Positions 1-64,000 of a stretch of DNA of 64,000 nt are shown piece after piece. This DNA comes from Acorus gramineus (Eukaryota; Streptophyta; Magnoliopsida; Acorales; Acoraceae), in the NCBI GenBank assembly GCA_030737835.1, contig CM060847.1:10678704-10742703 (forward strand). The letters are read 5' to 3'. Both the position numbers and the translations under genes were made by a program. The notes beneath the pieces were generated by a model that saw only the letters and a list, made by a program, of their open reading frames with translations, was not told the origin of the DNA and searched no databases. Every line of letters starts with the position of its first letter. Positions within the stretch are counted from its first letter, which is position 1.

Positions 1-1499
1 TACTATACTGATATCCCAAACTTATCTGTATATACTATATGTAACGCGCGAAGAATACGGACTAAAATGGGCAAACGAAGCATTCGATCGCCTCCAGATT
101 CTAACAGTTTCACAACCACACCCTTATATTTGTTATAAACAAGTCCCTAATATTTATGGCCATATCCCTTGAAAAAAAAAAAAAAAAAGGCTAATTTTGT
201 CCTTTTCTAGGCTATTTGTAGATTGACCCCCAGATTTCATCAGCTATACAACCAGACCCCTATCAATGCTACAAATAGGTCCTTCATTCAGATATTTTGA
301 TTTATAATCAGACCCCTAATCTCAAAACATGGCTTCCTAAACATCCAATTTCATGAAATGTCATCCAATGTTTTTTGAGACCATTAAGATACCTATAAAA
401 ATATAAATAAATATTCTAGTCTTATTTAATAAATACCAAAATTACAAATGGAAACAAATCTATTTGAGTCCATAAAGTTTCTGATAGCAAATCTCTATTG
501 TGTTTTCAGTTTTCATTTTCATATTTATAACCATACAAATTCGCATCTGGTACTTCATATTGATGATCAGAGAACTAACTATCCCGTAAATTTTCATAAA
601 TCCGTCTTGATTTCATGCCACAAGTGTATCCCGCCCGTTCTTGACTCACTCTCTCCCTCTATCTCTCTCACTCTCTCCCCGACAAAAAGAAAATTCTTCA
701 ATAAGAGATTCTAACTTCCGAAAAATAAAGATTTACATCAGTGTATTAATTATTAGTGTCATAAATATTATTGAATACTAATTATTAAATATTGAGGTCG
801 CATTGTTGTTTGAAAATTTTGATAAAATATCAATGGTTCCACGTGAAAAAGTTTACCTCGAAGAGTGGTGGGAAAACATTATTGCATAAGATAAGAAAAT
901 TGTTTAACAAGTTCAACTGATTCATATGACCTCAAGTTTAATTAGTTTAAAGAAATAATAAAAAGCCCGCTGGGTTTTATTTATAATACTATGCATTTGT
1001 TTAACAAAAAAAGATATAACAGTGTAGCTATATGAACATAGTAAATGCATGGTCAATATAAATTGTGTTTTACTCTCTCATGGAATGATCTTTTGATGTA
1101 TTCAATGTGTTATATAGTTATATACAATCCATTTTATCTATTAAATATGTTTCAAAAAAGACTATTCATGTCTAGCTAATATAAAAAATTTATTCTATTT
1201 AAATTTAATATTCATTAAAAAAAATTAATATTAAAATATGATCAATAATACACGTGTACGCATACAATACACTAGCTACATAAAATCACTACAAATATAT
1301 TATCATCACTCTATCACATCTGCCCAAACATTTTAGGCTGCGCGCTTATACGATATAATACTGCCATCCAAGTGACAATCAACCAATGTTTTCGATCATT
1401 CAATGAATAGATGGGTTAAAAGGCTTAGTGACTGCGATTGCGGTTGTCTTGTGATTGTGATCCTCAATAGAACTAATAGAACTAATGAATGCCTCGTGT
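1..1499. other. AT-rich intergenic DNA, no gene seen
   Basis: I see no credible coding region here. The first 320 bases have a low-complexity texture with poly-A runs, like decayed transposon sequence. The one short open frame near 448-714 has no recognisable domain and no splice or family support. Confidence 0.6.
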
Positions 1500-1650
1500 T
1501 ATTATTTAAGGGAGCCTTTTTTAAATCCTTGACCGCGGCTGAAACAATACTAAAAAAATCATTTATTTATTTCCTTTATTAAACTTAGTCGTTTATTCAT
1601 TTTAACAATAAAGTCGGACGACTTTTTTTTCCTGAATTACGACGGTCCAT
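1500..1650 (-). pseudogene. Remnant F of the acidic coiled-coil family (exon 1 fragment)
   Basis: Reading the minus strand from 1650, an ATG follows a TAG splice acceptor, as in the intact copies, and starts MDRRNSGKK. A run of A then shifts the frame; in the next frame the sequence continues SSDFIVKMNKRL, matching the MLLDFIMEMNVRL region of copy D. The coiled-coil and acidic parts are lost further on. The upstream side (1650-1800) resembles the region upstream of copy C exon 1. This is a truncated, frameshifted family member. Confidence 0.7.
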
Positions 1651-2950
1651 CTACACATCATAAAATAAATAAATTAAATTAAAAGAAGTCTTGGAAACCA
1701 TTACATAAATTCTAGATATATTTATACTGATTAGTTTGGATGATTTGTTATTTGTTTGTTAAAAACTAGATGTATTTGTTAATTAAAGATAGAGATAATT
1801 TTGTTTTGTTCGGTTTATTTATTTTTTATTAGTTAATTAATTCTATGTTTTTTTTGTCCAATTTGAACTTGTACATTATTAACTCTGATAAATTATCTTT
1901 TTATGAATTCAAAATCATATAAAAAATTAACTTTAATTTTGCATGAAAAGAATTATGTATACACAGAAAGATTGCTATATCACGTAATCTCTTCATAAAA
2001 AAAAATCAGAATTTATAATATATTAATATTCAATATAAGAAAACAAATTTAAGAGATTCATATAAATAATAATATTAATTTATGTTTCACACATAAAAAT
2101 CATTAAAATTTGAAATCTAAAACAATTATCATTTAATTAGTTATGTTGTACCTCTTTAAATAAAAATTATTCATTTTCTTGATTCATGCGATTTCCTCCG
2201 ATGTCTTATTCATAAGAATAATTAATAAAAACATATGAAACAATTTCAACTGAAAAAAAAAATCAAATAAACCACTTTTTATATAACCATATCATAACTG
2301 TAAATGCCAATAGTATGATTTAACTGTAAATGCCAATAGTATGATTTCAACGTGAAACACATTTTTAACTGTCACGCACAATCAATGAATGGATGCACGC
2401 TCAATTCATCAAAATAATTCAGTACTTGATATTAAAAATAAGAACAAATTAAATACCAAAAATAACTATTTACTTAGTTATATTCTCTTCAATGCACGCT
2501 CTCTCAGATTCTCGGATCCAGTCAGAATATGCTTCGGTATTGAACTGCATATCCTAGTAATCGAACAACACAACCTATTAATCAAACTGCATAACCAATT
2601 GTAGGGTGTATGTTCACTCTCCTATTTTATACTGATGAAACTTAAGAATCTATGTTTTATCAAATAGCTGATTGAATCTAATAAGAAAGCGGAACATGTA
2701 TGCATCAAAAATTGATTGTGCAGCTCAATTCATAGACTGTGTAGTTCGATGTGCAATTCAATACTAACAAGATTGATCGAAACAAGTCATGATTGGATCC
2801 AGACTCCGCTTTCTTAAAAGTGAAAATTTTTTCTATACACAAATCAATTCTCTTGTGAATAATAATAAATAAAGAAGTCAAATATTAAATACTTTTTTGA
2901 TTTGGTGTAGCAAATATTAAATACATTAGTTATCTCTCTAAAATATCACT
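1651..2950 (-). other. Leader/promoter-side remnant of a family unit, duplicated at 7.84-8.77 kb
   Basis: The block from about 2030 to 2940 is clearly the same sequence as about 7850-8760; for example both contain a stretch like GATTGTGCAGCTC near 2716 and 8528. Weak plus-strand open frames in the two blocks look alike only because the DNA is duplicated. I treat the block as noncoding leader and upstream sequence of family units. A 23-bp tandem duplication (GTAAATGCCAATAGTATGAT) lies at about 2300-2346. Confidence 0.6.
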
Positions 2951-3582
2951 TGATTATTCATATTAATGTTAATATTTAAACATGTCAGTCATCCCAAAAA
3001 ATATTCGTATTTTATCTGTAACTGAAGGAATCTGAATATGAAAATTAATATCTAAATCCGAATTCAAAAATTAGGATATAGATATTAACGTATCTGATCC
3101 GTATATGCCCGATTGAAAGATTTACTAGTAGTCCTTAAATTTTCTTTAGATTTGAAAACCTGAATGAAAAAAAATAAAAAATAAAAAAATCATTCCGACA
3201 ACCCTTTTTTTTCAGTGTCAAAATCTTCTCTTCTGACTACGGATTAATCGGCGTATACGGACTAATCAATCACTTCTAAAATGATAATACATATAGATAT
3301 ATTGTATATATAGTTATACCAAGTATACAAATTTATATAATAGTCAAGTATTAGACAATAAAATATAACAAAGTAACATCAGAATAAAATTGAGAACATT
3401 AGCATAACATAGATAACATGAAAAAATTAATTGATAGGCATATTATATAAGTAAGACAGTTTAATAGATTAGTATTCAATTTAATGAACAAAAATTAATT
3501 AACAGACAATATATATAAGTACAATAGTTTAATAACTTATTAATTAATTAAATGCATGGGTATGAAAGCTACAACAAATTAA
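2951..3582. other. AT-rich spacer, nothing recognised
   Basis: AT-rich sequence with no sustained open frame and no recognised repeat boundary. Confidence 0.5.
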
Positions 3583-3812
3583 TGCCCCGTTTGGATTTAC
3601 GTTTAGATAGATTTTGCATTTCAAAAACTAAAATTTTTTCTAACATGGATCTAAACTCATTTTTAATGTTTAGCTTTCCAAATTATTATCTTATTTTTTT
3701 AAGCTAAAAACCTAACGATTAAAAATATCATAAAATAATGTTTTTCATAACCTTAGTTTAAAATTTAGGATTTTAAGAATCTTAACTTTCAATCTCACGT
3801 CCAAACACTTTC
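3583..3812. mobile_element. Tourist/PIF-Harbinger-like MITE, copy 1
   Basis: A 230-bp element is bounded by TAA (3580-3582 and 3813-3815). It starts TGCCCCGTTTGGAT and ends with its near inverse around CACGTCCAAACACT. The interior resembles the elements at 18346 and 18678, including paired internal AAGCTAAA/TTTAGCTT-like tracts. A 3-bp TAA/TTA duplication and the GTTTGGAT terminus are typical of the PIF/Harbinger group. No transposase is present. Confidence 0.65.
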
Positions 3813-4085
3813 TAAGACAATTAAAAACCAAGAAAACCAACCATAATAATACACAATTATTGATAGAAAAAAAATCTTATGACTCGAATACCTACACCCT
3901 AGGAAGGGGGACCAGGATAAGAGTTCCGGGTTGAACTCACATTTTTTTTTCACATTTTAACATAACATCACATGCAATCAAAGAAACCTGAAAAAGTACA
4001 TAATAATTTTCTTTTTTAAATGATATTAAGATAGGGAATGTTAAAAACAGAGAAAAATAAAGAAGCAAGCCAATAAAATCATGAT

Positions 4086-4418
4086 CTACTCAAAAACATT
4101 TTTTTTTTTTTGAAAAAAGGTAGATATTTGCTATCTGATTTTATTTCTGATATCGAATTACAAACTCCGAAATGAGGGTGATTAGAAAGCATAAAGAAAA
4201 CATCTAATAAAATACAATAAAACCTCCTCACTCTCCGAGGTTAGAAGAGACATCTAACCCGACAGAAGGGGTGAGAAGGCTCACTCCATGGCTACCTTGT
4301 GACACATATCCTCCCGCCTCTGAATGCCACCTCCTCCGCCTTCGCAATGAACCATCCCCAATCCCTGATGCACCCTCAAAACATATCCCCAGTCCCTGAT
4401 GCACCTACTCAAAAACAT
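4086..4418 (-). mobile_element. 5'-truncated LINE-like insertion with 14-bp target-site duplication
   Basis: Direct repeats CTACTCAAAAACAT at 4086-4099 and 4405-4418 match at all 14 positions and flank 305 bp. The insert ends in a T run on the plus strand, so it is a poly-A-tailed retroposon on the minus strand. Its 5' end carries a partial tandem duplication of a GATGCACC-containing segment. Copy B has the empty site: near 9355-9370 the same CTACTCAAAAAC is uninterrupted. LINE is the best guess from the tail and long TSD; a processed pseudogene is possible. Confidence 0.75.
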
Positions 4419-4770
4419 ACGTAGAGAAAAACTAGAAAGAAAAAAAAAGTTATTAATAGTTAATACAAGATAAAAAAATGTGCACTAATATCCATGTACA
4501 ATTACATATAGCTAGAAAAAAAAGTGAGGATGTCTTCAAATTCATCAACAACTAACCAATATTCATCCCCTTTAGTCTCAACAAATCCCTCTCCATCATA
4601 TTTTCCTCGAACCGTCATTTTTTGAGTCTGACATCGTCGTTGTTTTCGTTATCGTCCTCTGACTCATGAGTCTTCACCCTTCCGGTTGTCCTCCCATCAT
4701 TCCTCTTCAGAGTGGTAGGAGGACTCTTCAACTCTTCGGAGTTTTAACAGCCGATGCCATCTTTATACTC

Positions 4771-4931
4771 GTGCGTTTGGGTGCACGATTTCAAAACTGA
4801 TTCTACAGGAATCTACGATTGTAAAATTGATTCTGTAAAAAACTGTTACAATAAAATTGTTTGGTTGCACGATTGTAAATGCAGCTTCCTGTAATCGAAA
4901 TCCCAGCGCAATCGCGCAACTAAACGCACCC
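4771..4931. mobile_element. MITE inserted in exon 2 of copy A
   Basis: The element has imperfect terminal inverted repeats of about 20 bp: GTGCGTTTGGGTGCACGATT at the left, and at the right the inverse of GTGCGTTTAGTTGCGCGATT. It interrupts the acidic exon between stretches that are joined in copy B. A clear target duplication could not be read, so hAT versus Harbinger origin is undecided. Confidence 0.7.
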
Positions 4932-4962
4932 TAAGTAATCTTGTAATTCCCGGTCAACCTAT

Positions 4963-4968
<6 letters not shown>

Positions 4969-5002
<34 letters not shown>
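4969..5002. repeat. (AT)n microsatellite
   Basis: Uninterrupted AT dinucleotides of about 34 bp in the intron between the two coding exons of copy A. Confidence 0.9.
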
Positions 5003-5006
<4 letters not shown>

Positions 5007-5892
5007 TATCATTAAACAAATAATGTTGGGAACAAAAAGACATTTGGCATATGTTTTAATTTTTTAAAAATAGTAAATAATGTTTAATGAGGTATATATT
5101 TCTATGAAAACATAAAAAAAATTATGGAAGTGCATATCTCGATAGCCCTCTTGATGAATGGACATCAAGTTATATGGAGTGTATGTGGGACTGACCTTAT
5201 TACAGGCTACAAGTAACATTACTCATTATTTCAAATATATATATAAAAAAGTTATACCTAGTTCTTTAATTTATATTCTTAAATGCAGTCAATCTATATT
5301 TTCATTTTTTTTAAAATTATATACATCATCCAATGAAATTTATAATTTTTTTTTTAAATGAAATCATTCATAAAAAATGTAAAAAAAAATTTCAGAGTAA
5401 AAGAAATTAAAAAGATACATGAGACTAGATTTAGGATACTAAAACTATATATATAAAAAAATCAATATAACTAATGCAAATTCACTTGGAATTCATTTGC
5501 GGCTATCTTTGATTCACGATCAACAATCTCACTATTTGAGTAGTCAAACCCTATGAATATCTGTTTTAGATCCCCCAGCTGTGACCCGAGGTGTCTAGTG
5601 AAGTTTTCTAATCCAGAGTTCTTCACTTTGAGCACCTCCAGTCGCATGTCCATCTTCAACACGGCTTTTTCAATTCTATCGAGTCGTTTTTTCGTTTCAG
5701 CGATGAAGGCTGAAATTGTAGAATTACAACGGTCCATCTATGCAATACAAAAAAAATAAAAATAAAAAAATAATAAATAGAAGAAGTCTTGGAAACAATT
5801 ACATAAATTCTAAATAGCAGATATGGATGGTGTGTTATTTATTTGTTGTATTTGTTAATTAAATATAGAAATAAGTTTGCTTTGTTTAGTTT

Positions 5893-6072
5893 TGTTAAAT
5901 GTGTTAGACTATATATCAGTTTGTTATGATATTAGTTTGTTATTATATTAGTTTGTTAGTGTGTTATACGTGTAACACTATCTTGTACTATTATATTAAG
6001 GGCTTTAGTCCCTCTCTAATAGAACAAGAGTTCTAGAGTTTTATTATTATTTTCTCTCTCTTATTTCTAACA
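5893..6072. mobile_element. Solo LTR of about 180 bp, 5-bp target-site duplication
   Basis: The segment starts TGTTA and ends TAACA, the usual 5'-TG...CA-3' LTR termini, and is flanked by AGTTT at 5888-5892 and 6073-6077. Copy B has the empty site at about 10655-10665, where GTTTAGTTTATTTACTT is continuous. The short length and TATA-like and CT-rich interior fit a small Copia or TRIM-type solo LTR. No internal coding region is present. Confidence 0.8.
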
Positions 6073-6375
6073 AGTTTATTTACTTAGATATATTTAAAAA
6101 AATTGAGGATAAAAATAGACCTCTTACAAAGTATCTTATAAAATATTTTATATTATGAAAAGAACTAATATGGTGCAAGATTGCTATATCACCGAGAACT
6201 AATCATGTCTCATGAGATGCCAAATAGAGTAATCCGGAAAGTAAAAAAATTAGAATATCTTTTAAATTATTATAAGATATTAATATGTAATTACATTATA
6301 TAAGTTATCAATTTTTTCTTATGAGAAATCTATTAATATAATAAATATAAGATAAGTATTCTCTGAGTTCTATTT

Positions 6376-6613
6376 GGGTAATGACATAATCTATTTTGGA
6401 ATAGATAACTAATTCTACTATAGACGAAGAATAAATCATTTTTTATTTAATTATATTTTATTTATTTTCATTGCGAAGCGCTATAATGATTTTTTTTATC
6501 ATTTATTTAATTACATATAAAATGTGAATAAGATATGAATAATGAAATTATTCACATCTTGTTTACCAATATTCTATCTTATTTCCTGTCTATTTCGCTA
6601 CTCAAACATAGGC
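6376..6613. mobile_element. Possible old MITE shared by copies A and B
   Basis: The segment starts near CTATTTGGGTAATGACATAA and ends near a rough inverse (CTATTTCGCTACTCAAACAT). The same sequence is in copy B at about 11023-11275, and its left half recurs in the last 170 bases of the window, outside the array. It was therefore inserted before A and B split and belongs to a dispersed family. Boundaries are uncertain. Confidence 0.4.
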
Positions 6614-7080
6614 TAAGAAAATAGGACTTTGAGGTTTCATGGCCAAATAAAATAATATCAAAATCAATTGTTACATGATCATCACAATATAATATTGGTT
6701 TATGAAAATATAAAATTATAATGTATATATATATATATATATTCATGATACTAAGGACCCTACAGCCCCACACTCATAACCATAATAACAATTATGTGTT
6801 TTTCATGATTTTGCATGAAACCTAAAAAAATTTAACAAAAACAATACAAACCATTAAATTTCTGTGTTTTTGATGTTTTGGATGAAACAGGTTTTAATAA
6901 TTTTATTTTTATATATTTTCTACCAGTATACATTAATAAAAATACCGGAAAATCAAACATTATTTTACAATGTCTACCCTAAATTAAAAAGAACTGTGTG
7001 TGATTACACAACTCCATTGATTCAAATAATCAAAATCATAAATAAAAATAAGAACAAAAAAAGAAAAAGGACTTAATTAC

Positions 7081-7149
7081 TCTAGCTGTTATTTTCTTCA
7101 ATGTAATCTCTTGGAATTGTAAAACTCCTCAATGCACCAATCAATTCTT
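7081..7149 (-). other. Noncoding leader exon 2 of copy A
   Basis: Bounded by a TTACAG acceptor at 7150 and a GTAATT donor at 7080 on the minus strand. The sequence GAATTGATTGGTGCATTGAG has close equivalents in copies B (11794-11726), C (near 17120) and D (near 21488). No ATG is present, which fits a 5' UTR exon. Confidence 0.6.
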
Positions 7150-7451
7150 CTGTAATTAAAAAAAAAATAAAGGTAGTCAAATATTAAAATCCTAAGTCTA
7201 AACTTTAAAAAATATTTTAAAATATTAAAAACAAAACATATAGAAAAAAATAAACCAATCAATTCACCTTAGACAATAAAATCCAATACCACAGAGGATG
7301 AAAACTTTTTATTAAAATCATGCAAAAAAAATAAAAAATATTTATTGAAAAACATAAAAAACCAAAAAGCAAAACATAAGGTTCCTCGTCTTCCCCTTTT
7401 TGCCTTCTCTTCTTTGTATGGAATTTTTTTCCCCTCTTGTGAGGTGAGACG

Positions 7452-7468
7452 TATATAATTATATATAA
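7452..7468 (-). promoter_or_regulatory. TATA region of copy A
   Basis: Minus-strand TATATATAATTATATA lies just upstream of the conserved CTCACCTCACAAGAG and ATACAAAGAAGAGAAG leader. It occupies the same place as the TATA elements of copies B, C and D. Confidence 0.6.
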
Positions 7469-7702
7469 GTTTAAATTGGGTTACGCAACAAATTTAAATT
7501 ATGTCATAACTATATTTAATGATCCAAACAGTATATAATATCTAACCAAAGTAGTTACAATTATGAGTTGTGTGTCACACCATGATTTTATTCTGTTACA
7601 TTTTATTTTTATCTTAAAATTAGTAATTAATAAAAGTAAAAGATTAGCCCAAAACGAGCTAAAAAAGGAAGATCTGATTTCAAGAAACAATTGGAGTTTT
7701 AA

Positions 7703-8770
7703 TGTCACCTCTTAATCATCATCTTTATAGTCATTCATTGATTGTTGTTGTTCTCTAACTCATGGTCTTCCGAGTGACCACCCTTCCAATTGTCCCCCCA
7801 TTATTCCTCTTCAGAGTGGTAAGGAAACTGTTAAGATATTAACATAAACAACAATAATAATTTATATATATTTCACATATATATAAAAATCATTAAAATT
7901 TGAAATCTAAAACAATTATCATTTAGTTATGTTATACCTCTTTAAATAAAAATTATTCATTTTCTTGATTCATATTCATGCGATTTCCTCCGATATCTTA
8001 TAAGAATAATGAATAAAAACATGTGAAAAGATTTCAATTGAAAAGAAAAATCAAAATAAACCACTATTTATATAACCAGATGATAACTGTAAATGCCAAT
8101 AGTATGATTTCAATGTGAAACTCATTTTTAATTGTCACGCACAACCAATGAATGGGTGCTCTCAAAGGGAAATCCCCAATTGGACGGCCAGGATTTTTCA
8201 ATCGGGTCCGTCAGTTCATAAAAACTCAGTACTACATGTTAAAAATAAGAACAAAATATCAAAAAGTAACTATTTACTAAGTTATATTCTCTTTGATGCA
8301 CACTCTTTGAGTCCGGATCCAGTCAAGGCATGTTTCGATCAATTCTGTTAGTATCGAACTGTATGGCTAATTAATCGAACAACACAACCTAGGAACCAAA
8401 CTGCACAACCAATTGTTGGGTGCATGTTCACTTTCCTATTTTATATTAGTGATACTTAGGAATCTATGTTTTATCAAACAGCTGATTGAACTTAATAAGA
8501 GGGCAGAACATGCATGTATCAAACATTGATTGTGCAGCTCGATTCATAGACTGTGTAGTTTGATTAATGAGTTGTGCAATTCGATACTCACATGACTGAT
8601 CGAAGTCAGTTCTGATCGGATCTCGACTCCGCTTTAAAAAACTTTTCTATACACTAATCAATTTTCTTGTGATTAAAAAAAAATAACAAGTCAAATATGA
8701 AATACTTTTTTTATTTGGTGTAACAAATATTAAATACATTAGTTTAAAAATATTTTAAAATATTAAAAAC
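7703..8770 (-). pseudogene. Remnant G: acidic-exon fragment fused to F-type upstream sequence
   Basis: At 7703-7836 the minus strand carries a fragment like the acidic exon (compare CCAATTGTCCCCCCATTATT here with the same stretch in copy B near 9650). It then runs straight into about 900 bp matching the leader-side block at 2030-2940. Coding exon 1 is missing, so this is a deletion or recombination product between units. Confidence 0.55.
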
Positions 8771-9440
8771 AAAACAGAAGGATAAATATCAACCGGGGAT
8801 CGGGCCAGGTTAGGTCTAGTGGGCATTGGACATATCATTTATATATTTGTATAAAATGTGAAGTATATAATCTAATAAATTGAATGATATTTTAGGCGGC
8901 TCGGGTCCACCGACGATGGCGACCCGTATGGGCTGAAGATTTTGTCGGTGGTGAATTTTTAAGAGGAGTTTGAAGAGGGAAAATCGCAGAGATGCTGGAG
9001 GAGGGATGTGGAAAGAGGTGAATTTTTGTATTATGCATAGAGGGGTAAAAGTATCATATAGAGGGGGGTGTTTGAATTATTCTTTAATTGTAGGGGGTTA
9101 TTAGCACAATGTGTTTACATTTAAGAGTTAAAATAATAGAATATTCCAAGAATATTCTATTTGGATATACATATGGGTTTGTAGGGGGGTTATATAAATT
9201 TAAAAAAAAATCAGGGAGTTATATGGTTATTAAACAATTTGTAGGAGGTTATATACATTTTTTTTTAAATTATAGGCATTTGAACTTAATTAATATTAAG
9301 AAAGAGGATGTTTAAATTGCAGAAATACAAAGAAACAAACTAATAAAATCATAGCCTACTCAAAAACCCATGGAGAGAAAAATTAGAAAAAAAAAAAAAA
9401 GCTCTTAATAGTTAATACAAAGAGAGAAAAAAATGTACTA
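8771..9440. other. Spacer with transposon-like, G-rich plus-strand texture
   Basis: No gene is supported. Phrases such as GGGGGGTTATATAAATT and GGAGGTTATATACATT recur here and near 34250-34440, suggesting a shared decayed repeat. Confidence 0.4.
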
Positions 9441-9464
9441 ATATCCATGCACAAGCACATATAC

Positions 9465-10537
9465 CTATAAAAACAGAGATATGTCTCCAAATTCGTCAAC
9501 AACTAACCAATATGCATCCCCTTTTGTCTCAACAAATCCCTCTCCATCATATTTTCCACCAACATCTGAATCTTCAGCTTCTGAAGAGCAGTTCTCATTG
9601 TCATCCTCCAAATCGTTATCTTTAGAGTAGTCCTCCGAGTTGACAACCTTCCAATTGTCCCCCCATGATTCCTCTTCAAAATGATTGGAGGGTTCTTCAG
9701 AGTTGTAGTCATCGTTGCCGTATTCAGACTCGTTTAAGTCATCATGTGATTCTTGGTCAACCTATAAAAAAAAAATTAGTAAATACGAGATACCATTAAA
9801 TAAATAATGTTAGGAACAATAAAAACATTTTGCATGTGTTTTTATTTTTTAAAATATTAAGTTATGTTTAATAAAGTATATATTTTTATAACATAAAAAA
9901 AAAATTGTTATCGAAGGGAATACTTCGTTAGCCCGCTTGATAAATAGATATCAAGGTATAACGTGGGATTGTCCTTATTATAGGCTATGAGTAACATCAC
10001 TCATTATTTCAAATAATATAAAAAAAATTATACTCAATTTTTTTTTACATTTTGAGATGCAGTCAATCCGTATTTTCATTTTTAAAAAAATTATATACAT
10101 CATCCAAAGACATTTATAATTTTTAAAAAAATTGAAGTAATAATCCAATGAATTGATTAATATCATTTATAAAAAATGTGAAAAAAATTTCAGAGTAAAA
10201 GAGGTTAAAAAGATACATGGGACTATATTTTAAACTTTCTAAAACTATAAAAAACAAAAATTCAATATAACTAATGCAAATTCACCTCGAATTCATCTGC
10301 GGCTATCTTCGATTCACGATCAACAATCTCACTATTTGAGTACTCAAACTCTATGAATATCTGTTTTAGATCCTCCACTTGTGACCCGAGTTGTCTAGTG
10401 AAGTTCTCCAATCCAGAGTTCTTCACTTCCAGCACCTCCAATCGCATGTCGATCTTCAACACGGCATTTTCAATTCTATCGAGTCGTTTTTTCGTTTCAG
10501 CGATGAAGGCTGAAATTGTAGAATTACAACTGTCCAT
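9465..10537 (-). CDS. Copy B: intact acidic coiled-coil protein of unknown function
   Basis: Two coding exons, 10537-10286 and 9761-9465, joined in phase 0 (donor GAG|GTGAAT, acceptor TTATAG|GTT), give 182 aa with no internal stop. The ATG sits directly after a TAG splice acceptor. Residues 1-84 hold a predicted coiled coil (LDRIENAVLKIDMRLEVLEV) and the family core LENFTRQLGSQVEDL. Residues 85-182 are very acidic and end with GDAYWLVVDEFGD. No signal peptide or membrane segment is visible. Noncoding leader exon 2 is 11794-11726; the promoter lies near 12091. I do not recognise the family. The coiled coil suggests self-association and the acidic tail a chaperone-like or chromatin/ribosome-binding role, but that is only inference. 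Confidence 0.65.
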
Positions 10538-11725
10538 CTACACAATACAAAAAATATAAAAATAAATAAATAATAAATAGAAGAAGTCTTGGAAACCATT
10601 ATATAAATTTATTTGTTGTATTTGTTAATTAAATATAGAAATAAGTTTGCTTTGTTTAGTTTATTTACTTAGATATATTTCAAAAAAATTGAGGATAAAA
10701 ATAGACCTCTTACAAAGTAGTTACAATTAAACTTTATTAACTCTTATAAAACCTTATATATTAGGGATTCAAAACTATATTAAAATTAACTTTATCTCAC
10801 ATGAAAAGAACTAATATATGGTGCAAGATTGCTATATATATCACCGAGAACTAATCCGTCTCATGAGATGCCAAATAGAGTAATCTGGAAAGTAAAAAAA
10901 TTAGAACATCTTTTAAACTATTATAAGATATTAATATGTAATTATATTATATAAGTTATCAATTTTTTTTATGAAAATCTAAAATCAATATAATAAATAT
11001 AAGATAATTATTCTCGGAGTTCGATTTGGGTAGTGACATAATCTATTTTAGGATAGATAACTATTCTATTATAGATGAAGAATAAATTTTTTTTTTTAAT
11101 TGTATTTTATTTATTCTCATTGCGAAGCGCTATAATGAACTTTTTATTTTTTAGTTAATTATAAATAAGTTGTATATAAAATGTGAATAAGATATAGATA
11201 ATAAAATTATTTACATCTTGTTTACCCATATTCCACCTTATTTCCCACCTATTTTGCTAATCAAACAGGGGCTAAAAACAGAGGACTTTGAGATTTCACA
11301 GCCAAATAAAAATACTATCAAAATCAATTGTTACATGATCATCACAATATAATATTGATTTATGAAAATATAAATTTATTATGTAAATATAATACCAAGG
11401 ACCCCTACAGCCCCACACGCATAACTATAATAACAATTATATGTTTTTCATTTTGGCTGAAACCTAAAAAAAATTTAACAGAAAAAATACAAACCATTAA
11501 ATTTCTGTGTTTTTTATGTTTTAATTGAAACAAGTTTTAAAAATTTTATTTTTATATATTTTCTACCAGTATACATTAATAAAAAAAATACTGGAAAATA
11601 AAACATTATTCTACAATGTCTACCCTAAATTAAAAAGAACTGTGTGTGATTACTCAACTCCATTGATTCAACTAATCAAAACATTAATAAAAATAAGAAC
11701 AAAAAAAGAAAAAAAAAGGACTTAC

Positions 11726-11794
11726 TTTAGCTGTTATTTTCTTCAATGTAATCTTTTGGAAGTGTAAAACTCCTCAATGCGCCAATCAATTCTT
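11726..11794 (-). other. Noncoding leader exon 2 of copy B
   Basis: Acceptor TTGCAG and donor GTAAGT are both good consensus sites on the minus strand. The exon matches the copy A leader exon closely and contains no ATG. Confidence 0.6.
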
Positions 11795-12090
11795 CTGCAA
11801 TTAAAAAAAATAAAGGGAGTCAATTATTAAAATATTTAAGTCTAATTAAAAAAATATTTTAAAATATTAAAAACAAAACATATAGAAAAAATAAAACCAA
11901 TCAATTCACCTTAGACAATAAAATCTAATGACAGAGAGGATGAATTTTTTTTAAATCATGCAAGAAAATAAAAAAAAATGATTGAAAAACATTAAAAACC
12001 AAAAACTAAAACAAAAGGTTCTTCTTCTTCCCCCTTTTTTTACCTTCTCTTCTTTGTATGCAATATTTTCCCCTCTTGTGAGGTGAGATG

Positions 12091-12106
12091 TATATAATTA
12101 TATATT
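12091..12106 (-). promoter_or_regulatory. TATA region of copy B
   Basis: Minus-strand ATATATAATTATATA precedes the same CACCTCACAAGAG and GCATACAAAGAAGAGAAG leader seen in copies A, C and D. The first leader exon ends AGAGAAG|GTAAAA near 12048. Confidence 0.6.
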
Positions 12107-12146
12107 GGTTGTATTTGAAGTTTAGGTTGGTTACACAACAAATTTA

Positions 12147-13041
12147 AAGCTTATTTGGATACTGTGCAAATGGGGGTGGGTTTTCATTTGCACTGGGTCA
12201 AACACAATACCTTGTTTGGTTATGATAATTAATTGTAACAAATAAAATCCCAGGGTTCTCATTTGCCACATTAAATGGGGCAATCAAAATCCCAACCAAC
12301 CCCATGTGTTATTTGTAACAACTCTCAAGTGTATTTAACGTAATTTTACATTTTTGCCCTTTAAAAGTCCATGTTATCCAAAATAAATGTTTCTTCTCGT
12401 AATTTTATTTTAAGATTTAAAATAAATAATTACATTTTATAAATTTATATAACTTAGAATAATATAATTATGTAGATTATAAATAATAATGTGGCATAAA
12501 ATATTATAAATGTTATTATATTAAAATATACCAAAAAATCTTAACTAACTATCGTAGATATTATCCAACAAAATTGTTATTTATAAAATATAAAAAAACC
12601 TTGTGGGATTAATTGTTAATTGAAATTAGATTTTTTTTGTTTATATTCTATTATATTAGAACCATTTTTTTTACCAAATTGACTTATATATAGATTAAAA
12701 AAACTAATATATGCAATATTAAATTTTTATTTTTTATATATAATATATTGTTCATATATTTTATCGGTTTTAAGAAAATAAAATATTTGATAATCATTTG
12801 AAAAAAAATATTTTGTCTATTTATAATATTATTATCTTTTAACATAATAAATTAACACATATACAAACAATTTCACATATGTAAAACAAACAACTACTAA
12901 CAAGAACATGTGTATAAATGATAGCACAACATGAAAATAGAAAAACATGTGCAAACAATGTACAAAGTTTCTCTGCACGTGCAATGTAAAATTTGCATGT
13001 GCAAAAAAATACGTACAAATAATCACTGCATCCAAACACCC
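12147..13041. mobile_element. Nonautonomous PIF/Harbinger-like element, about 0.9 kb
   Basis: The left end is AAGCTTATTTGGATACTGTG; the right end, inverted, is AAGGGTGTTTGGATGCAGTG. TTA flanks both ends (12144-12146 and 13042-13044). Copy A supplies the empty site at 7490-7505, where CAACAAATTTAAATTATG is continuous. No transposase frame is seen; small minus-strand frames inside are low-complexity. It lies upstream of the copy B promoter and may have altered its regulation. Confidence 0.75.
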
Positions 13042-13773
13042 TTAAATTATACTATAACTATATTTAATGATCCAAACAATATATAATATCTAACCAAAGT
13101 AGTTACAATTATGAGTTGTGTGTTGATTTTATCCTGTTAAGTTTTATTTTTATCTTAAAAATTAGTAATTAAATAAATAAAAGATTAGCTCAAAACGAGT
13201 TACAAAAAGGAAGATCTAATTTTAAGAAACAATTGGAGTTATAATGTAAACATAATGCTTTTTTAATTATTTTAATAATATGATTATATCAACTCCATCA
13301 ACGCCAAAATTATGTAACTAACAAAACATATTTCGAATCTTCATAATATATGCAATTATATATATGGTTGGATTTAAGTAAAATCTATTACATTAAAATC
13401 AACTCTTCATATCAATATATTTCACAAGCAAAATTTTATGTTTTTCATTTAACGAAGAAGCTTAGAATGAAAAGTCAAAAACATATATAAAATATATAAT
13501 TTTTTATTTTGTGAGTTTTACCACTATGTTTATCTGAATACACATACCTGTAAATCAGCTATTGAATGAAAGGGAAACTAAGGGAAACTAAAGGCAGTAA
13601 AAAAACTACAATAATCAAAGTGTATAAACAATATCTTTAACAAATAAGATTGTGGCAAAGTAATTATATTTAGAGCTTCAATTAGCAGTAGATATAACGA
13701 TCGAGAATCCCTAACTGAACGGTCACGATTTTTTCAATCGCATCCTTCAAATCATCAAAATAATTTATTAGTT

Positions 13774-13990
13774 TTTTTTTTTTTTTTGATATATAAGCCC
13801 AAACAAGACAACAGTTTTGCTTACGAACAAGATAGACCTGAACTAACCAGGGTTCATATAAGAGACAGTGGGTCTAATCCACAGACAACCAGCCAACAAG
13901 GCTGTTTTTCTTGTTTTACCTTCCTCCTGCCTCTGCAGGGAATCAAACTCACGACCCTTGACAAAAGGGGTGTCCCTGCACCACTATGAC
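13774..13990 (-). mobile_element. tRNA-derived SINE with 16-bp target-site duplication
   Basis: Direct repeats AAATAATTTATTAGTT (13758-13773) and AAATAATTCATTAGTT (13991-14006) differ at one base. On the minus strand the element starts with an A-box-like AGTGGTGCAGGG and has a B-box-like GAGTTTGATTCC about 30 bases later. It ends in a poly-A tail (the T run at 13774-13787). This is the plan of a plant Pol III SINE. Confidence 0.8.
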
Positions 13991-14567
13991 AAATAATTCA
14001 TTAGTTATGGGAAGAAAGGTACAGGTATAGGTGAATAAGTCCGTCGCTGTAGAGTTTCCATGAAGACCTCTATTTTCAAGAGATGCTCGATAAGGGAATT
14101 AGACCCCGGGAAGCTATTGGAATTTGAATTGAAGCAGGTGCTTCTTGATCAGGGGATGAATGATTTGGTTCTTGAGTTGGCCTGGTCTGAAGCTTGATAG
14201 ATTGAGGAATTTAAACACAGTTGGTGTTGACTGGTTCTTGTTAGTGCTGATTGTCATTAATTTATACAAATTAATGTTGTTTTGATCTTGATGATCATTT
14301 TTATTTTTATTGAAGTAAACTTCATAGTTCATATGCCCATCTTTTGTTGTTACCATCCATTTGAGTTGGATAGTATTTGAATTTGTTGTTAAATCATTAG
14401 AAAAAAAAAGTTATGCTTGAATAAAACAAGATTTTAGATACACATGTTCTAGTTAGAGTCGAGACATTATTGGATGGAAAATGTTAAATTAATAAATAAA
14501 TGACATGTGAGTCATCGTCGTTGCTGTCATTGTCCTCCGAATCAACATCTTCGGAGTTCTCCTCCTC

Positions 14568-16344
14568 CTACTCTTCATCGTTGTCGCCTTCGCCATCATC
14601 AGAGTGGTCCTCTGAGTCGCCTCCTTCCCAATTCTCCTCTTCATCGTCGTCGTCATCATCAGAATGGTCTTCGGAGTCGCCGCCCTCCCAATTCTCCTCC
14701 TCGTCGTCGTCCTCATCATCAGAATGGTCTTCAGAGTCACCGCCCTCCCAATTCTCCTCCTCGTCGTCGTCCTCATCATCAGAATGGTCTTCCGAGTCGC
14801 CGCCCTCCCAATTTTTCTCCTCCTCGTCGTCGTCGTCATCATCATCGGAGTAGTCATCTGAGTCACCGCCCTCCCATGCCTCTTTAGAGTTGTAGTACTC
14901 GACATCACTATTGTTGTTGTCATTGTTGCTCCATATCGGTCTGGGACACACAATCTCCTGTAACCTCGACCACAACTCCTCGAACCTGAAACCTTCCATG
15001 GTTAAATTGGGAACAACATATTTTCGGTCGACCTATAAAAGAAAAAGAATGTATAGTTAGATGAGATATTATTAAACAAATAATGTTAATAACGAGCGAT
15101 TTATATTGATTTTGATTTTCAAAAAATAACAAGCGATCTATATTTAAGCGTGTGTGTGTGTGCCTCTCTCTCTCTCTGTATATAAAATATGAAAATGATA
15201 ATATGTAGTTCGTGTCATGTATATACATCTCTTATCAAGTATATGTGTCAATAAGGAATGCACATTGTCAATAAAAATTGCTAAGGAAGTACATATATCT
15301 CGTCTAAGAGGTTTTTACCTTGATGGTCCTTGATAATGAATATCGAGGTATTTATTTATATACTAATCCAAAAGGGTTTTGAGATGTATGTAACATCATT
15401 TTATATTTTGACTTTAATAAATTTATTAAAATCAATTATTTAAATATATTTAAATGATAATATTATATCCCTATCCACTCAGTCTCATGAAATGCTTTTC
15501 AATAAAGCTTTTTTTTCATATATGCCCCCAAACAATCACATTTGTCAGAATATTCCTAAATTTTGTTATTTTCAGTAATACCCCTCAAACACATTTAAAT
15601 TATGCATAAATATTATTTTGTAACCCATTTGTGGGGGTATTGATAGTTTTAGAGTTCGAAATAATTTTTTTTTTTGACAATATAAGCTTGATATAGGTAT
15701 ATATATACAAAAAAAAAAAACCTTTTTTTTAGTTGTACATAACATATTTCTTTCATTTATAATTCATAACAAATTTTGGAAATAACTGATTTAATAATAT
15801 TAAGATTTCATTATATTATTTGCATATATATATAAATGGGTTGAAAAATCATGAGAGTGCTAGTTTAGAGAAACTGTTTTAAAACTTTTTTTTATTTATA
15901 CGCACATTGTACGTAGATGAATACAAATTTTTCCATGGGACTATCCACATGGGCCACACGTAACAAAGATGATCATCATCAAATAGTAAAAGAATTGTTA
16001 CACTCATTTTATTTTACAGAAATAAACGCAGTTCGTTCATTTTTTTTTTTTAATCATACACATTATTTAGTGAAGCATATGTTTTTTTGAAAGGTGAAGT
16101 AGTATTCTAACTAATTGAATGATACCAGTGAAAATCTTTCTAAATTTTTTTTTCTTCTAAAACTAGAAAAAAAAATCAAATTCACCTTGTAATCAGAGTT
16201 GGTCTCGGAGTCCACGAGTCTCTCTTTGAGCTCCTCCACTTGTTCCCCAAGCTCTCTCGTGAAGTTCTCTAGATTAATCAATCGCTTATTCATGTCCACA
16301 ATATTAATATCCGACGACATTTCTTTTGAATTACGATGGGCCAT
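14568..16344 (-). CDS. Copy C: acidic family member with a 20-residue minisatellite
   Basis: Exon 1 is 16344-16186 (53 codons; MAHRNSKEMSSD, core LENFTRELGEQVEELKERL) with donor AAG|GTGAAT. Exon 2 is 15032-14568 (acceptor TTATAG|GTC), giving 207 aa. The N-terminal part is shorter than in A and B and lacks their first coiled-coil turns. Exon 2 holds a stretch found in no other copy (MEGFRFEELWSRLQ), then about five tandem units of NWEGGDSEDHSDDEDDDEEE. The TAG at 14570-14568 falls inside the acidic region: reading through would continue acidic for about 20 more residues to TAA. Copy C may therefore be a shortened but expressed protein. Function unknown. Confidence 0.55.
14585..14875. repeat. 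60-bp coding minisatellite in copy C
   Basis: Four to five head-to-tail units of 60 bp (last unit toward the protein N-terminus slightly longer). Each encodes NWEGGDSEDHSDD plus a D/E run. Units are nearly identical, which implies recent expansion or homogenisation. Confidence 0.85.
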
Positions 16345-17442
16345 CTACACAACACAAAATAAATAAAATAAATCAAAAGGAGTTTTGGAAAACATTACAT
16401 AAATTCTAGGTATATTTATACTGGTCAGTTATGGATGATTTGTTATTTGTTTGTTAAGAGTTAGATGTATTTGTTAAGATATGTATTTGTTAATTAAAGA
16501 TTTGGTTTGTTCATTTTATTTATTTTTTAGATTTTTTTTTTCAACTTTAGGGATTCAGAATATATATAAACAATTAACTTTAATTATCTATGAAAAGAAC
16601 TCGATATATTGATTATGTAAATTAGATATACATGGTAATCAAAATATATATTGATTTTTAAAACATAAATTTTATTATTTATTATGTAAATATAAATTCA
16701 TATCACCGAGGACCCCACAGCCCAACATGCTTAACCATAATAACGATTATATGTTTTTCATTTTGGCTGAAACCTAGAGAATGATCTGACTGGAAAAAGT
16801 ACAAACCATTGAATTTCTGTGTTTTTTATGTTTTGGATGAAACGGAGTTTAAAAATATTTATTTATTTTTAAATTTTGGCCTATCTGCAGGCCAGTATTA
16901 ATAAAAATATCTGAAAATCAAATATTATTCTACAATGTCTACCCTAATTAATTAAAAAGAACTATGTGTGATTACTCAATTCTCTATTGATTCAACTGAC
17001 CAAAATCATTAATAAGAATAACAACAGAAAAGAAAAAAGAATTACTTACTTAACTATTCTCTTCAATGTACGATCTAGCTCTTCAAAGTGTGTAATTCCT
17101 TAATGCATTAATCAATTCTTCAGTGATAAAAAATGTAAAGAGTCAAATATTAAAATCTAAGATAAAAAAATTTAAAATATTAAAAACAAATCTTAAAGGA
17201 AAAATAAACCAATCAATTCATCTTTGATCGACCAAAAAAAAAAATCCAATAAACAAAGGATGAAAACTTTTTTTTTTAACTCATGCAAGCTAAACAATAA
17301 ATATTTATTGAAAAACATTAAAAGCCAAAAAACAAAAAATTAAACATGGTTCTTCGTTTCCCCCCCTTCTTTTTTTTACCTGCTCTTCTTTGTATGCGAG
17401 AGGATTGAATTACTTTTTTTTTTGTCTTGTGAAGTCAGACAC

Positions 17443-17456
17443 CTATATTTATATAG
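17443..17456 (-). promoter_or_regulatory. TATA box of copy C
   Basis: Minus-strand CTATATAAATATAG, a textbook TATA box. The leader GCATACAAAGAAGAGCAG with a GTAAAA donor follows about 60 bases downstream. Confidence 0.65.
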
Positions 17457-18345
17457 GTGGCATGTTATAAGTTTTAGGTCAGATACATAACAAATTTCAA
17501 TTATATCATAATTATATTTTATAATCCAAACAGTATATAACTAGCCTTCTCCAACACGTCAAAATAAAAATAATATTAATAAAACATAAATATGTTATAC
17601 ATATTTAGAAAAAACATTAAATTATATGAAATAATATTAATGAAACTAGTTTAACACAATCTAAAAGACATGTTATTTCCAATACGTGAATAGAAAGTCA
17701 CATAACATATTCACAATAACAAAGATATTAATGATCATATATATATATATATTAATATATATATGGACCTTGTTATTCATGGGCATATATATATGATTTT
17801 AATCATCTGTATATTCATGTGCATATATGCATATATTATTATTATTATTATTATTAAAAAAATCATATAATATACAAATGATAAGGTTTATGAATGGATA
17901 AGAATTTGTTAAGCTAGAATTTGCTGGGTTGAGTCAATCTTATATGTTAAAAAAATCCACCTAGATCTGAATATATCCCCATCTCTCATAAAATTTATCA
18001 TATAAAATCACACATCTTCGTCCCTGCAATTAGTTTACTCCCAGAATCTCATTTCATGAATTACAAATAGCTATAAATACTTATTTGTTAAAAAAAAATT
18101 TAAAATCAATCTAATCCGTATATAAAAAAAAATATTACTATTAATGTAACAAAGGAACAAATTATTATAAATAAACAATAAATAATATAATATAAGTATT
18201 AATAATTATTAAATCATTTGTAAAATTTGACGTGGAAGTCATACATGAAAATAACCATATTTTTTAATTAATTTATTAGAGAATTCGGTTATATATAAAC
18301 TTTATGAAATCTAATTATTTATTTAAAATCTAAAAATAAGATTAA

Positions 18346-18576
18346 GGGACCGTTTGGATATGAGTTTAGGTAGATTCTGTGTTTGAAAAGCTAAAAATTT
18401 TAAAACTCAGATCCAAACACATTTTAAGCGTTTAGCTTTTCAAACCACAATATTCATTTTTAGGCCAAAAAAATCTTGCGGTTGAAAATCTAATAAAACA
18501 TAACTTTTCAAAAGCTGAGTTTGAAACATAAGATTTTAAAAATTTCATAGTTTCAACCTCACATCCAAACGCACCC
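18346..18576. mobile_element. Tourist/PIF-Harbinger-like MITE, copy 2
   Basis: A 231-bp element flanked by TAA (18343-18345 and 18577-18579), with ends GGGACCGTTTGGAT and ATCCAAACGCACCC. Its interior is related to the elements at 3583 and 18678. Confidence 0.75.
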
Positions 18577-18677
18577 TAAGAAAAGAAATATTGGATTTGT
18601 ATAATAATGAACATTGTTAAAGGGTAAACATGCAAAATTGTATTTAGGTACATAAAATAAAAAACGCTTTCACTCAG

Positions 18678-18874
18678 GCCTCGTTGGCATATGAGTTTAG
18701 GTAAAAATTCTCCACTCATATCGAAACACATTTTCTGCTTTTAGCTATTGAATCTTTCCTTTTTAAGCTAAATCTTGAAGTTGAAAATTTAATAAAACAT
18801 AAATTAAAGCTGATTTTAAAACACAAGATTTCAAAAATCTTAGTGTTTGAACCTCACATCCAAATGTGATTAGA
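18678..18874. mobile_element. MITE, copy 3, diverged
   Basis: Starts CCTCGTTGGCATATGAGTTT and ends near CTCACATCCAAATGTG. The interior clearly resembles the element 100 bp to the left. The ends are eroded, so target duplication is not readable. Confidence 0.55.
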
Positions 18875-19224
18875 TAGATAAAGAGAGATATCTAATTGAA
18901 GTAGTTAATTATGTGTCACACCATTAATTTATCTAGTTCAGTTTTATTTTTATCCAATATACAAAGATAAACTAAAAATTAAAATTAATCATTAAATTAT
19001 ATAAAACATATCAAAAAGATTCCCTCATTAATAGTTACAAAAAGGAAGATCTAATCTAATTCTGCCATGAAAATGATGATTTTTAAGTTGTTTTATAGTA
19101 ATATATATATTAAAATTCAACCATCAACGCCAAAATCGGTTATTTACTAATCTCCTTTACTAATCTAATACAAATGAAAAAAACTTCATATAATATATAA
19201 TAATCCTTTACTAATCTCCCAAAC

Positions 19225-20525
19225 TTACATACATAAGAACAAATCATCATTGCTTAAGCAGCTAGAAAAATTAGTTTGTTTTAATTCCAAATTCATCCAC
19301 CAACAACCAATCATCCCCATTTCCCTCTCCCTCGTTGTACTCCTCTTCAATAAGTTGTTTTTCTCTTCACAGTTGTTTTCCTCTTCAAAGTCGTCCACAT
19401 TTGAGTCTGCATCCAATGAGTCCTCCTCATCTTTGTTCTCTTCAGAGTGGTAAGAGGCCTCTTCAGAGTTGTTGTCCTCTTCAAAGTCCTCCTCCACATC
19501 TGACTCTGCATATTCCGAGTCCACATACTCCGAGTCGTCGTCGTCGTCAGAGTCGTTGAAATCTGAGTGATAATCTGAATCCCCCGAGTCGTCTTCAATG
19601 TTGTTGATGTCGCTCGACATCAAATTAGAACCTTTGGAACTCAAACCAGTATATGACTCGTCTTCTGATTCATCTTCAGATTCTTCTTCAACCTATAAAA
19701 GAAAAAACCAGAATATATATATACATATATACACAGTTAGATAAGATATTATTAAAGAATAATGTTAGAGACAAATCAGCGAGGTAGTTATGCATATGAT
19801 TTGGATTGTTTTAAAAATAATAATAATAAATGACCTCTACTGAGATATATCTTTTTGTGGGCAAATGTATATATTTACATATAATGAATACATAGAAAAT
19901 TACTAATGAGATACACACCTCCATAACCATCTATCTATACCTCTATAAACCATGATAGATGGCCACGTATAATAACAATGCTCATTATTAAATATAAAAA
20001 ATGTTACAGTCAATACTTTTTACCGTTCTAAATGCAGTTCGTCCATGCTTTCATTTTATAAATATCATACATATCAATCAACAAATGAAAATGTGAAAAA
20101 AATTTAACGAAACGTATAACTCATTACATTGAGTAGAAGGAGTTAAAGAAATGTATAAGACAACATTTTAATAATAGTATTCTAAATATATAATAAAAAA
20201 AAAACTATAAAATTGATCCATATAACAATTCCAAATTCACCTGCAATTCCTCTACATCATCAGTCATGCTCTTCGTGGACTCCCATGTATCTGAATCAGT
20301 ATAATGAGAAGTATAATAAGAGGTAATGTCCATCACCGGATCCATCAATAGCTCCTCCACTTGTGAGCCTATCTGTCTAGTGAAATTCTCCAGACCAGAA
20401 TTCTTTACTTCGAGCACCTCCAGTCGCGTGTCGATCTCCGAGACGACTTTCTCTATTCGAATCAGTCGTACATTCATCTCCATAATAAAGTCCAGCAACA
20501 TCTTCCCGCAGTTACAGTGGTCCAT
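19225..20525 (-). CDS. Copy D: acidic family member with a probable late frameshift
   Basis: Exon 1 is 20525-20241 (95 codons; MDHCNCGKMLLDFIMEMNVR, coiled coil RLIRIEKVVSEIDTRLEVLE, core ENFTRQIGSQVEEL) with donor CAG|GTGAAT. Exon 2 is 19692-19225 (acceptor TTATAG|GTT), giving 250 aa as read. Exon 2 is dominated by D, E and S with irregular SEYxxSEY-like units. The last 40 or so residues as read are basic and Cys/Trp-rich, unlike the family. In another frame the same bases encode DDWLLVDEFG and end at a TAA, matching the copy B end motif. The frame break lies near an A run around 19358. The gene may be newly broken, or this assembly may carry an indel. Confidence 0.55.
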
Positions 20526-21710
20526 TATCTACACAGTGTAAAATAAATAAAATAAGGAAAATGAAGGGGAGAATAGAAGAGAATGGGGGAATATGTTTAA
20601 AAAATAAAAATGTTTTTTTTTTCTATTTAAAAGGAATAGATGTAAATAACTATGTTATAATATGTGAGAAAAAAATGGTATTTGTATTTTATGTCCCCTA
20701 TGAAATTGTGTTATTTTATCTAATCTATCTCACTGATATAAAGAAATTCATATGTCAAATCAATTGTTATCACATCTTATAAATAATAAAGTCACAAGTC
20801 AAAATTATTTTTTCTTCGTTTATAAATTTTTATTAACAACTTATTCATATTTTATTAACAACTTACCAAACAACAATTTTTTTTTTTGTAACAAACGGGT
20901 TTACAAGTTTATTCGGTTATATTCCATCATATTCACTGCCTATTCCACTACGCCAATGGGGGCCAAGAAAACTGGAGTACTTTGAGATTTTGCTTATCAC
21001 AATCGATTACATTATAATCACAATTGATTTTTTATAATATAAATTTTATTATGTATATATAAATTCATATCTCCAAGGACCCCCCACACATAACCATAAA
21101 TCCATAATAACAATTATACATATGTTTTTCATTTTGGCTGAAACCTACAAAAAGATCTAAAAGAAAATTACAAACCATTGAATTTCTACGCTATTTATGT
21201 TTTGGATGAAATAGGGTTCAAAATATTTGTTATTTTATTTTTTTCCTACTACTATATTTATAAAAAAACCTGAAAATCAAATATTATTCTACAATGTCTA
21301 CCCTAAATTAAAAATAACTACGTGTGATTACTCAACTCCACTGATTCAACTAATCAAAATCATTCACAAGAGGATAAAAATAAGAACAAAAAATAAAAAA
21401 GAAACTACTTACTTTTTTTTTTCTCTAGTATACGTTTTATTGAAAGTGAAAAACTCCTCTATGTACTAATCAATTCTCCTGTGAATAAAAAATATAACGA
21501 GTTAAGTATTAAAAACTTAAGTCTAAACAAATATTAAAAACAATACATATAGGAAAAATAAACCAATCAATTCACCTTTGAAAAAATCCAATAAAACAAA
21601 GGATGAAATTTTTTTTAACACATGCAAGCTAAACAAAATCTTTGTTGAAAAATATTTATTGAAAAACATTAAAAACAAAAAAAAAAGGTTCTTCGTTTTC
21701 CCTTATTTAC

Positions 21711-21782
21711 CTTCTCTTCTTTGTATGCGAGAGATTTGATTTTTTTTTCTTCCTCTTGTGAGGGGAGATGTCTATATTTATA
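21711..21782 (-). promoter_or_regulatory. Promoter and first leader exon of copy D
   Basis: Minus-strand TATAAATATAG at 21782-21772 is the TATA box. About 25 bases on is the conserved CCCTCACAAGAG, then CGCATACAAAGAAGAGAAG ending at a GTAAAT donor after 21711. The same order is kept in copies A-C. Confidence 0.65.
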
Positions 21783-22449
21783 CAGATGGTATGTGAAGTT
21801 TTATGTAGCTTATATAACAAATTTCAATTATATCATAAATATATTTAATAATCCCAACAGTATATAATATTTAATATCTAATTGAAGTAGTTACATTTGT
21901 AAGTTGTATGTCACGCCATGATTATATTCGGTTCAGTTTTATTTTTATCCAATATGCAAAAGGTAAATTATAAATTAAAATTAATCATTAGATTAAATAA
22001 ACAAAATATATTAAAAGATTTGCTCATTATGAGCTACAATCAGGAAGATCTCAATCCAAGAATAAAGTGGAGGTTACCCAAAATTATTGGATTTATATAA
22101 TGTAATTGATGTAAATATGATAAATTTTTAATTTATTTATAATATATTATATTAAAATTCAACCATCAACGCCAAAATTCTATATGTAGGAGGAAATCTA
22201 TTTCGATTCTTCACAAAAAATGCAATCAAATAAGATTGGATTTTAGTAAATCTATTATATTGAAATCAACTCTTCATAAATATATAATATTCTTACTTTT
22301 CGTATAATTATAAAATCAAATGAAGAAAGGTTCTACAAACAAAATTGTGTTTTTCATTTAAGGAAGCCTAGAATAAAAGGTCAGAAATAGAAAAACACTT
22401 TTTTTTTCCAGTTCTACCACTATGTTCATAAATCCCTGATTCCCTTCCA

Positions 22450-23136
22450 TTATCAAATTTTCAATTTTATGATATTGCTTACATTGCACATTAAAATATA
22501 ATTACGAAAATTATATTCATGACGTGTGTGTGTGTGTATGTGTTTTATTGATTAATTTTTGAAAAAGATTATCATAGTTTATAAAATTTAAATCATATAC
22601 AGATGATGACGATTTGAATTGTGAAAAATAAAAAATGTAAACATTCATTATCTTCCTTTATCTATTATTATGCAAAACATAATAAACTTTGAAGGATAAT
22701 ACGTCAATTAATAAAACCTAATAAATATATCATTATTTATATTGTGAGACATTGCACACCTTTTAATTATTTTGGGGGGAAATTAATTAGGTTTCATAGT
22801 CACCCGTGAATTATTTTTAAACCCTTGAAAATTTTAAATTTTTTTCACTCTCTAAAACGGTGAAAATTATCTTTAGACCTGTCAAACACTTGCTCACACA
22901 TTGCTAACTTTCACAAAATATTAAAAGATGCATTTACATCTGTTTATAGAGATCTAAAGAAAACTTGAAAACTTTCAAAAGCTTGAAAATAATTCATGGA
23001 TAATCACAGAGATCCTTAATTAATTTTTTCTTTTTTAAAATGATATATATTATCCAATGAAGACCACAAAATACTTACATGTTTTTATCAGAAAATGAAG
23101 AATATACTTCAATGCTATATGCATTTATAAAAAATG

Positions 23137-23172
<36 letters not shown>

Positions 23173-23860
23173 CATATACCTCGTTAATTAAGGGTGGAAG
23201 AGGACTCTGTAACAGCACTCTTAATTTTGTTCCAAAGCCCATTGGGAGTAATAAAGCATAAAATAGTATTAACCAGAAGCCTGTCATTTTTAAAAATAAA
23301 AAACCTCCTACAGAAGCAACTCAAAACTTTGTAAGCCATCCTTTTAAATGCAAATAACCATCATGAAGAAATCATCCCACCTTAAATGATTTTCAGTACA
23401 CAGTGCCCAATCCACCTCCAATAAGATGATATTTGAACCCTTCATGACTAGTTTTCTACGTCTTGGCACTGTATAATCAATCGTTTGCTCTAGCACCGCT
23501 CTAATACTCATTCCATTTAATACATATGCCTAAGGAATTTAAACAAAATTTGAATTCATTAACAATAAATGCGAACCAAAAAGAAACTAAGCCAAAAATA
23601 AACAAAGCAAGATCCTGGTCAACCTGGCACATATCATCCCATGGTGCATGAGTTTAAGTCACCATATAAATATGGTAGGTACTCGTATATGTTACCTGCC
23701 ACAATAACAGTTTTGCATCAGTTTGATAATCCTATACACATACCCTGATAATCTCATAATCCACAAGACCAAGTTTTCGATTGCAAATACGGTGTAACAT
23801 ATAGCAGGACGAGCTTACAAAGAGGGAATCTTCAATCATAATTGGCCAACATTGTTGGTG
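22450..23860. other. Spacer between the array and bystin
   Basis: No gene is supported. There is a (GT)n run near 22525 and a (TA)n microsatellite at 23140-23167. The part from about 23300 to 23860 is less AT-rich and probably holds the bystin 3' UTR. Confidence 0.5.
23140..23167. repeat. (TA)n microsatellite
   Basis: About 28 bp of uninterrupted TA dinucleotides. Confidence 0.9.
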
Positions 23861-23864
23861 AATC

Positions 23865-26800
23865 TTAATCCTCCTCCATGGGAACCTCCGGGAAATCCCA
23901 TCTGTCTTCCTCGATTGTTTTATTGATCACAGTTATGGGAGATGGTAAGGAATGTCAAGGAAACAATAGTGTATTATTCTAAATAACAGGTGATATAGGT
24001 TTAAACATATGAGCTGATAGGTCAATATGATGCTGCAAGTCTATATGATTTAAAGTTATATATATGAATGAAAAAGTTAAGTAATAATCTTATAAAGTCA
24101 TTTGACGCCATTAAAACAAACCTCACAAGGAATCATTTGGTACTTCCATGGGTAGATATGGAAAATATCTGGGGTTAATAAATATCAGTTCAAAGTATTA
24201 TGGAAAGGATATACATCGACATAAGGTCATCCTCCTTTTCTCCCCGATTGCGGCTATTCTTAAGCTCCCTTCGAATTTCAGGGGTCACCTATGGAGAGAG
24301 AAATAGAACAGAGACTTCTTTATCAGCTACATTGGCGAAATGCAAGTTGGTATTATGTAATTGGAACTTCACATCATAAAATAAGGAATAGTAGTCAATC
24401 CAACCATCCATATATGAAATTTTAAAAATTTGATGCAATTCTCACCAAACATAAATGTTGATGAAGTAAAAAAACTGACATAAAAAAATATATAAAGCCA
24501 CCCCAATTAATTTAAGCATGGATCTTATGAGGGAACAAGAAAAACAAAAAGGCAAAAGAAAGTACAATTCTCCATTTCGGAAGGTGATTACGCATAGGTT
24601 AGTGGAATGGTTACACTGGGAAAAATAATCCATGTCAAGCACAATTGGCACGTACCACCTCACACCTTAGAGAAAATGGGATGTTAGTTGATATTGAACA
24701 GTTTAAAGTTCAATCTAATGTCATATAACTTCAACAAAAAAAAAAAAACTACAAAAGATGTAAAGGCAAAAGCAGGAGCAGGATACAGAGAGGTAACGTG
24801 AATATATTGGAAAGTTCTTAGCCCACTTTATAAATGAATGGATTTCACTAGATGGTATGCTCTTTGTAGAATGCATGAAATTTACAGTCAGAGAAAAGTC
24901 TATAAAATGATTCATTAAGCAGTTATTCTGTAAAATGCAGAACTAAGCTTTCATACCAGATGATGCTTTTGATGTTGAATTAGATTATCCAGATTGTCTT
25001 TGTCTTCCTTTGTTAGTTCATTTTTATACCTGCCAACAGATGAGGATGTAGTTGAAGGAAACTGAAAGATGATAACATATTTGATGTGCCAAAAAAATGA
25101 AACACATGAATACGAAAGTCTATCATAAAACGAAACAACTGCTACCAGCATCAATAACTTGCATACCAGAAAAACATCAATGACGTAATATGTTAAATAA
25201 GAAAACTGAAAAGTACAATTGTAGAAATCAAACAGTAATTAAATGGCATAATCAATCAGTAATAACCACATCCATGTATCCTATATGCAACCAAGCGAAG
25301 ACTACAGCCAGAAGCATGGAGAACAAGTACAAGATGACCCAACGTGGATGGAAAATACAAACCCTATAAACCACTTTTGAAGGGCCGATAATTGCTGATT
25401 GCTTGGAGTAATATGCAAAGCACAGAGATTGATACAATAGTTGGTGACAAGTTCAAACTAAACCCATTTGCAGACTAAAACTTTAATGATGGGGGTGCCA
25501 CCAAAAGGCCCAGGAAAAAATTTCCAACAAATAATAGATTTTATTGAAAGTTCAATCACAAGAGATGCCATGATTTTATAGGATCATCCCACAACACCAT
25601 CAAAGATTTCCTCAAGTAGCATCTTATGAATTTTGAGCTATGAAAAAATAACTACAAATTGGACTCCCATTTTTATTGTGTGCCCTCCAACTTACTTGTC
25701 GATAACCTTTACATTCTGTTCACTTCTATGCCACGCACCCCCTTTAAATTGCCAACTCCATTGCTACAAGAACAAGCAGTTGATTCTAATTAAAACAGAA
25801 TAGCCTTCAATGAAGTAACCAAGCACAACTTTCATTTTTTAAAGTGAGCACATTTTATAAGCTTGATGGCATAATCAGATGATCGCAAATCAAAGAGGAC
25901 GACTAATGTACCAAAAAGGCCCACAAATAGACTGAAAATTCAATCCAAAAGAGATAAGATATAAAATTTGAAATACTTATCCAAAAAAGATATTGACGGT
26001 TAAATAAACTCATAAACTTTTACCTTTGCACGAAAGAAAGAAGGGACAGATGCCATATAACTGGCATCATCCTTGTATCCTCAAGAAATCTCATAAAATG
26101 AGCCATGACAGCATCCAACACTCGGTAAGGCAATGCATATTTTTTATCCAAGAATAATTTAATAAAATAGCTGCAAAAAACCAGCAGAAAATTAAGCAGC
26201 TGACTGAAAACTATAAGGAAAATTAAGCGTACATCAAGTGGAAAGTGCATTTAAACATATTAATCACTGATTGCAATTTTTCTCCTCCATGATTTCTAGT
26301 GAAATGATAGGCATATCTTTTGAATGGCAGATTTGAAGATACGCAGTACAAGACAAACTTTAGCATAGAGGTAAAAAAAACACAAAGAAAAGCAGACAAT
26401 CTATTGTTTTATAGAATTGCTTGGCAGATCTGGTGACCTTCTTCACGACATTCAAGATGGATATGGTCATAGTTGAGCGGACATGCAGACATGATGCACC
26501 ATAAAAAGTGTCAAGGGAGCCAGGTACTTGTTCATGTGTGCACTTGTACACGTGTGTCCATTGTGGTTTTCTTAGTGGTGGAAAACAACAACAAAAAAAA
26601 AGACAGGACAACTGGGGGTGGATACTTGAGAAGATGGGCGGAGGTTTGTTTGATGACACCTAAGGGAAAGATAAGTCAAGACCTACGTGGAGGCAGGACA
26701 ATGATTCAACTTTTATGAGTGCTACCATAAAACACAAATTTTGGTGATTATGTGTGATCAAATCAGTCAATCAGGATAATAGAGAAGTCAAATTGTTTGC

Positions 26801-29659
26801 TACCCTTTAGTTGAGATGGATTCAGGTGGAGGCAGATTTGAAAACCTTGCTCCAACGCTTTAAATGGCCATTCCAACTCATAACAGACCAGGAGGATACA
26901 CTGTGAGCATTCAAAGTTGATGGTGCTCTGGATTTTGGAAGAGGAAGACCCATAGACAGAGGATGCTGAACATATTGATAGAAACACTGGACCTCTCAAG
27001 TCATGAGAAGTATATGATTACTCTTGGTAAAAGGTCGGACAAAAAAGACATTGACAGAAGAGCTAGAAAGGGGAATTCATCCAGGAGCTAGTTGACTTCT
27101 CTTTTGGATGGGTCTTTCCTATGCCATGTAAAGTTGAAGTGTGAGTTACTTTGATATAGACTCAATCACTCATCAAAATATGGCACCTTCTAGATTGAAA
27201 ATGCAGCATTTTATCTTGAATCTGAATAACTAATTCAGGAGACCATGCATGCATGGATAAGGACATTTGGCAAGCATTTATCAATTGCGTGAGGGAAGAA
27301 ATTTGTGGTCGAACATGGAGAAACAACCAACATGCAAAGATATGGAGATGACATTTGTTGATGAATCAACCATCTGGGGAACATGTCCATTATATTACAC
27401 GGTCAAAACATGTAAATCCATAATATTTAAAAATTCATGAAGCTTCATACTTTCCACTTATTTTTATGGTGTGCAAACTATTTCAAGGCAAAATTATTTG
27501 ATAATCTTTGAGGTGCACTGTTATGCAGGAAGAACCTTATTTATAGTGATCGATCACAATGATATCAAGGTATTTGTCATGACCTAATATGTATACCTGG
27601 TTGTGCCACAATATTCCAGCTCTGCAATCTTCATTAGTGCAGCACTGTCAGCCAGTTTAGCAACATGAGTTAGACACCCACGCAGTAGATTGATATATAA
27701 CAAGCATTAAAAAGAAACATCGAATCAAATGATGCAATCTAGAAGATACACACTACAACCCTTGATGATTATGTTCATAAGCATGGAGGATGCCATACAC
27801 ATTACCTTGAGTGAAGGAAAGGAATGGAGACTTTTTGAATCACACTACCAACTATTACAGCCTCTCTGAGACTGCAAGTACCTGACTGCACAGCAAATAA
27901 TAAAAACTCTCCTTCATGCATGTCATCAATACTTAAAAGACAGGCATCCACTACAAAACAGTCTCCATTTTCTAAATCCAGTATCAACAAATAATAGAGC
28001 TGGATCTCTGAGTTAAATAACATCCCAGTAAATGCCAAAACATGGAGACCTGGTGAGAGCCCAACAATAAAACAAAAGGAAATAATAAAAAACCCGCAAA
28101 TCGGAATTGTTGTTGGGCTTTGAATGAATACCTGACATAGAGGTATCAAGATTCCCTTAAAGAAGGCAGCTGGCTTGTAAAGAGCCTTTTTAAGCGACTG
28201 ATACAATGCGAAATGCAATCTCTTGTTCTTCTGGATGTCTTCTCTAACGCGTGGAAGCAAAACAAGGCTGTAAAACCGTTGGGCCTTTTTCGCACACAAA
28301 TTCGAAGAGAAAATCTTTGTTGCCTGAAACATTGCATTAGCAGACCACTTCTCCGGCTCTGTCAAGTACAGCACATCCTCCCACGGCTGCATCGAGGGAA
28401 TGTGCTTGAATGGCTTGGGGATTTTACCCACTGTGTACCGGCTAAGCAGCTTACCAACCCTACACCCAATATATACATTATATTTTAGAACAAGCACATA
28501 AATACAATTCAAAAAAAAAGGATGCCGCAGAGAATAATCACCTACCCCCTATACAAGTCTATGACGGCACTGTCCAATTTCGGAAGGGGTCTTGCTTCTG
28601 TTTCCAATAAAAAGGAATACAACATGTCAAATACAACGAAGAAATTTATCTAAAAGAAAGCATTCCATCTTAAGTGAACATCTTTTTTTTTCCTTGGGTC
28701 GGACTCATGGCTCAATGATTGACAAGAAAACTAGCAACCATGAGGCCTTGGGCTCAAGTTCCACTGCTTACCTATCAAAGAATCATCTTTTATTTTTTTC
28801 AATTTGATCAGGGAAGTCACAACTCTCATTCAAAAAAAGCAAACATCATCTTGATATCAAATTCAAGTGATTGATTGACAAAATATCGCTACAAATCTAT
28901 TCAACATATAATTCTTTACTCAATCAAAACCACATTCACCATTTTCAAAAAAAAAAAAAAAGAATCAAAACCACATTCTAAATATAAGAATTAGTTCACA
29001 GGTAAGAAAACGTGACCTGATCCAACCTCCGCATCTTTTTCTTTAATTCTCTGTATGATGAGGTCCGCCAATGTCTGTTGCGGTGCCCCGTCCTTCGACA
29101 TGAATGCCGCCAGAACCCTCTCATCTTCCTCATCAATCTCTTGCTATCCGGAAACAAAAAGCAAATGCTTTAAACATATCCAACGTGAATAAATTAGGAA
29201 TTTTGAAGAAACACGGATTCAAGGAGATCGGGCTTACATTTCCACCATCGTATTGACTCAATGTCTCGGAGAACCCATCGAACCCATCTACATCGTCGTC
29301 GTCGTCATCCTCAGGACCATCTAGAGTCCCAGGCGGGACAGCGACGAAAAGCGTCTCGTTCTCCGCCTCTTGCTGTATCTCCTTCTGCTGATTCAGGGCT
29401 TCTTTGATGATCTTCGAGCTGAGGTTAGAATTGATCATCTGCGAAGGGAGGGTAGCAGAAGAAAAATCAAAGTGATGCGTATAGCAGGCAAAGAATAGGA
29501 GATGAGAAGCGGTGGGAGAAGAATCAAGGGTCGTGCTTTCTCTTCTCTTTGATGTTGTTTCGGCTGCCGAGTACGCTTTCTGGAGACGATCAGATCCTCC
29601 TCATCGAGGGCCTGTCTCTTCTGCTGCGGCTCCTGCTCGCTCTTCCTCTTCTTCGCCAT
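23865..29659 (-). CDS. ENP1: Bystin / ENP1, 40S ribosome biogenesis factor
   Basis: Eleven exons join to 444 aa: 29659-29537, 29438-29238, 29143-29017, 28597-28546, 28459-28132, 27885-27806, 27644-27597, 26170-26024, 25029-24957, 24288-24213, 23944-23865. Bystin/Enp1 binds pre-40S particles and is needed for 18S rRNA processing and small-subunit export. The N-terminus is basic ([16 protein letters not shown]), then acidic ([13 protein letters not shown]). The conserved domain includes [67 protein letters not shown] and [14 protein letters not shown], ending [11 protein letters not shown]. Length and motifs match plant bystins throughout. Intron 1 has a GC donor and the last intron is U12-type AT-AC; both junctions are fixed by protein conservation. 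Confidence 0.95.
23945..24212 (-). other. U12-type AT-AC intron of bystin
   Basis: After codon ATG plus T, the intron starts ATATCCTTTCC, a perfect U12 AT-AC donor. It ends TTTCCTTGACATTCCTTAC, with a branch site TTCCTTGAC (consensus TTCCTTAAC) about 10 bases from the terminal AC. Splicing joins ...DDLMSM to [16 protein letters not shown]. No GT-AG pair restores this frame, because a TGA lies just upstream and no AG occurs between it and the conserved SPITVINK codons. Confidence 0.9.
28686..28800 (+). mobile_element. Possible SINE fragment in a bystin intron
   Basis: A-box-like ATGGCTCAATGATTGACA and B-box-like GGGCTCAAGTTCC are spaced about 30-35 bases apart, as in tRNA-derived plant SINEs. 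The end is T-rich. Target duplications are not convincing. Confidence 0.35.
29439..29536 (-). other. GC-AG intron 1 of bystin
   Basis: No GT dinucleotide occurs on the coding strand between the conserved HQREEK codons and the downstream ATG. The only junction that preserves the family alignment is GAGAAA|GCACGA ... CCCTTCGCAG|ATG, a 98-bp phase-0 GC-AG intron with a strong pyrimidine tract. The donor matches consensus poorly, so an assembly error is possible. Confidence 0.65.
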
Positions 29660-29699
29660 TGCTAGGGCTTCGAAAGCACGAACGATGGTGAGAACGAAC

Positions 29700-31348
29700 G
29701 AAGAGAAAGCCTAATGAGCAAAAGACGGGTTTATGTTATGGACCGGCTATTTCCACCCCCTCTTTTTACTACACACACCCCTGTCTTTATAGACCCTACC
29801 CATAAAAGTTGAGTGCTTTAAACACCCCCAAATAAATGGATCTTACAAAAGATCCATTTATGCAAGAGGAGGAGGAGAAGAAGAAAGAAGGCTAGAATAG
29901 AGAGCGGGGCTGGCCCGGGTGGGGAAGAATATATGAAAAGAATTTATCGAAGCATATATCTCGTTAATGTAAGTATATGATTCGATGATTTTCTAATTAA
30001 GCACATTGGGGCTGAAAAAAAATGTGTGTAATAGGACTCAAAAAATTATTTGAACCCACCTAGGTGCCCGATTTCACGCGGGTCGCCTGGACAAGGAGAT
30101 TTTGCCCTTAGCGGTGCAGGGAGGCCCCGCATACTAGGCGGCCAACTAGTCCCTGCCTAAAGCTATTTTTTAGAACATTGAGTATTCTATTGTAAATGCT
30201 CTGAATACTCCTCTCTTTTTTACCACCTTATTTTTGTCCACAGTAAATCTTTAACATACATGTATCCTATTTATTAGCAATATTTTGACAATATTTATTG
30301 GAAAAATTAATTCCGATTGAGGAACCCTGAATTATTTTGAGGTCCTTGAAACATCTGAATTTATTTTTGTATCCCCAAACCTAGTTGTATACTATTTCTA
30401 AGTCATTCTATCTTAAAGACCATTAAGTCCACAATTATATTTTTCATTTTTAACCTTCCTTCTCCACCGTCTTTGTACACTATTAAAAATGTAAAGACAC
30501 GGTAAAAGATAACTCTCATTAAATAGAAGGACTTAGAAATAATGCCCCAACTAATTTTTTTTATGTTTTTTTTTTATTGTGTTTACTCATTAGAGTTAAT
30601 TATCGATATCACAATTCATATGGGCATCTTAGAAGTGATCCTCCATCCACCTATATAATATGAAAAACATAGTGTATACTGCACCATTTCAGTGTAATAA
30701 AATTAAAAAAATAATTATTTAAAAAACATACATTATCTCAGTATATACTTCGCTTTATGTAATTGTATGTATTGAGCATTGTGGACTGGGGCTTACCAAT
30801 TGAGCTTATCATTTTCCTACTAATGTACTCTAATATTATTTTGTTTGAAATACAGTTTCAATTCATAAAGTACTGTAATAAAGTAGTACTCTGGTGAAAG
30901 AAAAAAACTTGCACACGCTCTTCAAATTTTACTATTCAGTGCTTATTTTATAATTACTATTTAAACGTTGAATTTGTATGCTTTTTGTACTTTGTGTGTC
31001 CGCTCTGCTCTCTCTCTGGGTTAGTATCCTAATAATGGCCAAATATTTTATTATGATAATTTATAGTATATAGTTTGATGATATACGGTTTAGGTCATAA
31101 AATTTGCAATACTTTTCAATAACTGATAAATGAACAACTTTAATCGGTATAGATAGTTGGGGATACTAGAACATTTGTATTTGTACTGATGAAGCGCTCT
31201 TTGTAACACATTTAAGTAACGAAGCACGGTAGCAATATCAATTTTCCTTCAAAAAAAAAAATGTGGGATTTTGAGTACATAGAAGAGGAGAATTTGAAAC
31301 CCAGAACCAACAATTAATATTAACTACATTCAGTATCCTCTTAATTCA
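29700..31348. other. Spacer between bystin and copy E
   Basis: The first 100 bases hold the bystin promoter/5' UTR. A GC-richer patch at 30055-30160 contains CACCTAGGTGCCCGATTTCA and related phrases, like decayed transposon ends. The remainder is AT-rich with no gene seen. Confidence 0.5.
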
Positions 31349-31882
31349 TCACACCAGACCATTCCTAATGAGCCTATTGAGTGCACATCCAATACAAGTA
31401 TACCTTCCCTCGCAGTTAAATGGGCTCCATGTATATTCTCCGACCTCTGAATCGACCTTCGAGTCGACATTTTCTGAGTTATCTCCATCGTCTGAGTCGT
31501 CATCTCTATCGTCTGTCACCATCACCCATTCAGTCTCGGACTTAGAGTCCTCTTCCTTTGACTCAGAGTCGTCTTCCTCCAATTCTTTCTTCTCCACCTC
31601 AGTGTCATCGAACATATTCACACTATATTTTTGTACCACATAATATTCCCAAAAGCGGAACTCATCTTCATTTGAGTCTACATCTGACTCATAGTCTGAG
31701 TCGATATCTGGATCGTACTCTGAGTCGCCATCGGACAAATTTGCGACGTAGTTTTGTTTCACATGGTGCATCCAAAGATTAAGCCTTCGTACCATCAATT
31801 GGTCCTTCTCCACGTCTGTCTCTAGATCACCGAATTCAATCTGATATTCGCTTGCTTGAGCATATGGAGAAGCAATCCTCAT
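31349..31882 (-). CDS. Copy E: diverged acidic family member with an internal repeat
   Basis: A single open coding exon of 177 aa. Its leader and promoter side (32550-33160) resemble those of copies A-D, including TTTGGATGAAATGGGATTT near 32663. An AG acceptor at 31910 is followed by SPHCCEISM, which aligns loosely with the MDHCNCGKM start of copy D; the ancestral ATG appears lost and the first Met is now MRIASPYAQ. Two modules alike in layout follow each other: LNLWMHHVKQNYVANLSDGD then FRFWEYYVVQKYSVNMFDDT, each followed by an acidic run. The tail is Cys-containing (YTCIGCALNRLIRNGLV). No targeting signal is visible. Function unknown; separated from the array by bystin, so an old duplicate. 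Confidence 0.55.
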   Translation of the reverse strand: MRIASPYAQASEYQIEFGDLETDVEKDQLMVRRLNLWMHHVKQNYVANLSDGDSEYDPDIDSDYESDVDSNEDEFRFWEYYVVQKYSVNMFDDTEVEKKELEEDDSESKEEDSKSETEWVMVTDDRDDDSDDGDNSENVDSKVDSEVGEYTWSPFNCEGRYTCIGCALNRLIRNGLV

Positions 31883-32941
31883 GCTGATCTCGCAACAATG
31901 GGGCTCCTAAAAACATCTTTTCTGGTAGTATCACACTTGAAAATTAACACACTAGAGAAAAAAAAAAAAAAGTATAATTAATTGTATGTTTAAAGTCTAG
32001 ATTTATTTATAATAGAGATTCTATTATAGCGCTTCTAACATAATATTACAGATAATAATTGGAGTCTACTGAGTTTGTTATGGCCATGTATTTGTTATGA
32101 TTGAAGTATATATGTTTTTTCGAACTAGATATTTTTTAGGGTCAACATATATTTGTTAATGATAGAGCTGAGATGACTTTGATGTTTTTAGAGTAAGTTT
32201 TTTGGGGTTAAGATATATTTATTAGGAGTAATGATATGTTTGTTAGGATAATACATGTCTGTTAAGGGTTGTGATATGTTTTGTTAGGATAAAAAAAAAT
32301 TATGTGGACTCATAGGTCACTAGTAATCAACTTTTGTAAATCAAATTTCTAACCATTCAGAAGTACATATTTAAATAATAAAAAAATGTATCAAGAGTTA
32401 AAAAGTTTCTAAATATTTTGAAGATCAATTTATGTGATTCTAATTCTACTAATGTCACGTGAAAGAATGGTAAATTAATCATCATTTCCATTATTAAAGG
32501 CACAATACAATACATAACAAAAAACTACTTAATTTCCTTGACACAGGTCCTACATGTATATAACCACAATTTATATATATATATATTTTGAAAATAGCCG
32601 AAAATTGGGAGCAAATCCAATGAAAAAACAAACAAACCATTGCATTTCTATGTTTTTTATATTTTGGATGAAATGGGATTTGAAATTTTTTTCCCCTTAT
32701 TTATTGTTTTACAAATATATTCATCAAAACACCTGTAATTAAAATTGATTATTAATAAAATAAAAATATAATTCCACTTTACCCTAAATCAAAATCAATG
32801 TTGCATTTCTCATTTGCTCTTGATTCAAAGAATCAAAATCGATAATAAAATAAAGAACAAAAATAAAAACAAACTTACTTATCAAATTTGTTATCAAGCA
32901 AAAAAAAAAAAAAAACACTAAATGCTTGTGTTTCTTACCTC

Positions 32942-32998
32942 AATTTCGTGTTGAAGAAGAATTCTCTCTCTCCCTCAAATTGTACCAACCACTTCACC
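32942..32998 (-). other. Noncoding leader exon 2 of copy E
   Basis: Acceptor AATCTCAG and donor GAG|GTAAGA bound GTGAAGTGGTTGGTACAATT and a GAGAGA tract on the minus strand. It stands where the other copies have their second leader exon. Confidence 0.5.
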
Positions 32999-33103
32999 TG
33001 AGATTAAAAAATCCAATAAAACTATAAGAATGAAAACCTATATATTCATTGAAAAACAAAACACCTAAATAAAATATGCAAGGGTTTTTTTTTCCCTTTC
33101 TTA

Positions 33104-33160
33104 CCTTTGTTTTCTTTGTATCCGTGTTTAATTTTTTTGGAGGTGGGCTTACTTATATAG
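33104..33160 (-). promoter_or_regulatory. Promoter and first leader exon of copy E
   Basis: Minus-strand CCTATATAAGTAAGCCC (TATA box at 33160-33152) is followed by GGATACAAAGAAAACAAAG and a GTAAGA donor. This is the layout of copies A-D. Confidence 0.6.
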
Positions 33161-33199
33161 GGTATGTGACACAACCGATTTCAGATATTAATTATTATC

Positions 33200-35770
33200 C
33201 TATAACAACTATAGTATAATAACTGTTTCTAACTATTACGACTAACCGTTCATGCAATATTTGATTATTAGATATTAGTTATTTTCAGACTGATGTTCCG
33301 GAAACTAATCGAGTCAATATTAGTTAACAATTTCGTTTCAAATTTCCGATGAGTAAATTTAAAAATTTGATTATACATTTATATGATTATCAAATAAATT
33401 GAAAGATTTGATACAGGGAAAAAACCATATAACCCCCTGCAAACAATTTGAAAAAAAAAAGACTAAATGCTTCTGCTTGCACTCAAATGTGGTTTCATAG
33501 ATAACATCATGGTGTCTCCATGAATGAAATGGTCAATAACACATGTACATGCAAAATGAAAACACAGATCTACCTCTCTGATCTCCTCCCCTCCCGTCAT
33601 CAAATGCATTTATCTGTTTTATATATTATTATTTTTTTTTTGATGCATTGTTCCTCTTTGTTTTTTGGTTATATTAAACATTGATATGGTTAAATGGAAG
33701 AGGTGGATGTGATTTTGGGTAATAGACAGATTTAAATCAGAACTTAAACTTCAACCGCACCCAAATCAGTGGTCGCAAAAAAAAAAAAAATCCTTGAAAT
33801 AAAGAATCAGGCCGATCAATTTTTTTGCCCAGCCATGAATGGCTATATAAACACATACACAGAAACACCATGATCATCATTGTCTCTAAATGATGTTAGG
33901 ATCACTGGCCAAGAAAGAAAGTAAAAGAACACAGTGGAAAGGGCAACCCTCAAACCAACATGCCCCTCTGTTTTTTCCCCCAAATCATCATCACCCATAA
34001 ATAAATTGCTGCAAAAAAACTGATTGCCCAAAACAAAATGACTGTCGGGAAGAAGAAGAAGAAGAATGGATCATTTTGTATTTTTTGTGTAAAGTAGGGG
34101 GTTATATGAATATGTGAAATCAGAAAGTGGATCATTTTGGATTCATGGCATAAATCATGGTGTTATATGAATAATTTACATAGCTTCCAATAACAAATGT
34201 ATTTTTATCGTAAATTTAGGTCCTTTTGAATTTATTAAACAAATCAGAGGGTTATATGAATATATAAATTAACAGCAGACGGAATATTTTCAGAATATTC
34301 TTTTTTTTTTTTAACGGAAAGTTAATCACGGGACTAAATGCTTAACCATGTCAACTTTGAGGTGGTTATATGGATATTTAAAGAAATGAGGGTTTTTTTT
34401 TAATATATGCTAACTTTCAGGGGGTTATATGCATTTAACCCTTCTCAAAATTCCTACATGTGTTCCACCTCATCAAAACAATTTTATTTTTATTTTTTCT
34501 GTTTGGATAAAAACAAAATGGATAAAATAAAATGTTACACAGTAATAGAAGAAATACATTCAATCAATTGCTTTTAGTTTTAATGAATGTCTTCATAGAG
34601 AAAGCACAAAGAGATATAGATAAACAGGGAGAGAGAGAGAGAGAGAGCAGAGAGAGGAGATTAAGCAAAGAAAGAACTGAAGAAGAATTGAACAGGTTAT
34701 CTGTTATGGCTAACGCATGGAGAAGCTCAGAAGAAAGAAGAAGAACTGGCTGACGAAGAAGACCCCTTTCCGTCTTTTAGAACCGGCTCAAACAGAAGTA
34801 GAAACCCCTTTTTTGTTTTGCAGTTTTTTTTTTTTTTTTAGCAAATGAGACCCAAAAAATCAATACATGTGCGCCCCGGCGCACATGCAGAATCTGGTTG
34901 CATATGCGGGTCTTATCCGCATATTACCCGATTCTGCCTAAGACGGTTCAGTTTGACTGAACCGTTCATGCGACCGTATATGCGACCAAACGGGGCGCCT
35001 TTCTAAACACTGTTTTCAGATATATTCTTCAGTATTCATTTTTACATTTTTATGCAATTGCAAGCAAGAATAAACCTATGCAAACAACATGATACCTTCA
35101 GTCCGTCACATAGTTTTGGTTTCCACCAATATATCAACGGTAGAATTTAAAATCAAAAGAACGATGTAAATGTTCTGGGATCATTTTTTGTCCAAAACAA
35201 AAACATCAAACATGTATCATAAGTATTTGTGTGGGAATTTTTATATAGTAGATAGAACACATTCATTAGGTTTGGTATCACACCTGATTCATGATTTATG
35301 TGTCTATCCAAACTGCAGTTGTGAATGAATATTCATGTCTAATGAACCTGAGTTCCTAAAAAATAACCAGTAATGCTTTAGACTGTAACGATTCCTCACC
35401 ATGAGCTAGGTCGTCCTACCAAAAATAAATAAGTAAAATCCACAAATTACAAACTGAGCTCAAATAAACAGCTGAAGATAATTCAAAGTTCACACCTTAT
35501 GTGGACAGAAAATGTGGTACTTCCGAGTACATTGAAGAAAATTTGAAGACCACAACTATCAAGTATTCACTATTCAACATCATCCAAAACAATCCTCACA
35601 AGTTTACTAATTTGGGCAGGTTTAGACAACAGATTTCATAACTAGATATAATTTCTAATGAACCTTTCCCAAGTACATGCAGTACGACCATTTCTAATCA
35701 TTTCCACATGAAATTCTTACCTTGTCGAACTTCTAAAGGAAAATACCATGACATTCCTTGATCTTTAGGT
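33200..35770. other. Spacer between copy E and CLPP3
   Basis: No gene is supported. There is a (GA)n tract near 34630-34650, repeated GGGTTATATGAATAT phrases at 34090-34440 recalling the spacer at 9100-9250, and a compound palindrome at 34868-35000 listed separately. The last few hundred bases probably include the CLPP3 3' UTR. Confidence 0.5.
34868..35000. repeat. Cluster of GC-rich hairpins, probable nonautonomous element
   Basis: Successive inverted repeats: CATGTGCGCC/GGCGCACATG (10-bp arms, 2-bp loop), ATATGCGG/CCGCATAT (8-bp arms), ACGGTTCAGT/ACTGAACCGT (10-bp arms, 3-bp loop). An outer imperfect pair GGTTGCATATGCGG and CCGTATATGCGACC encloses the inner ones, and GCGCCCCG/CGGGGCGC lies near the two ends. 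Confidence 0.6.
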
Positions 35771-35776
35771 CTCTTC

Positions 35777-38700
35777 TCATACTGGGGCAGCAGGCTGTTC
35801 CTCCTGCTCCGTACCCTTTCCCTCGTCACCTTTAGATTCAGTCTCCAAAAGCTTCTGCTCAGAGGGCAAGTTCTCCCTGGCTTTTCTGCTCCCTTCGATT
35901 TTCCACTGTTCCCACACGCGGGTTTTCGGTGGAGGTGTTGCGTCAGCAGTCGGTGCAACTAAACCTGGCTTCCCATCATCGATCACTGCATCCACCAACC
36001 CATATTCCATTGCCTCCCAAGGGTTCATAAAATTATCACGATCCGTGTCCATTTCAATCTATAAAAAAAATTTGGAATGGATTTTAAGATGAAATAATAA
36101 AAATAAACAGCTCAAGTTGTAAAATTAATAATTATTGCTAGTTCACCTGCTTCTCAGGCTTTCCTGTGATCCTTGAGAATATCTTGTTCATTTTCACTTT
36201 ATGATACATCATCTCTCTTATCCGCAATTGCATATCTGTCGTCTAAAATCATAAAAGATTTGAGCTTAAGTTAATTTCCATGCAACGTGGATATGCAATA
36301 TGATCAAACTAATCATGCAGGTCAGATTATATGTCTCTCTCTGATTGTAACAGTGCATTTCACAATGACAGAGTCAGAAAATTAGAATCACTGAAAAAGG
36401 TTAATATAAAAAATTAATCATGCATTTTACAATCCATTTTCCAACTTATGTTACCAGCATCAGGAAAGTTCAGTATGAAATTTGGTCTTTGTACGGTGAG
36501 TAAATTTTGCAAGAGAATCTCTTGGACCGAATAGTCTGATATGCCTCTTATAATAATTTGGCGAATCAAGAATTCCGCATATTGGGAAGAGAAGAGGCAC
36601 CATGCGAATATGATAGTGATGATATGTACGTGTATCATCTGCTTGTCTCACGAAAGAGCAGTGCAACAAGTTAAAACTTTGAACAAGATGACAGTAGAAA
36701 TGCTCACTTTCCCTCCAGCAGTTCCCAGAGGTTGATGGATCATCACCCTTGCATTTGGCATGCAATACCTCTTTCCTTTGGTTCCCGCAGCAAGCAAGAA
36801 TGCACCCATTGATGCTGCAAGACCCAAGCAAACAGTAGATACGTCCGCTTTGCACAACTTCATAGCATCATAAATCCCCATTCCTGCATGGATTATACAA
36901 AAAAACAATAAATCATCTGAAAGACAGCCAAAAAAAAAACTTTATAAGGGCAAAAAATGATAACACATATACAGGAAAGCAATAAAAAAATCAAAATGAC
37001 CATATGAATTGATCCTAAATGGATTGAGCGGGGAAAGATGACATTAGTGTTCTCTATTCCATAAAGGTTTGTGTCAGTCATATGACTCATTGTGCGATAT
37101 AATTTCATATCTGAGCTCCACATTCCCCAAGAAGATCCTTCTTAAGTACTTCCGTCCGATTTTTTACGTCTTCCTCTCCCTCTTTTTTTTCTTCTAAATT
37201 ATTACACATTCTGACAAAGACCAGCCTGACAAAGGGCCGGACTTGGGCTAGATCTGATTACAATTGAAGACCTACTATCCTAGATTGATAAAATCTAGAT
37301 ACAAACAAAACATGACCTAATACTTCCCCTTTTTTATCGGTCTTTGTTCATGTCACTTAGAGATGAAATCACAAAACATAGCATCATTTGTATGCACCAA
37401 TGAGAATATGGGTGATAGTACTAGCTTCATTCATTTGTTCAAGGATTGTTCAACTTTTTTAACGTGGTCTGGAACATTGCAAAAAGAATTGATATGGCAG
37501 GCTGGGTGAGTTTCTTCTTCAGAACCACCTAGATCTGGACTACTTAAGTTGGTTAGACAGTGTTAATCCAGGTGTCTAAATCATACCTTACCAAGAATTG
37601 TCTCAATTCATTTCAATTATATCCTAGCAGAAGAATTCATTTAAATCCAAACTCCAATACAATCCATGAGGCGTTAAAACATCCATCAAATAGGAACTAC
37701 TCACCTCAGATGTGCTATAAAAATTCGCACTGGGAAATAGTTTGAAAGCAGATTTTTTAAACTTTGATAAGGAAACAAGCAGCAAAACACCCATGCCAGA
37801 AGAGGGAGGTTTACAGACAAGTAAAGATCAATATACATTGTAGTCATATTAATCAGATACATTACCAGAAGACAACTTGAACTTGGATTTTAAAGTTCAC
37901 AAAGTTGCGAGTCAATGATTGTATAATAAATTAACTCCCAAAAAAATGCACATGCTCTGGTTACAGTCAAGAAATTAGTGGAGATATCTTTAGAAAATAT
38001 ATAAAAAAATTGAATAAAAGATGATAAATAACGCAAGAGACCTAAAGGTTGACTAATATATGTCTATAAAACAAGTATTTCCATCATTTTCCATATAGCA
38101 GACTGGTGAAATTTTGGTTTCTAGGTGACCTCAAATAAGAAGTTAAAATGTACTTGGATTCATAAAGCTGAACCTAAGGCTTAGAGAAATAGGCTATGTT
38201 GGTGTTGATTTTGAGGTGAAATCCTTATCATATGCTAATTTTCATGGTCAGGTTCATAGTATGAGTAGCAATTCTCCAACCATTTGTACTTCATTCATAT
38301 AACATAAAAGTTGCAACTTTGTGAGTTGTATCAGTTACATGCAGTCAAACCCCGAACCACTTGATACATGAAAATGATCAACAGTATCGCCGCACTGTAC
38401 TCAACTTTATAGAATGTAGCAGTATGATATTGGTATCCCAGACATAGGTACAACAATTTATCATCACTAAAGTCCTTCTCAGATGTACAAGTAATTTTCC
38501 CCATTGAATATCTAATGAGTAAAAACCAAAACTCTTCCAAAGCCTCCAAGGTTTTAGAAGAGCTGTTACACGAATTCACATATCAATGCTTACATCATGT
38601 TAATCCAACAATAGATAAAAGAGGCAAACTAAATCAATACAACATAAATTGGTCTAAAAATAAACCAATCTTGGACTCCTCTTTCAACTGATCAAACAAA

Positions 38701-39522
38701 TGCAGACTGTAATAGAAAACTTTCCCAAGAAACCATCATATTCATTGAATAATCAATACACACTACTTCATCAAAAAAAATTCCAATACACACTATAATC
38801 TGAACCTTTAAATTGAGGTAAAAACAAATAACCTGGCAAAAACCTAGTTCATAAAGGTGAGTTCAACAAATTTACCATCAGTTACAGAGCCCCCAGGAGA
38901 ATTTATAAACAACTTGATGTCCTTCTTCTGGTCCTCGGCATCAAGAAACAAGAGCTGGTTTATGATGAAATCTGCGGTCATCGTATCCACCTAACCACAC
39001 AAATCGAAATCGCCAATACCACCTTCAACATCATGTAATACATGAAAAATTGAAACTCGCCCAACATTTCAATTCACACCACCAATATCAAAATACAAGA
39101 CCCAACTAAAAAAAACAACTGAAACCCACTTAAATTCATGCAACAATATGTCGATATATACATCAAAGACTAAATTTTGAATCACATGTAGCGAGAGAGA
39201 GAGAGAGAGAGAGAGAGGAGACCTGAGAGCCCAGGAAGACGATTCTCTGCCTGAGGAGCATGTTAGTGGTATCCAGCTCGTCAATCCTCGGCATCCATGG
39301 CCCCACCGAAGCCTCCGATAAACCCCAACCCTCCGAGAGGGTCTTCCCCGAGAAGCTCTTCGAAGCTGCTCTGACAGCGACCGTTGGTCTCCTCTTCAAC
39401 TGCTTCAACTGTGGTTGGCGAGTCCACGACGGGGAGGAGGAGAGGTCGCGATGAGGCGAAGACGGGAAGGAGGACGACGAGGCCGCGACGCACGTTAACG
39501 ATTCCATGCTTCGCGTGTGCAC
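35777..39522 (-). CDS. CLPP3: Plastid ClpP3, catalytic subunit of the Clp protease
   Basis: Five exons (39522-39223, 38990-38876, 36883-36708, 36242-36147, 36058-35777) give 322 aa, or 317 from the second Met at 39507. ClpP subunits form the chambered stromal serine protease that degrades proteins fed by Clp ATPases. The Ser-rich N-terminus ([14 protein letters not shown]) looks like a chloroplast transit peptide. The core has [18 protein letters not shown], catalytic Ser163 in GLAASMGAF, His188 in VMIHQPLG and Asp233 in EMDTDRDNF. The C-terminal extension ([22 protein letters not shown], then a charged tail) separates the ClpP3 type from ClpP4-6. All introns are ordinary GT-AG. Its 5' end faces PQBP1. 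Confidence 0.93.
39192..39217. repeat. (GA)n tract at the start of CLPP3 intron 1
   Basis: A pure GA run directly beside the exon 1 donor (CAG|GTCTCCTCTCTC on the coding strand). Confidence 0.85.
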
Positions 39523-40695
39523 GGAGACGGAGCTGCAGAGACCGACGGAGGTGTTGCTTTTTTATGAACCGGGTGAGGGTTTGCGGTGTCGATAACTCGC
39601 GAGTCACGCGATCGTAGAGGATAAGCCGATCTGGTCCATCCGATCGGTGAAGATTTTTTATGGGATCCAAGTAATCAACGGTCACGATGGATGGTTTCAT
39701 TTTTAGAACGAGAGATCTGTTTGGCTGTTGGAATAACGCTAGCCAGAAAGGATAATGCTGTTCGAGCACCCAAACAGCACTTGTTTTGAGAATTTAAAGG
39801 CGGTTCTGCTATTCGCGTCGTCTCCTCAGTTGATTGGAATTTCGGCATTATTATTGCAGGTTTGAAACCCTAAAAAGCTCTTCTTTTTGGTGTTTGGGGA
39901 AATGTAGGAACACTGAATTTTCGATTTTAGACCTAATTTGGGTTTTCTGTGATGTGAATTTCTTTGTGCTTTGGATTGTTAGGGTTTCGTTTACATAATC
40001 GCGTGAGATTCTTTGAAACCTTGCATGTTCAATGGGGACTTAATATGTGCTTATACTGATTATTGAAAATTATAGAAGAAACAATGATTGTGTTTGTAAG
40101 TTGTAACTCTGTCCCTGAATCCTTTTCGTTCAAGCTTTCGTTCATTCTCTGATTAGTACTTTGGATGTAATAATCGATGGAGAAGGTGAGGCTGCAGTCT
40201 GAACTATCCGTCGCTTAACTTCATCTGGAACGACTATATCATTTATTCTATTGAAGATTCTAGAATAACTGGTGAACCATAAAGTTTGATAGTTGCAGCA
40301 TCACCTGCTTCTTATAATTCTACTGAATTTTACGAATATGGTTACCGCTTGTTTTGAAATCTTCAATGGAATCATAATTGTTGTTGGTGTTCATTGGCAT
40401 TTTTATTTTATTTTTTTTAAAATTTGCGAGCCACTGGAATTAGATTCATCCTCTGTGTAATTGAATTTCCAAAATGAGTTCTGAAATAGGCATCTGTAAA
40501 AATTTACTTTTGGGCTTGAATCATTACTGTTGTGAGAGCCATCTTTCATGTGGTTCATTGCGTTGCAGGTTTGACATTTTCTGCGCTTTATCTCAAGGAG
40601 TACGGTTTATTTGGTCTCTTAAGATTGACACATTAGGTTATACGTCTTGACAAAGACTGAATTTTGTCTGGTAGATTGGGAAGGATTGATGGGTG
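39523..40695. promoter_or_regulatory. Bidirectional promoter region of CLPP3 and PQBP1, with a likely leader intron
   Basis: The two start codons are 1.17 kb apart on opposite strands. TTATTGCAG|GTTTGAAAC at 39858 could be a leader-exon donor and TGCGTTGCAG at 40569 a leader acceptor, making a 5' UTR intron of about 0.7 kb for PQBP1. A short upstream frame (40689-40709) overlaps the PQBP1 ATG out of frame. Confidence 0.45.
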
Positions 40696-43600
40696 ATGGA
40701 TCATTTTAATGGGCAGCCCCTTCCACCCGGCAGTGAGCTGTTTCAAAATGGGTCCTCAAATGCTTCTACGCTGATGCCACCTCGCCCTGAAAATAGCATG
40801 TTTCCTGTCTACCCAACTAATTCAAATTTCCCTTCCAGAAACCAGAATTTGTATTCCCAATATCATCCATCGACTATGTTTCAGTATCCCCCCGGGCAGT
40901 TACCTATACCATGTGCTTGGGATGTGCCTGGACAAAGACCCAATAGCTCCTTTGCCAACACCTTTCCACAGCCTGACATGCCAAGCCATTCATATGCTCC
41001 TCAGAGTGTCCCCCAGCCAGTTACATTCAATCAGCAAGAAATTCAGTATCATGAGGCGGGTGCAAATGCGATGAATGAACATTCAAAATCATCCCAAGAT
41101 GAGTCATCGGGACCACTCAGATATGTAGGTTTCACGAGTCAGCACACAGTGGAACAAACTGAGTTCACTAGGGAACAAGTCAAACAGACCAAGAAACAGG
41201 AAGCAGAAGAAAGAACTTCAGAGCAGACAGTGAATTTGGAGCACAATGTGAGAGGAGAGGGTAAGAGAGAAAATTGTGTCAACTGTGTCATTAGTTTGTC
41301 AATATTTAAAGCATGGTTGTTTGATTTAAAGATGTTCTAGTTGCAGGCATGGCTGATGCATCTAACAATCACTTGAAGTCATTTGGCAAAGTTGCTGAGG
41401 AAATCGAGACTGCGGCTCAAGATGCCGTGTTACATGAGCAGGTAAAATTGTTCAATTATATGGTCTTTCTCTGAAGATTTAATTAATTATCTATTAAATT
41501 GGGTGGTATTTGATATGCAGGAACTTGTCATGCAACAAGTTATACATGATCAGAGGTTGTTCTCATACTATGCAGATTTGTGTTTGTTTTAGTGCCCATA
41601 TACTCTAGCTGATATTGACTAACTAATATAATTGTAGACAAGCAAGAGGGACAAGTGGACTAGTGGACGATGATAAAGATGTACTTTCGGGTCGCCATGA
41701 TCCTAATGCACTAAAGGTGGGATGCTTGAAAATATCTTTCAGTTCTTTCTTTTTAAAGCATCCCCTACCTTATACCTCTTCAGTATATTTTAGTTCATCC
41801 AGTTTTATAAGTTTCTTCTCTGTAACTTGCTACCTTCCTTTAGGAGAAATTGCTTAAGATGGCTACCAACCATCGTGCAGAATTGGCCTCCAAACGTGCA
41901 AAGTCTATCCATCCGGATACTGGTTAGTCCTTAAGTTCCTTCAAGTGAAACTTCATTTTGTCATGAATGATGGCGATTCCATGCTGTTGTGTAGACTATC
42001 TGTCTTCTGTTAGACATTTTTTTCTTGAAAATTCCCATAAAATGTTTCTCATTTGCTGTTTATTGGACTATAGCAACAAGAAAGATAATGCTTAGAATGC
42101 TTTTTTTAAAGGCATATTATTTGATTTGATTTAAATTTTTGGGAGCAGTGAGACTGTGTGATCTTTTTTAGGAGAATATTATGCCATACACGTTCATCAT
42201 TTTCCCATCACTTCTAACCTTCAGCATCTCAGGTAATGTCGAAATTGGTAATGGCTATGGTGTACCGGGTGGAGGTGCTTACTATGGTGCAACAAAGCCT
42301 TCTTTAATCACATCCAGTACGATGTTTCCTATCAAAGTGCTTCCTTTGTCTTTTGTGATCCGCCATATCTAATTTATGATTTGTTTTTTCTCTTGGAAAT
42401 TTGAAAGATGAAATTCATGATGGTGTCGCCGTAAACATTAACATGAACAAGGAACCAGAACCCAGAGCTGCTCAAAAGGAATTGCCTGAGTACCTGAGGA
42501 AGAGATTAAAAGCAAGGGGGATTCTTAAAGACGACAAGCCAAATGGTGATCAAATAGTATCCAAAAATGCAAGTGTCACTCAGGTATATATTTTTATGAT
42601 TCTTTCAACTCTCATTTGCTCTTGTTTATATCCTCAAGTTATCTTTGTTGTGAAACTTGTTCTTCTTTAGATTTTTGTGTTTGTATGTGGTTTAGTTTAT
42701 TTTCTTATGCCATCCTGTTATTAGTTTACTAATAGTTCAGTGGTGATGGTTGGTTTCAGAAGATGGAGACTGAATCTGCTTGCAGTCCCAATGTTGCAAA
42801 GTTGCTTCCTGGTTGGGTGAGTATAGATCCATGATAATTTTTGATATTGTGAGTTTCAAATTTCTTATTAATTCCTGGAACAATTTTTAAAATAAGTTGG
42901 TATTGTGAGTTTCAAATTCCTTATTAAATCCTGAAACGTTTTTTTTTTTTGGGAGAAAGTGTTGGAGCATTCATATTATAAAGAATTCCTGGAACATATT
43001 TAAAAAACTGTTTGTTTCTCATTTGATGTTTTGTTATATCATTTCAAGATATTTAACAAGAGTATGGTTGTGATGGTAGTATAGAATTTATTGTTCTAGA
43101 TAATAGATTCTTGGTTACTTTGAAAGTCTAAATGTATTTATGCACAACAATGGCAACTGGAGGAAGATTGCATCAGTGCTTCAAGATATACCTCAAATAG
43201 AGAAAAGTAACATGTAACACTGGAACTGATTTCACAAAGCTGACCGTGATTAGTAGGAATATAAATATTCAGTGCTGGTTATGGTTGTGATAGTGATGAG
43301 GAGGACCAGTGTTTGCAAATGTATATGTCTATAGTTTATTTCTAGTTTACTCTGCATTGGTTCGATTGTGTAATGATTGCTTAATAATTTTGTGATACTT
43401 TTTGTTTGTTACATTTGTTTACTTGTTTTTCTGTTCACATCTGAAGTTTCATCTATTTTTGCATTAAGTGAATTGGTCTGATGGGCATTGTTGACCCTTC
43501 TAAAAACACGGCAAAATAGACAGCCATGTGAACTGATGTTTTCTATCCATTCTCTTTAGGTTGAGGCAAAAGACCCAACAAGTGGTTCAGTATACTTCTA

Positions 43601-46600
43601 TAATGAGAATACTGGGGAAAGCCAGTGGGAGCAACCACTGGAAAGTGCCAACAGCCAGCAGTCTCCATGCCAACAGCCAACAGCCAGCAATCTTCCACAA
43701 GATTGGATAGAGGCCTCAGATGCTTCTACAGGTATTCACGAGATCTATTTATCTCCATTGGCAAACAGTTGATTGATGTAATTTTGTGACAAATTTTTAT
43801 ACTTATATATTTTTTTTTAGGAAAGGTGGGAACTCACTATATGAAGTTTATTAAAATCGTAACCACCTTTAACACTAATATGCATCACTGACCCGTCTAT
43901 GTGCCTGCACATATGCACCTGCAAGTGCACTGAAACACAAACATGCATGCACAATGTTCCAAATATGGGTAGTGGTCATCCTTTAGATCTGCGTCATGGT
44001 CTGACTTATTAATTCACTTTCTTGCTGATGAAAGAAACCAGGATGATGATCAACAATTTTATCTCCTTTTGACAGGTCAAAAATATTACTACAATGTAAA
44101 GACCCTAACATCACAATGGGAGCATCCAAGTTCATCACAGCAGGTTGCCTCACAACTTGCTGGTGGGATGGTTACTGGTAACAAGTTTGATGGAAATGAT
44201 AATCACCACCCATCCTTTATGAAGAAATGCATGGGATGTGGGGGATGGGGCCAGGCCCTTGTCCAGGCATGGGGTTTGTGCAATCATTGTACACGGTATG
44301 TTTTGGAATCCTGCATGCATGCCATAGACATTCTCAGTTCTTTTCCTCTTATGATGGCCCCATTGAGTAGTGAAAATTCAATAGACAATTGCGGAGTCTA
44401 TTCTACTGGTTTTTGTTTTATTCAGCTACTTTCGATCATCGATATCATATAGTGGGAAGTTTATCTTGTGACTGTTTAAAAAGAAACCCTTTTATGTGAA
44501 TTTTCTGTATTTCTGCCATTTATTGCTTTGTACAACGATTCATAACCGAAACACTGATGCCAGTAGGGGTGTCAATATATGCCCTGACGCATGAACTGAT
44601 GTGTACAAAGTACATGGTTATATGAATGGAAAGGTTTCTACAGCCTTCATGTGAATTATATATGAAGAAATCATTTTGATTTATTATTTTGTTATACACT
44701 TTCAACATGAGTGAATGATTTTTTTTCTATATGAGTTCCATGCATATGATTGACAATGGTGATTTTTTTTCTCTAATTTAAGTGTTGATTTAAGTTTCAG
44801 CCAGTTAGCTTCTTATGCAGGATTCATAACCTTCATTTTCAACAACATAATTCAGCCTCCAATACATTAGGGCTCCAAGAAAAAAGCAACACATCAACAT
44901 CGAAGGACCACTCAGGCAAAGTTGTACCCAAACAGAAGTATGTTCCTTTACTTTAAATTGTGTATACTTGCATGTCAATGAAACAGTCTACAATAACGCT
45001 ATTGCTGATCATATGCCAAAATTGTACTTAGTTTTTCTTAAGATGAGAAATAAAGATGGGAGTCACTTTCTTATCGTAATTTTGAATTCTAAATTGATGA
45101 TTGACTTCAATCATGTACTCTCTAGGTCTAATATGAAACCCCCACTTGGAAAAGGCAATAGAAAGGATAACCGGAAACGTACTCATGATGAAGATGATGA
45201 GTTAGATCCTATGGATCCAAGCTCTTATTCAGATGCTCCTCGTGGTGGATGGTATGATAAGCATATTCTACACAATTGTTCATTTATCTTTTCATAGTTC
45301 ATTTCCAATTTTTTACGTGTTGTCAAGGCTTCAAGTACTCATGCTTCCCATTTATGATATACCCACATGACACACTGTTTAATTGTATATCCGTCGCATT
45401 CTCCTGATTCTTTCCTCCTCGCAACTGTGCGAGATGTGGCTGCATGGTTAAATCTTCATGTGCACACTTCATATCTAAATTCTCTCTTTTGTTGAAGTTG
45501 ATTAAAACTAATAAGAAACACATTTGTGGTGGGTAACAAAACTAATTGGAAATGTGATACATCATTTACTTGTTTGCTGGTAGTTGTTAGGCATATTAAA
45601 CAAACAAAGCATACACATATACTGACCTCTAGTTTCTCAAATAGCCAATCAGCATTCTATTCTGTCGCTACCATGCTAGCATGCTCTAAAATTAGTTAGT
45701 TTTTTACATGATTTTTGTCCAAAACTTGAAATTGGAATGGTCAGTGGTAATCTACACTTCCCTTCTTGTTCTATTTGGTACTGTCCATGAGGTTTTGGGA
45801 TGGGTCGTATCTCATAATAGTTGATAATATTGTTGTTTTTGCAGGGTTGTTGGTTTGAAAGGAGTACAACCACGAGCTGCAGATACCACTGCCACTGTAT
45901 GTATTTTTAGAAACTACAGGATATTTTATGTGTTCTAATTAGCTATAAGTTAGTAATTGTGTCCCTTATTGATGAAAATCTCTCTTTTTTTTAATTGTTT
46001 CAACATCTAAAACTACTACTCTGTTGCCATTTATGTTATGGAAGTACACAGAGCAATTACACAGAAGAGAAAAGAAAACAAGAATCACTTCCCAGAACTT
46101 TGCAAAAATATGGCTGCATTGAAATCTGCAACACACAAAATGACAAGTGAACTGATAATGGGATAAATTTCCAGTGACTACACTGAAAACATTAGTAAAG
46201 GATTGATAAGGATTGTTATTAAAGAATACAAATAGCATATCAAGTGACTATGCTTCATATTAAATATGCTTGATCAGTTCTATTTTCCTAATAGTTTTGA
46301 CTCCTTGGTAGCCGAGCAGCTAATGAAAACAAATTGAACAGCCTTTATCCGCGACAACAAAAATATCCCCTCATTTTTCCGTTGTATTGAATATGCTTGA
46401 TTATTTATATGTTCCATGTCTGGGGTTTATAATATTTAATGATCCTGTTTGACTCTCCCTTCTTTGTGGATTTCAGGGACCTCTTTTTCAACAACGGCCT
46501 TACCCCTCGCCTGGTGCTGTTCTGCGAAAGAATGCCGAAATTGCTGCCCAAACAAAGAAGTCTGGCCCTTATATGGCACCCATATCTAAGAGGGGAGATG

Positions 46601-46629
46601 GTAGTGATGGTTTGGGTGATGCAGATTGA
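40696..46629 (+). CDS. PQBP1: PQBP1-like WW-domain splicing factor
   Basis: Fourteen exons (40696-41260, 41347-41441, 41521-41555, 41638-41716, 41844-41922, 42233-42316, 42408-42583, 42760-42816, 43560-43731, 44076-44295, 44821-44937, 45126-45251, 45845-45896, 46477-46629) give 669 aa. PQBP1 is a nuclear protein of the spliceosome whose C-terminus binds the U5 15K (Dim1) protein. Residues 1-130 are Pro/Gln/Ser-rich. Two WW domains follow: W390...W413, P416 and W439...W462, P465. A CxxC-x13-CxxC motif (C499, C502, C516, C519) comes next. The end carries the family signature: [36 protein letters not shown] and [18 protein letters not shown]. The long N-terminus and second WW domain distinguish it from animal PQBP1. 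All introns are GT-AG. Confidence 0.92.
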
Positions 46630-47666
46630 GCTTTTGTCGGCACAACCAAACTTGTGGATCTGGATTAGTTTCCAGTTTCTGCACAAGTGATTCATTTTTT
46701 GAGGAACCATCAGGATTCGGGAGCAATAAGTTCCATAACTGGAAGCTGGCCACAAAGCTGAAATTCGATCACAACATTGAAGACTGAAGAGGATTTCTCT
46801 GTAAAAGATTTTGCTGAGTGGATCACCCATACATATTTTCAACTATGGAACTTTATATATTGATTGACCTTACTGTTGTATAGATTTTTTTGGGGGTGCT
46901 GTTATGCTCAAGCCTTATTTTAGCGTATCCATTTGCATTTAATGTAATATGATATATATATCGATAGAAATTTTTTATATTTTCTATAAATGAAATCATA
47001 TAATTTATTATAATATTTATTTCATTTTTTTTTATAAAAACGCATGCCTCAATAGAGAAATATACTATTTAAAAATAAATAAAAAAAAGATATATTTGAG
47101 GTGGGGGTGTTTATTTTTTTTTTCCAGAGCATCTTTTAATTCCATTGCTATTTGTGGCATCCAATAAGTTCCACCAATTGCACTCATGATTTTGAGAATT
47201 GGATTACCTGATATTTAAATTGTTTGGCTTCAAATAAAGAAAGCTATCTGATAAGCCAACTAAATGCTACCTAAGACATTTCTTGATGTCAAAATAGAAA
47301 TTTCCTTGACACGATATGGGATATGCACATTACAACCAAAATTGAATTGGTTGTCCACCAAAAAAAAAAAAAGTATGGCCCCTGAAACAAAAACCAATGT
47401 CATGTTGCTCCACCAACAGCTACTTTAAACATTCCTGTGCCCATCATCATTATTAAAAGAATAATGTATCTACAATTATACATAAAACAAGGTCAAGCAA
47501 TCCCACCAGTAACAAACATGCGCCCCCAAAAGACCTGAATATGTAGGCTGCAGCTGAACCAGCATTTCCTACAAAAGCAGATTTGCCTAATCTCACAATC
47601 AATCACCGAGCAATGGTGACTCGTTCTTTGTGTTCTTCACTAAAAAAAAATCATTCAAGAGTCTGG
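46630..47666. other. Convergent 3' region of PQBP1 and MYB4R1
   Basis: Holds the two 3' UTRs. AT-rich sequence near 46950-47100 probably includes polyadenylation signals of PQBP1. No other gene is supported. Confidence 0.55.
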
Positions 47667-50600
47667 TTAAGCATCAGTTGCATTACCATTAGCACTACCA
47701 TTATCAAAAGCAGGCATGGATGAGAAGTTACAACTACTGAGGGATTCCGGTTGGTCAAGATGCAACCTCTTAGATGGAGATGCTAAAACAATTTTTGACT
47801 TTCGATGGATTTCTTGCTTTTCCAGGCAGCCACTTGCTCGAGGCTGAGTACCATCAGCATCTGAAGTCACAGAATTTGATTGGTCCTCAGGATGATGAAT
47901 TTCGTTACCCTCAATTGGATGGACGTGATTTTTGTTACCCTCAATTGGATGGATGTGATTTTTCTTCGCAGACGCCAATTTTTTAGCCTTCTGCATCCAG
48001 TTGTTCAGGGTCATGTTGTCATCATCTGAGGGGGCTCCAGTATCATCAGATTCTGAGTTTCTCCTCTTCAAAGTATTGCAAGATTCAGAACAATGTGCAT
48101 CATCACCAGTTGATAATCTTGGAATTTCCTCTGCGGTAGTATTAGGACTCATGGCATCTAAAGCTAAATGGGAAGTAAGTTGCAGGTTGCCTTGTCTCTC
48201 CACAATTTGAGTACACGCATTTCCAACGGAGAAGGGTTCACTAGCATTTTCCTTCGTGGGTTTCTTCCTCGGATTATTCTTCCTAGATCTTCTTTCCGTA
48301 GGACCACTGGCGTCCCTGATATGCATAACCTCCTGATGTTGAATACGCTCATCATCCTGTGCTGGCTGAACAGATTTATCCTTTTGATTAGGTATTTTAG
48401 GCGGCCTTCCAGTAACTTCAAATGCTTTAGATTTGGTCCTGGATTTCTTTGTGTTAACCTCTTGAGGAACATCACTGCAATGCAGGCATTTGACTTCCAT
48501 GAATAAATAAAAAGAGGAACTAAACAACGCAAAAACTTGAGCAATAAATCAAAATGGGGAAAATCTAAAACTGAGGATCGCAGGCTCTAATGTAATAAGA
48601 TTTACCATGCAGCTGCATCCTTTCGTTTCCTCGACTTTGGCCCCACTCTGCCCATTCAAGAAGAGAAGATAAGCAAGGGAGTTTGGTTATGCAAACACTT
48701 CATGATTAAAATATCCGAGAAACTATACCGTGACTTTTTCTTTTGGTTCGTAATGCTAATTGAATCTTCAGTAGATGAAGGGTATGTAAGAAAAAAATCA
48801 TGAGGTCCAAGTAAAGGTCGCTCAGATTCCCGATCCACAAAGTTGGTTATCAGGGCGGCCTTCTGCATCTTGCGAGCCTCTTGGAGTAGAGGAACTTCAT
48901 GTGGAAGCAAAACTTTCCATCTCCTGGATATTGAGGGTATTCTAACACCAAGTTATACATATATTCGCAAGATATAGTATAAATCATTGATAAGCAGGCA
49001 TAAGGCAAAACCATTAGTCAAAGACAAAATTAGAATTGATAGGCAAAAGCATACCTTCGACATTGACAATCAGTACGTGGAGGCACAAATGACGCAATCT
49101 TGGACCAACAATGACCATGCTCTGCAATAGCAGCCAGCAACTTTGAATCCTCTTCTTCAGTCCACTGATCCAAATTCAGTGATGGGTCTAACACATTGAG
49201 CCACCTGCCATCAATATTTTAACCATCAACCCAATGCCAGAAAAAAGATTCCTAATCTGACATGTGATAAGTTAATACCTTTCTCGACATTGAACTTGAG
49301 TCCGTCCAGGGACAAAATGGGCTATTTTTACCCAGTTTTTAGGTCCAAAGAGCATCACAGCTACTTTCAAGTGTTTGTCTTCATCCACCAACCATCTCCC
49401 AACACTTTTTCTATCTGGGTGAAGAGTCTTCCTCCATCTGCATTAAAAAGATTGCAGAAATATTACAAAAATAAAATAGATGTATCAATCGGATCTCTAG
49501 ATACCAAAGAATTAAGAAAATCTAGATTTACATCCTACTTTGCATGATTAAACATCAATACAGAAAAAAAATAATTATCATATCGTGTTGATGTTCTTCA
49601 AAGCCCATTCTCAATGGTTCCTTTCCAGTCATTTAGGTATCCCATTCTACTCTCTGGGCCTTCAGCTTGTAGCCATACAACCACCTTCCTTTTAGAACTC
49701 AACTCTCATTTTTGTTGTAGATATACATACCACTCAATCAATTCTCAGCCAATCTAGCTCCTGCTCCCAAATGAGTTCTGCACATGTTCATAAACCTCAA
49801 ATGACATTCCCAATAAATACATCCTCTATGCACACAGTCACATCCTAATTCCCCCCATTAGCTTGCCAAACATACATTTCAGCCATATCATTTTACAAGG
49901 AGCCAAGGATGCAACCTACAACATGTAGCTTCACGAGTGCTCACTGTATGTCATGGTCGACCTTATTAATTTTCCTTTTGGCTCACCTTCTACCAAATGG
50001 TCACACACAAGCCCAAATTACACATCATCCAACTATTTCTATGCACGGAGAATTAAAGTGCGTGCGATGCACGATAATGAATTACTCGATCCATAACTAC
50101 TTATAGAGGAAACTAATTTGGATTTGTGTCAAGAGGGGATGGAGAAATAGTGGAGGTAGCAAGTAAGTTACAGTTACACCATGTAGATTGCAAGTTTAGC
50201 GAAAAAGATTCTGGACATCAAATGGAACAATAAAAGGTAAGAAATTGAGGAAATGTCTCACCCCCAATGAACTCCCTAGTCATGATCATCCGTATAAATT
50301 ACTTAAAAACACAGCTGAAATTCATAGATAGGAATTGAACTTCAACATTTAAAGCCCCCATCTGTGTGGGGGATGGGCGTGTGCATGTAGAGATAGAGAT
50401 AATGATGGATGGATATAGAGAGCACGGAGGGGATTAGGTGCGGAGGGGGCGAGGGAAGGAGGGAGACTGAAACAAAGATGAAATAAAATAAGTACTTCTA
50501 AGAGGGTGTATGAAATTCATGTGAATGCTGCAAAATATAATTTCAATAGTTCATATAGCTCATTCATTGTAATAAATCAAAGGTTTTACATCTCCTAAAA

Positions 50601-53600
50601 AAAAAATTCCAATTTGTATTCTGCTTCCATCTAATCATTGCCATTTTCGAATTTTTCATTCCAACAAATTGAATTTCACATTAAATCAACCGGCAACACA
50701 CAAAAAAAAAATTCTCCAAAGAAGCATTGCACATGACACCAACAGGAAATTATTCAAGTGGTAAAAGGCAGGCACCTAATTGACTTGGTCTGAGTTAGGC
50801 AGCAAGCCCTTTTTTGGGATAAAGGTGGAGTATCCATCAGATCTCACCACATATGGAAAACACTCAAATCATCAAAGATTTTGATTTAGAAAAACTTTAC
50901 AGCATGTAAAAGTAAAATACCTGGTAGTTTAACAGAAAGCCACTAACCTGTTAGAGCATTGTGGACCTGTCCTGCCCTCCATACTAGAAGCTATAACCTG
51001 CCAATCATTATCGCCAAAAACTTCTACAGCAGCGCGAAGTTGAGCGTCATCATCTTCTGTCCACTCCTTCTTCAGTATATACGCATTCAAACTTCGTTGA
51101 TAACGAGCCAAGCACTGAAAAGGTGTTCTATGTCTTCCTAGTGCAAAAGCTATATCAATCCAGTTAAAAACACCTCTCTGTTGTACAATTGACAATAGCT
51201 TTTTATCCTCGATGTTGGTCCATGGATTTTGATTTATCAAAGGATCTTCATTGTTCAACCATCTGGAGAAAAGAGAGAGGTTAGAATATTAAATGTAAAC
51301 CATCATATAAAAATATGGATATAAGATAAAGTGCATGAAACAAAACCTTCCATGTATGATGTACTCTTTAATATGCATTACAGAATACAAGGAAGACAAA
51401 ATGAATGCCTGCATAAACTGTTGTTAGGAGCAAAAATAGAACATGTCAACCAATTAGCAGTATGTCAAAACATTAGATATAAATAAGCCGCTGATTCGGT
51501 GGACTCGTAAATCATAATAATGTCAAGTATGAGAATCACCCCCACCAAAAAAAAATTAACCAAAACCAGAACAATTCAAAACAACACCTTGCCATGTAAA
51601 TGCATCTATTTTGAAGTAAGGATATGTACTTGTGGACTAATAAAATGGGAAGACTGGCCATGACATAGAGAGAATCAACCATGAGAAGCATCTTCCTCTC
51701 TAAGCAAAAATGAGAAGATTCGTTTTGAATAACTTCATCATACTGTACAGGTACATATATTGAACTTCTAAAAGAAAGTATTAGTCAATAATTATGATCA
51801 TTGTGATCTTATGCTAGGATTAGAGGCTTGAGGATAATCTGGATTTCAGGTATTTCAGGTGATAAAGGTCAATTTATATGATGCAAGTGATAAAAAATCA
51901 TGCATTCATGCATTTCAGGTAAAAGAGCTAAAGGTCAATAATTACCTTGTTTCACATTCAGCACCGGAGCGTCCTGTAAAATACATGGATGCCAAGCGAT
52001 CCCAATCAACTTGAGGTAAGAAAGATCTCATGACTTCAGATGTGACTTCAATGTTATTTATTGAAGCTGTCATGTTATCTATATCATTAGAATGTCCAGG
52101 AGTCCCCTCTGAACTACTGCCAAGTAAACATCAACATCAGCTCAAAATAATGAAGCTTTTCTGGTATCATTGCCCTCTGAAATTTGTCTAGAAAATACCT
52201 GTATAATTCAAATGATCTCTGAAGCAACATTTCCTGAAATTGTTGCTTTATTCCCTTCTCAAGTTTCTCTTTCTCAGCCTTGGACCAGGGTTGCTTATTG
52301 AATGATACAGGGAACCTCTCTAGTACCATTCTGAACTTGGAAGCATGAGAATTCTCAAGGGGGGCAAAACAAGGTGCAGGAGACTTTGTTGTGGGACCCT
52401 GCAATAAACCCATATGCCTGTCAATTCAAGCACACTTAACATCTATCAATATATTAGGAAAACTCTGCTTCCATTTACCCCCTTTTGCGTTGTGGCTTCA
52501 AAACAGACACACACACACACACACACGTGTTCACACACAGACAAACATCATCCAGAAAATCACACTGATAAGTGCTGATACTTAAAATACCAATTTATTA
52601 CATCCTTAACTAGTCACACATTTCTGACTACAACAATGAAACTGGGCAAAGTTTGAGCAAAATATATGTCAACCAAATTATCTTCGTATATTTTAAGTAT
52701 CACTTAAAGACGTTCAAATCCTTACAATGCAACCACTTGGTGATAGTAAATTTTGGGAACACCGACACCCTTTACACGGTATTTTTGTATTTAAAACCTC
52801 ACACGGTCTTCGAGTTGTCCAACAATTTTTTTTGTATATTTAGATCATTCAGATGCATGAGAATCTAAATGCATTTTTTTTTCTAATATAAAAATTGTCA
52901 ACAATCAACATACTTTAATGCAAAATTGTTTTTTATACCTTCAAATAAAATGATGTGTTTCATGCTATGGACATAGTAAAAAAGCAATAATTTAGGTATG
53001 AGAGATAGTGTAGTGACAGTGTAGTAGAACTTCTCCCTCTAAAACTCTAAGAAAATAAGTGTGGAGGATCAATTCCCATTGGTTCTATAAATTGTAGAAA
53101 TATGCCACAACAACTACTCCACCTTCTCCAGAACAAGCAAGTCAGAATGTCAGATTAAACAAATGACAACTTCAAAGTTCACCAGTGGCTTCTTAAAAAA
53201 AAAATAAAAAAAAATTGCTGAACATAACAATCCCTATGCAAAATATGAAGCTAGAATAAACAATTAGGCATATTTCCATGCAGGAATATGTCCAGGATAG
53301 AACAACCCTCCAACCAGTTATTCAATCTAATCATTCATGCAATTATACAATGTCTTATGTCTCGTAATAACTTTGAAGAAAAACCAACAAGAAACAACTT
53401 AATAGAACCTCTTGATATATGCAGCACAGTAATAAAGAACTGAACCTTCAATATTTTAGATATCCTGCGCTTCCGAATTGAAATTAACTTCACTCGAGCA
53501 TCCTTGTTCCCATATAAAACTCGTTCCATTTTTCTTCTGCAGTAATTTTTATAATCCACAAGACATTTAGCATGTTTTTTCAGTCGTTTGTTCTCCTCAA

Positions 53601-56600
53601 TCCTCGCCTCAATTTGTATAAGTTTATTCCTAATATATTTCTGGCATGACCGGTTCTTCTTAAGGGCATCAACAAACATTTCTGCAAATTTTGGGAAACC
53701 AGAATGCATGAGTGGCAATAAAGGTGAACTACAAGTCCCATTTTCTGCTCCGAATGACTCCGCGGGCCCAGAAGACTGGTTCCCAAAATTCATGGGAAGA
53801 ATGGATCTCAGTGGTTGAGGAACAACATCAGCATCATCAATAGCAGAGTAATCTTGCGTAAATAGAGTGAATGCCTCGCTGCTATTCCTGTCACCATTAC
53901 ATGGTACATCTTGTTGTGATGTAACACTCATGGCAACCGGATCATCCCGATGTAAACACTTTTCAGAATTCATTTTCTGCGCGTCTGCAGAAATACATGA
54001 TCGCATTATTTAGGATAACATGAAAAGATTTGGACAAAACGTCTTGACCAATAAACAAGACTAAAATAATCTAAAATTACTGGTGTAATCATAATCACCT
54101 GGTGAGTTAATTACATCTACATCCAACAAATAAAAAATTTGCCCCCAGTAAACTTTAAAACTATATGTTGATGAATAAAAAGATAATCAGCTAAAACAAA
54201 TTTTGACTTAATTCACAAAACTAGGAAACTTGACAGCTATAAGTCCTGGTTCAAGTATGATGACTCAGTTCATTTAGAAGAGGTAAAAATGATAAGGTGA
54301 ATCCAATACAACTTTTCATGCATCTATCCTGAAGACAAGTAGGACAAACAACGAAGGTGACAGTACTTTGATGCGAATCAAGTAACTACCACAGACTCCT
54401 TTGAAAAAAAAAAAGAAGCCATTCAGGCAATCCAAAAAGTAAGGTCCCAAGGGATTTATGGTCTTTATTTTACCTGGAAAAGATAATCAGTGATACAACT
54501 CTCCATGTAAATACAAGAGTATACTAAAGACGCAGGGACCCATAAGAAGTCCAAACATGAACACCAGATTTGTTTTGTATCAGAGGACCTCCTCGTAGTT
54601 CTCATAGACACCTGAAAGTTAATCATCCAGTAGCGATTTCAAAGTATTATAATTAACCTAGAAAATTATATAGCTCTAAGAATTAACTAAACTATATCCT
54701 GTAAACGCATGGAACGTTGCTCTGTCAGAACTGACACCATCAATCAACAATTGCAGATAACAAGGGCATTGTTTGCAAGCAATAAATATGAATTTATGAT
54801 TAATGCCAGTTGGAACAGTGATTTAAAATGTTTTTATGGTTTAACTGTAGGAGCACGTGTGGCAGAAAGTGAGGGTACAATAATATATGGATGGTAAAAA
54901 TGTACAAGTACAACCAGAAATAAATTGCATGGGAGAATATAAGTGTAGATTCAACAAAAAAAAATCTCCCTCAATGATTTTGGCATTTGGAACAAATGCC
55001 AATATTGCACCAGTTAGAAAGGTGAGTATACTGAGCTTCATATTATCAAGGTGAGGAGGAATAATACCTAAATGAAAACATTTCTCAAGGATGCTGAAGA
55101 AGAAAAAGGCAGAAAAAATCACCTTAACTGAGAACCTATTGTGATCCTAGTCATCCACTCAAGAAATTGTGGAACAGTTGCAACTTGTAATAAAGACACG
55201 TGATATAATTCACTCCATTCAATATTCGCTCTATAATGCCCAGGTGCACCTAAATGGCTCATATCCATCTAGTGCCAGGTACTCCATTTTCCGGTTTAAA
55301 ATTCATATCCCCAAGTCCATGTCAGAAAATTAATAGTGTCAGGAGTTGAAGAAGAAGATTTCATTATTTATTCTACTTTTTCCCATTGATTTACAGCACT
55401 TCCAACTTAAGAAACCATCCCATGCCTCTCAAAATAGTGTCAGGAGTTAAAATGTTAAAGATGAATGTTCCATTATTTACTCTACTTCTTCCCATTAATT
55501 TACAGCACTTCCAACTTAAAAAACCATTCCATGACTCTCAAATAGAAAAACTTCAACATGATCAGCGCCCAATTTCCTTGCAAGGGATAGCAAGGGAAGA
55601 GGAGAGAGAAAAAAACTATATTAAATGGTCTTGCCATTTGGATGTTCTTCCATATTAAATGGTATAAAAAATCATAGAACTAAATTCCATATTAAATGGA
55701 CTAATAAATCATGGAACTAATTTCCCACACAAAATGACACATTTGCCATACCGATGCTCTTCATATCAAATGTCTAACAGATGACAGAACTAATTTCGAT
55801 CGTAAAATGGAAGAAACCCCCTAATCTGAAATTTCCACCTCTCCCACTCTTCCAAAAACACCGCCCCAACACTTTCAAACCACACACCCAAAAAAAAATA
55901 AAAGAATAAAAAAAAATAAAAGAATAAATAAATAAACCCCCCCATGGAGTAAAAGTTGATTCTGTCAAAAATAAAATCCATGACAACAAACATTAACCAA
56001 ACAAACTCAAACCTCCCCAGATGCATAAATGTAAATAACTATTTTTTTTTTTTGAAATGATAAATGTAAATAACTATATAGCCCAGAAAATCACTGCAAT
56101 ATCATCTCCCAATATGCCTAATCTATTCACAATGGCATGCACCTAAATTATAGATGCTAAATTCCAAATATAAACCATGCATCCAATGCCTCCTCTTTTT
56201 CAATGATACCATGATTTGGGAATGTTCATTATGAGGAAAATAAGAAATGGTTGGGGAGGCATAAGGAGAATGAGTGAATGGCAATCTCTCTTCTACCCTG
56301 ACTCCTTGAGCATCCCCACCCTTCTCGTCTCATCCCCACTGTTGATGGAGGGAAAGGAATACACCAATCTTTAGGAGGATCATTTTTCCCCATTCAAAGG
56401 TCAGCCTTCTGACTTCCTATAAAAAAGTCCAAATATTGCCCCATACCTCATAAACCACCAATTACAAACTAATCCATAGATGACATGATATCTCACCCCA
56501 ACATATCCTATCATGTCCCTCGTGGTCGCATAACGGTTTAAGGCATACCTGTGTTAAGGGTAAGTATTGGGTTGGAGTCTTAGCGCTAACTTACCCACTT

Positions 56601-57335
56601 GTTTGTTGGCAAAAAATCGAAAGAATTTTCTATGGGACCACGGCAATCAGGCGGAGGTTCCCAGCTTGGCCGTAAAGTCAGCCACGGACCCTCCGACATT
56701 ATAAAAAAAAAAAAAAAAACCTTTATGCCATCAGCCCAAAACTAAATGTAATTCCACATATCCATGAAACAAAACAGTCTATGTTTTTCCGATTACAGAT
56801 AAAAAAAATTTTGAAGAACCATCACTTGATGCATCCAAAACTAGAATTCATCCAAACAAATGCATAGAGATCTCATTCAAAAACCCAATTGTGCAACCAT
56901 CAAATAACAACAAAAAGGAGGGACAACTTCAGCCTTACCGCTCTCATACTGCAAGAACCGGCGCTGGATCGTGCGGAGCATCTCAAAATCATCGTCCTCG
57001 TCCAAGTCCGATGGCAGGAGAGTGCAGAGGGGTCTCACGATGGGAGGTCGATCGAACGTAGATGATGATGAAGACGCCTGCGCCGAGAACCTCCGCCGGA
57101 TGCTGTTGGCGAGCTCCAGATCATCAGCTCCATCATCGACGTTGCTTCCACCACCGCCCGAATCATCGGCGCCGTCTTCCAAGCTGGAGGAGACCTTCAG
57201 GGCGTCATTGGGGTCCGTGCCGGCGATCATGCAGGCCCTCCTGAGGGCCTCCATGTCCTCTTCGAAGGTTTCGTCTCTATCGCTTCCGTACGAGTAATCC
57301 CCGTCGCTTTCGTCGTCGTATGAGGTCGAAGCCAT
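47667..57335 (-). CDS. MYB4R1: Four-repeat MYB protein, SNAPC4-type (MYB4R1)
   Basis: Ten exons (57335-56939, 53984-53446, 52398-52199, 52116-51946, 51262-50948, 49437-49279, 49204-49055, 48923-48729, 48647-48606, 48474-47667) give 991 aa. Relatives are the large subunit of SNAPc, which binds the promoter element of snRNA genes; plant 4R-MYBs share its repeat plan. The N-terminus is acidic (residues 1-60). A Lys-rich helical part (SCQKYIRNKLIQIEARIEE) and a half repeat (PWSKAEKEKLEKGIKQQ, interrupted, then VDWDRLASMYFTGRSGAECE) precede four full repeats: Ra W450-Y490, Rb W503-R541, Rc W556-W595, Rd W608-W646. The C-terminal 300 residues are basic and Ser-rich with a short duplicated NH(I/V)HPIEGN. 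All introns are GT-AG; intron 1 is nearly 3 kb. Confidence 0.9.
47904..47963. repeat. 30-bp coding tandem repeat in MYB4R1
   Basis: Two units of 30 bp starting GTTACCCTCAATTGGATGGA, differing at one base, in the last exon. Confidence 0.9.
52506..52526. repeat. (CA)n microsatellite in MYB4R1 intron 2
   Basis: About 21 bp of CA dinucleotides. Confidence 0.85.
55332..55545. repeat. Tandem duplication of about 100 bp in MYB4R1 intron 1
   Basis: Two diverged units, each starting AATAGTGTCAGGAGTT and containing TTACAGCACTTCCAACTTAA. A looser 45-bp-like repetition (CCATATTAAATGG, CATGGAACTAATTTC) follows to about 55810. Confidence 0.75.
56513..56719 (+). mobile_element. Probable SINE in MYB4R1 intron 1
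   Basis: A-box-like GTGGTCGCATAACGGTTTAAGG and B-box-like GGGTTGGAGTCTTAG lie about 35 bases apart near the left end. The right end is a pure A tail at about 56701-56718. The body is more GC-rich than the intron around it. Target duplications are poor. It lies antisense to MYB4R1. Confidence 0.6.
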
Positions 57336-58764
57336 GGGAACATAAACGAAAGGGGAATTCTTTGATTAGGGTTAGGGTTTTTGGAGGGATTGAGAGGTTC
57401 GTATCGCCAAAGACCTCGGAACAAGGGAGAGAGAGAGAGAGAGAAGGGTTTGGGGCTTATATAGGAGGAGAAGAGCCAGGTCTGGTGATGTGCCACTGTA
57501 TATACGCAGGGGGGCCCGATATATGCATCCCATTTTATAAAAACCCACCCCGTTTAAAACAATTGAAAACAACTTTCGTGCACGGTTTATATTGGGGTGG
57601 ATTTATAAGCTTCACAAAATGGCTTGATTGGGTTTCCAAATGGGGTGGGTTTCTTGCAAATGGAGGTGCATATATCGGTTTCCTAGCAGTCTAAACTCTA
57701 AAGAGAATTCCCTTGGAACGAGTGGGCTTGGGCCTTGGGAAGGTAAATATCGGATCATCGAGCGACAGTACAATGAACGGATTCCCACCATCTCACCCCG
57801 TTAGTTATGAAAAATGTCATGCTTAATTCATTTTATTGTACATAAATATTTTAATTTTTTTAAATGATATATAATTTTTTAAAATATTTTTTTAATAAAT
57901 TAAATAATATCATTTATTGAAATATGAAAAGTTTTTAATGAAACTATATACGAGACATTAAAAAAAAATTTGAGTGTAACAAATCTCATTAGTTATTATA
58001 TCAGATCACTTGAAATTCATACAATTTATTATAATATATTTTTTTTAATTAGACTTGTAATATATACCTTGTTGTTTTTCATTCTTTTTGTTTTTTAAAT
58101 ATACATTCAGTCACTAAAATATATATTAACATAAAAAATAAAATATACATTAAGATACAATAATGCATTTTTCCTAAAAAAAATTAAAATTTTAAATTTT
58201 CATACAAATAATATACACAACAATAGCACAATTTACACCCAATTGTAAGAGGCTAAATGTCTCACTTTAGACGAGAAAAATATTAAATGCAACTCCATTT
58301 ACATCTCCGGATATAGTTCACACATATCATTCTAATTTTCTAATAATAATAAATAATTATATACACTTTTATAAAAAAAATAAAAGAGCATTGATGCACT
58401 CACTAGTCTTACATACCCATCTACAGTTTACCAGCGGTTTCTTACCATGAATGAATATACATTGCACCATCAAACATACTGTAGTATATAAAAATTAAAA
58501 AAAATTTAATTAAAAAAAAATTATTGTATTTTAATGTATACTTTATTTTTTATACAGAATGGGTGGACGTATCATTGTTCCATCTCGTTGTACTCCACAT
58601 TATAATGCACTCGAGTGTAAACAAAACCAAAGATTGAAAAAAAAAGCGCGGCAAAATGTACAATTTCGCGGGAAACCGAAAACCCAGCTTCCTCTATTGA
58701 CCTCTCCACCTTCTTCGCTCCCTCTCTCTCTCTCTCTCTCCACTCATAATAGAACAGATTCAAA
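57336..58764. promoter_or_regulatory. Shared upstream region of MYB4R1 and EXO1
   Basis: The two genes are head to head with start codons 1.43 kb apart. The MYB4R1 side has a GA tract at 57430-57443 in its likely 5' UTR, and EXO1 has a CT tract at 58722-58740 just before its ATG. Between them, 57830-58560 is AT-rich with no gene seen. Confidence 0.5.
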
Positions 58765-61700
58765 ATGGGCATTCAAAACCTTCTACGCTTCCTCAAACCC
58801 TACACGGAGTCCGTCCACATCAAGAAATACTTCGGCAAACGCGTAAATTTCATTCTGGGTACCCTTTTATCATCTTCTTTTTGATACCCATTTTGATTTT
58901 TTTTCGTTTTGTTGGGGGATTCTTAACAGGTCGGTATTGATGCTTATTCATGGCTTCACAAAGGGGGTCAGTCTTAATTTTAAAAACCCATCTTTTCATT
59001 TTTTAAATCCGTTATGAATTTATTGATGATTTGGGTTTTTTTTGGGGGGAGCAGCTTATTCTTGTAGTATGGAACTTTGCATGAACTCCCGGAGTGACGC
59101 CAGCTCTCGTTACCTGCAATATTTTATGCACTATGTTAACCTGCTCCGCCATTACAAGATAAGCCCCGTCGTCGTCTTCGACGGTGGCAATCTTCCTTTC
59201 AAAGCTGCGACGGAAGGTGATCGTAAAAGGTGAGCGATTTTGAGCTTTTGTGCTATTACAATGTCATTTCAAGAAGAACTAATTATATGTGTTGATTATA
59301 TGTGCATGAATTTGAAAGTTTGGAACATAGCATCTATTTTACCCACTATTATGCATTTATGGTAGATTATAATAGTCTGATCTTCAAAACATTTGAAAGG
59401 TTTGATCTTTGTCTGTTGTGTGTCGGTGGTATAGGAGAAGAAATGCTAATCTTGAACTTGCAAAGGAGAAGCTTAGTCAGGCCAATACTAATGCAGCTAT
59501 TGAATACTTCAAGGTAATCCTTTTTTTTTTTTTTTTGTATGTGTGGTTTTGGAAGTGCGATGTGATAATTTTTCTAGATGAAAGAAGCACATCTAAACTT
59601 ATTTAGTTCTAGCACCTGTGGGCTGTGGTGAGTCCTCTCAATGATGGGCAGTCAGTTTAATAAATCTCCCATAGAGTGGATGAATGTGTATTAATACTTG
59701 TTTTTACTTGATTAGGAAACTGTTGATCATTGCCAAAGTTCAAACAAGTGATAATGGCAATATTGACATTTGTTGATGAGTTATAATGCATAATGGTGCT
59801 TAGTGAATTGGATTTTCTTGAAGATGATCACAGTTCACTCGCGTTTTGTTAGGTGATGAGTTTTTTTTTTTTTTAAAGCATGAATTTGCCACTCGGATTA
59901 ATGGTTTGTGATAGTGAAAGAAATGCACTTTTTGGTATACATGCCAATTTGATTTGGATATATTGGGATTGCCATTGAGATGATTTGCTTGCACATACCT
60001 TTTTTTTTTTCATTTATTGTATTGTTTGTTGGTTCAAACTGTTCTTCTCCAAAGTTTATTAAACTCACCCTTGTGTCTGTGTTTGTAGAAAGCAGTGTCT
60101 ATTACTCCATCGATGGCACATCAACTTATTCAGGTATGCTTCCCTGTGCATGATTTATTCTTTGATTTGTTCTCTGCTTGTTGGTTTGTTGGCTCTAAGT
60201 TGTCATTGATAGCTAACTATTTCAGATCTTGAGGTCGGAGAATGTTGAGTTCATAGTTGCTCCATATGAGGCTGATGCGCAATTGGCGTACTTGTCTAGC
60301 ATTGAATCTGATCAAGGAGGAATTGATGCAGTGATAACAGAAGACAGTGATTTATTGGCCTATGGTTGCCCAGCTGTAAGACATTCCGCAACTCTGATGT
60401 CAAACCTTTTCCTTTGACACATTTTATGCTTCTCTTTCTCATTAGAATTGTAGGGATTGTTCCAACCTGATGTTGGTTGTTTACAGGTAATATTTAAAAT
60501 GGACCGATATGGAAATGGAGAAGAGATTTTGATGGATAGAGTGTTCAGCACTTCTTCTGGTGGACTTTCCTTTCAGCATTTTGATAAAGAATTGTTCACA
60601 GGTGAGATGAAAGAGGCACAAATAAATAACCAAGAAAGAATTGATAATTATACTTTAGCATTGCACATTTTTTGCTTACTAGGAAATGAAACAACTTGAA
60701 ATCCAAGGAAGAATTGAAAATATCTAGGGTGTCAAAAAATAGTCTATAGAGGAATTTTTTTTTTTTTTTTTAATCTAACAAAAAAATGGGGAGCACACCG
60801 AGGTTGAGGCTATCTGTATGGATTGCGAGGGACATTTGCTTCTGATATAGTCCTTGTGGTTTCTTAGGTTTTGGCATTCTTTTGTTTCCTATTGCCTTTT
60901 TTTTTCTTTTCTTAAACTGAAATCTACTGTTGTTCTTTGAAGTTCACTCTAATACAACATGAGGGTCTCCAATCTTTGGTCCAAAAATGGGAAAGCAGCA
61001 TGGTTTTAAAGAGATGAATTGTGAACCTCATTTGTCATTTAGTACTTATTTGTGACATTGGTTATCATTTCCTAGACACAAAGAACTATGCATTTGCTCC
61101 AATCATTTTTCATGATACTGTATTTCATGATATTGATTTTGTTCTTTAACAGGTATGTGCATTTTAGCCGGCTGTGATTTCCTTCCATCTGTTCCTGGCA
61201 TTGGAACTAAGAGTGCTTATACCTTGGTTTCAAAGTATACGAATCTTGATCGGGTCAGTCCACACTGCCTTTAAACAGGCACCTGTTGTTGTAAATTTGT
61301 TAAGAACATAAGATGCTGATTTACTAATATTTGTTTGACCTGTTTTCTAATTTAATGCTATAACATACACACCACTTTTCTTTTATAAGATCTTTGCATT
61401 TTTTTTTTTTTTTGAACACGCTAATCATTCTATCAAATTAACAAATAAGGCCTTTCCAAATTCTATGAATACTCAATTTTGGGCATTCAGTCAAATGACT
61501 ACATTCCCAAGGTTATTGTTATTTCAGTTATTTATACATTGAATTATTATGCTCAAAACCTTCTGTGGGTGGACCAATGTTAAACTTCAATATGAGATAC
61601 AAAGCCAACAACTACTTATTTAAACTCATCTAATTTCCACACACACCATGGATATATCTACCAAGAGGAAGGTCAGGCAACCTCACTTGCTATACAGCAT

Positions 61701-62174
61701 TATATGTATATGAGTATATCCAGTAAAATAAGTAATTGAATATATATTTATTCCTTCTAGCAGCAAACATATGAATGAGCATGATTGATTTTTTTTCTAA
61801 CCCCTTTACCAATACTTGTTTCCACATAACTGGTCATGTGCAATACCTGCAGGTTATTTCATCAATTAAGCATGGGAAGAAGGGATCTTTGATGACAGAG
61901 GATTATCCCAAGTCATTTATAAAGGCACTTGCACTATTTCATCATGCCCGAATGTAAAATATTTCACATAACTATCTATAATTTCATTTTTGTTTTCTTC
62001 AAAACTATACACATTTTTTTTATAATATCTCTTTTGTCCCATATAGATATGACATGAACACCAAATCCCTCAAACCCATGAAACCCCTACCACCTAAGTT
62101 TCTGCAATCTCTAGACAGTGACCTCGACGTTCTTGGACCGTATCCTTTCTTTTATAACAGATTTATCAAAGAAG

Positions 62175-62236
<62 letters not shown>

Positions 62237-63157
62237 ATAGTTGGTTGTTGTTGTTGCATTTCACAATACTTCTTTACTTGCATGCTATTCAAAAAATCCT
62301 TCTTTAAGCAGCAGTGTTTCTTAACTATGTTGAATTAACCAAGAGAGATTCCTCCATCACTAGCAGTTGAAATAGCTGAAGGTCGTGTAGATCCAATCAC
62401 GATGAAAGCTTTTGATCACATCCCTGAAGCCAAAATTCCTGTTCTCATTCGAACAGTGAATGACTTTCACAGAGATGAAATTGAAGTGACATCCACCCAG
62501 AAGAGTTGCTTCACCATCTTTTCCACCCATAAATCCAGAGAGGAAAAAATCACAGGCAAGTTGGTTCCATTTAATAACACTTGATCATAATTTTCTTAAT
62601 GCTTACCTAAGCCTTTTTGAGTGATGCATGTTATATTCTGGAACAGAACATCTCAACTGACATTCTTTCCTTCTCTTTTTACAGTGTTGAAACAGAAAAC
62701 TATGGAAGATGGAAAACTCTTAAATGAAGCTGCAGCGCTTGGAAAGTTAATCACAAAGGCAGACCATCCTCAGAGACTAGAAAGCAATGCAACACAGAAA
62801 AGAGAATTTCCAGATAATAATCCATTCAAGAAGAGACGAACATTGGGCGATGGTAATTCGTGTCTGAGAGAGCGCACACCAAACAAGACCATGACCAAAC
62901 AAGAATCAGTCGTCACAGATGCTGGAACACCCAATGAAGTCTTGTGTGAGGCCGCGACTGAACAAGACTCAGTTGTCACTGATGCTGGAACACCCAATGA
63001 AGTCTTGTGTGAGACTCTGAACACTCAAGAGAGTGTTGTTTCCAAAATTACTAAAAGAACGCTCATCAAGAAAGGAAAGAGTGAAAGGAAATCTAAAATT
63101 AAGAACAATAAAACAAGTGGAGACAGCAGCATCATAAAATTCCTCACTCGTACTTGA
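58765..63157 (+). CDS. EXO1: Exonuclease 1, 5'-3' DNA exonuclease/flap nuclease
   Basis: Twelve exons (58765-58842, 58930-58966, 59055-59229, 59435-59513, 60089-60133, 60226-60375, 60487-60601, 61153-61253, 61853-61953, 62047-62139, 62344-62555, 62685-63157) give 552 aa. EXO1 is a RAD2/XPG-family nuclease that resects DNA ends and excises mismatched strands in the nucleus. It starts [13 protein letters not shown], as the family requires for a free N-terminal Gly. Metal ligands are present: D30 ([15 protein letters not shown]), D81 (VVVFDGG), E153 and D155 ([14 protein letters not shown]), D178 and D180 (VITEDSD), D235 ([14 protein letters not shown]). The C-terminal part is basic and variable with a 63-bp duplication and ends [10 protein letters not shown]. 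The sequence resembles the plant EXO1A branch. One intron is U12-type and one is GC-AG. Confidence 0.94.
62140..62343 (+). other. U12-type GT-AG intron of EXO1
   Basis: The donor GTATCCTTTC fits the U12 consensus perfectly. The branch-like TTTCTTAAC lies about 19 bases before the AG, and no pyrimidine tract precedes the acceptor (GAATTAACCAAG). The join gives ...[18 protein letters not shown], the conserved XPG-family order. Confidence 0.88.
62175..62236. repeat. (CT)n followed by (TA)n in EXO1 intron 10
   Basis: About 36 bp of CT and 26 bp of TA inside the U12-type intron. Confidence 0.9.
62556..62684 (+). other. GC-AG intron 11 of EXO1
   Basis: The donor ACAG|GCAAGT is the ideal GC-type site. 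The acceptor is TTTTTACAG|TGTTG. Splicing gives ...[16 protein letters not shown] and keeps the frame; reading through meets a stop after about nine codons. Confidence 0.88.
62900..63045. repeat. 63-bp tandem duplication in the EXO1 C-terminal exon
   Basis: Two near-identical 63-bp units (starting at 62900 and 62963) and a partial third from 63026. Each encodes a variant of [17 protein letters not shown]. Confidence 0.88.
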
Positions 63158-64000
63158 GTTTAGATTTATTGTTTTATTATTTGAGTCTTGTGGTTAACAA
63201 GGATTAGCTGACATTTTGGAACTGCTTGAAGAGTTAATGTAGACTCAGTGTCTCTGTTTTGCCATGTTCAACAACTGATGAGATAGATCAGCTGAATCAG
63301 TTTTACATGTATTTCAGACAAGCCAGGCATCAATGGCACACAATTTTGATAGGAACTTCAACTGGATTTTACAGGTTGACAACTAATCAGCCTGGGATTT
63401 TTTTTTCCTGAATGCAATTGTAGTGTGTAAAAAGTGGTCCACCAATTAATAGTTTCATACATCAAATGGTTGAAGGTATTCTTAACATGTAAGGTTGGAA
63501 TATAATTTTTTCAGTTTGTCTTGGGTGGGAATCTGGTTGGTGTAAACTGTGAAGCAACATCACATTTAAGTCCCTAGAGCCGTTTCTTGTGGTGGCCTCC
63601 TGGTGGTATGCTCGTCTACGTACGCTAATACTATTAGTGCTCCGATCTTGTTTCATTGAGGCCAGATGAATGAAACAATTACCAGTGACATAATAGCAAA
63701 GAACAAGTGTTGATACACGCAGTCATTAGTCATTACTGCAGTCATTTTAATATCTAATTGAATGTATACTCTATTATGTATGGATTTAATTCTTTCGAGT
63801 ATGTATTTTATTTTATACTTTAACCCCCCTTTTGAATTGAGGAATTGAGTTATTTTGGATAGATAACTTTACCAATATAGATAATAATTCTACATGAATA
63901 AGAGATTTTCTGTTTGGTTGTGTTTTTTATTATTCAAAACGTAAGAATAAAGGTTGAATTGTTTGGTTAATAAAGAATAAAATATAAATAAAGTGTAAAA
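63158..64000. other. EXO1 3' UTR and downstream spacer
   Basis: Probable 3' UTR for the first few hundred bases. From about 63830 the sequence resembles the left half of the old MITE in copies A and B (GGATAGATAACT and following). No further gene is supported. Confidence 0.45.

Follow-up and report, generated by a model that had tools for sequence, protein, structure and literature searches.

Four tandem units, A to D, and two remnants lie between 1.5 and 22 kb of the 64,000-nucleotide stretch analysed here (the window), all on the minus strand, to which all features given below with window coordinates belong. Unit A runs from about 7.6 to 4.5 kb, B from 13.2 to 9.46 kb, C from 17.5 to 14.5 kb and D from 21.95 to 19.2 kb. 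The four are mutually alike over long collinear blastn blocks (>700 positions at 73-83% identity, E down to 0). They have a promoter and leader exons in common, followed by a pair of coding exons with the same junction phase. The promoter and leader exon 1 are repeated in A to D, and the leader exon 2 region is present in all four; the remnants carry it too, one at 2.4-2.9 kb, the other at 8.2-8.7 kb. In the two-exon units (A to D, and a further unit, G) an ATG directly follows the acceptor, or in D stands three bases after it. Their coding exons meet at a phase 0 junction in all five cases, where the donor reads xxG/A up to the boundary and GTGAATTTG beyond it, and the acceptor ATAG up to the boundary and GT(T/C)GA beyond it. 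These blocks and junctions bear out the first-pass annotation, which had described at least four same-strand units and remnants with a promoter, leaders and a two-exon plan in common. The extent it gave, 1500..22450, does contain units, but the array is larger: it continues past 22.45 kb to unit F, at 33.2-31.35 kb, and leftwards to unit G, whose coding exons are found 2.7-3.7 kb to the left of where the window begins.

Among the units inside the window, only B is undamaged in all elements checked. Its leader exons are at 12044..12100 (the start of leader exon 1 is estimated here and in the other units) and 11726..11794, its coding exon 1, of 84 codons and predicted by AF2 to be helical, is at 10286..10537, and its acidic coding exon 2, intact and ending in WLVVDEFGDISLFL, is at 9465..9761. 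In unit A, leader exon 1 (7404..7457, start estimated from the TATA box) and leader exon 2 (7081..7149) precede a coding exon 1 of 84 codons (ENFTRHLGSQLGDL, 5486..5737) with 87% protein identity to that of B. Exon 2 of A (4502..4958) is broken into split frames, the W-L-V-V-D-E-F-E end being still legible, and contains an insertion of about 160 bp with inverted-repeat-like ends at about 4930-4771, part of which is also carried by contig 5 (L035 320-396, 78%). In unit C, behind the leader exons (17380..17440 and 17050..17120), an exon 1 of the A/B/D kind (53 codons, ENFTRELGEQVEEL, 16186..16344) is joined to an exon 2 of the G kind (14568..15032), which reads FEELWSRLQEIVCPRP and then 20-residue acidic repeats (NWEGGDSEDHSDD...) and stops early at a TAG, ahead of a G-like tail. 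Two splice sites differ from their first-pass description: the leader exon 2 acceptor of C reads CACTG, not CACAG, the AG being lost, and the leader exon 1 donor of A is GC. Unit D has leader exons at 21711..21775 and 21413..21478, a coding exon 1 of 95 codons at 20241..20525 and an acidic exon 2 at 19225..19692. This last has a late frame shift, with the terminal WLLVDEFGIKTN in another frame and WLLVDEFG out of frame.

The remaining members depart further from this plan. Unit F has leader exons at 33105..33150 and 32939..32997 and an acidic reading frame of 177 codons (31349..31882) containing SETEWVMVTDD. Its paralogue H, on contig 10, has the promoter, leaders and EWV[ML]VT motif as in F. 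The frame of F is shifted near its start relative to H, and each of the two is shifted against the other. Unit G has whole frames but is missing the final part of leader exon 2 and the intron next to it; its exon 1 has 26 residues, and its coding part is of a FEEL/CPRP type with an acidic tail. Of the two remnants, E (1400..2950) comprises a leader exon 2 region and a decayed exon 1, with a 214-base stretch in common with 8351-8564, and the second (7740..8810) comprises an acidic exon piece and a leader exon 2 region like that of E.

No known family was found for the encoded proteins in Pfam or the PDB, in line with the first-pass annotation, which could not match them to any. All eight queries (B, C, D, F, G exon 2, H, D exon 1 and C exon 1) stayed below the curated cut-off in Pfam-A. 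A PDB sequence search with B returned five weak matches, none convincing (the best, at E 0.095, was an acetolactate synthase small subunit, and c-Jun type coiled coils appeared at E 2 or more), and one with F returned no matches. Within the genome itself, exon 1 matches A to D only, besides two chance-level matches at E >4; a search with B exon 2 found A and B, one with G exon 2 found G and C, and one with the F protein found the cluster and contig 10. These counts are lower bounds. The family is of low copy number in the genome and in this respect not transposon-like. Bystin, the neighbour of the array, has matches on contigs 1, 7 and 4, and relatives of the family are on contigs 9 and 10. 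As these contigs differ, the array does not obviously track its Bystin neighbour, and on this comparison an origin by whole-genome duplication was rejected.

Two protein landmarks had been named at first pass. The core, ENFTRQxGxQVEEL, is recognisable as ENFTR..G.Q...L in A, B, C and D but is absent from G, F and H, that is, it is present in four of seven units. The end motif, W-L-(V/L)-V-D-E-F-G, is intact in B but nowhere else: A has W-L-V-V-D-E-F-E behind broken frames, D has it out of frame, and C is without it. The same annotation described the family as coiled-coil plus hyper-acidic proteins. AF2 predicts exon 1 of B to be a single helix (2-83, mean pLDDT 91), and the heptad a/d positions are hydrophobic at 7-8 of 8. 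The heptad score was reached in 8 (C), 37 (D), 119 (A) and 134 (B) of 1000 shuffles, so that for A and B it says little in favour of a coiled coil. The 84-95 residue exon 1 of A, B and D, helical as predicted for B, precedes the acidic tail and may pair as a coiled coil. G exon 1 is without one, and no helical-type exon 1 was found in F or H. What unifies the family is the 5' module and the acidic coding end, not the coiled coil. The products are probably small, strongly acidic and mostly disordered. The acidic GA-rich repeats remain open in other frames as well.

Exon 1 is under purifying selection in the B-D and A-D comparisons. For B-D (53 codons), dN is 0.25, dS 1.22 and omega 0.20 (bootstrap 0.07-0.49, with 22 of 300 replicates undefined), and for A-D omega is 0.25 (bootstrap 0.09-0.69, with 36 of 300 undefined). 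These values argue that a function persisted through much of the family's history. For A-B, omega is 0.39 (bootstrap 0.16-1.50) and indistinguishable from neutral. For F-H the ratio is 0.47 (0.27-0.91), but it is not clearly specific to the frame: read in frame 1, the identical pairing gives ~0.53, and in frame 2 ~0.99. In exon 2 of C, synonymous codon differences exceed nonsynonymous ones in six of six comparisons among the first 16 codons of repeats 2-5. No pair compared gave an in-frame omega point estimate above 1. Thus, of the fast birth, death, repeat expansion and changing selection suggested at first pass, birth, death and expansion are visible in the array, but B-D exon 1 indicates ordinary purifying selection and A-B is compatible with neutrality.

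In the 5' part of the units, a stretch of leader intron 2, at 21101..21411 in D, was compared in 100-base windows (21400-21101), with identities of 71-97% among A to D and 62-75% for F against C and D; in window 21400-21301 the values are 87% (A-C), 90% (B-C) and 88% (C-D). In exon 1 windows, C is 31-46% identical to the others, figures that come from aligning, with gaps, sequences that align only weakly. Unit G is without much of the intron stretch. The window as a whole had no matches in Rfam at the gathering threshold, and hence none to a known RNA in this intron stretch. Parts of the module also occur outside the array. On contig 10, an F/H-type promoter and leader exon 1 stand ahead of DUF7722-type sequence in two copies, one of which scores in Pfam (PF24847), the scanned frame of the other falling below. 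These copies resemble F and H in promoter and leader exon 1, whereas their coding part is dissimilar to the acidic proteins. An F-type promoter was not found at another nearby DUF7722 frame. Contig 9 has a promoter-leader copy without a recognisable coding part, and Helitron-like elements elsewhere contain stretches resembling the leader or leader intron. In PMC6591975, the Helitron 3' end is described as a GC-rich hairpin followed by CTRR (mostly CTAG) and inserted before T. Such an end was found at five of the eight loci carrying leader-like stretches: a hairpin-like CACGTGC..GCACGTG or variant is followed by CTAG and T in L051, L032, L034 and L055, and by CTAA in L052; it was not seen in L031, L053 or L054. 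The promoter and leader exon 1 in front of F/H and DUF7722 parts, together with the leader-like stretches in Helitron-like elements, suggest that the 5' module is kept and reused and the coding parts turn over.

The cluster is best explained as a tandem gene family with birth-and-death turnover, an explanation to which, taken as a whole, we give an even chance. The units would retain one 5' module, made up of a TATA promoter, one short leader exon, in most cases another leader exon, and the conserved leader-intron stretch, and the coding part behind it would diverge fast or be replaced. It is possible, although we think it rather unlikely, that most of the array is instead dead: an acidic-protein gene that once functioned would have been tandemly multiplied and would be decaying today, leaving one or two live copies at most and no common present function. 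The insertion, split frames and GC donor of A, the TAG and lost acceptor of C, the frame shifts of D and F, the two bare remnants and an A-B ratio indistinguishable from neutral are all consistent with such decay; the wholeness of B in what was checked and the constraint on B-D and A-D exon 1 count against it. That constraint also counts against the proposal that the selected entity is the 5' module, a promoter/leader cassette with an intronic regulatory element that would drive any coding sequence landing after it, with the acidic proteins as incidental products. The leader-intron stretch of C is more like that of the other units than its exon 1 is, and the DUF7722 copies, the contig 9 copy and the Helitron-like elements all fit this proposal. 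However, the low values for C exon 1 come from a gapped, weak alignment, G has lost much of the stretch, and ordinary recombination or Helitron capture would disperse a module without selection, and we consider the proposal improbable.

The repetition and the leader-like stretches within Helitron-like elements might also point to the units being a transposable element and the frames its proteins. This was rejected as the main reading because the exon searches lead back to the cluster and, with F as query, also to contig 10; the units moreover stand in a row on one strand, and neither a Pfam transposon domain nor, in the Pfam and own-genome searches, the match to a transposon protein that the first-pass annotation had allowed for was found. 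We regard it as highly improbable. A further reading, which we consider improbable, is that the promoter, the leader exon and the stretch of leader intron are a portable expression cassette. This genome would have set it before several different coding parts (the A/B/D helix and acidic tail, the G type, with C combining exon 1 of the former and exon 2 of the latter, F/H and DUF7722), partly by tandem duplication and possibly by Helitrons, so that new genes would be tried out, as in a small nursery, under a single inherited control region.

As for function, transcription of intact copies would yield proteins whose likeliest role is that of a helix and an acidic tail bearing a W-x-x-V docking motif. 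In the adaptor mode that we think most likely, the helix would dimerise or bind a partner, and the tail would present W-[LV]-[VLM]-V, the sole peptide common to the diverged members, to a docking surface. Plant NBR1 is an AIM adaptor, and B resembles such adaptors in an N-terminal helix that may oligomerise and a W-x-x-V in acidic context near the C-terminus. Unlike them, the array proteins have no Pfam match, and thus no recognised cargo-binding domain, and the motif is not retained throughout the array, being absent or out of frame in C, D and G. The AIM consensus, given in PMC8666691 as W/F/Y-x-x-L/V/I with acidic residues nearby, describes WLVVDEF of B, EWVMVTDD of F and EWVLVTHD of H. When B exon 2, F and H are shuffled, 18-25% of the shuffles contain a W-x-x-[LIV] flanked by acids, a frequency at which the motif by itself carries little weight. 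ATG8 would be the best-matching known reader of the acidic-tail peptide, but we consider its binding, taken on its own, unlikely.

Plant tandem orphan (taxonomically restricted) gene families evolve by birth and death, with unequal copies, pseudogenes, fast coding divergence and no Pfam match. The array is like them in all these respects and unlike them in that some of its units have a coding part less well conserved than the 5' module, and in that this module precedes several different coding parts. Stages from whole gene to remnant are found within about 40 kb, and W-[LV]-[VLM]-V in the acidic tail offers a concrete, testable peptide. If nothing is expressed, the locus would be an ordinary decaying tandem duplication. 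If copies are expressed, it would be a compact natural experiment on the origin of new plant genes, with a control region that stays fairly constant and a protein that becomes longer or shorter, is exchanged or disappears.

Four gene copies, units A to D, lie in tandem on the minus strand and resemble one another in long collinear blocks: A and B are 83% identical across 1529 positions, C and D 76% across 914, and A and D 73% across 1109. Each starts with a TATA box, from whose position the leader exon starts are estimated, and a leader exon ending ACAAAGAAGAG(A/C)AG|G(T/C), followed by the region of a second leader exon, a long intron within the leader and two coding exons. The ATG of coding exon 1 abuts the acceptor, with three bases lying between in D. 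The coding intron has similar donor and acceptor sites in units A to D and in G (a copy just left of the window), and the frames join in phase 0 in 5/5. Two remnants have in common a 214-base stretch (2537-2750 and 8351-8564, 86%). From the collinear blocks, the common gene plan, the phase 0 joining and the common remnant stretch it follows that the tandem array of related units is real, far above chance. The first-pass annotation had claimed at least four like units on one strand, with remnants, and both points are confirmed; its limit at 22450 is not, since G and another copy, F, also belong.

These outer copies came from a leader search of the plant's own genome (398.6 Mb in 137 contigs, the window being contig 1, 10678704-10742703), in which all counts are lower bounds; that the source is a plant is judged from gene content and splice signals. 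Exon 1 of G (locus L029) has 26 residues only (MDKMKMDVSAFNKTPENLKNWVDQFQ), and its exon 2 is an intact acidic frame of 165 residues. G and C have FEELxSxLxxIVCPRP in common. A stretch beside G (L029 3892-4282), covering the end of a frame that by eye is PPR-like, is 80% similar to window 14071-14472, beside the 3' end of C. Because this stretch recurs there, C seems to derive from a duplication that included G and the end of the adjoining gene. F lies at 33.2-31.35 kb, past a Bystin exon (27802-28548). Its promoter is similar, the conserved intron stretch and two leader exons are present, and its coding part is a single acidic frame of 177 residues. The Bystin exon (27.8-28.5 kb) is among the 4/10 scanned neighboring frames in the window that passed the Pfam cut-off, together with a Clp protease exon (36.6-36.9 kb), a WW domain (44 kb) and Myb repeats (51 kb); Bystin also has matches on contigs 7 and 4.

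The condition of the copies varies. B is intact in every feature checked. In A, exon 2 carries an insertion of ~160 bp and split frames, and the leader exon 1 donor is GC. The insertion (4771-4930) has inverted-repeat-like ends, GGTGCGTTTAGTTG / CACCCAAACGCAC, and part of it recurs on contig 5. In C, a TAG precedes the tail that it would have in common with G, and the acceptor of leader exon 2 has lost its AG. The coding frames of G are whole, but the last part of its leader exon 2 is missing, as is the intron stretch next to it. D is out of frame upstream of WLLVDEFGIKTN. The first ATG of F leads into a 26-residue frame like the start of H, its paralogue on contig 10, the long F frame being in another phase, and H is out of frame with F close to the H C-terminus (two separate tblastn pieces). 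Homopolymer assembly errors are a possible alternative source of the frame shifts in D, F, and H.

The best-conserved 100-base window along D among A-D together is 21400-21301, in leader intron 2 (A-B 97%, A-C 87%, A-D 89%, B-C 90%, B-D 92%, C-D 88%). Between D and F the top window is the next one (75%), 21400-21301 itself giving 69%. Exon 1 windows reach 51-70% in A-D and B-D, and those of C against A, B, and D 31-46%. Elsewhere in leader intron 2 of D (20935-20975) a pol III A box-like stretch (GGCGTAGTGGAATAGGCAG), perhaps a SINE fragment, was noted by eye.

Contig 9 carries a further copy of the 5' region of F, and contig 10 carries three. At the contig 9 copy, tblastn of seven queries over 7 kb gave no family protein (no E <0.05); downstream on the same strand, two stop-to-stop frames of at least 40 residues have an acidic excess of at least 5, one of 48 residues and one of 186 that lies antisense to another frame. 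One contig 10 place is H, which has a coding frame as well as promoter and leader exons. At the other two (L069 5133-5820, about 10746.7-10747.4 kb; L060 7115-7950, about 10758.6-10759.4 kb), similarity to F stops within ~50 bases past leader exon 1 and gives way to DUF7722-type sequence, so that F-type promoter and leader exon 1 are joined to it in what are apparently chimeric genes. One of the two promoter-linked frames scores as DUF7722 (PF24847, E 6e-24); at the second place the scanned frame gave no DUF7722 score, though its DNA is similar to the first. A third nearby frame (L069 8497-8880) also scores as DUF7722, and the search found no F-type promoter for it.

Leader matches extend further, to contigs 2, 83, and 62. 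A search with 301 bases of the contig 2 element brought up that element itself, contigs 52, 62, 83 (two), 5, and 32 over ~87-284 bases, and also the leader introns of A-D. Among eight Helitron-like loci (L031, L032, L034, L051-L055; contigs 2, 83, 62, 52, 5, 32), six (L031, L032, L051-L054) resemble the leader-intron stretch of several units at ~60-71%, a count from a looser search that also returned AT-rich background; in L031 the likeness spans ~530 bases. Helitron 3' ends are defined by a hairpin and then a CTAG-type terminus (PMC6591975). The likeness to Helitrons lies in the 3' end of 5/8 loci, hairpin-like and followed by CTAG in L051, L032, L034, and L055 and by CTAA in L052. The leader stretch may have been captured from the family by such elements or given to it by them. 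Copia-type retrotransposon frames, seen by eye, adjoin one element (L032 8-2469).

The family had been called undescribed, and this stands within the reach of Pfam, where no family passed the cut-off, and of PDB, where nothing was convincing; it may also be lineage-specific, as was proposed. B, C, and D have a predicted pI of 4.05, with 51/182, 85/207 and 75/250 acidic residues (D with its shifted tail). Exon 1 of B is modeled by AF2 as one helix, 2-83 (mean pLDDT 91, pTM 0.49, 4 sequences), and heptad scores were attained in 8 (C), 37 (D), 119 (A), and 134 (B) per 1000 shuffles. Diverged members have in common the peptide W-[LV]-[VLM]-V (B WLVVDEFG; A WLVVDEFE; D WLLVDEFG, out of frame; F EWVMVTDD; H EWVLVTHD). 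In its exact form the pattern, picked post hoc, arose in 12 (B exon 2), 29 (F), and 26 (H) per 5000 shuffles, and a generic acidic W-x-x-[LIV] in 899, 1133, and 1253. The consensus of the ATG8-interacting motif, according to a review that cautions against false positives, is W/F/Y-x-x-L/V/I with acidic residues frequently close by (PMC8666691).

Coding evidence differs among pairs. In exon 1, B-D (53 alignable codons) gives dN 0.25, dS 1.22 and omega 0.20 (bootstrap 0.07-0.49, 22/300 replicates undefined), A-D omega 0.25 (0.09-0.69, 36 undefined), and A-B (84 codons) 0.39 (0.16-1.50); the changing selection proposed earlier is not borne out by these values. C-G (59 codons) has point values of dN 0.45 and dS 1.26. 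The F-H omega of 0.47 (111 codons, 0.27-0.91) is weak coding evidence, because reading the pairing in frame 1 yields a like ratio (~0.53; frame 2, ~0.99). Likewise, openness of the acidic exons alone is not coding evidence, because their DNA is open in other reading frames too. In the first 16 codons of repeats 2-5 of C exon 2, synonymous differences outnumber nonsynonymous ones in 6/6 comparisons, an excess to which gene conversion could have contributed further.

A tandem family in birth-and-death turnover is the most economical account. We infer for its proteins a helix that would self-associate or bind a partner, and an acidic, disordered tail that would present a single docking peptide. 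The 5' module (promoter, leader exons and leader-intron stretch) would be kept and reused while the acidic coding parts change quickly.
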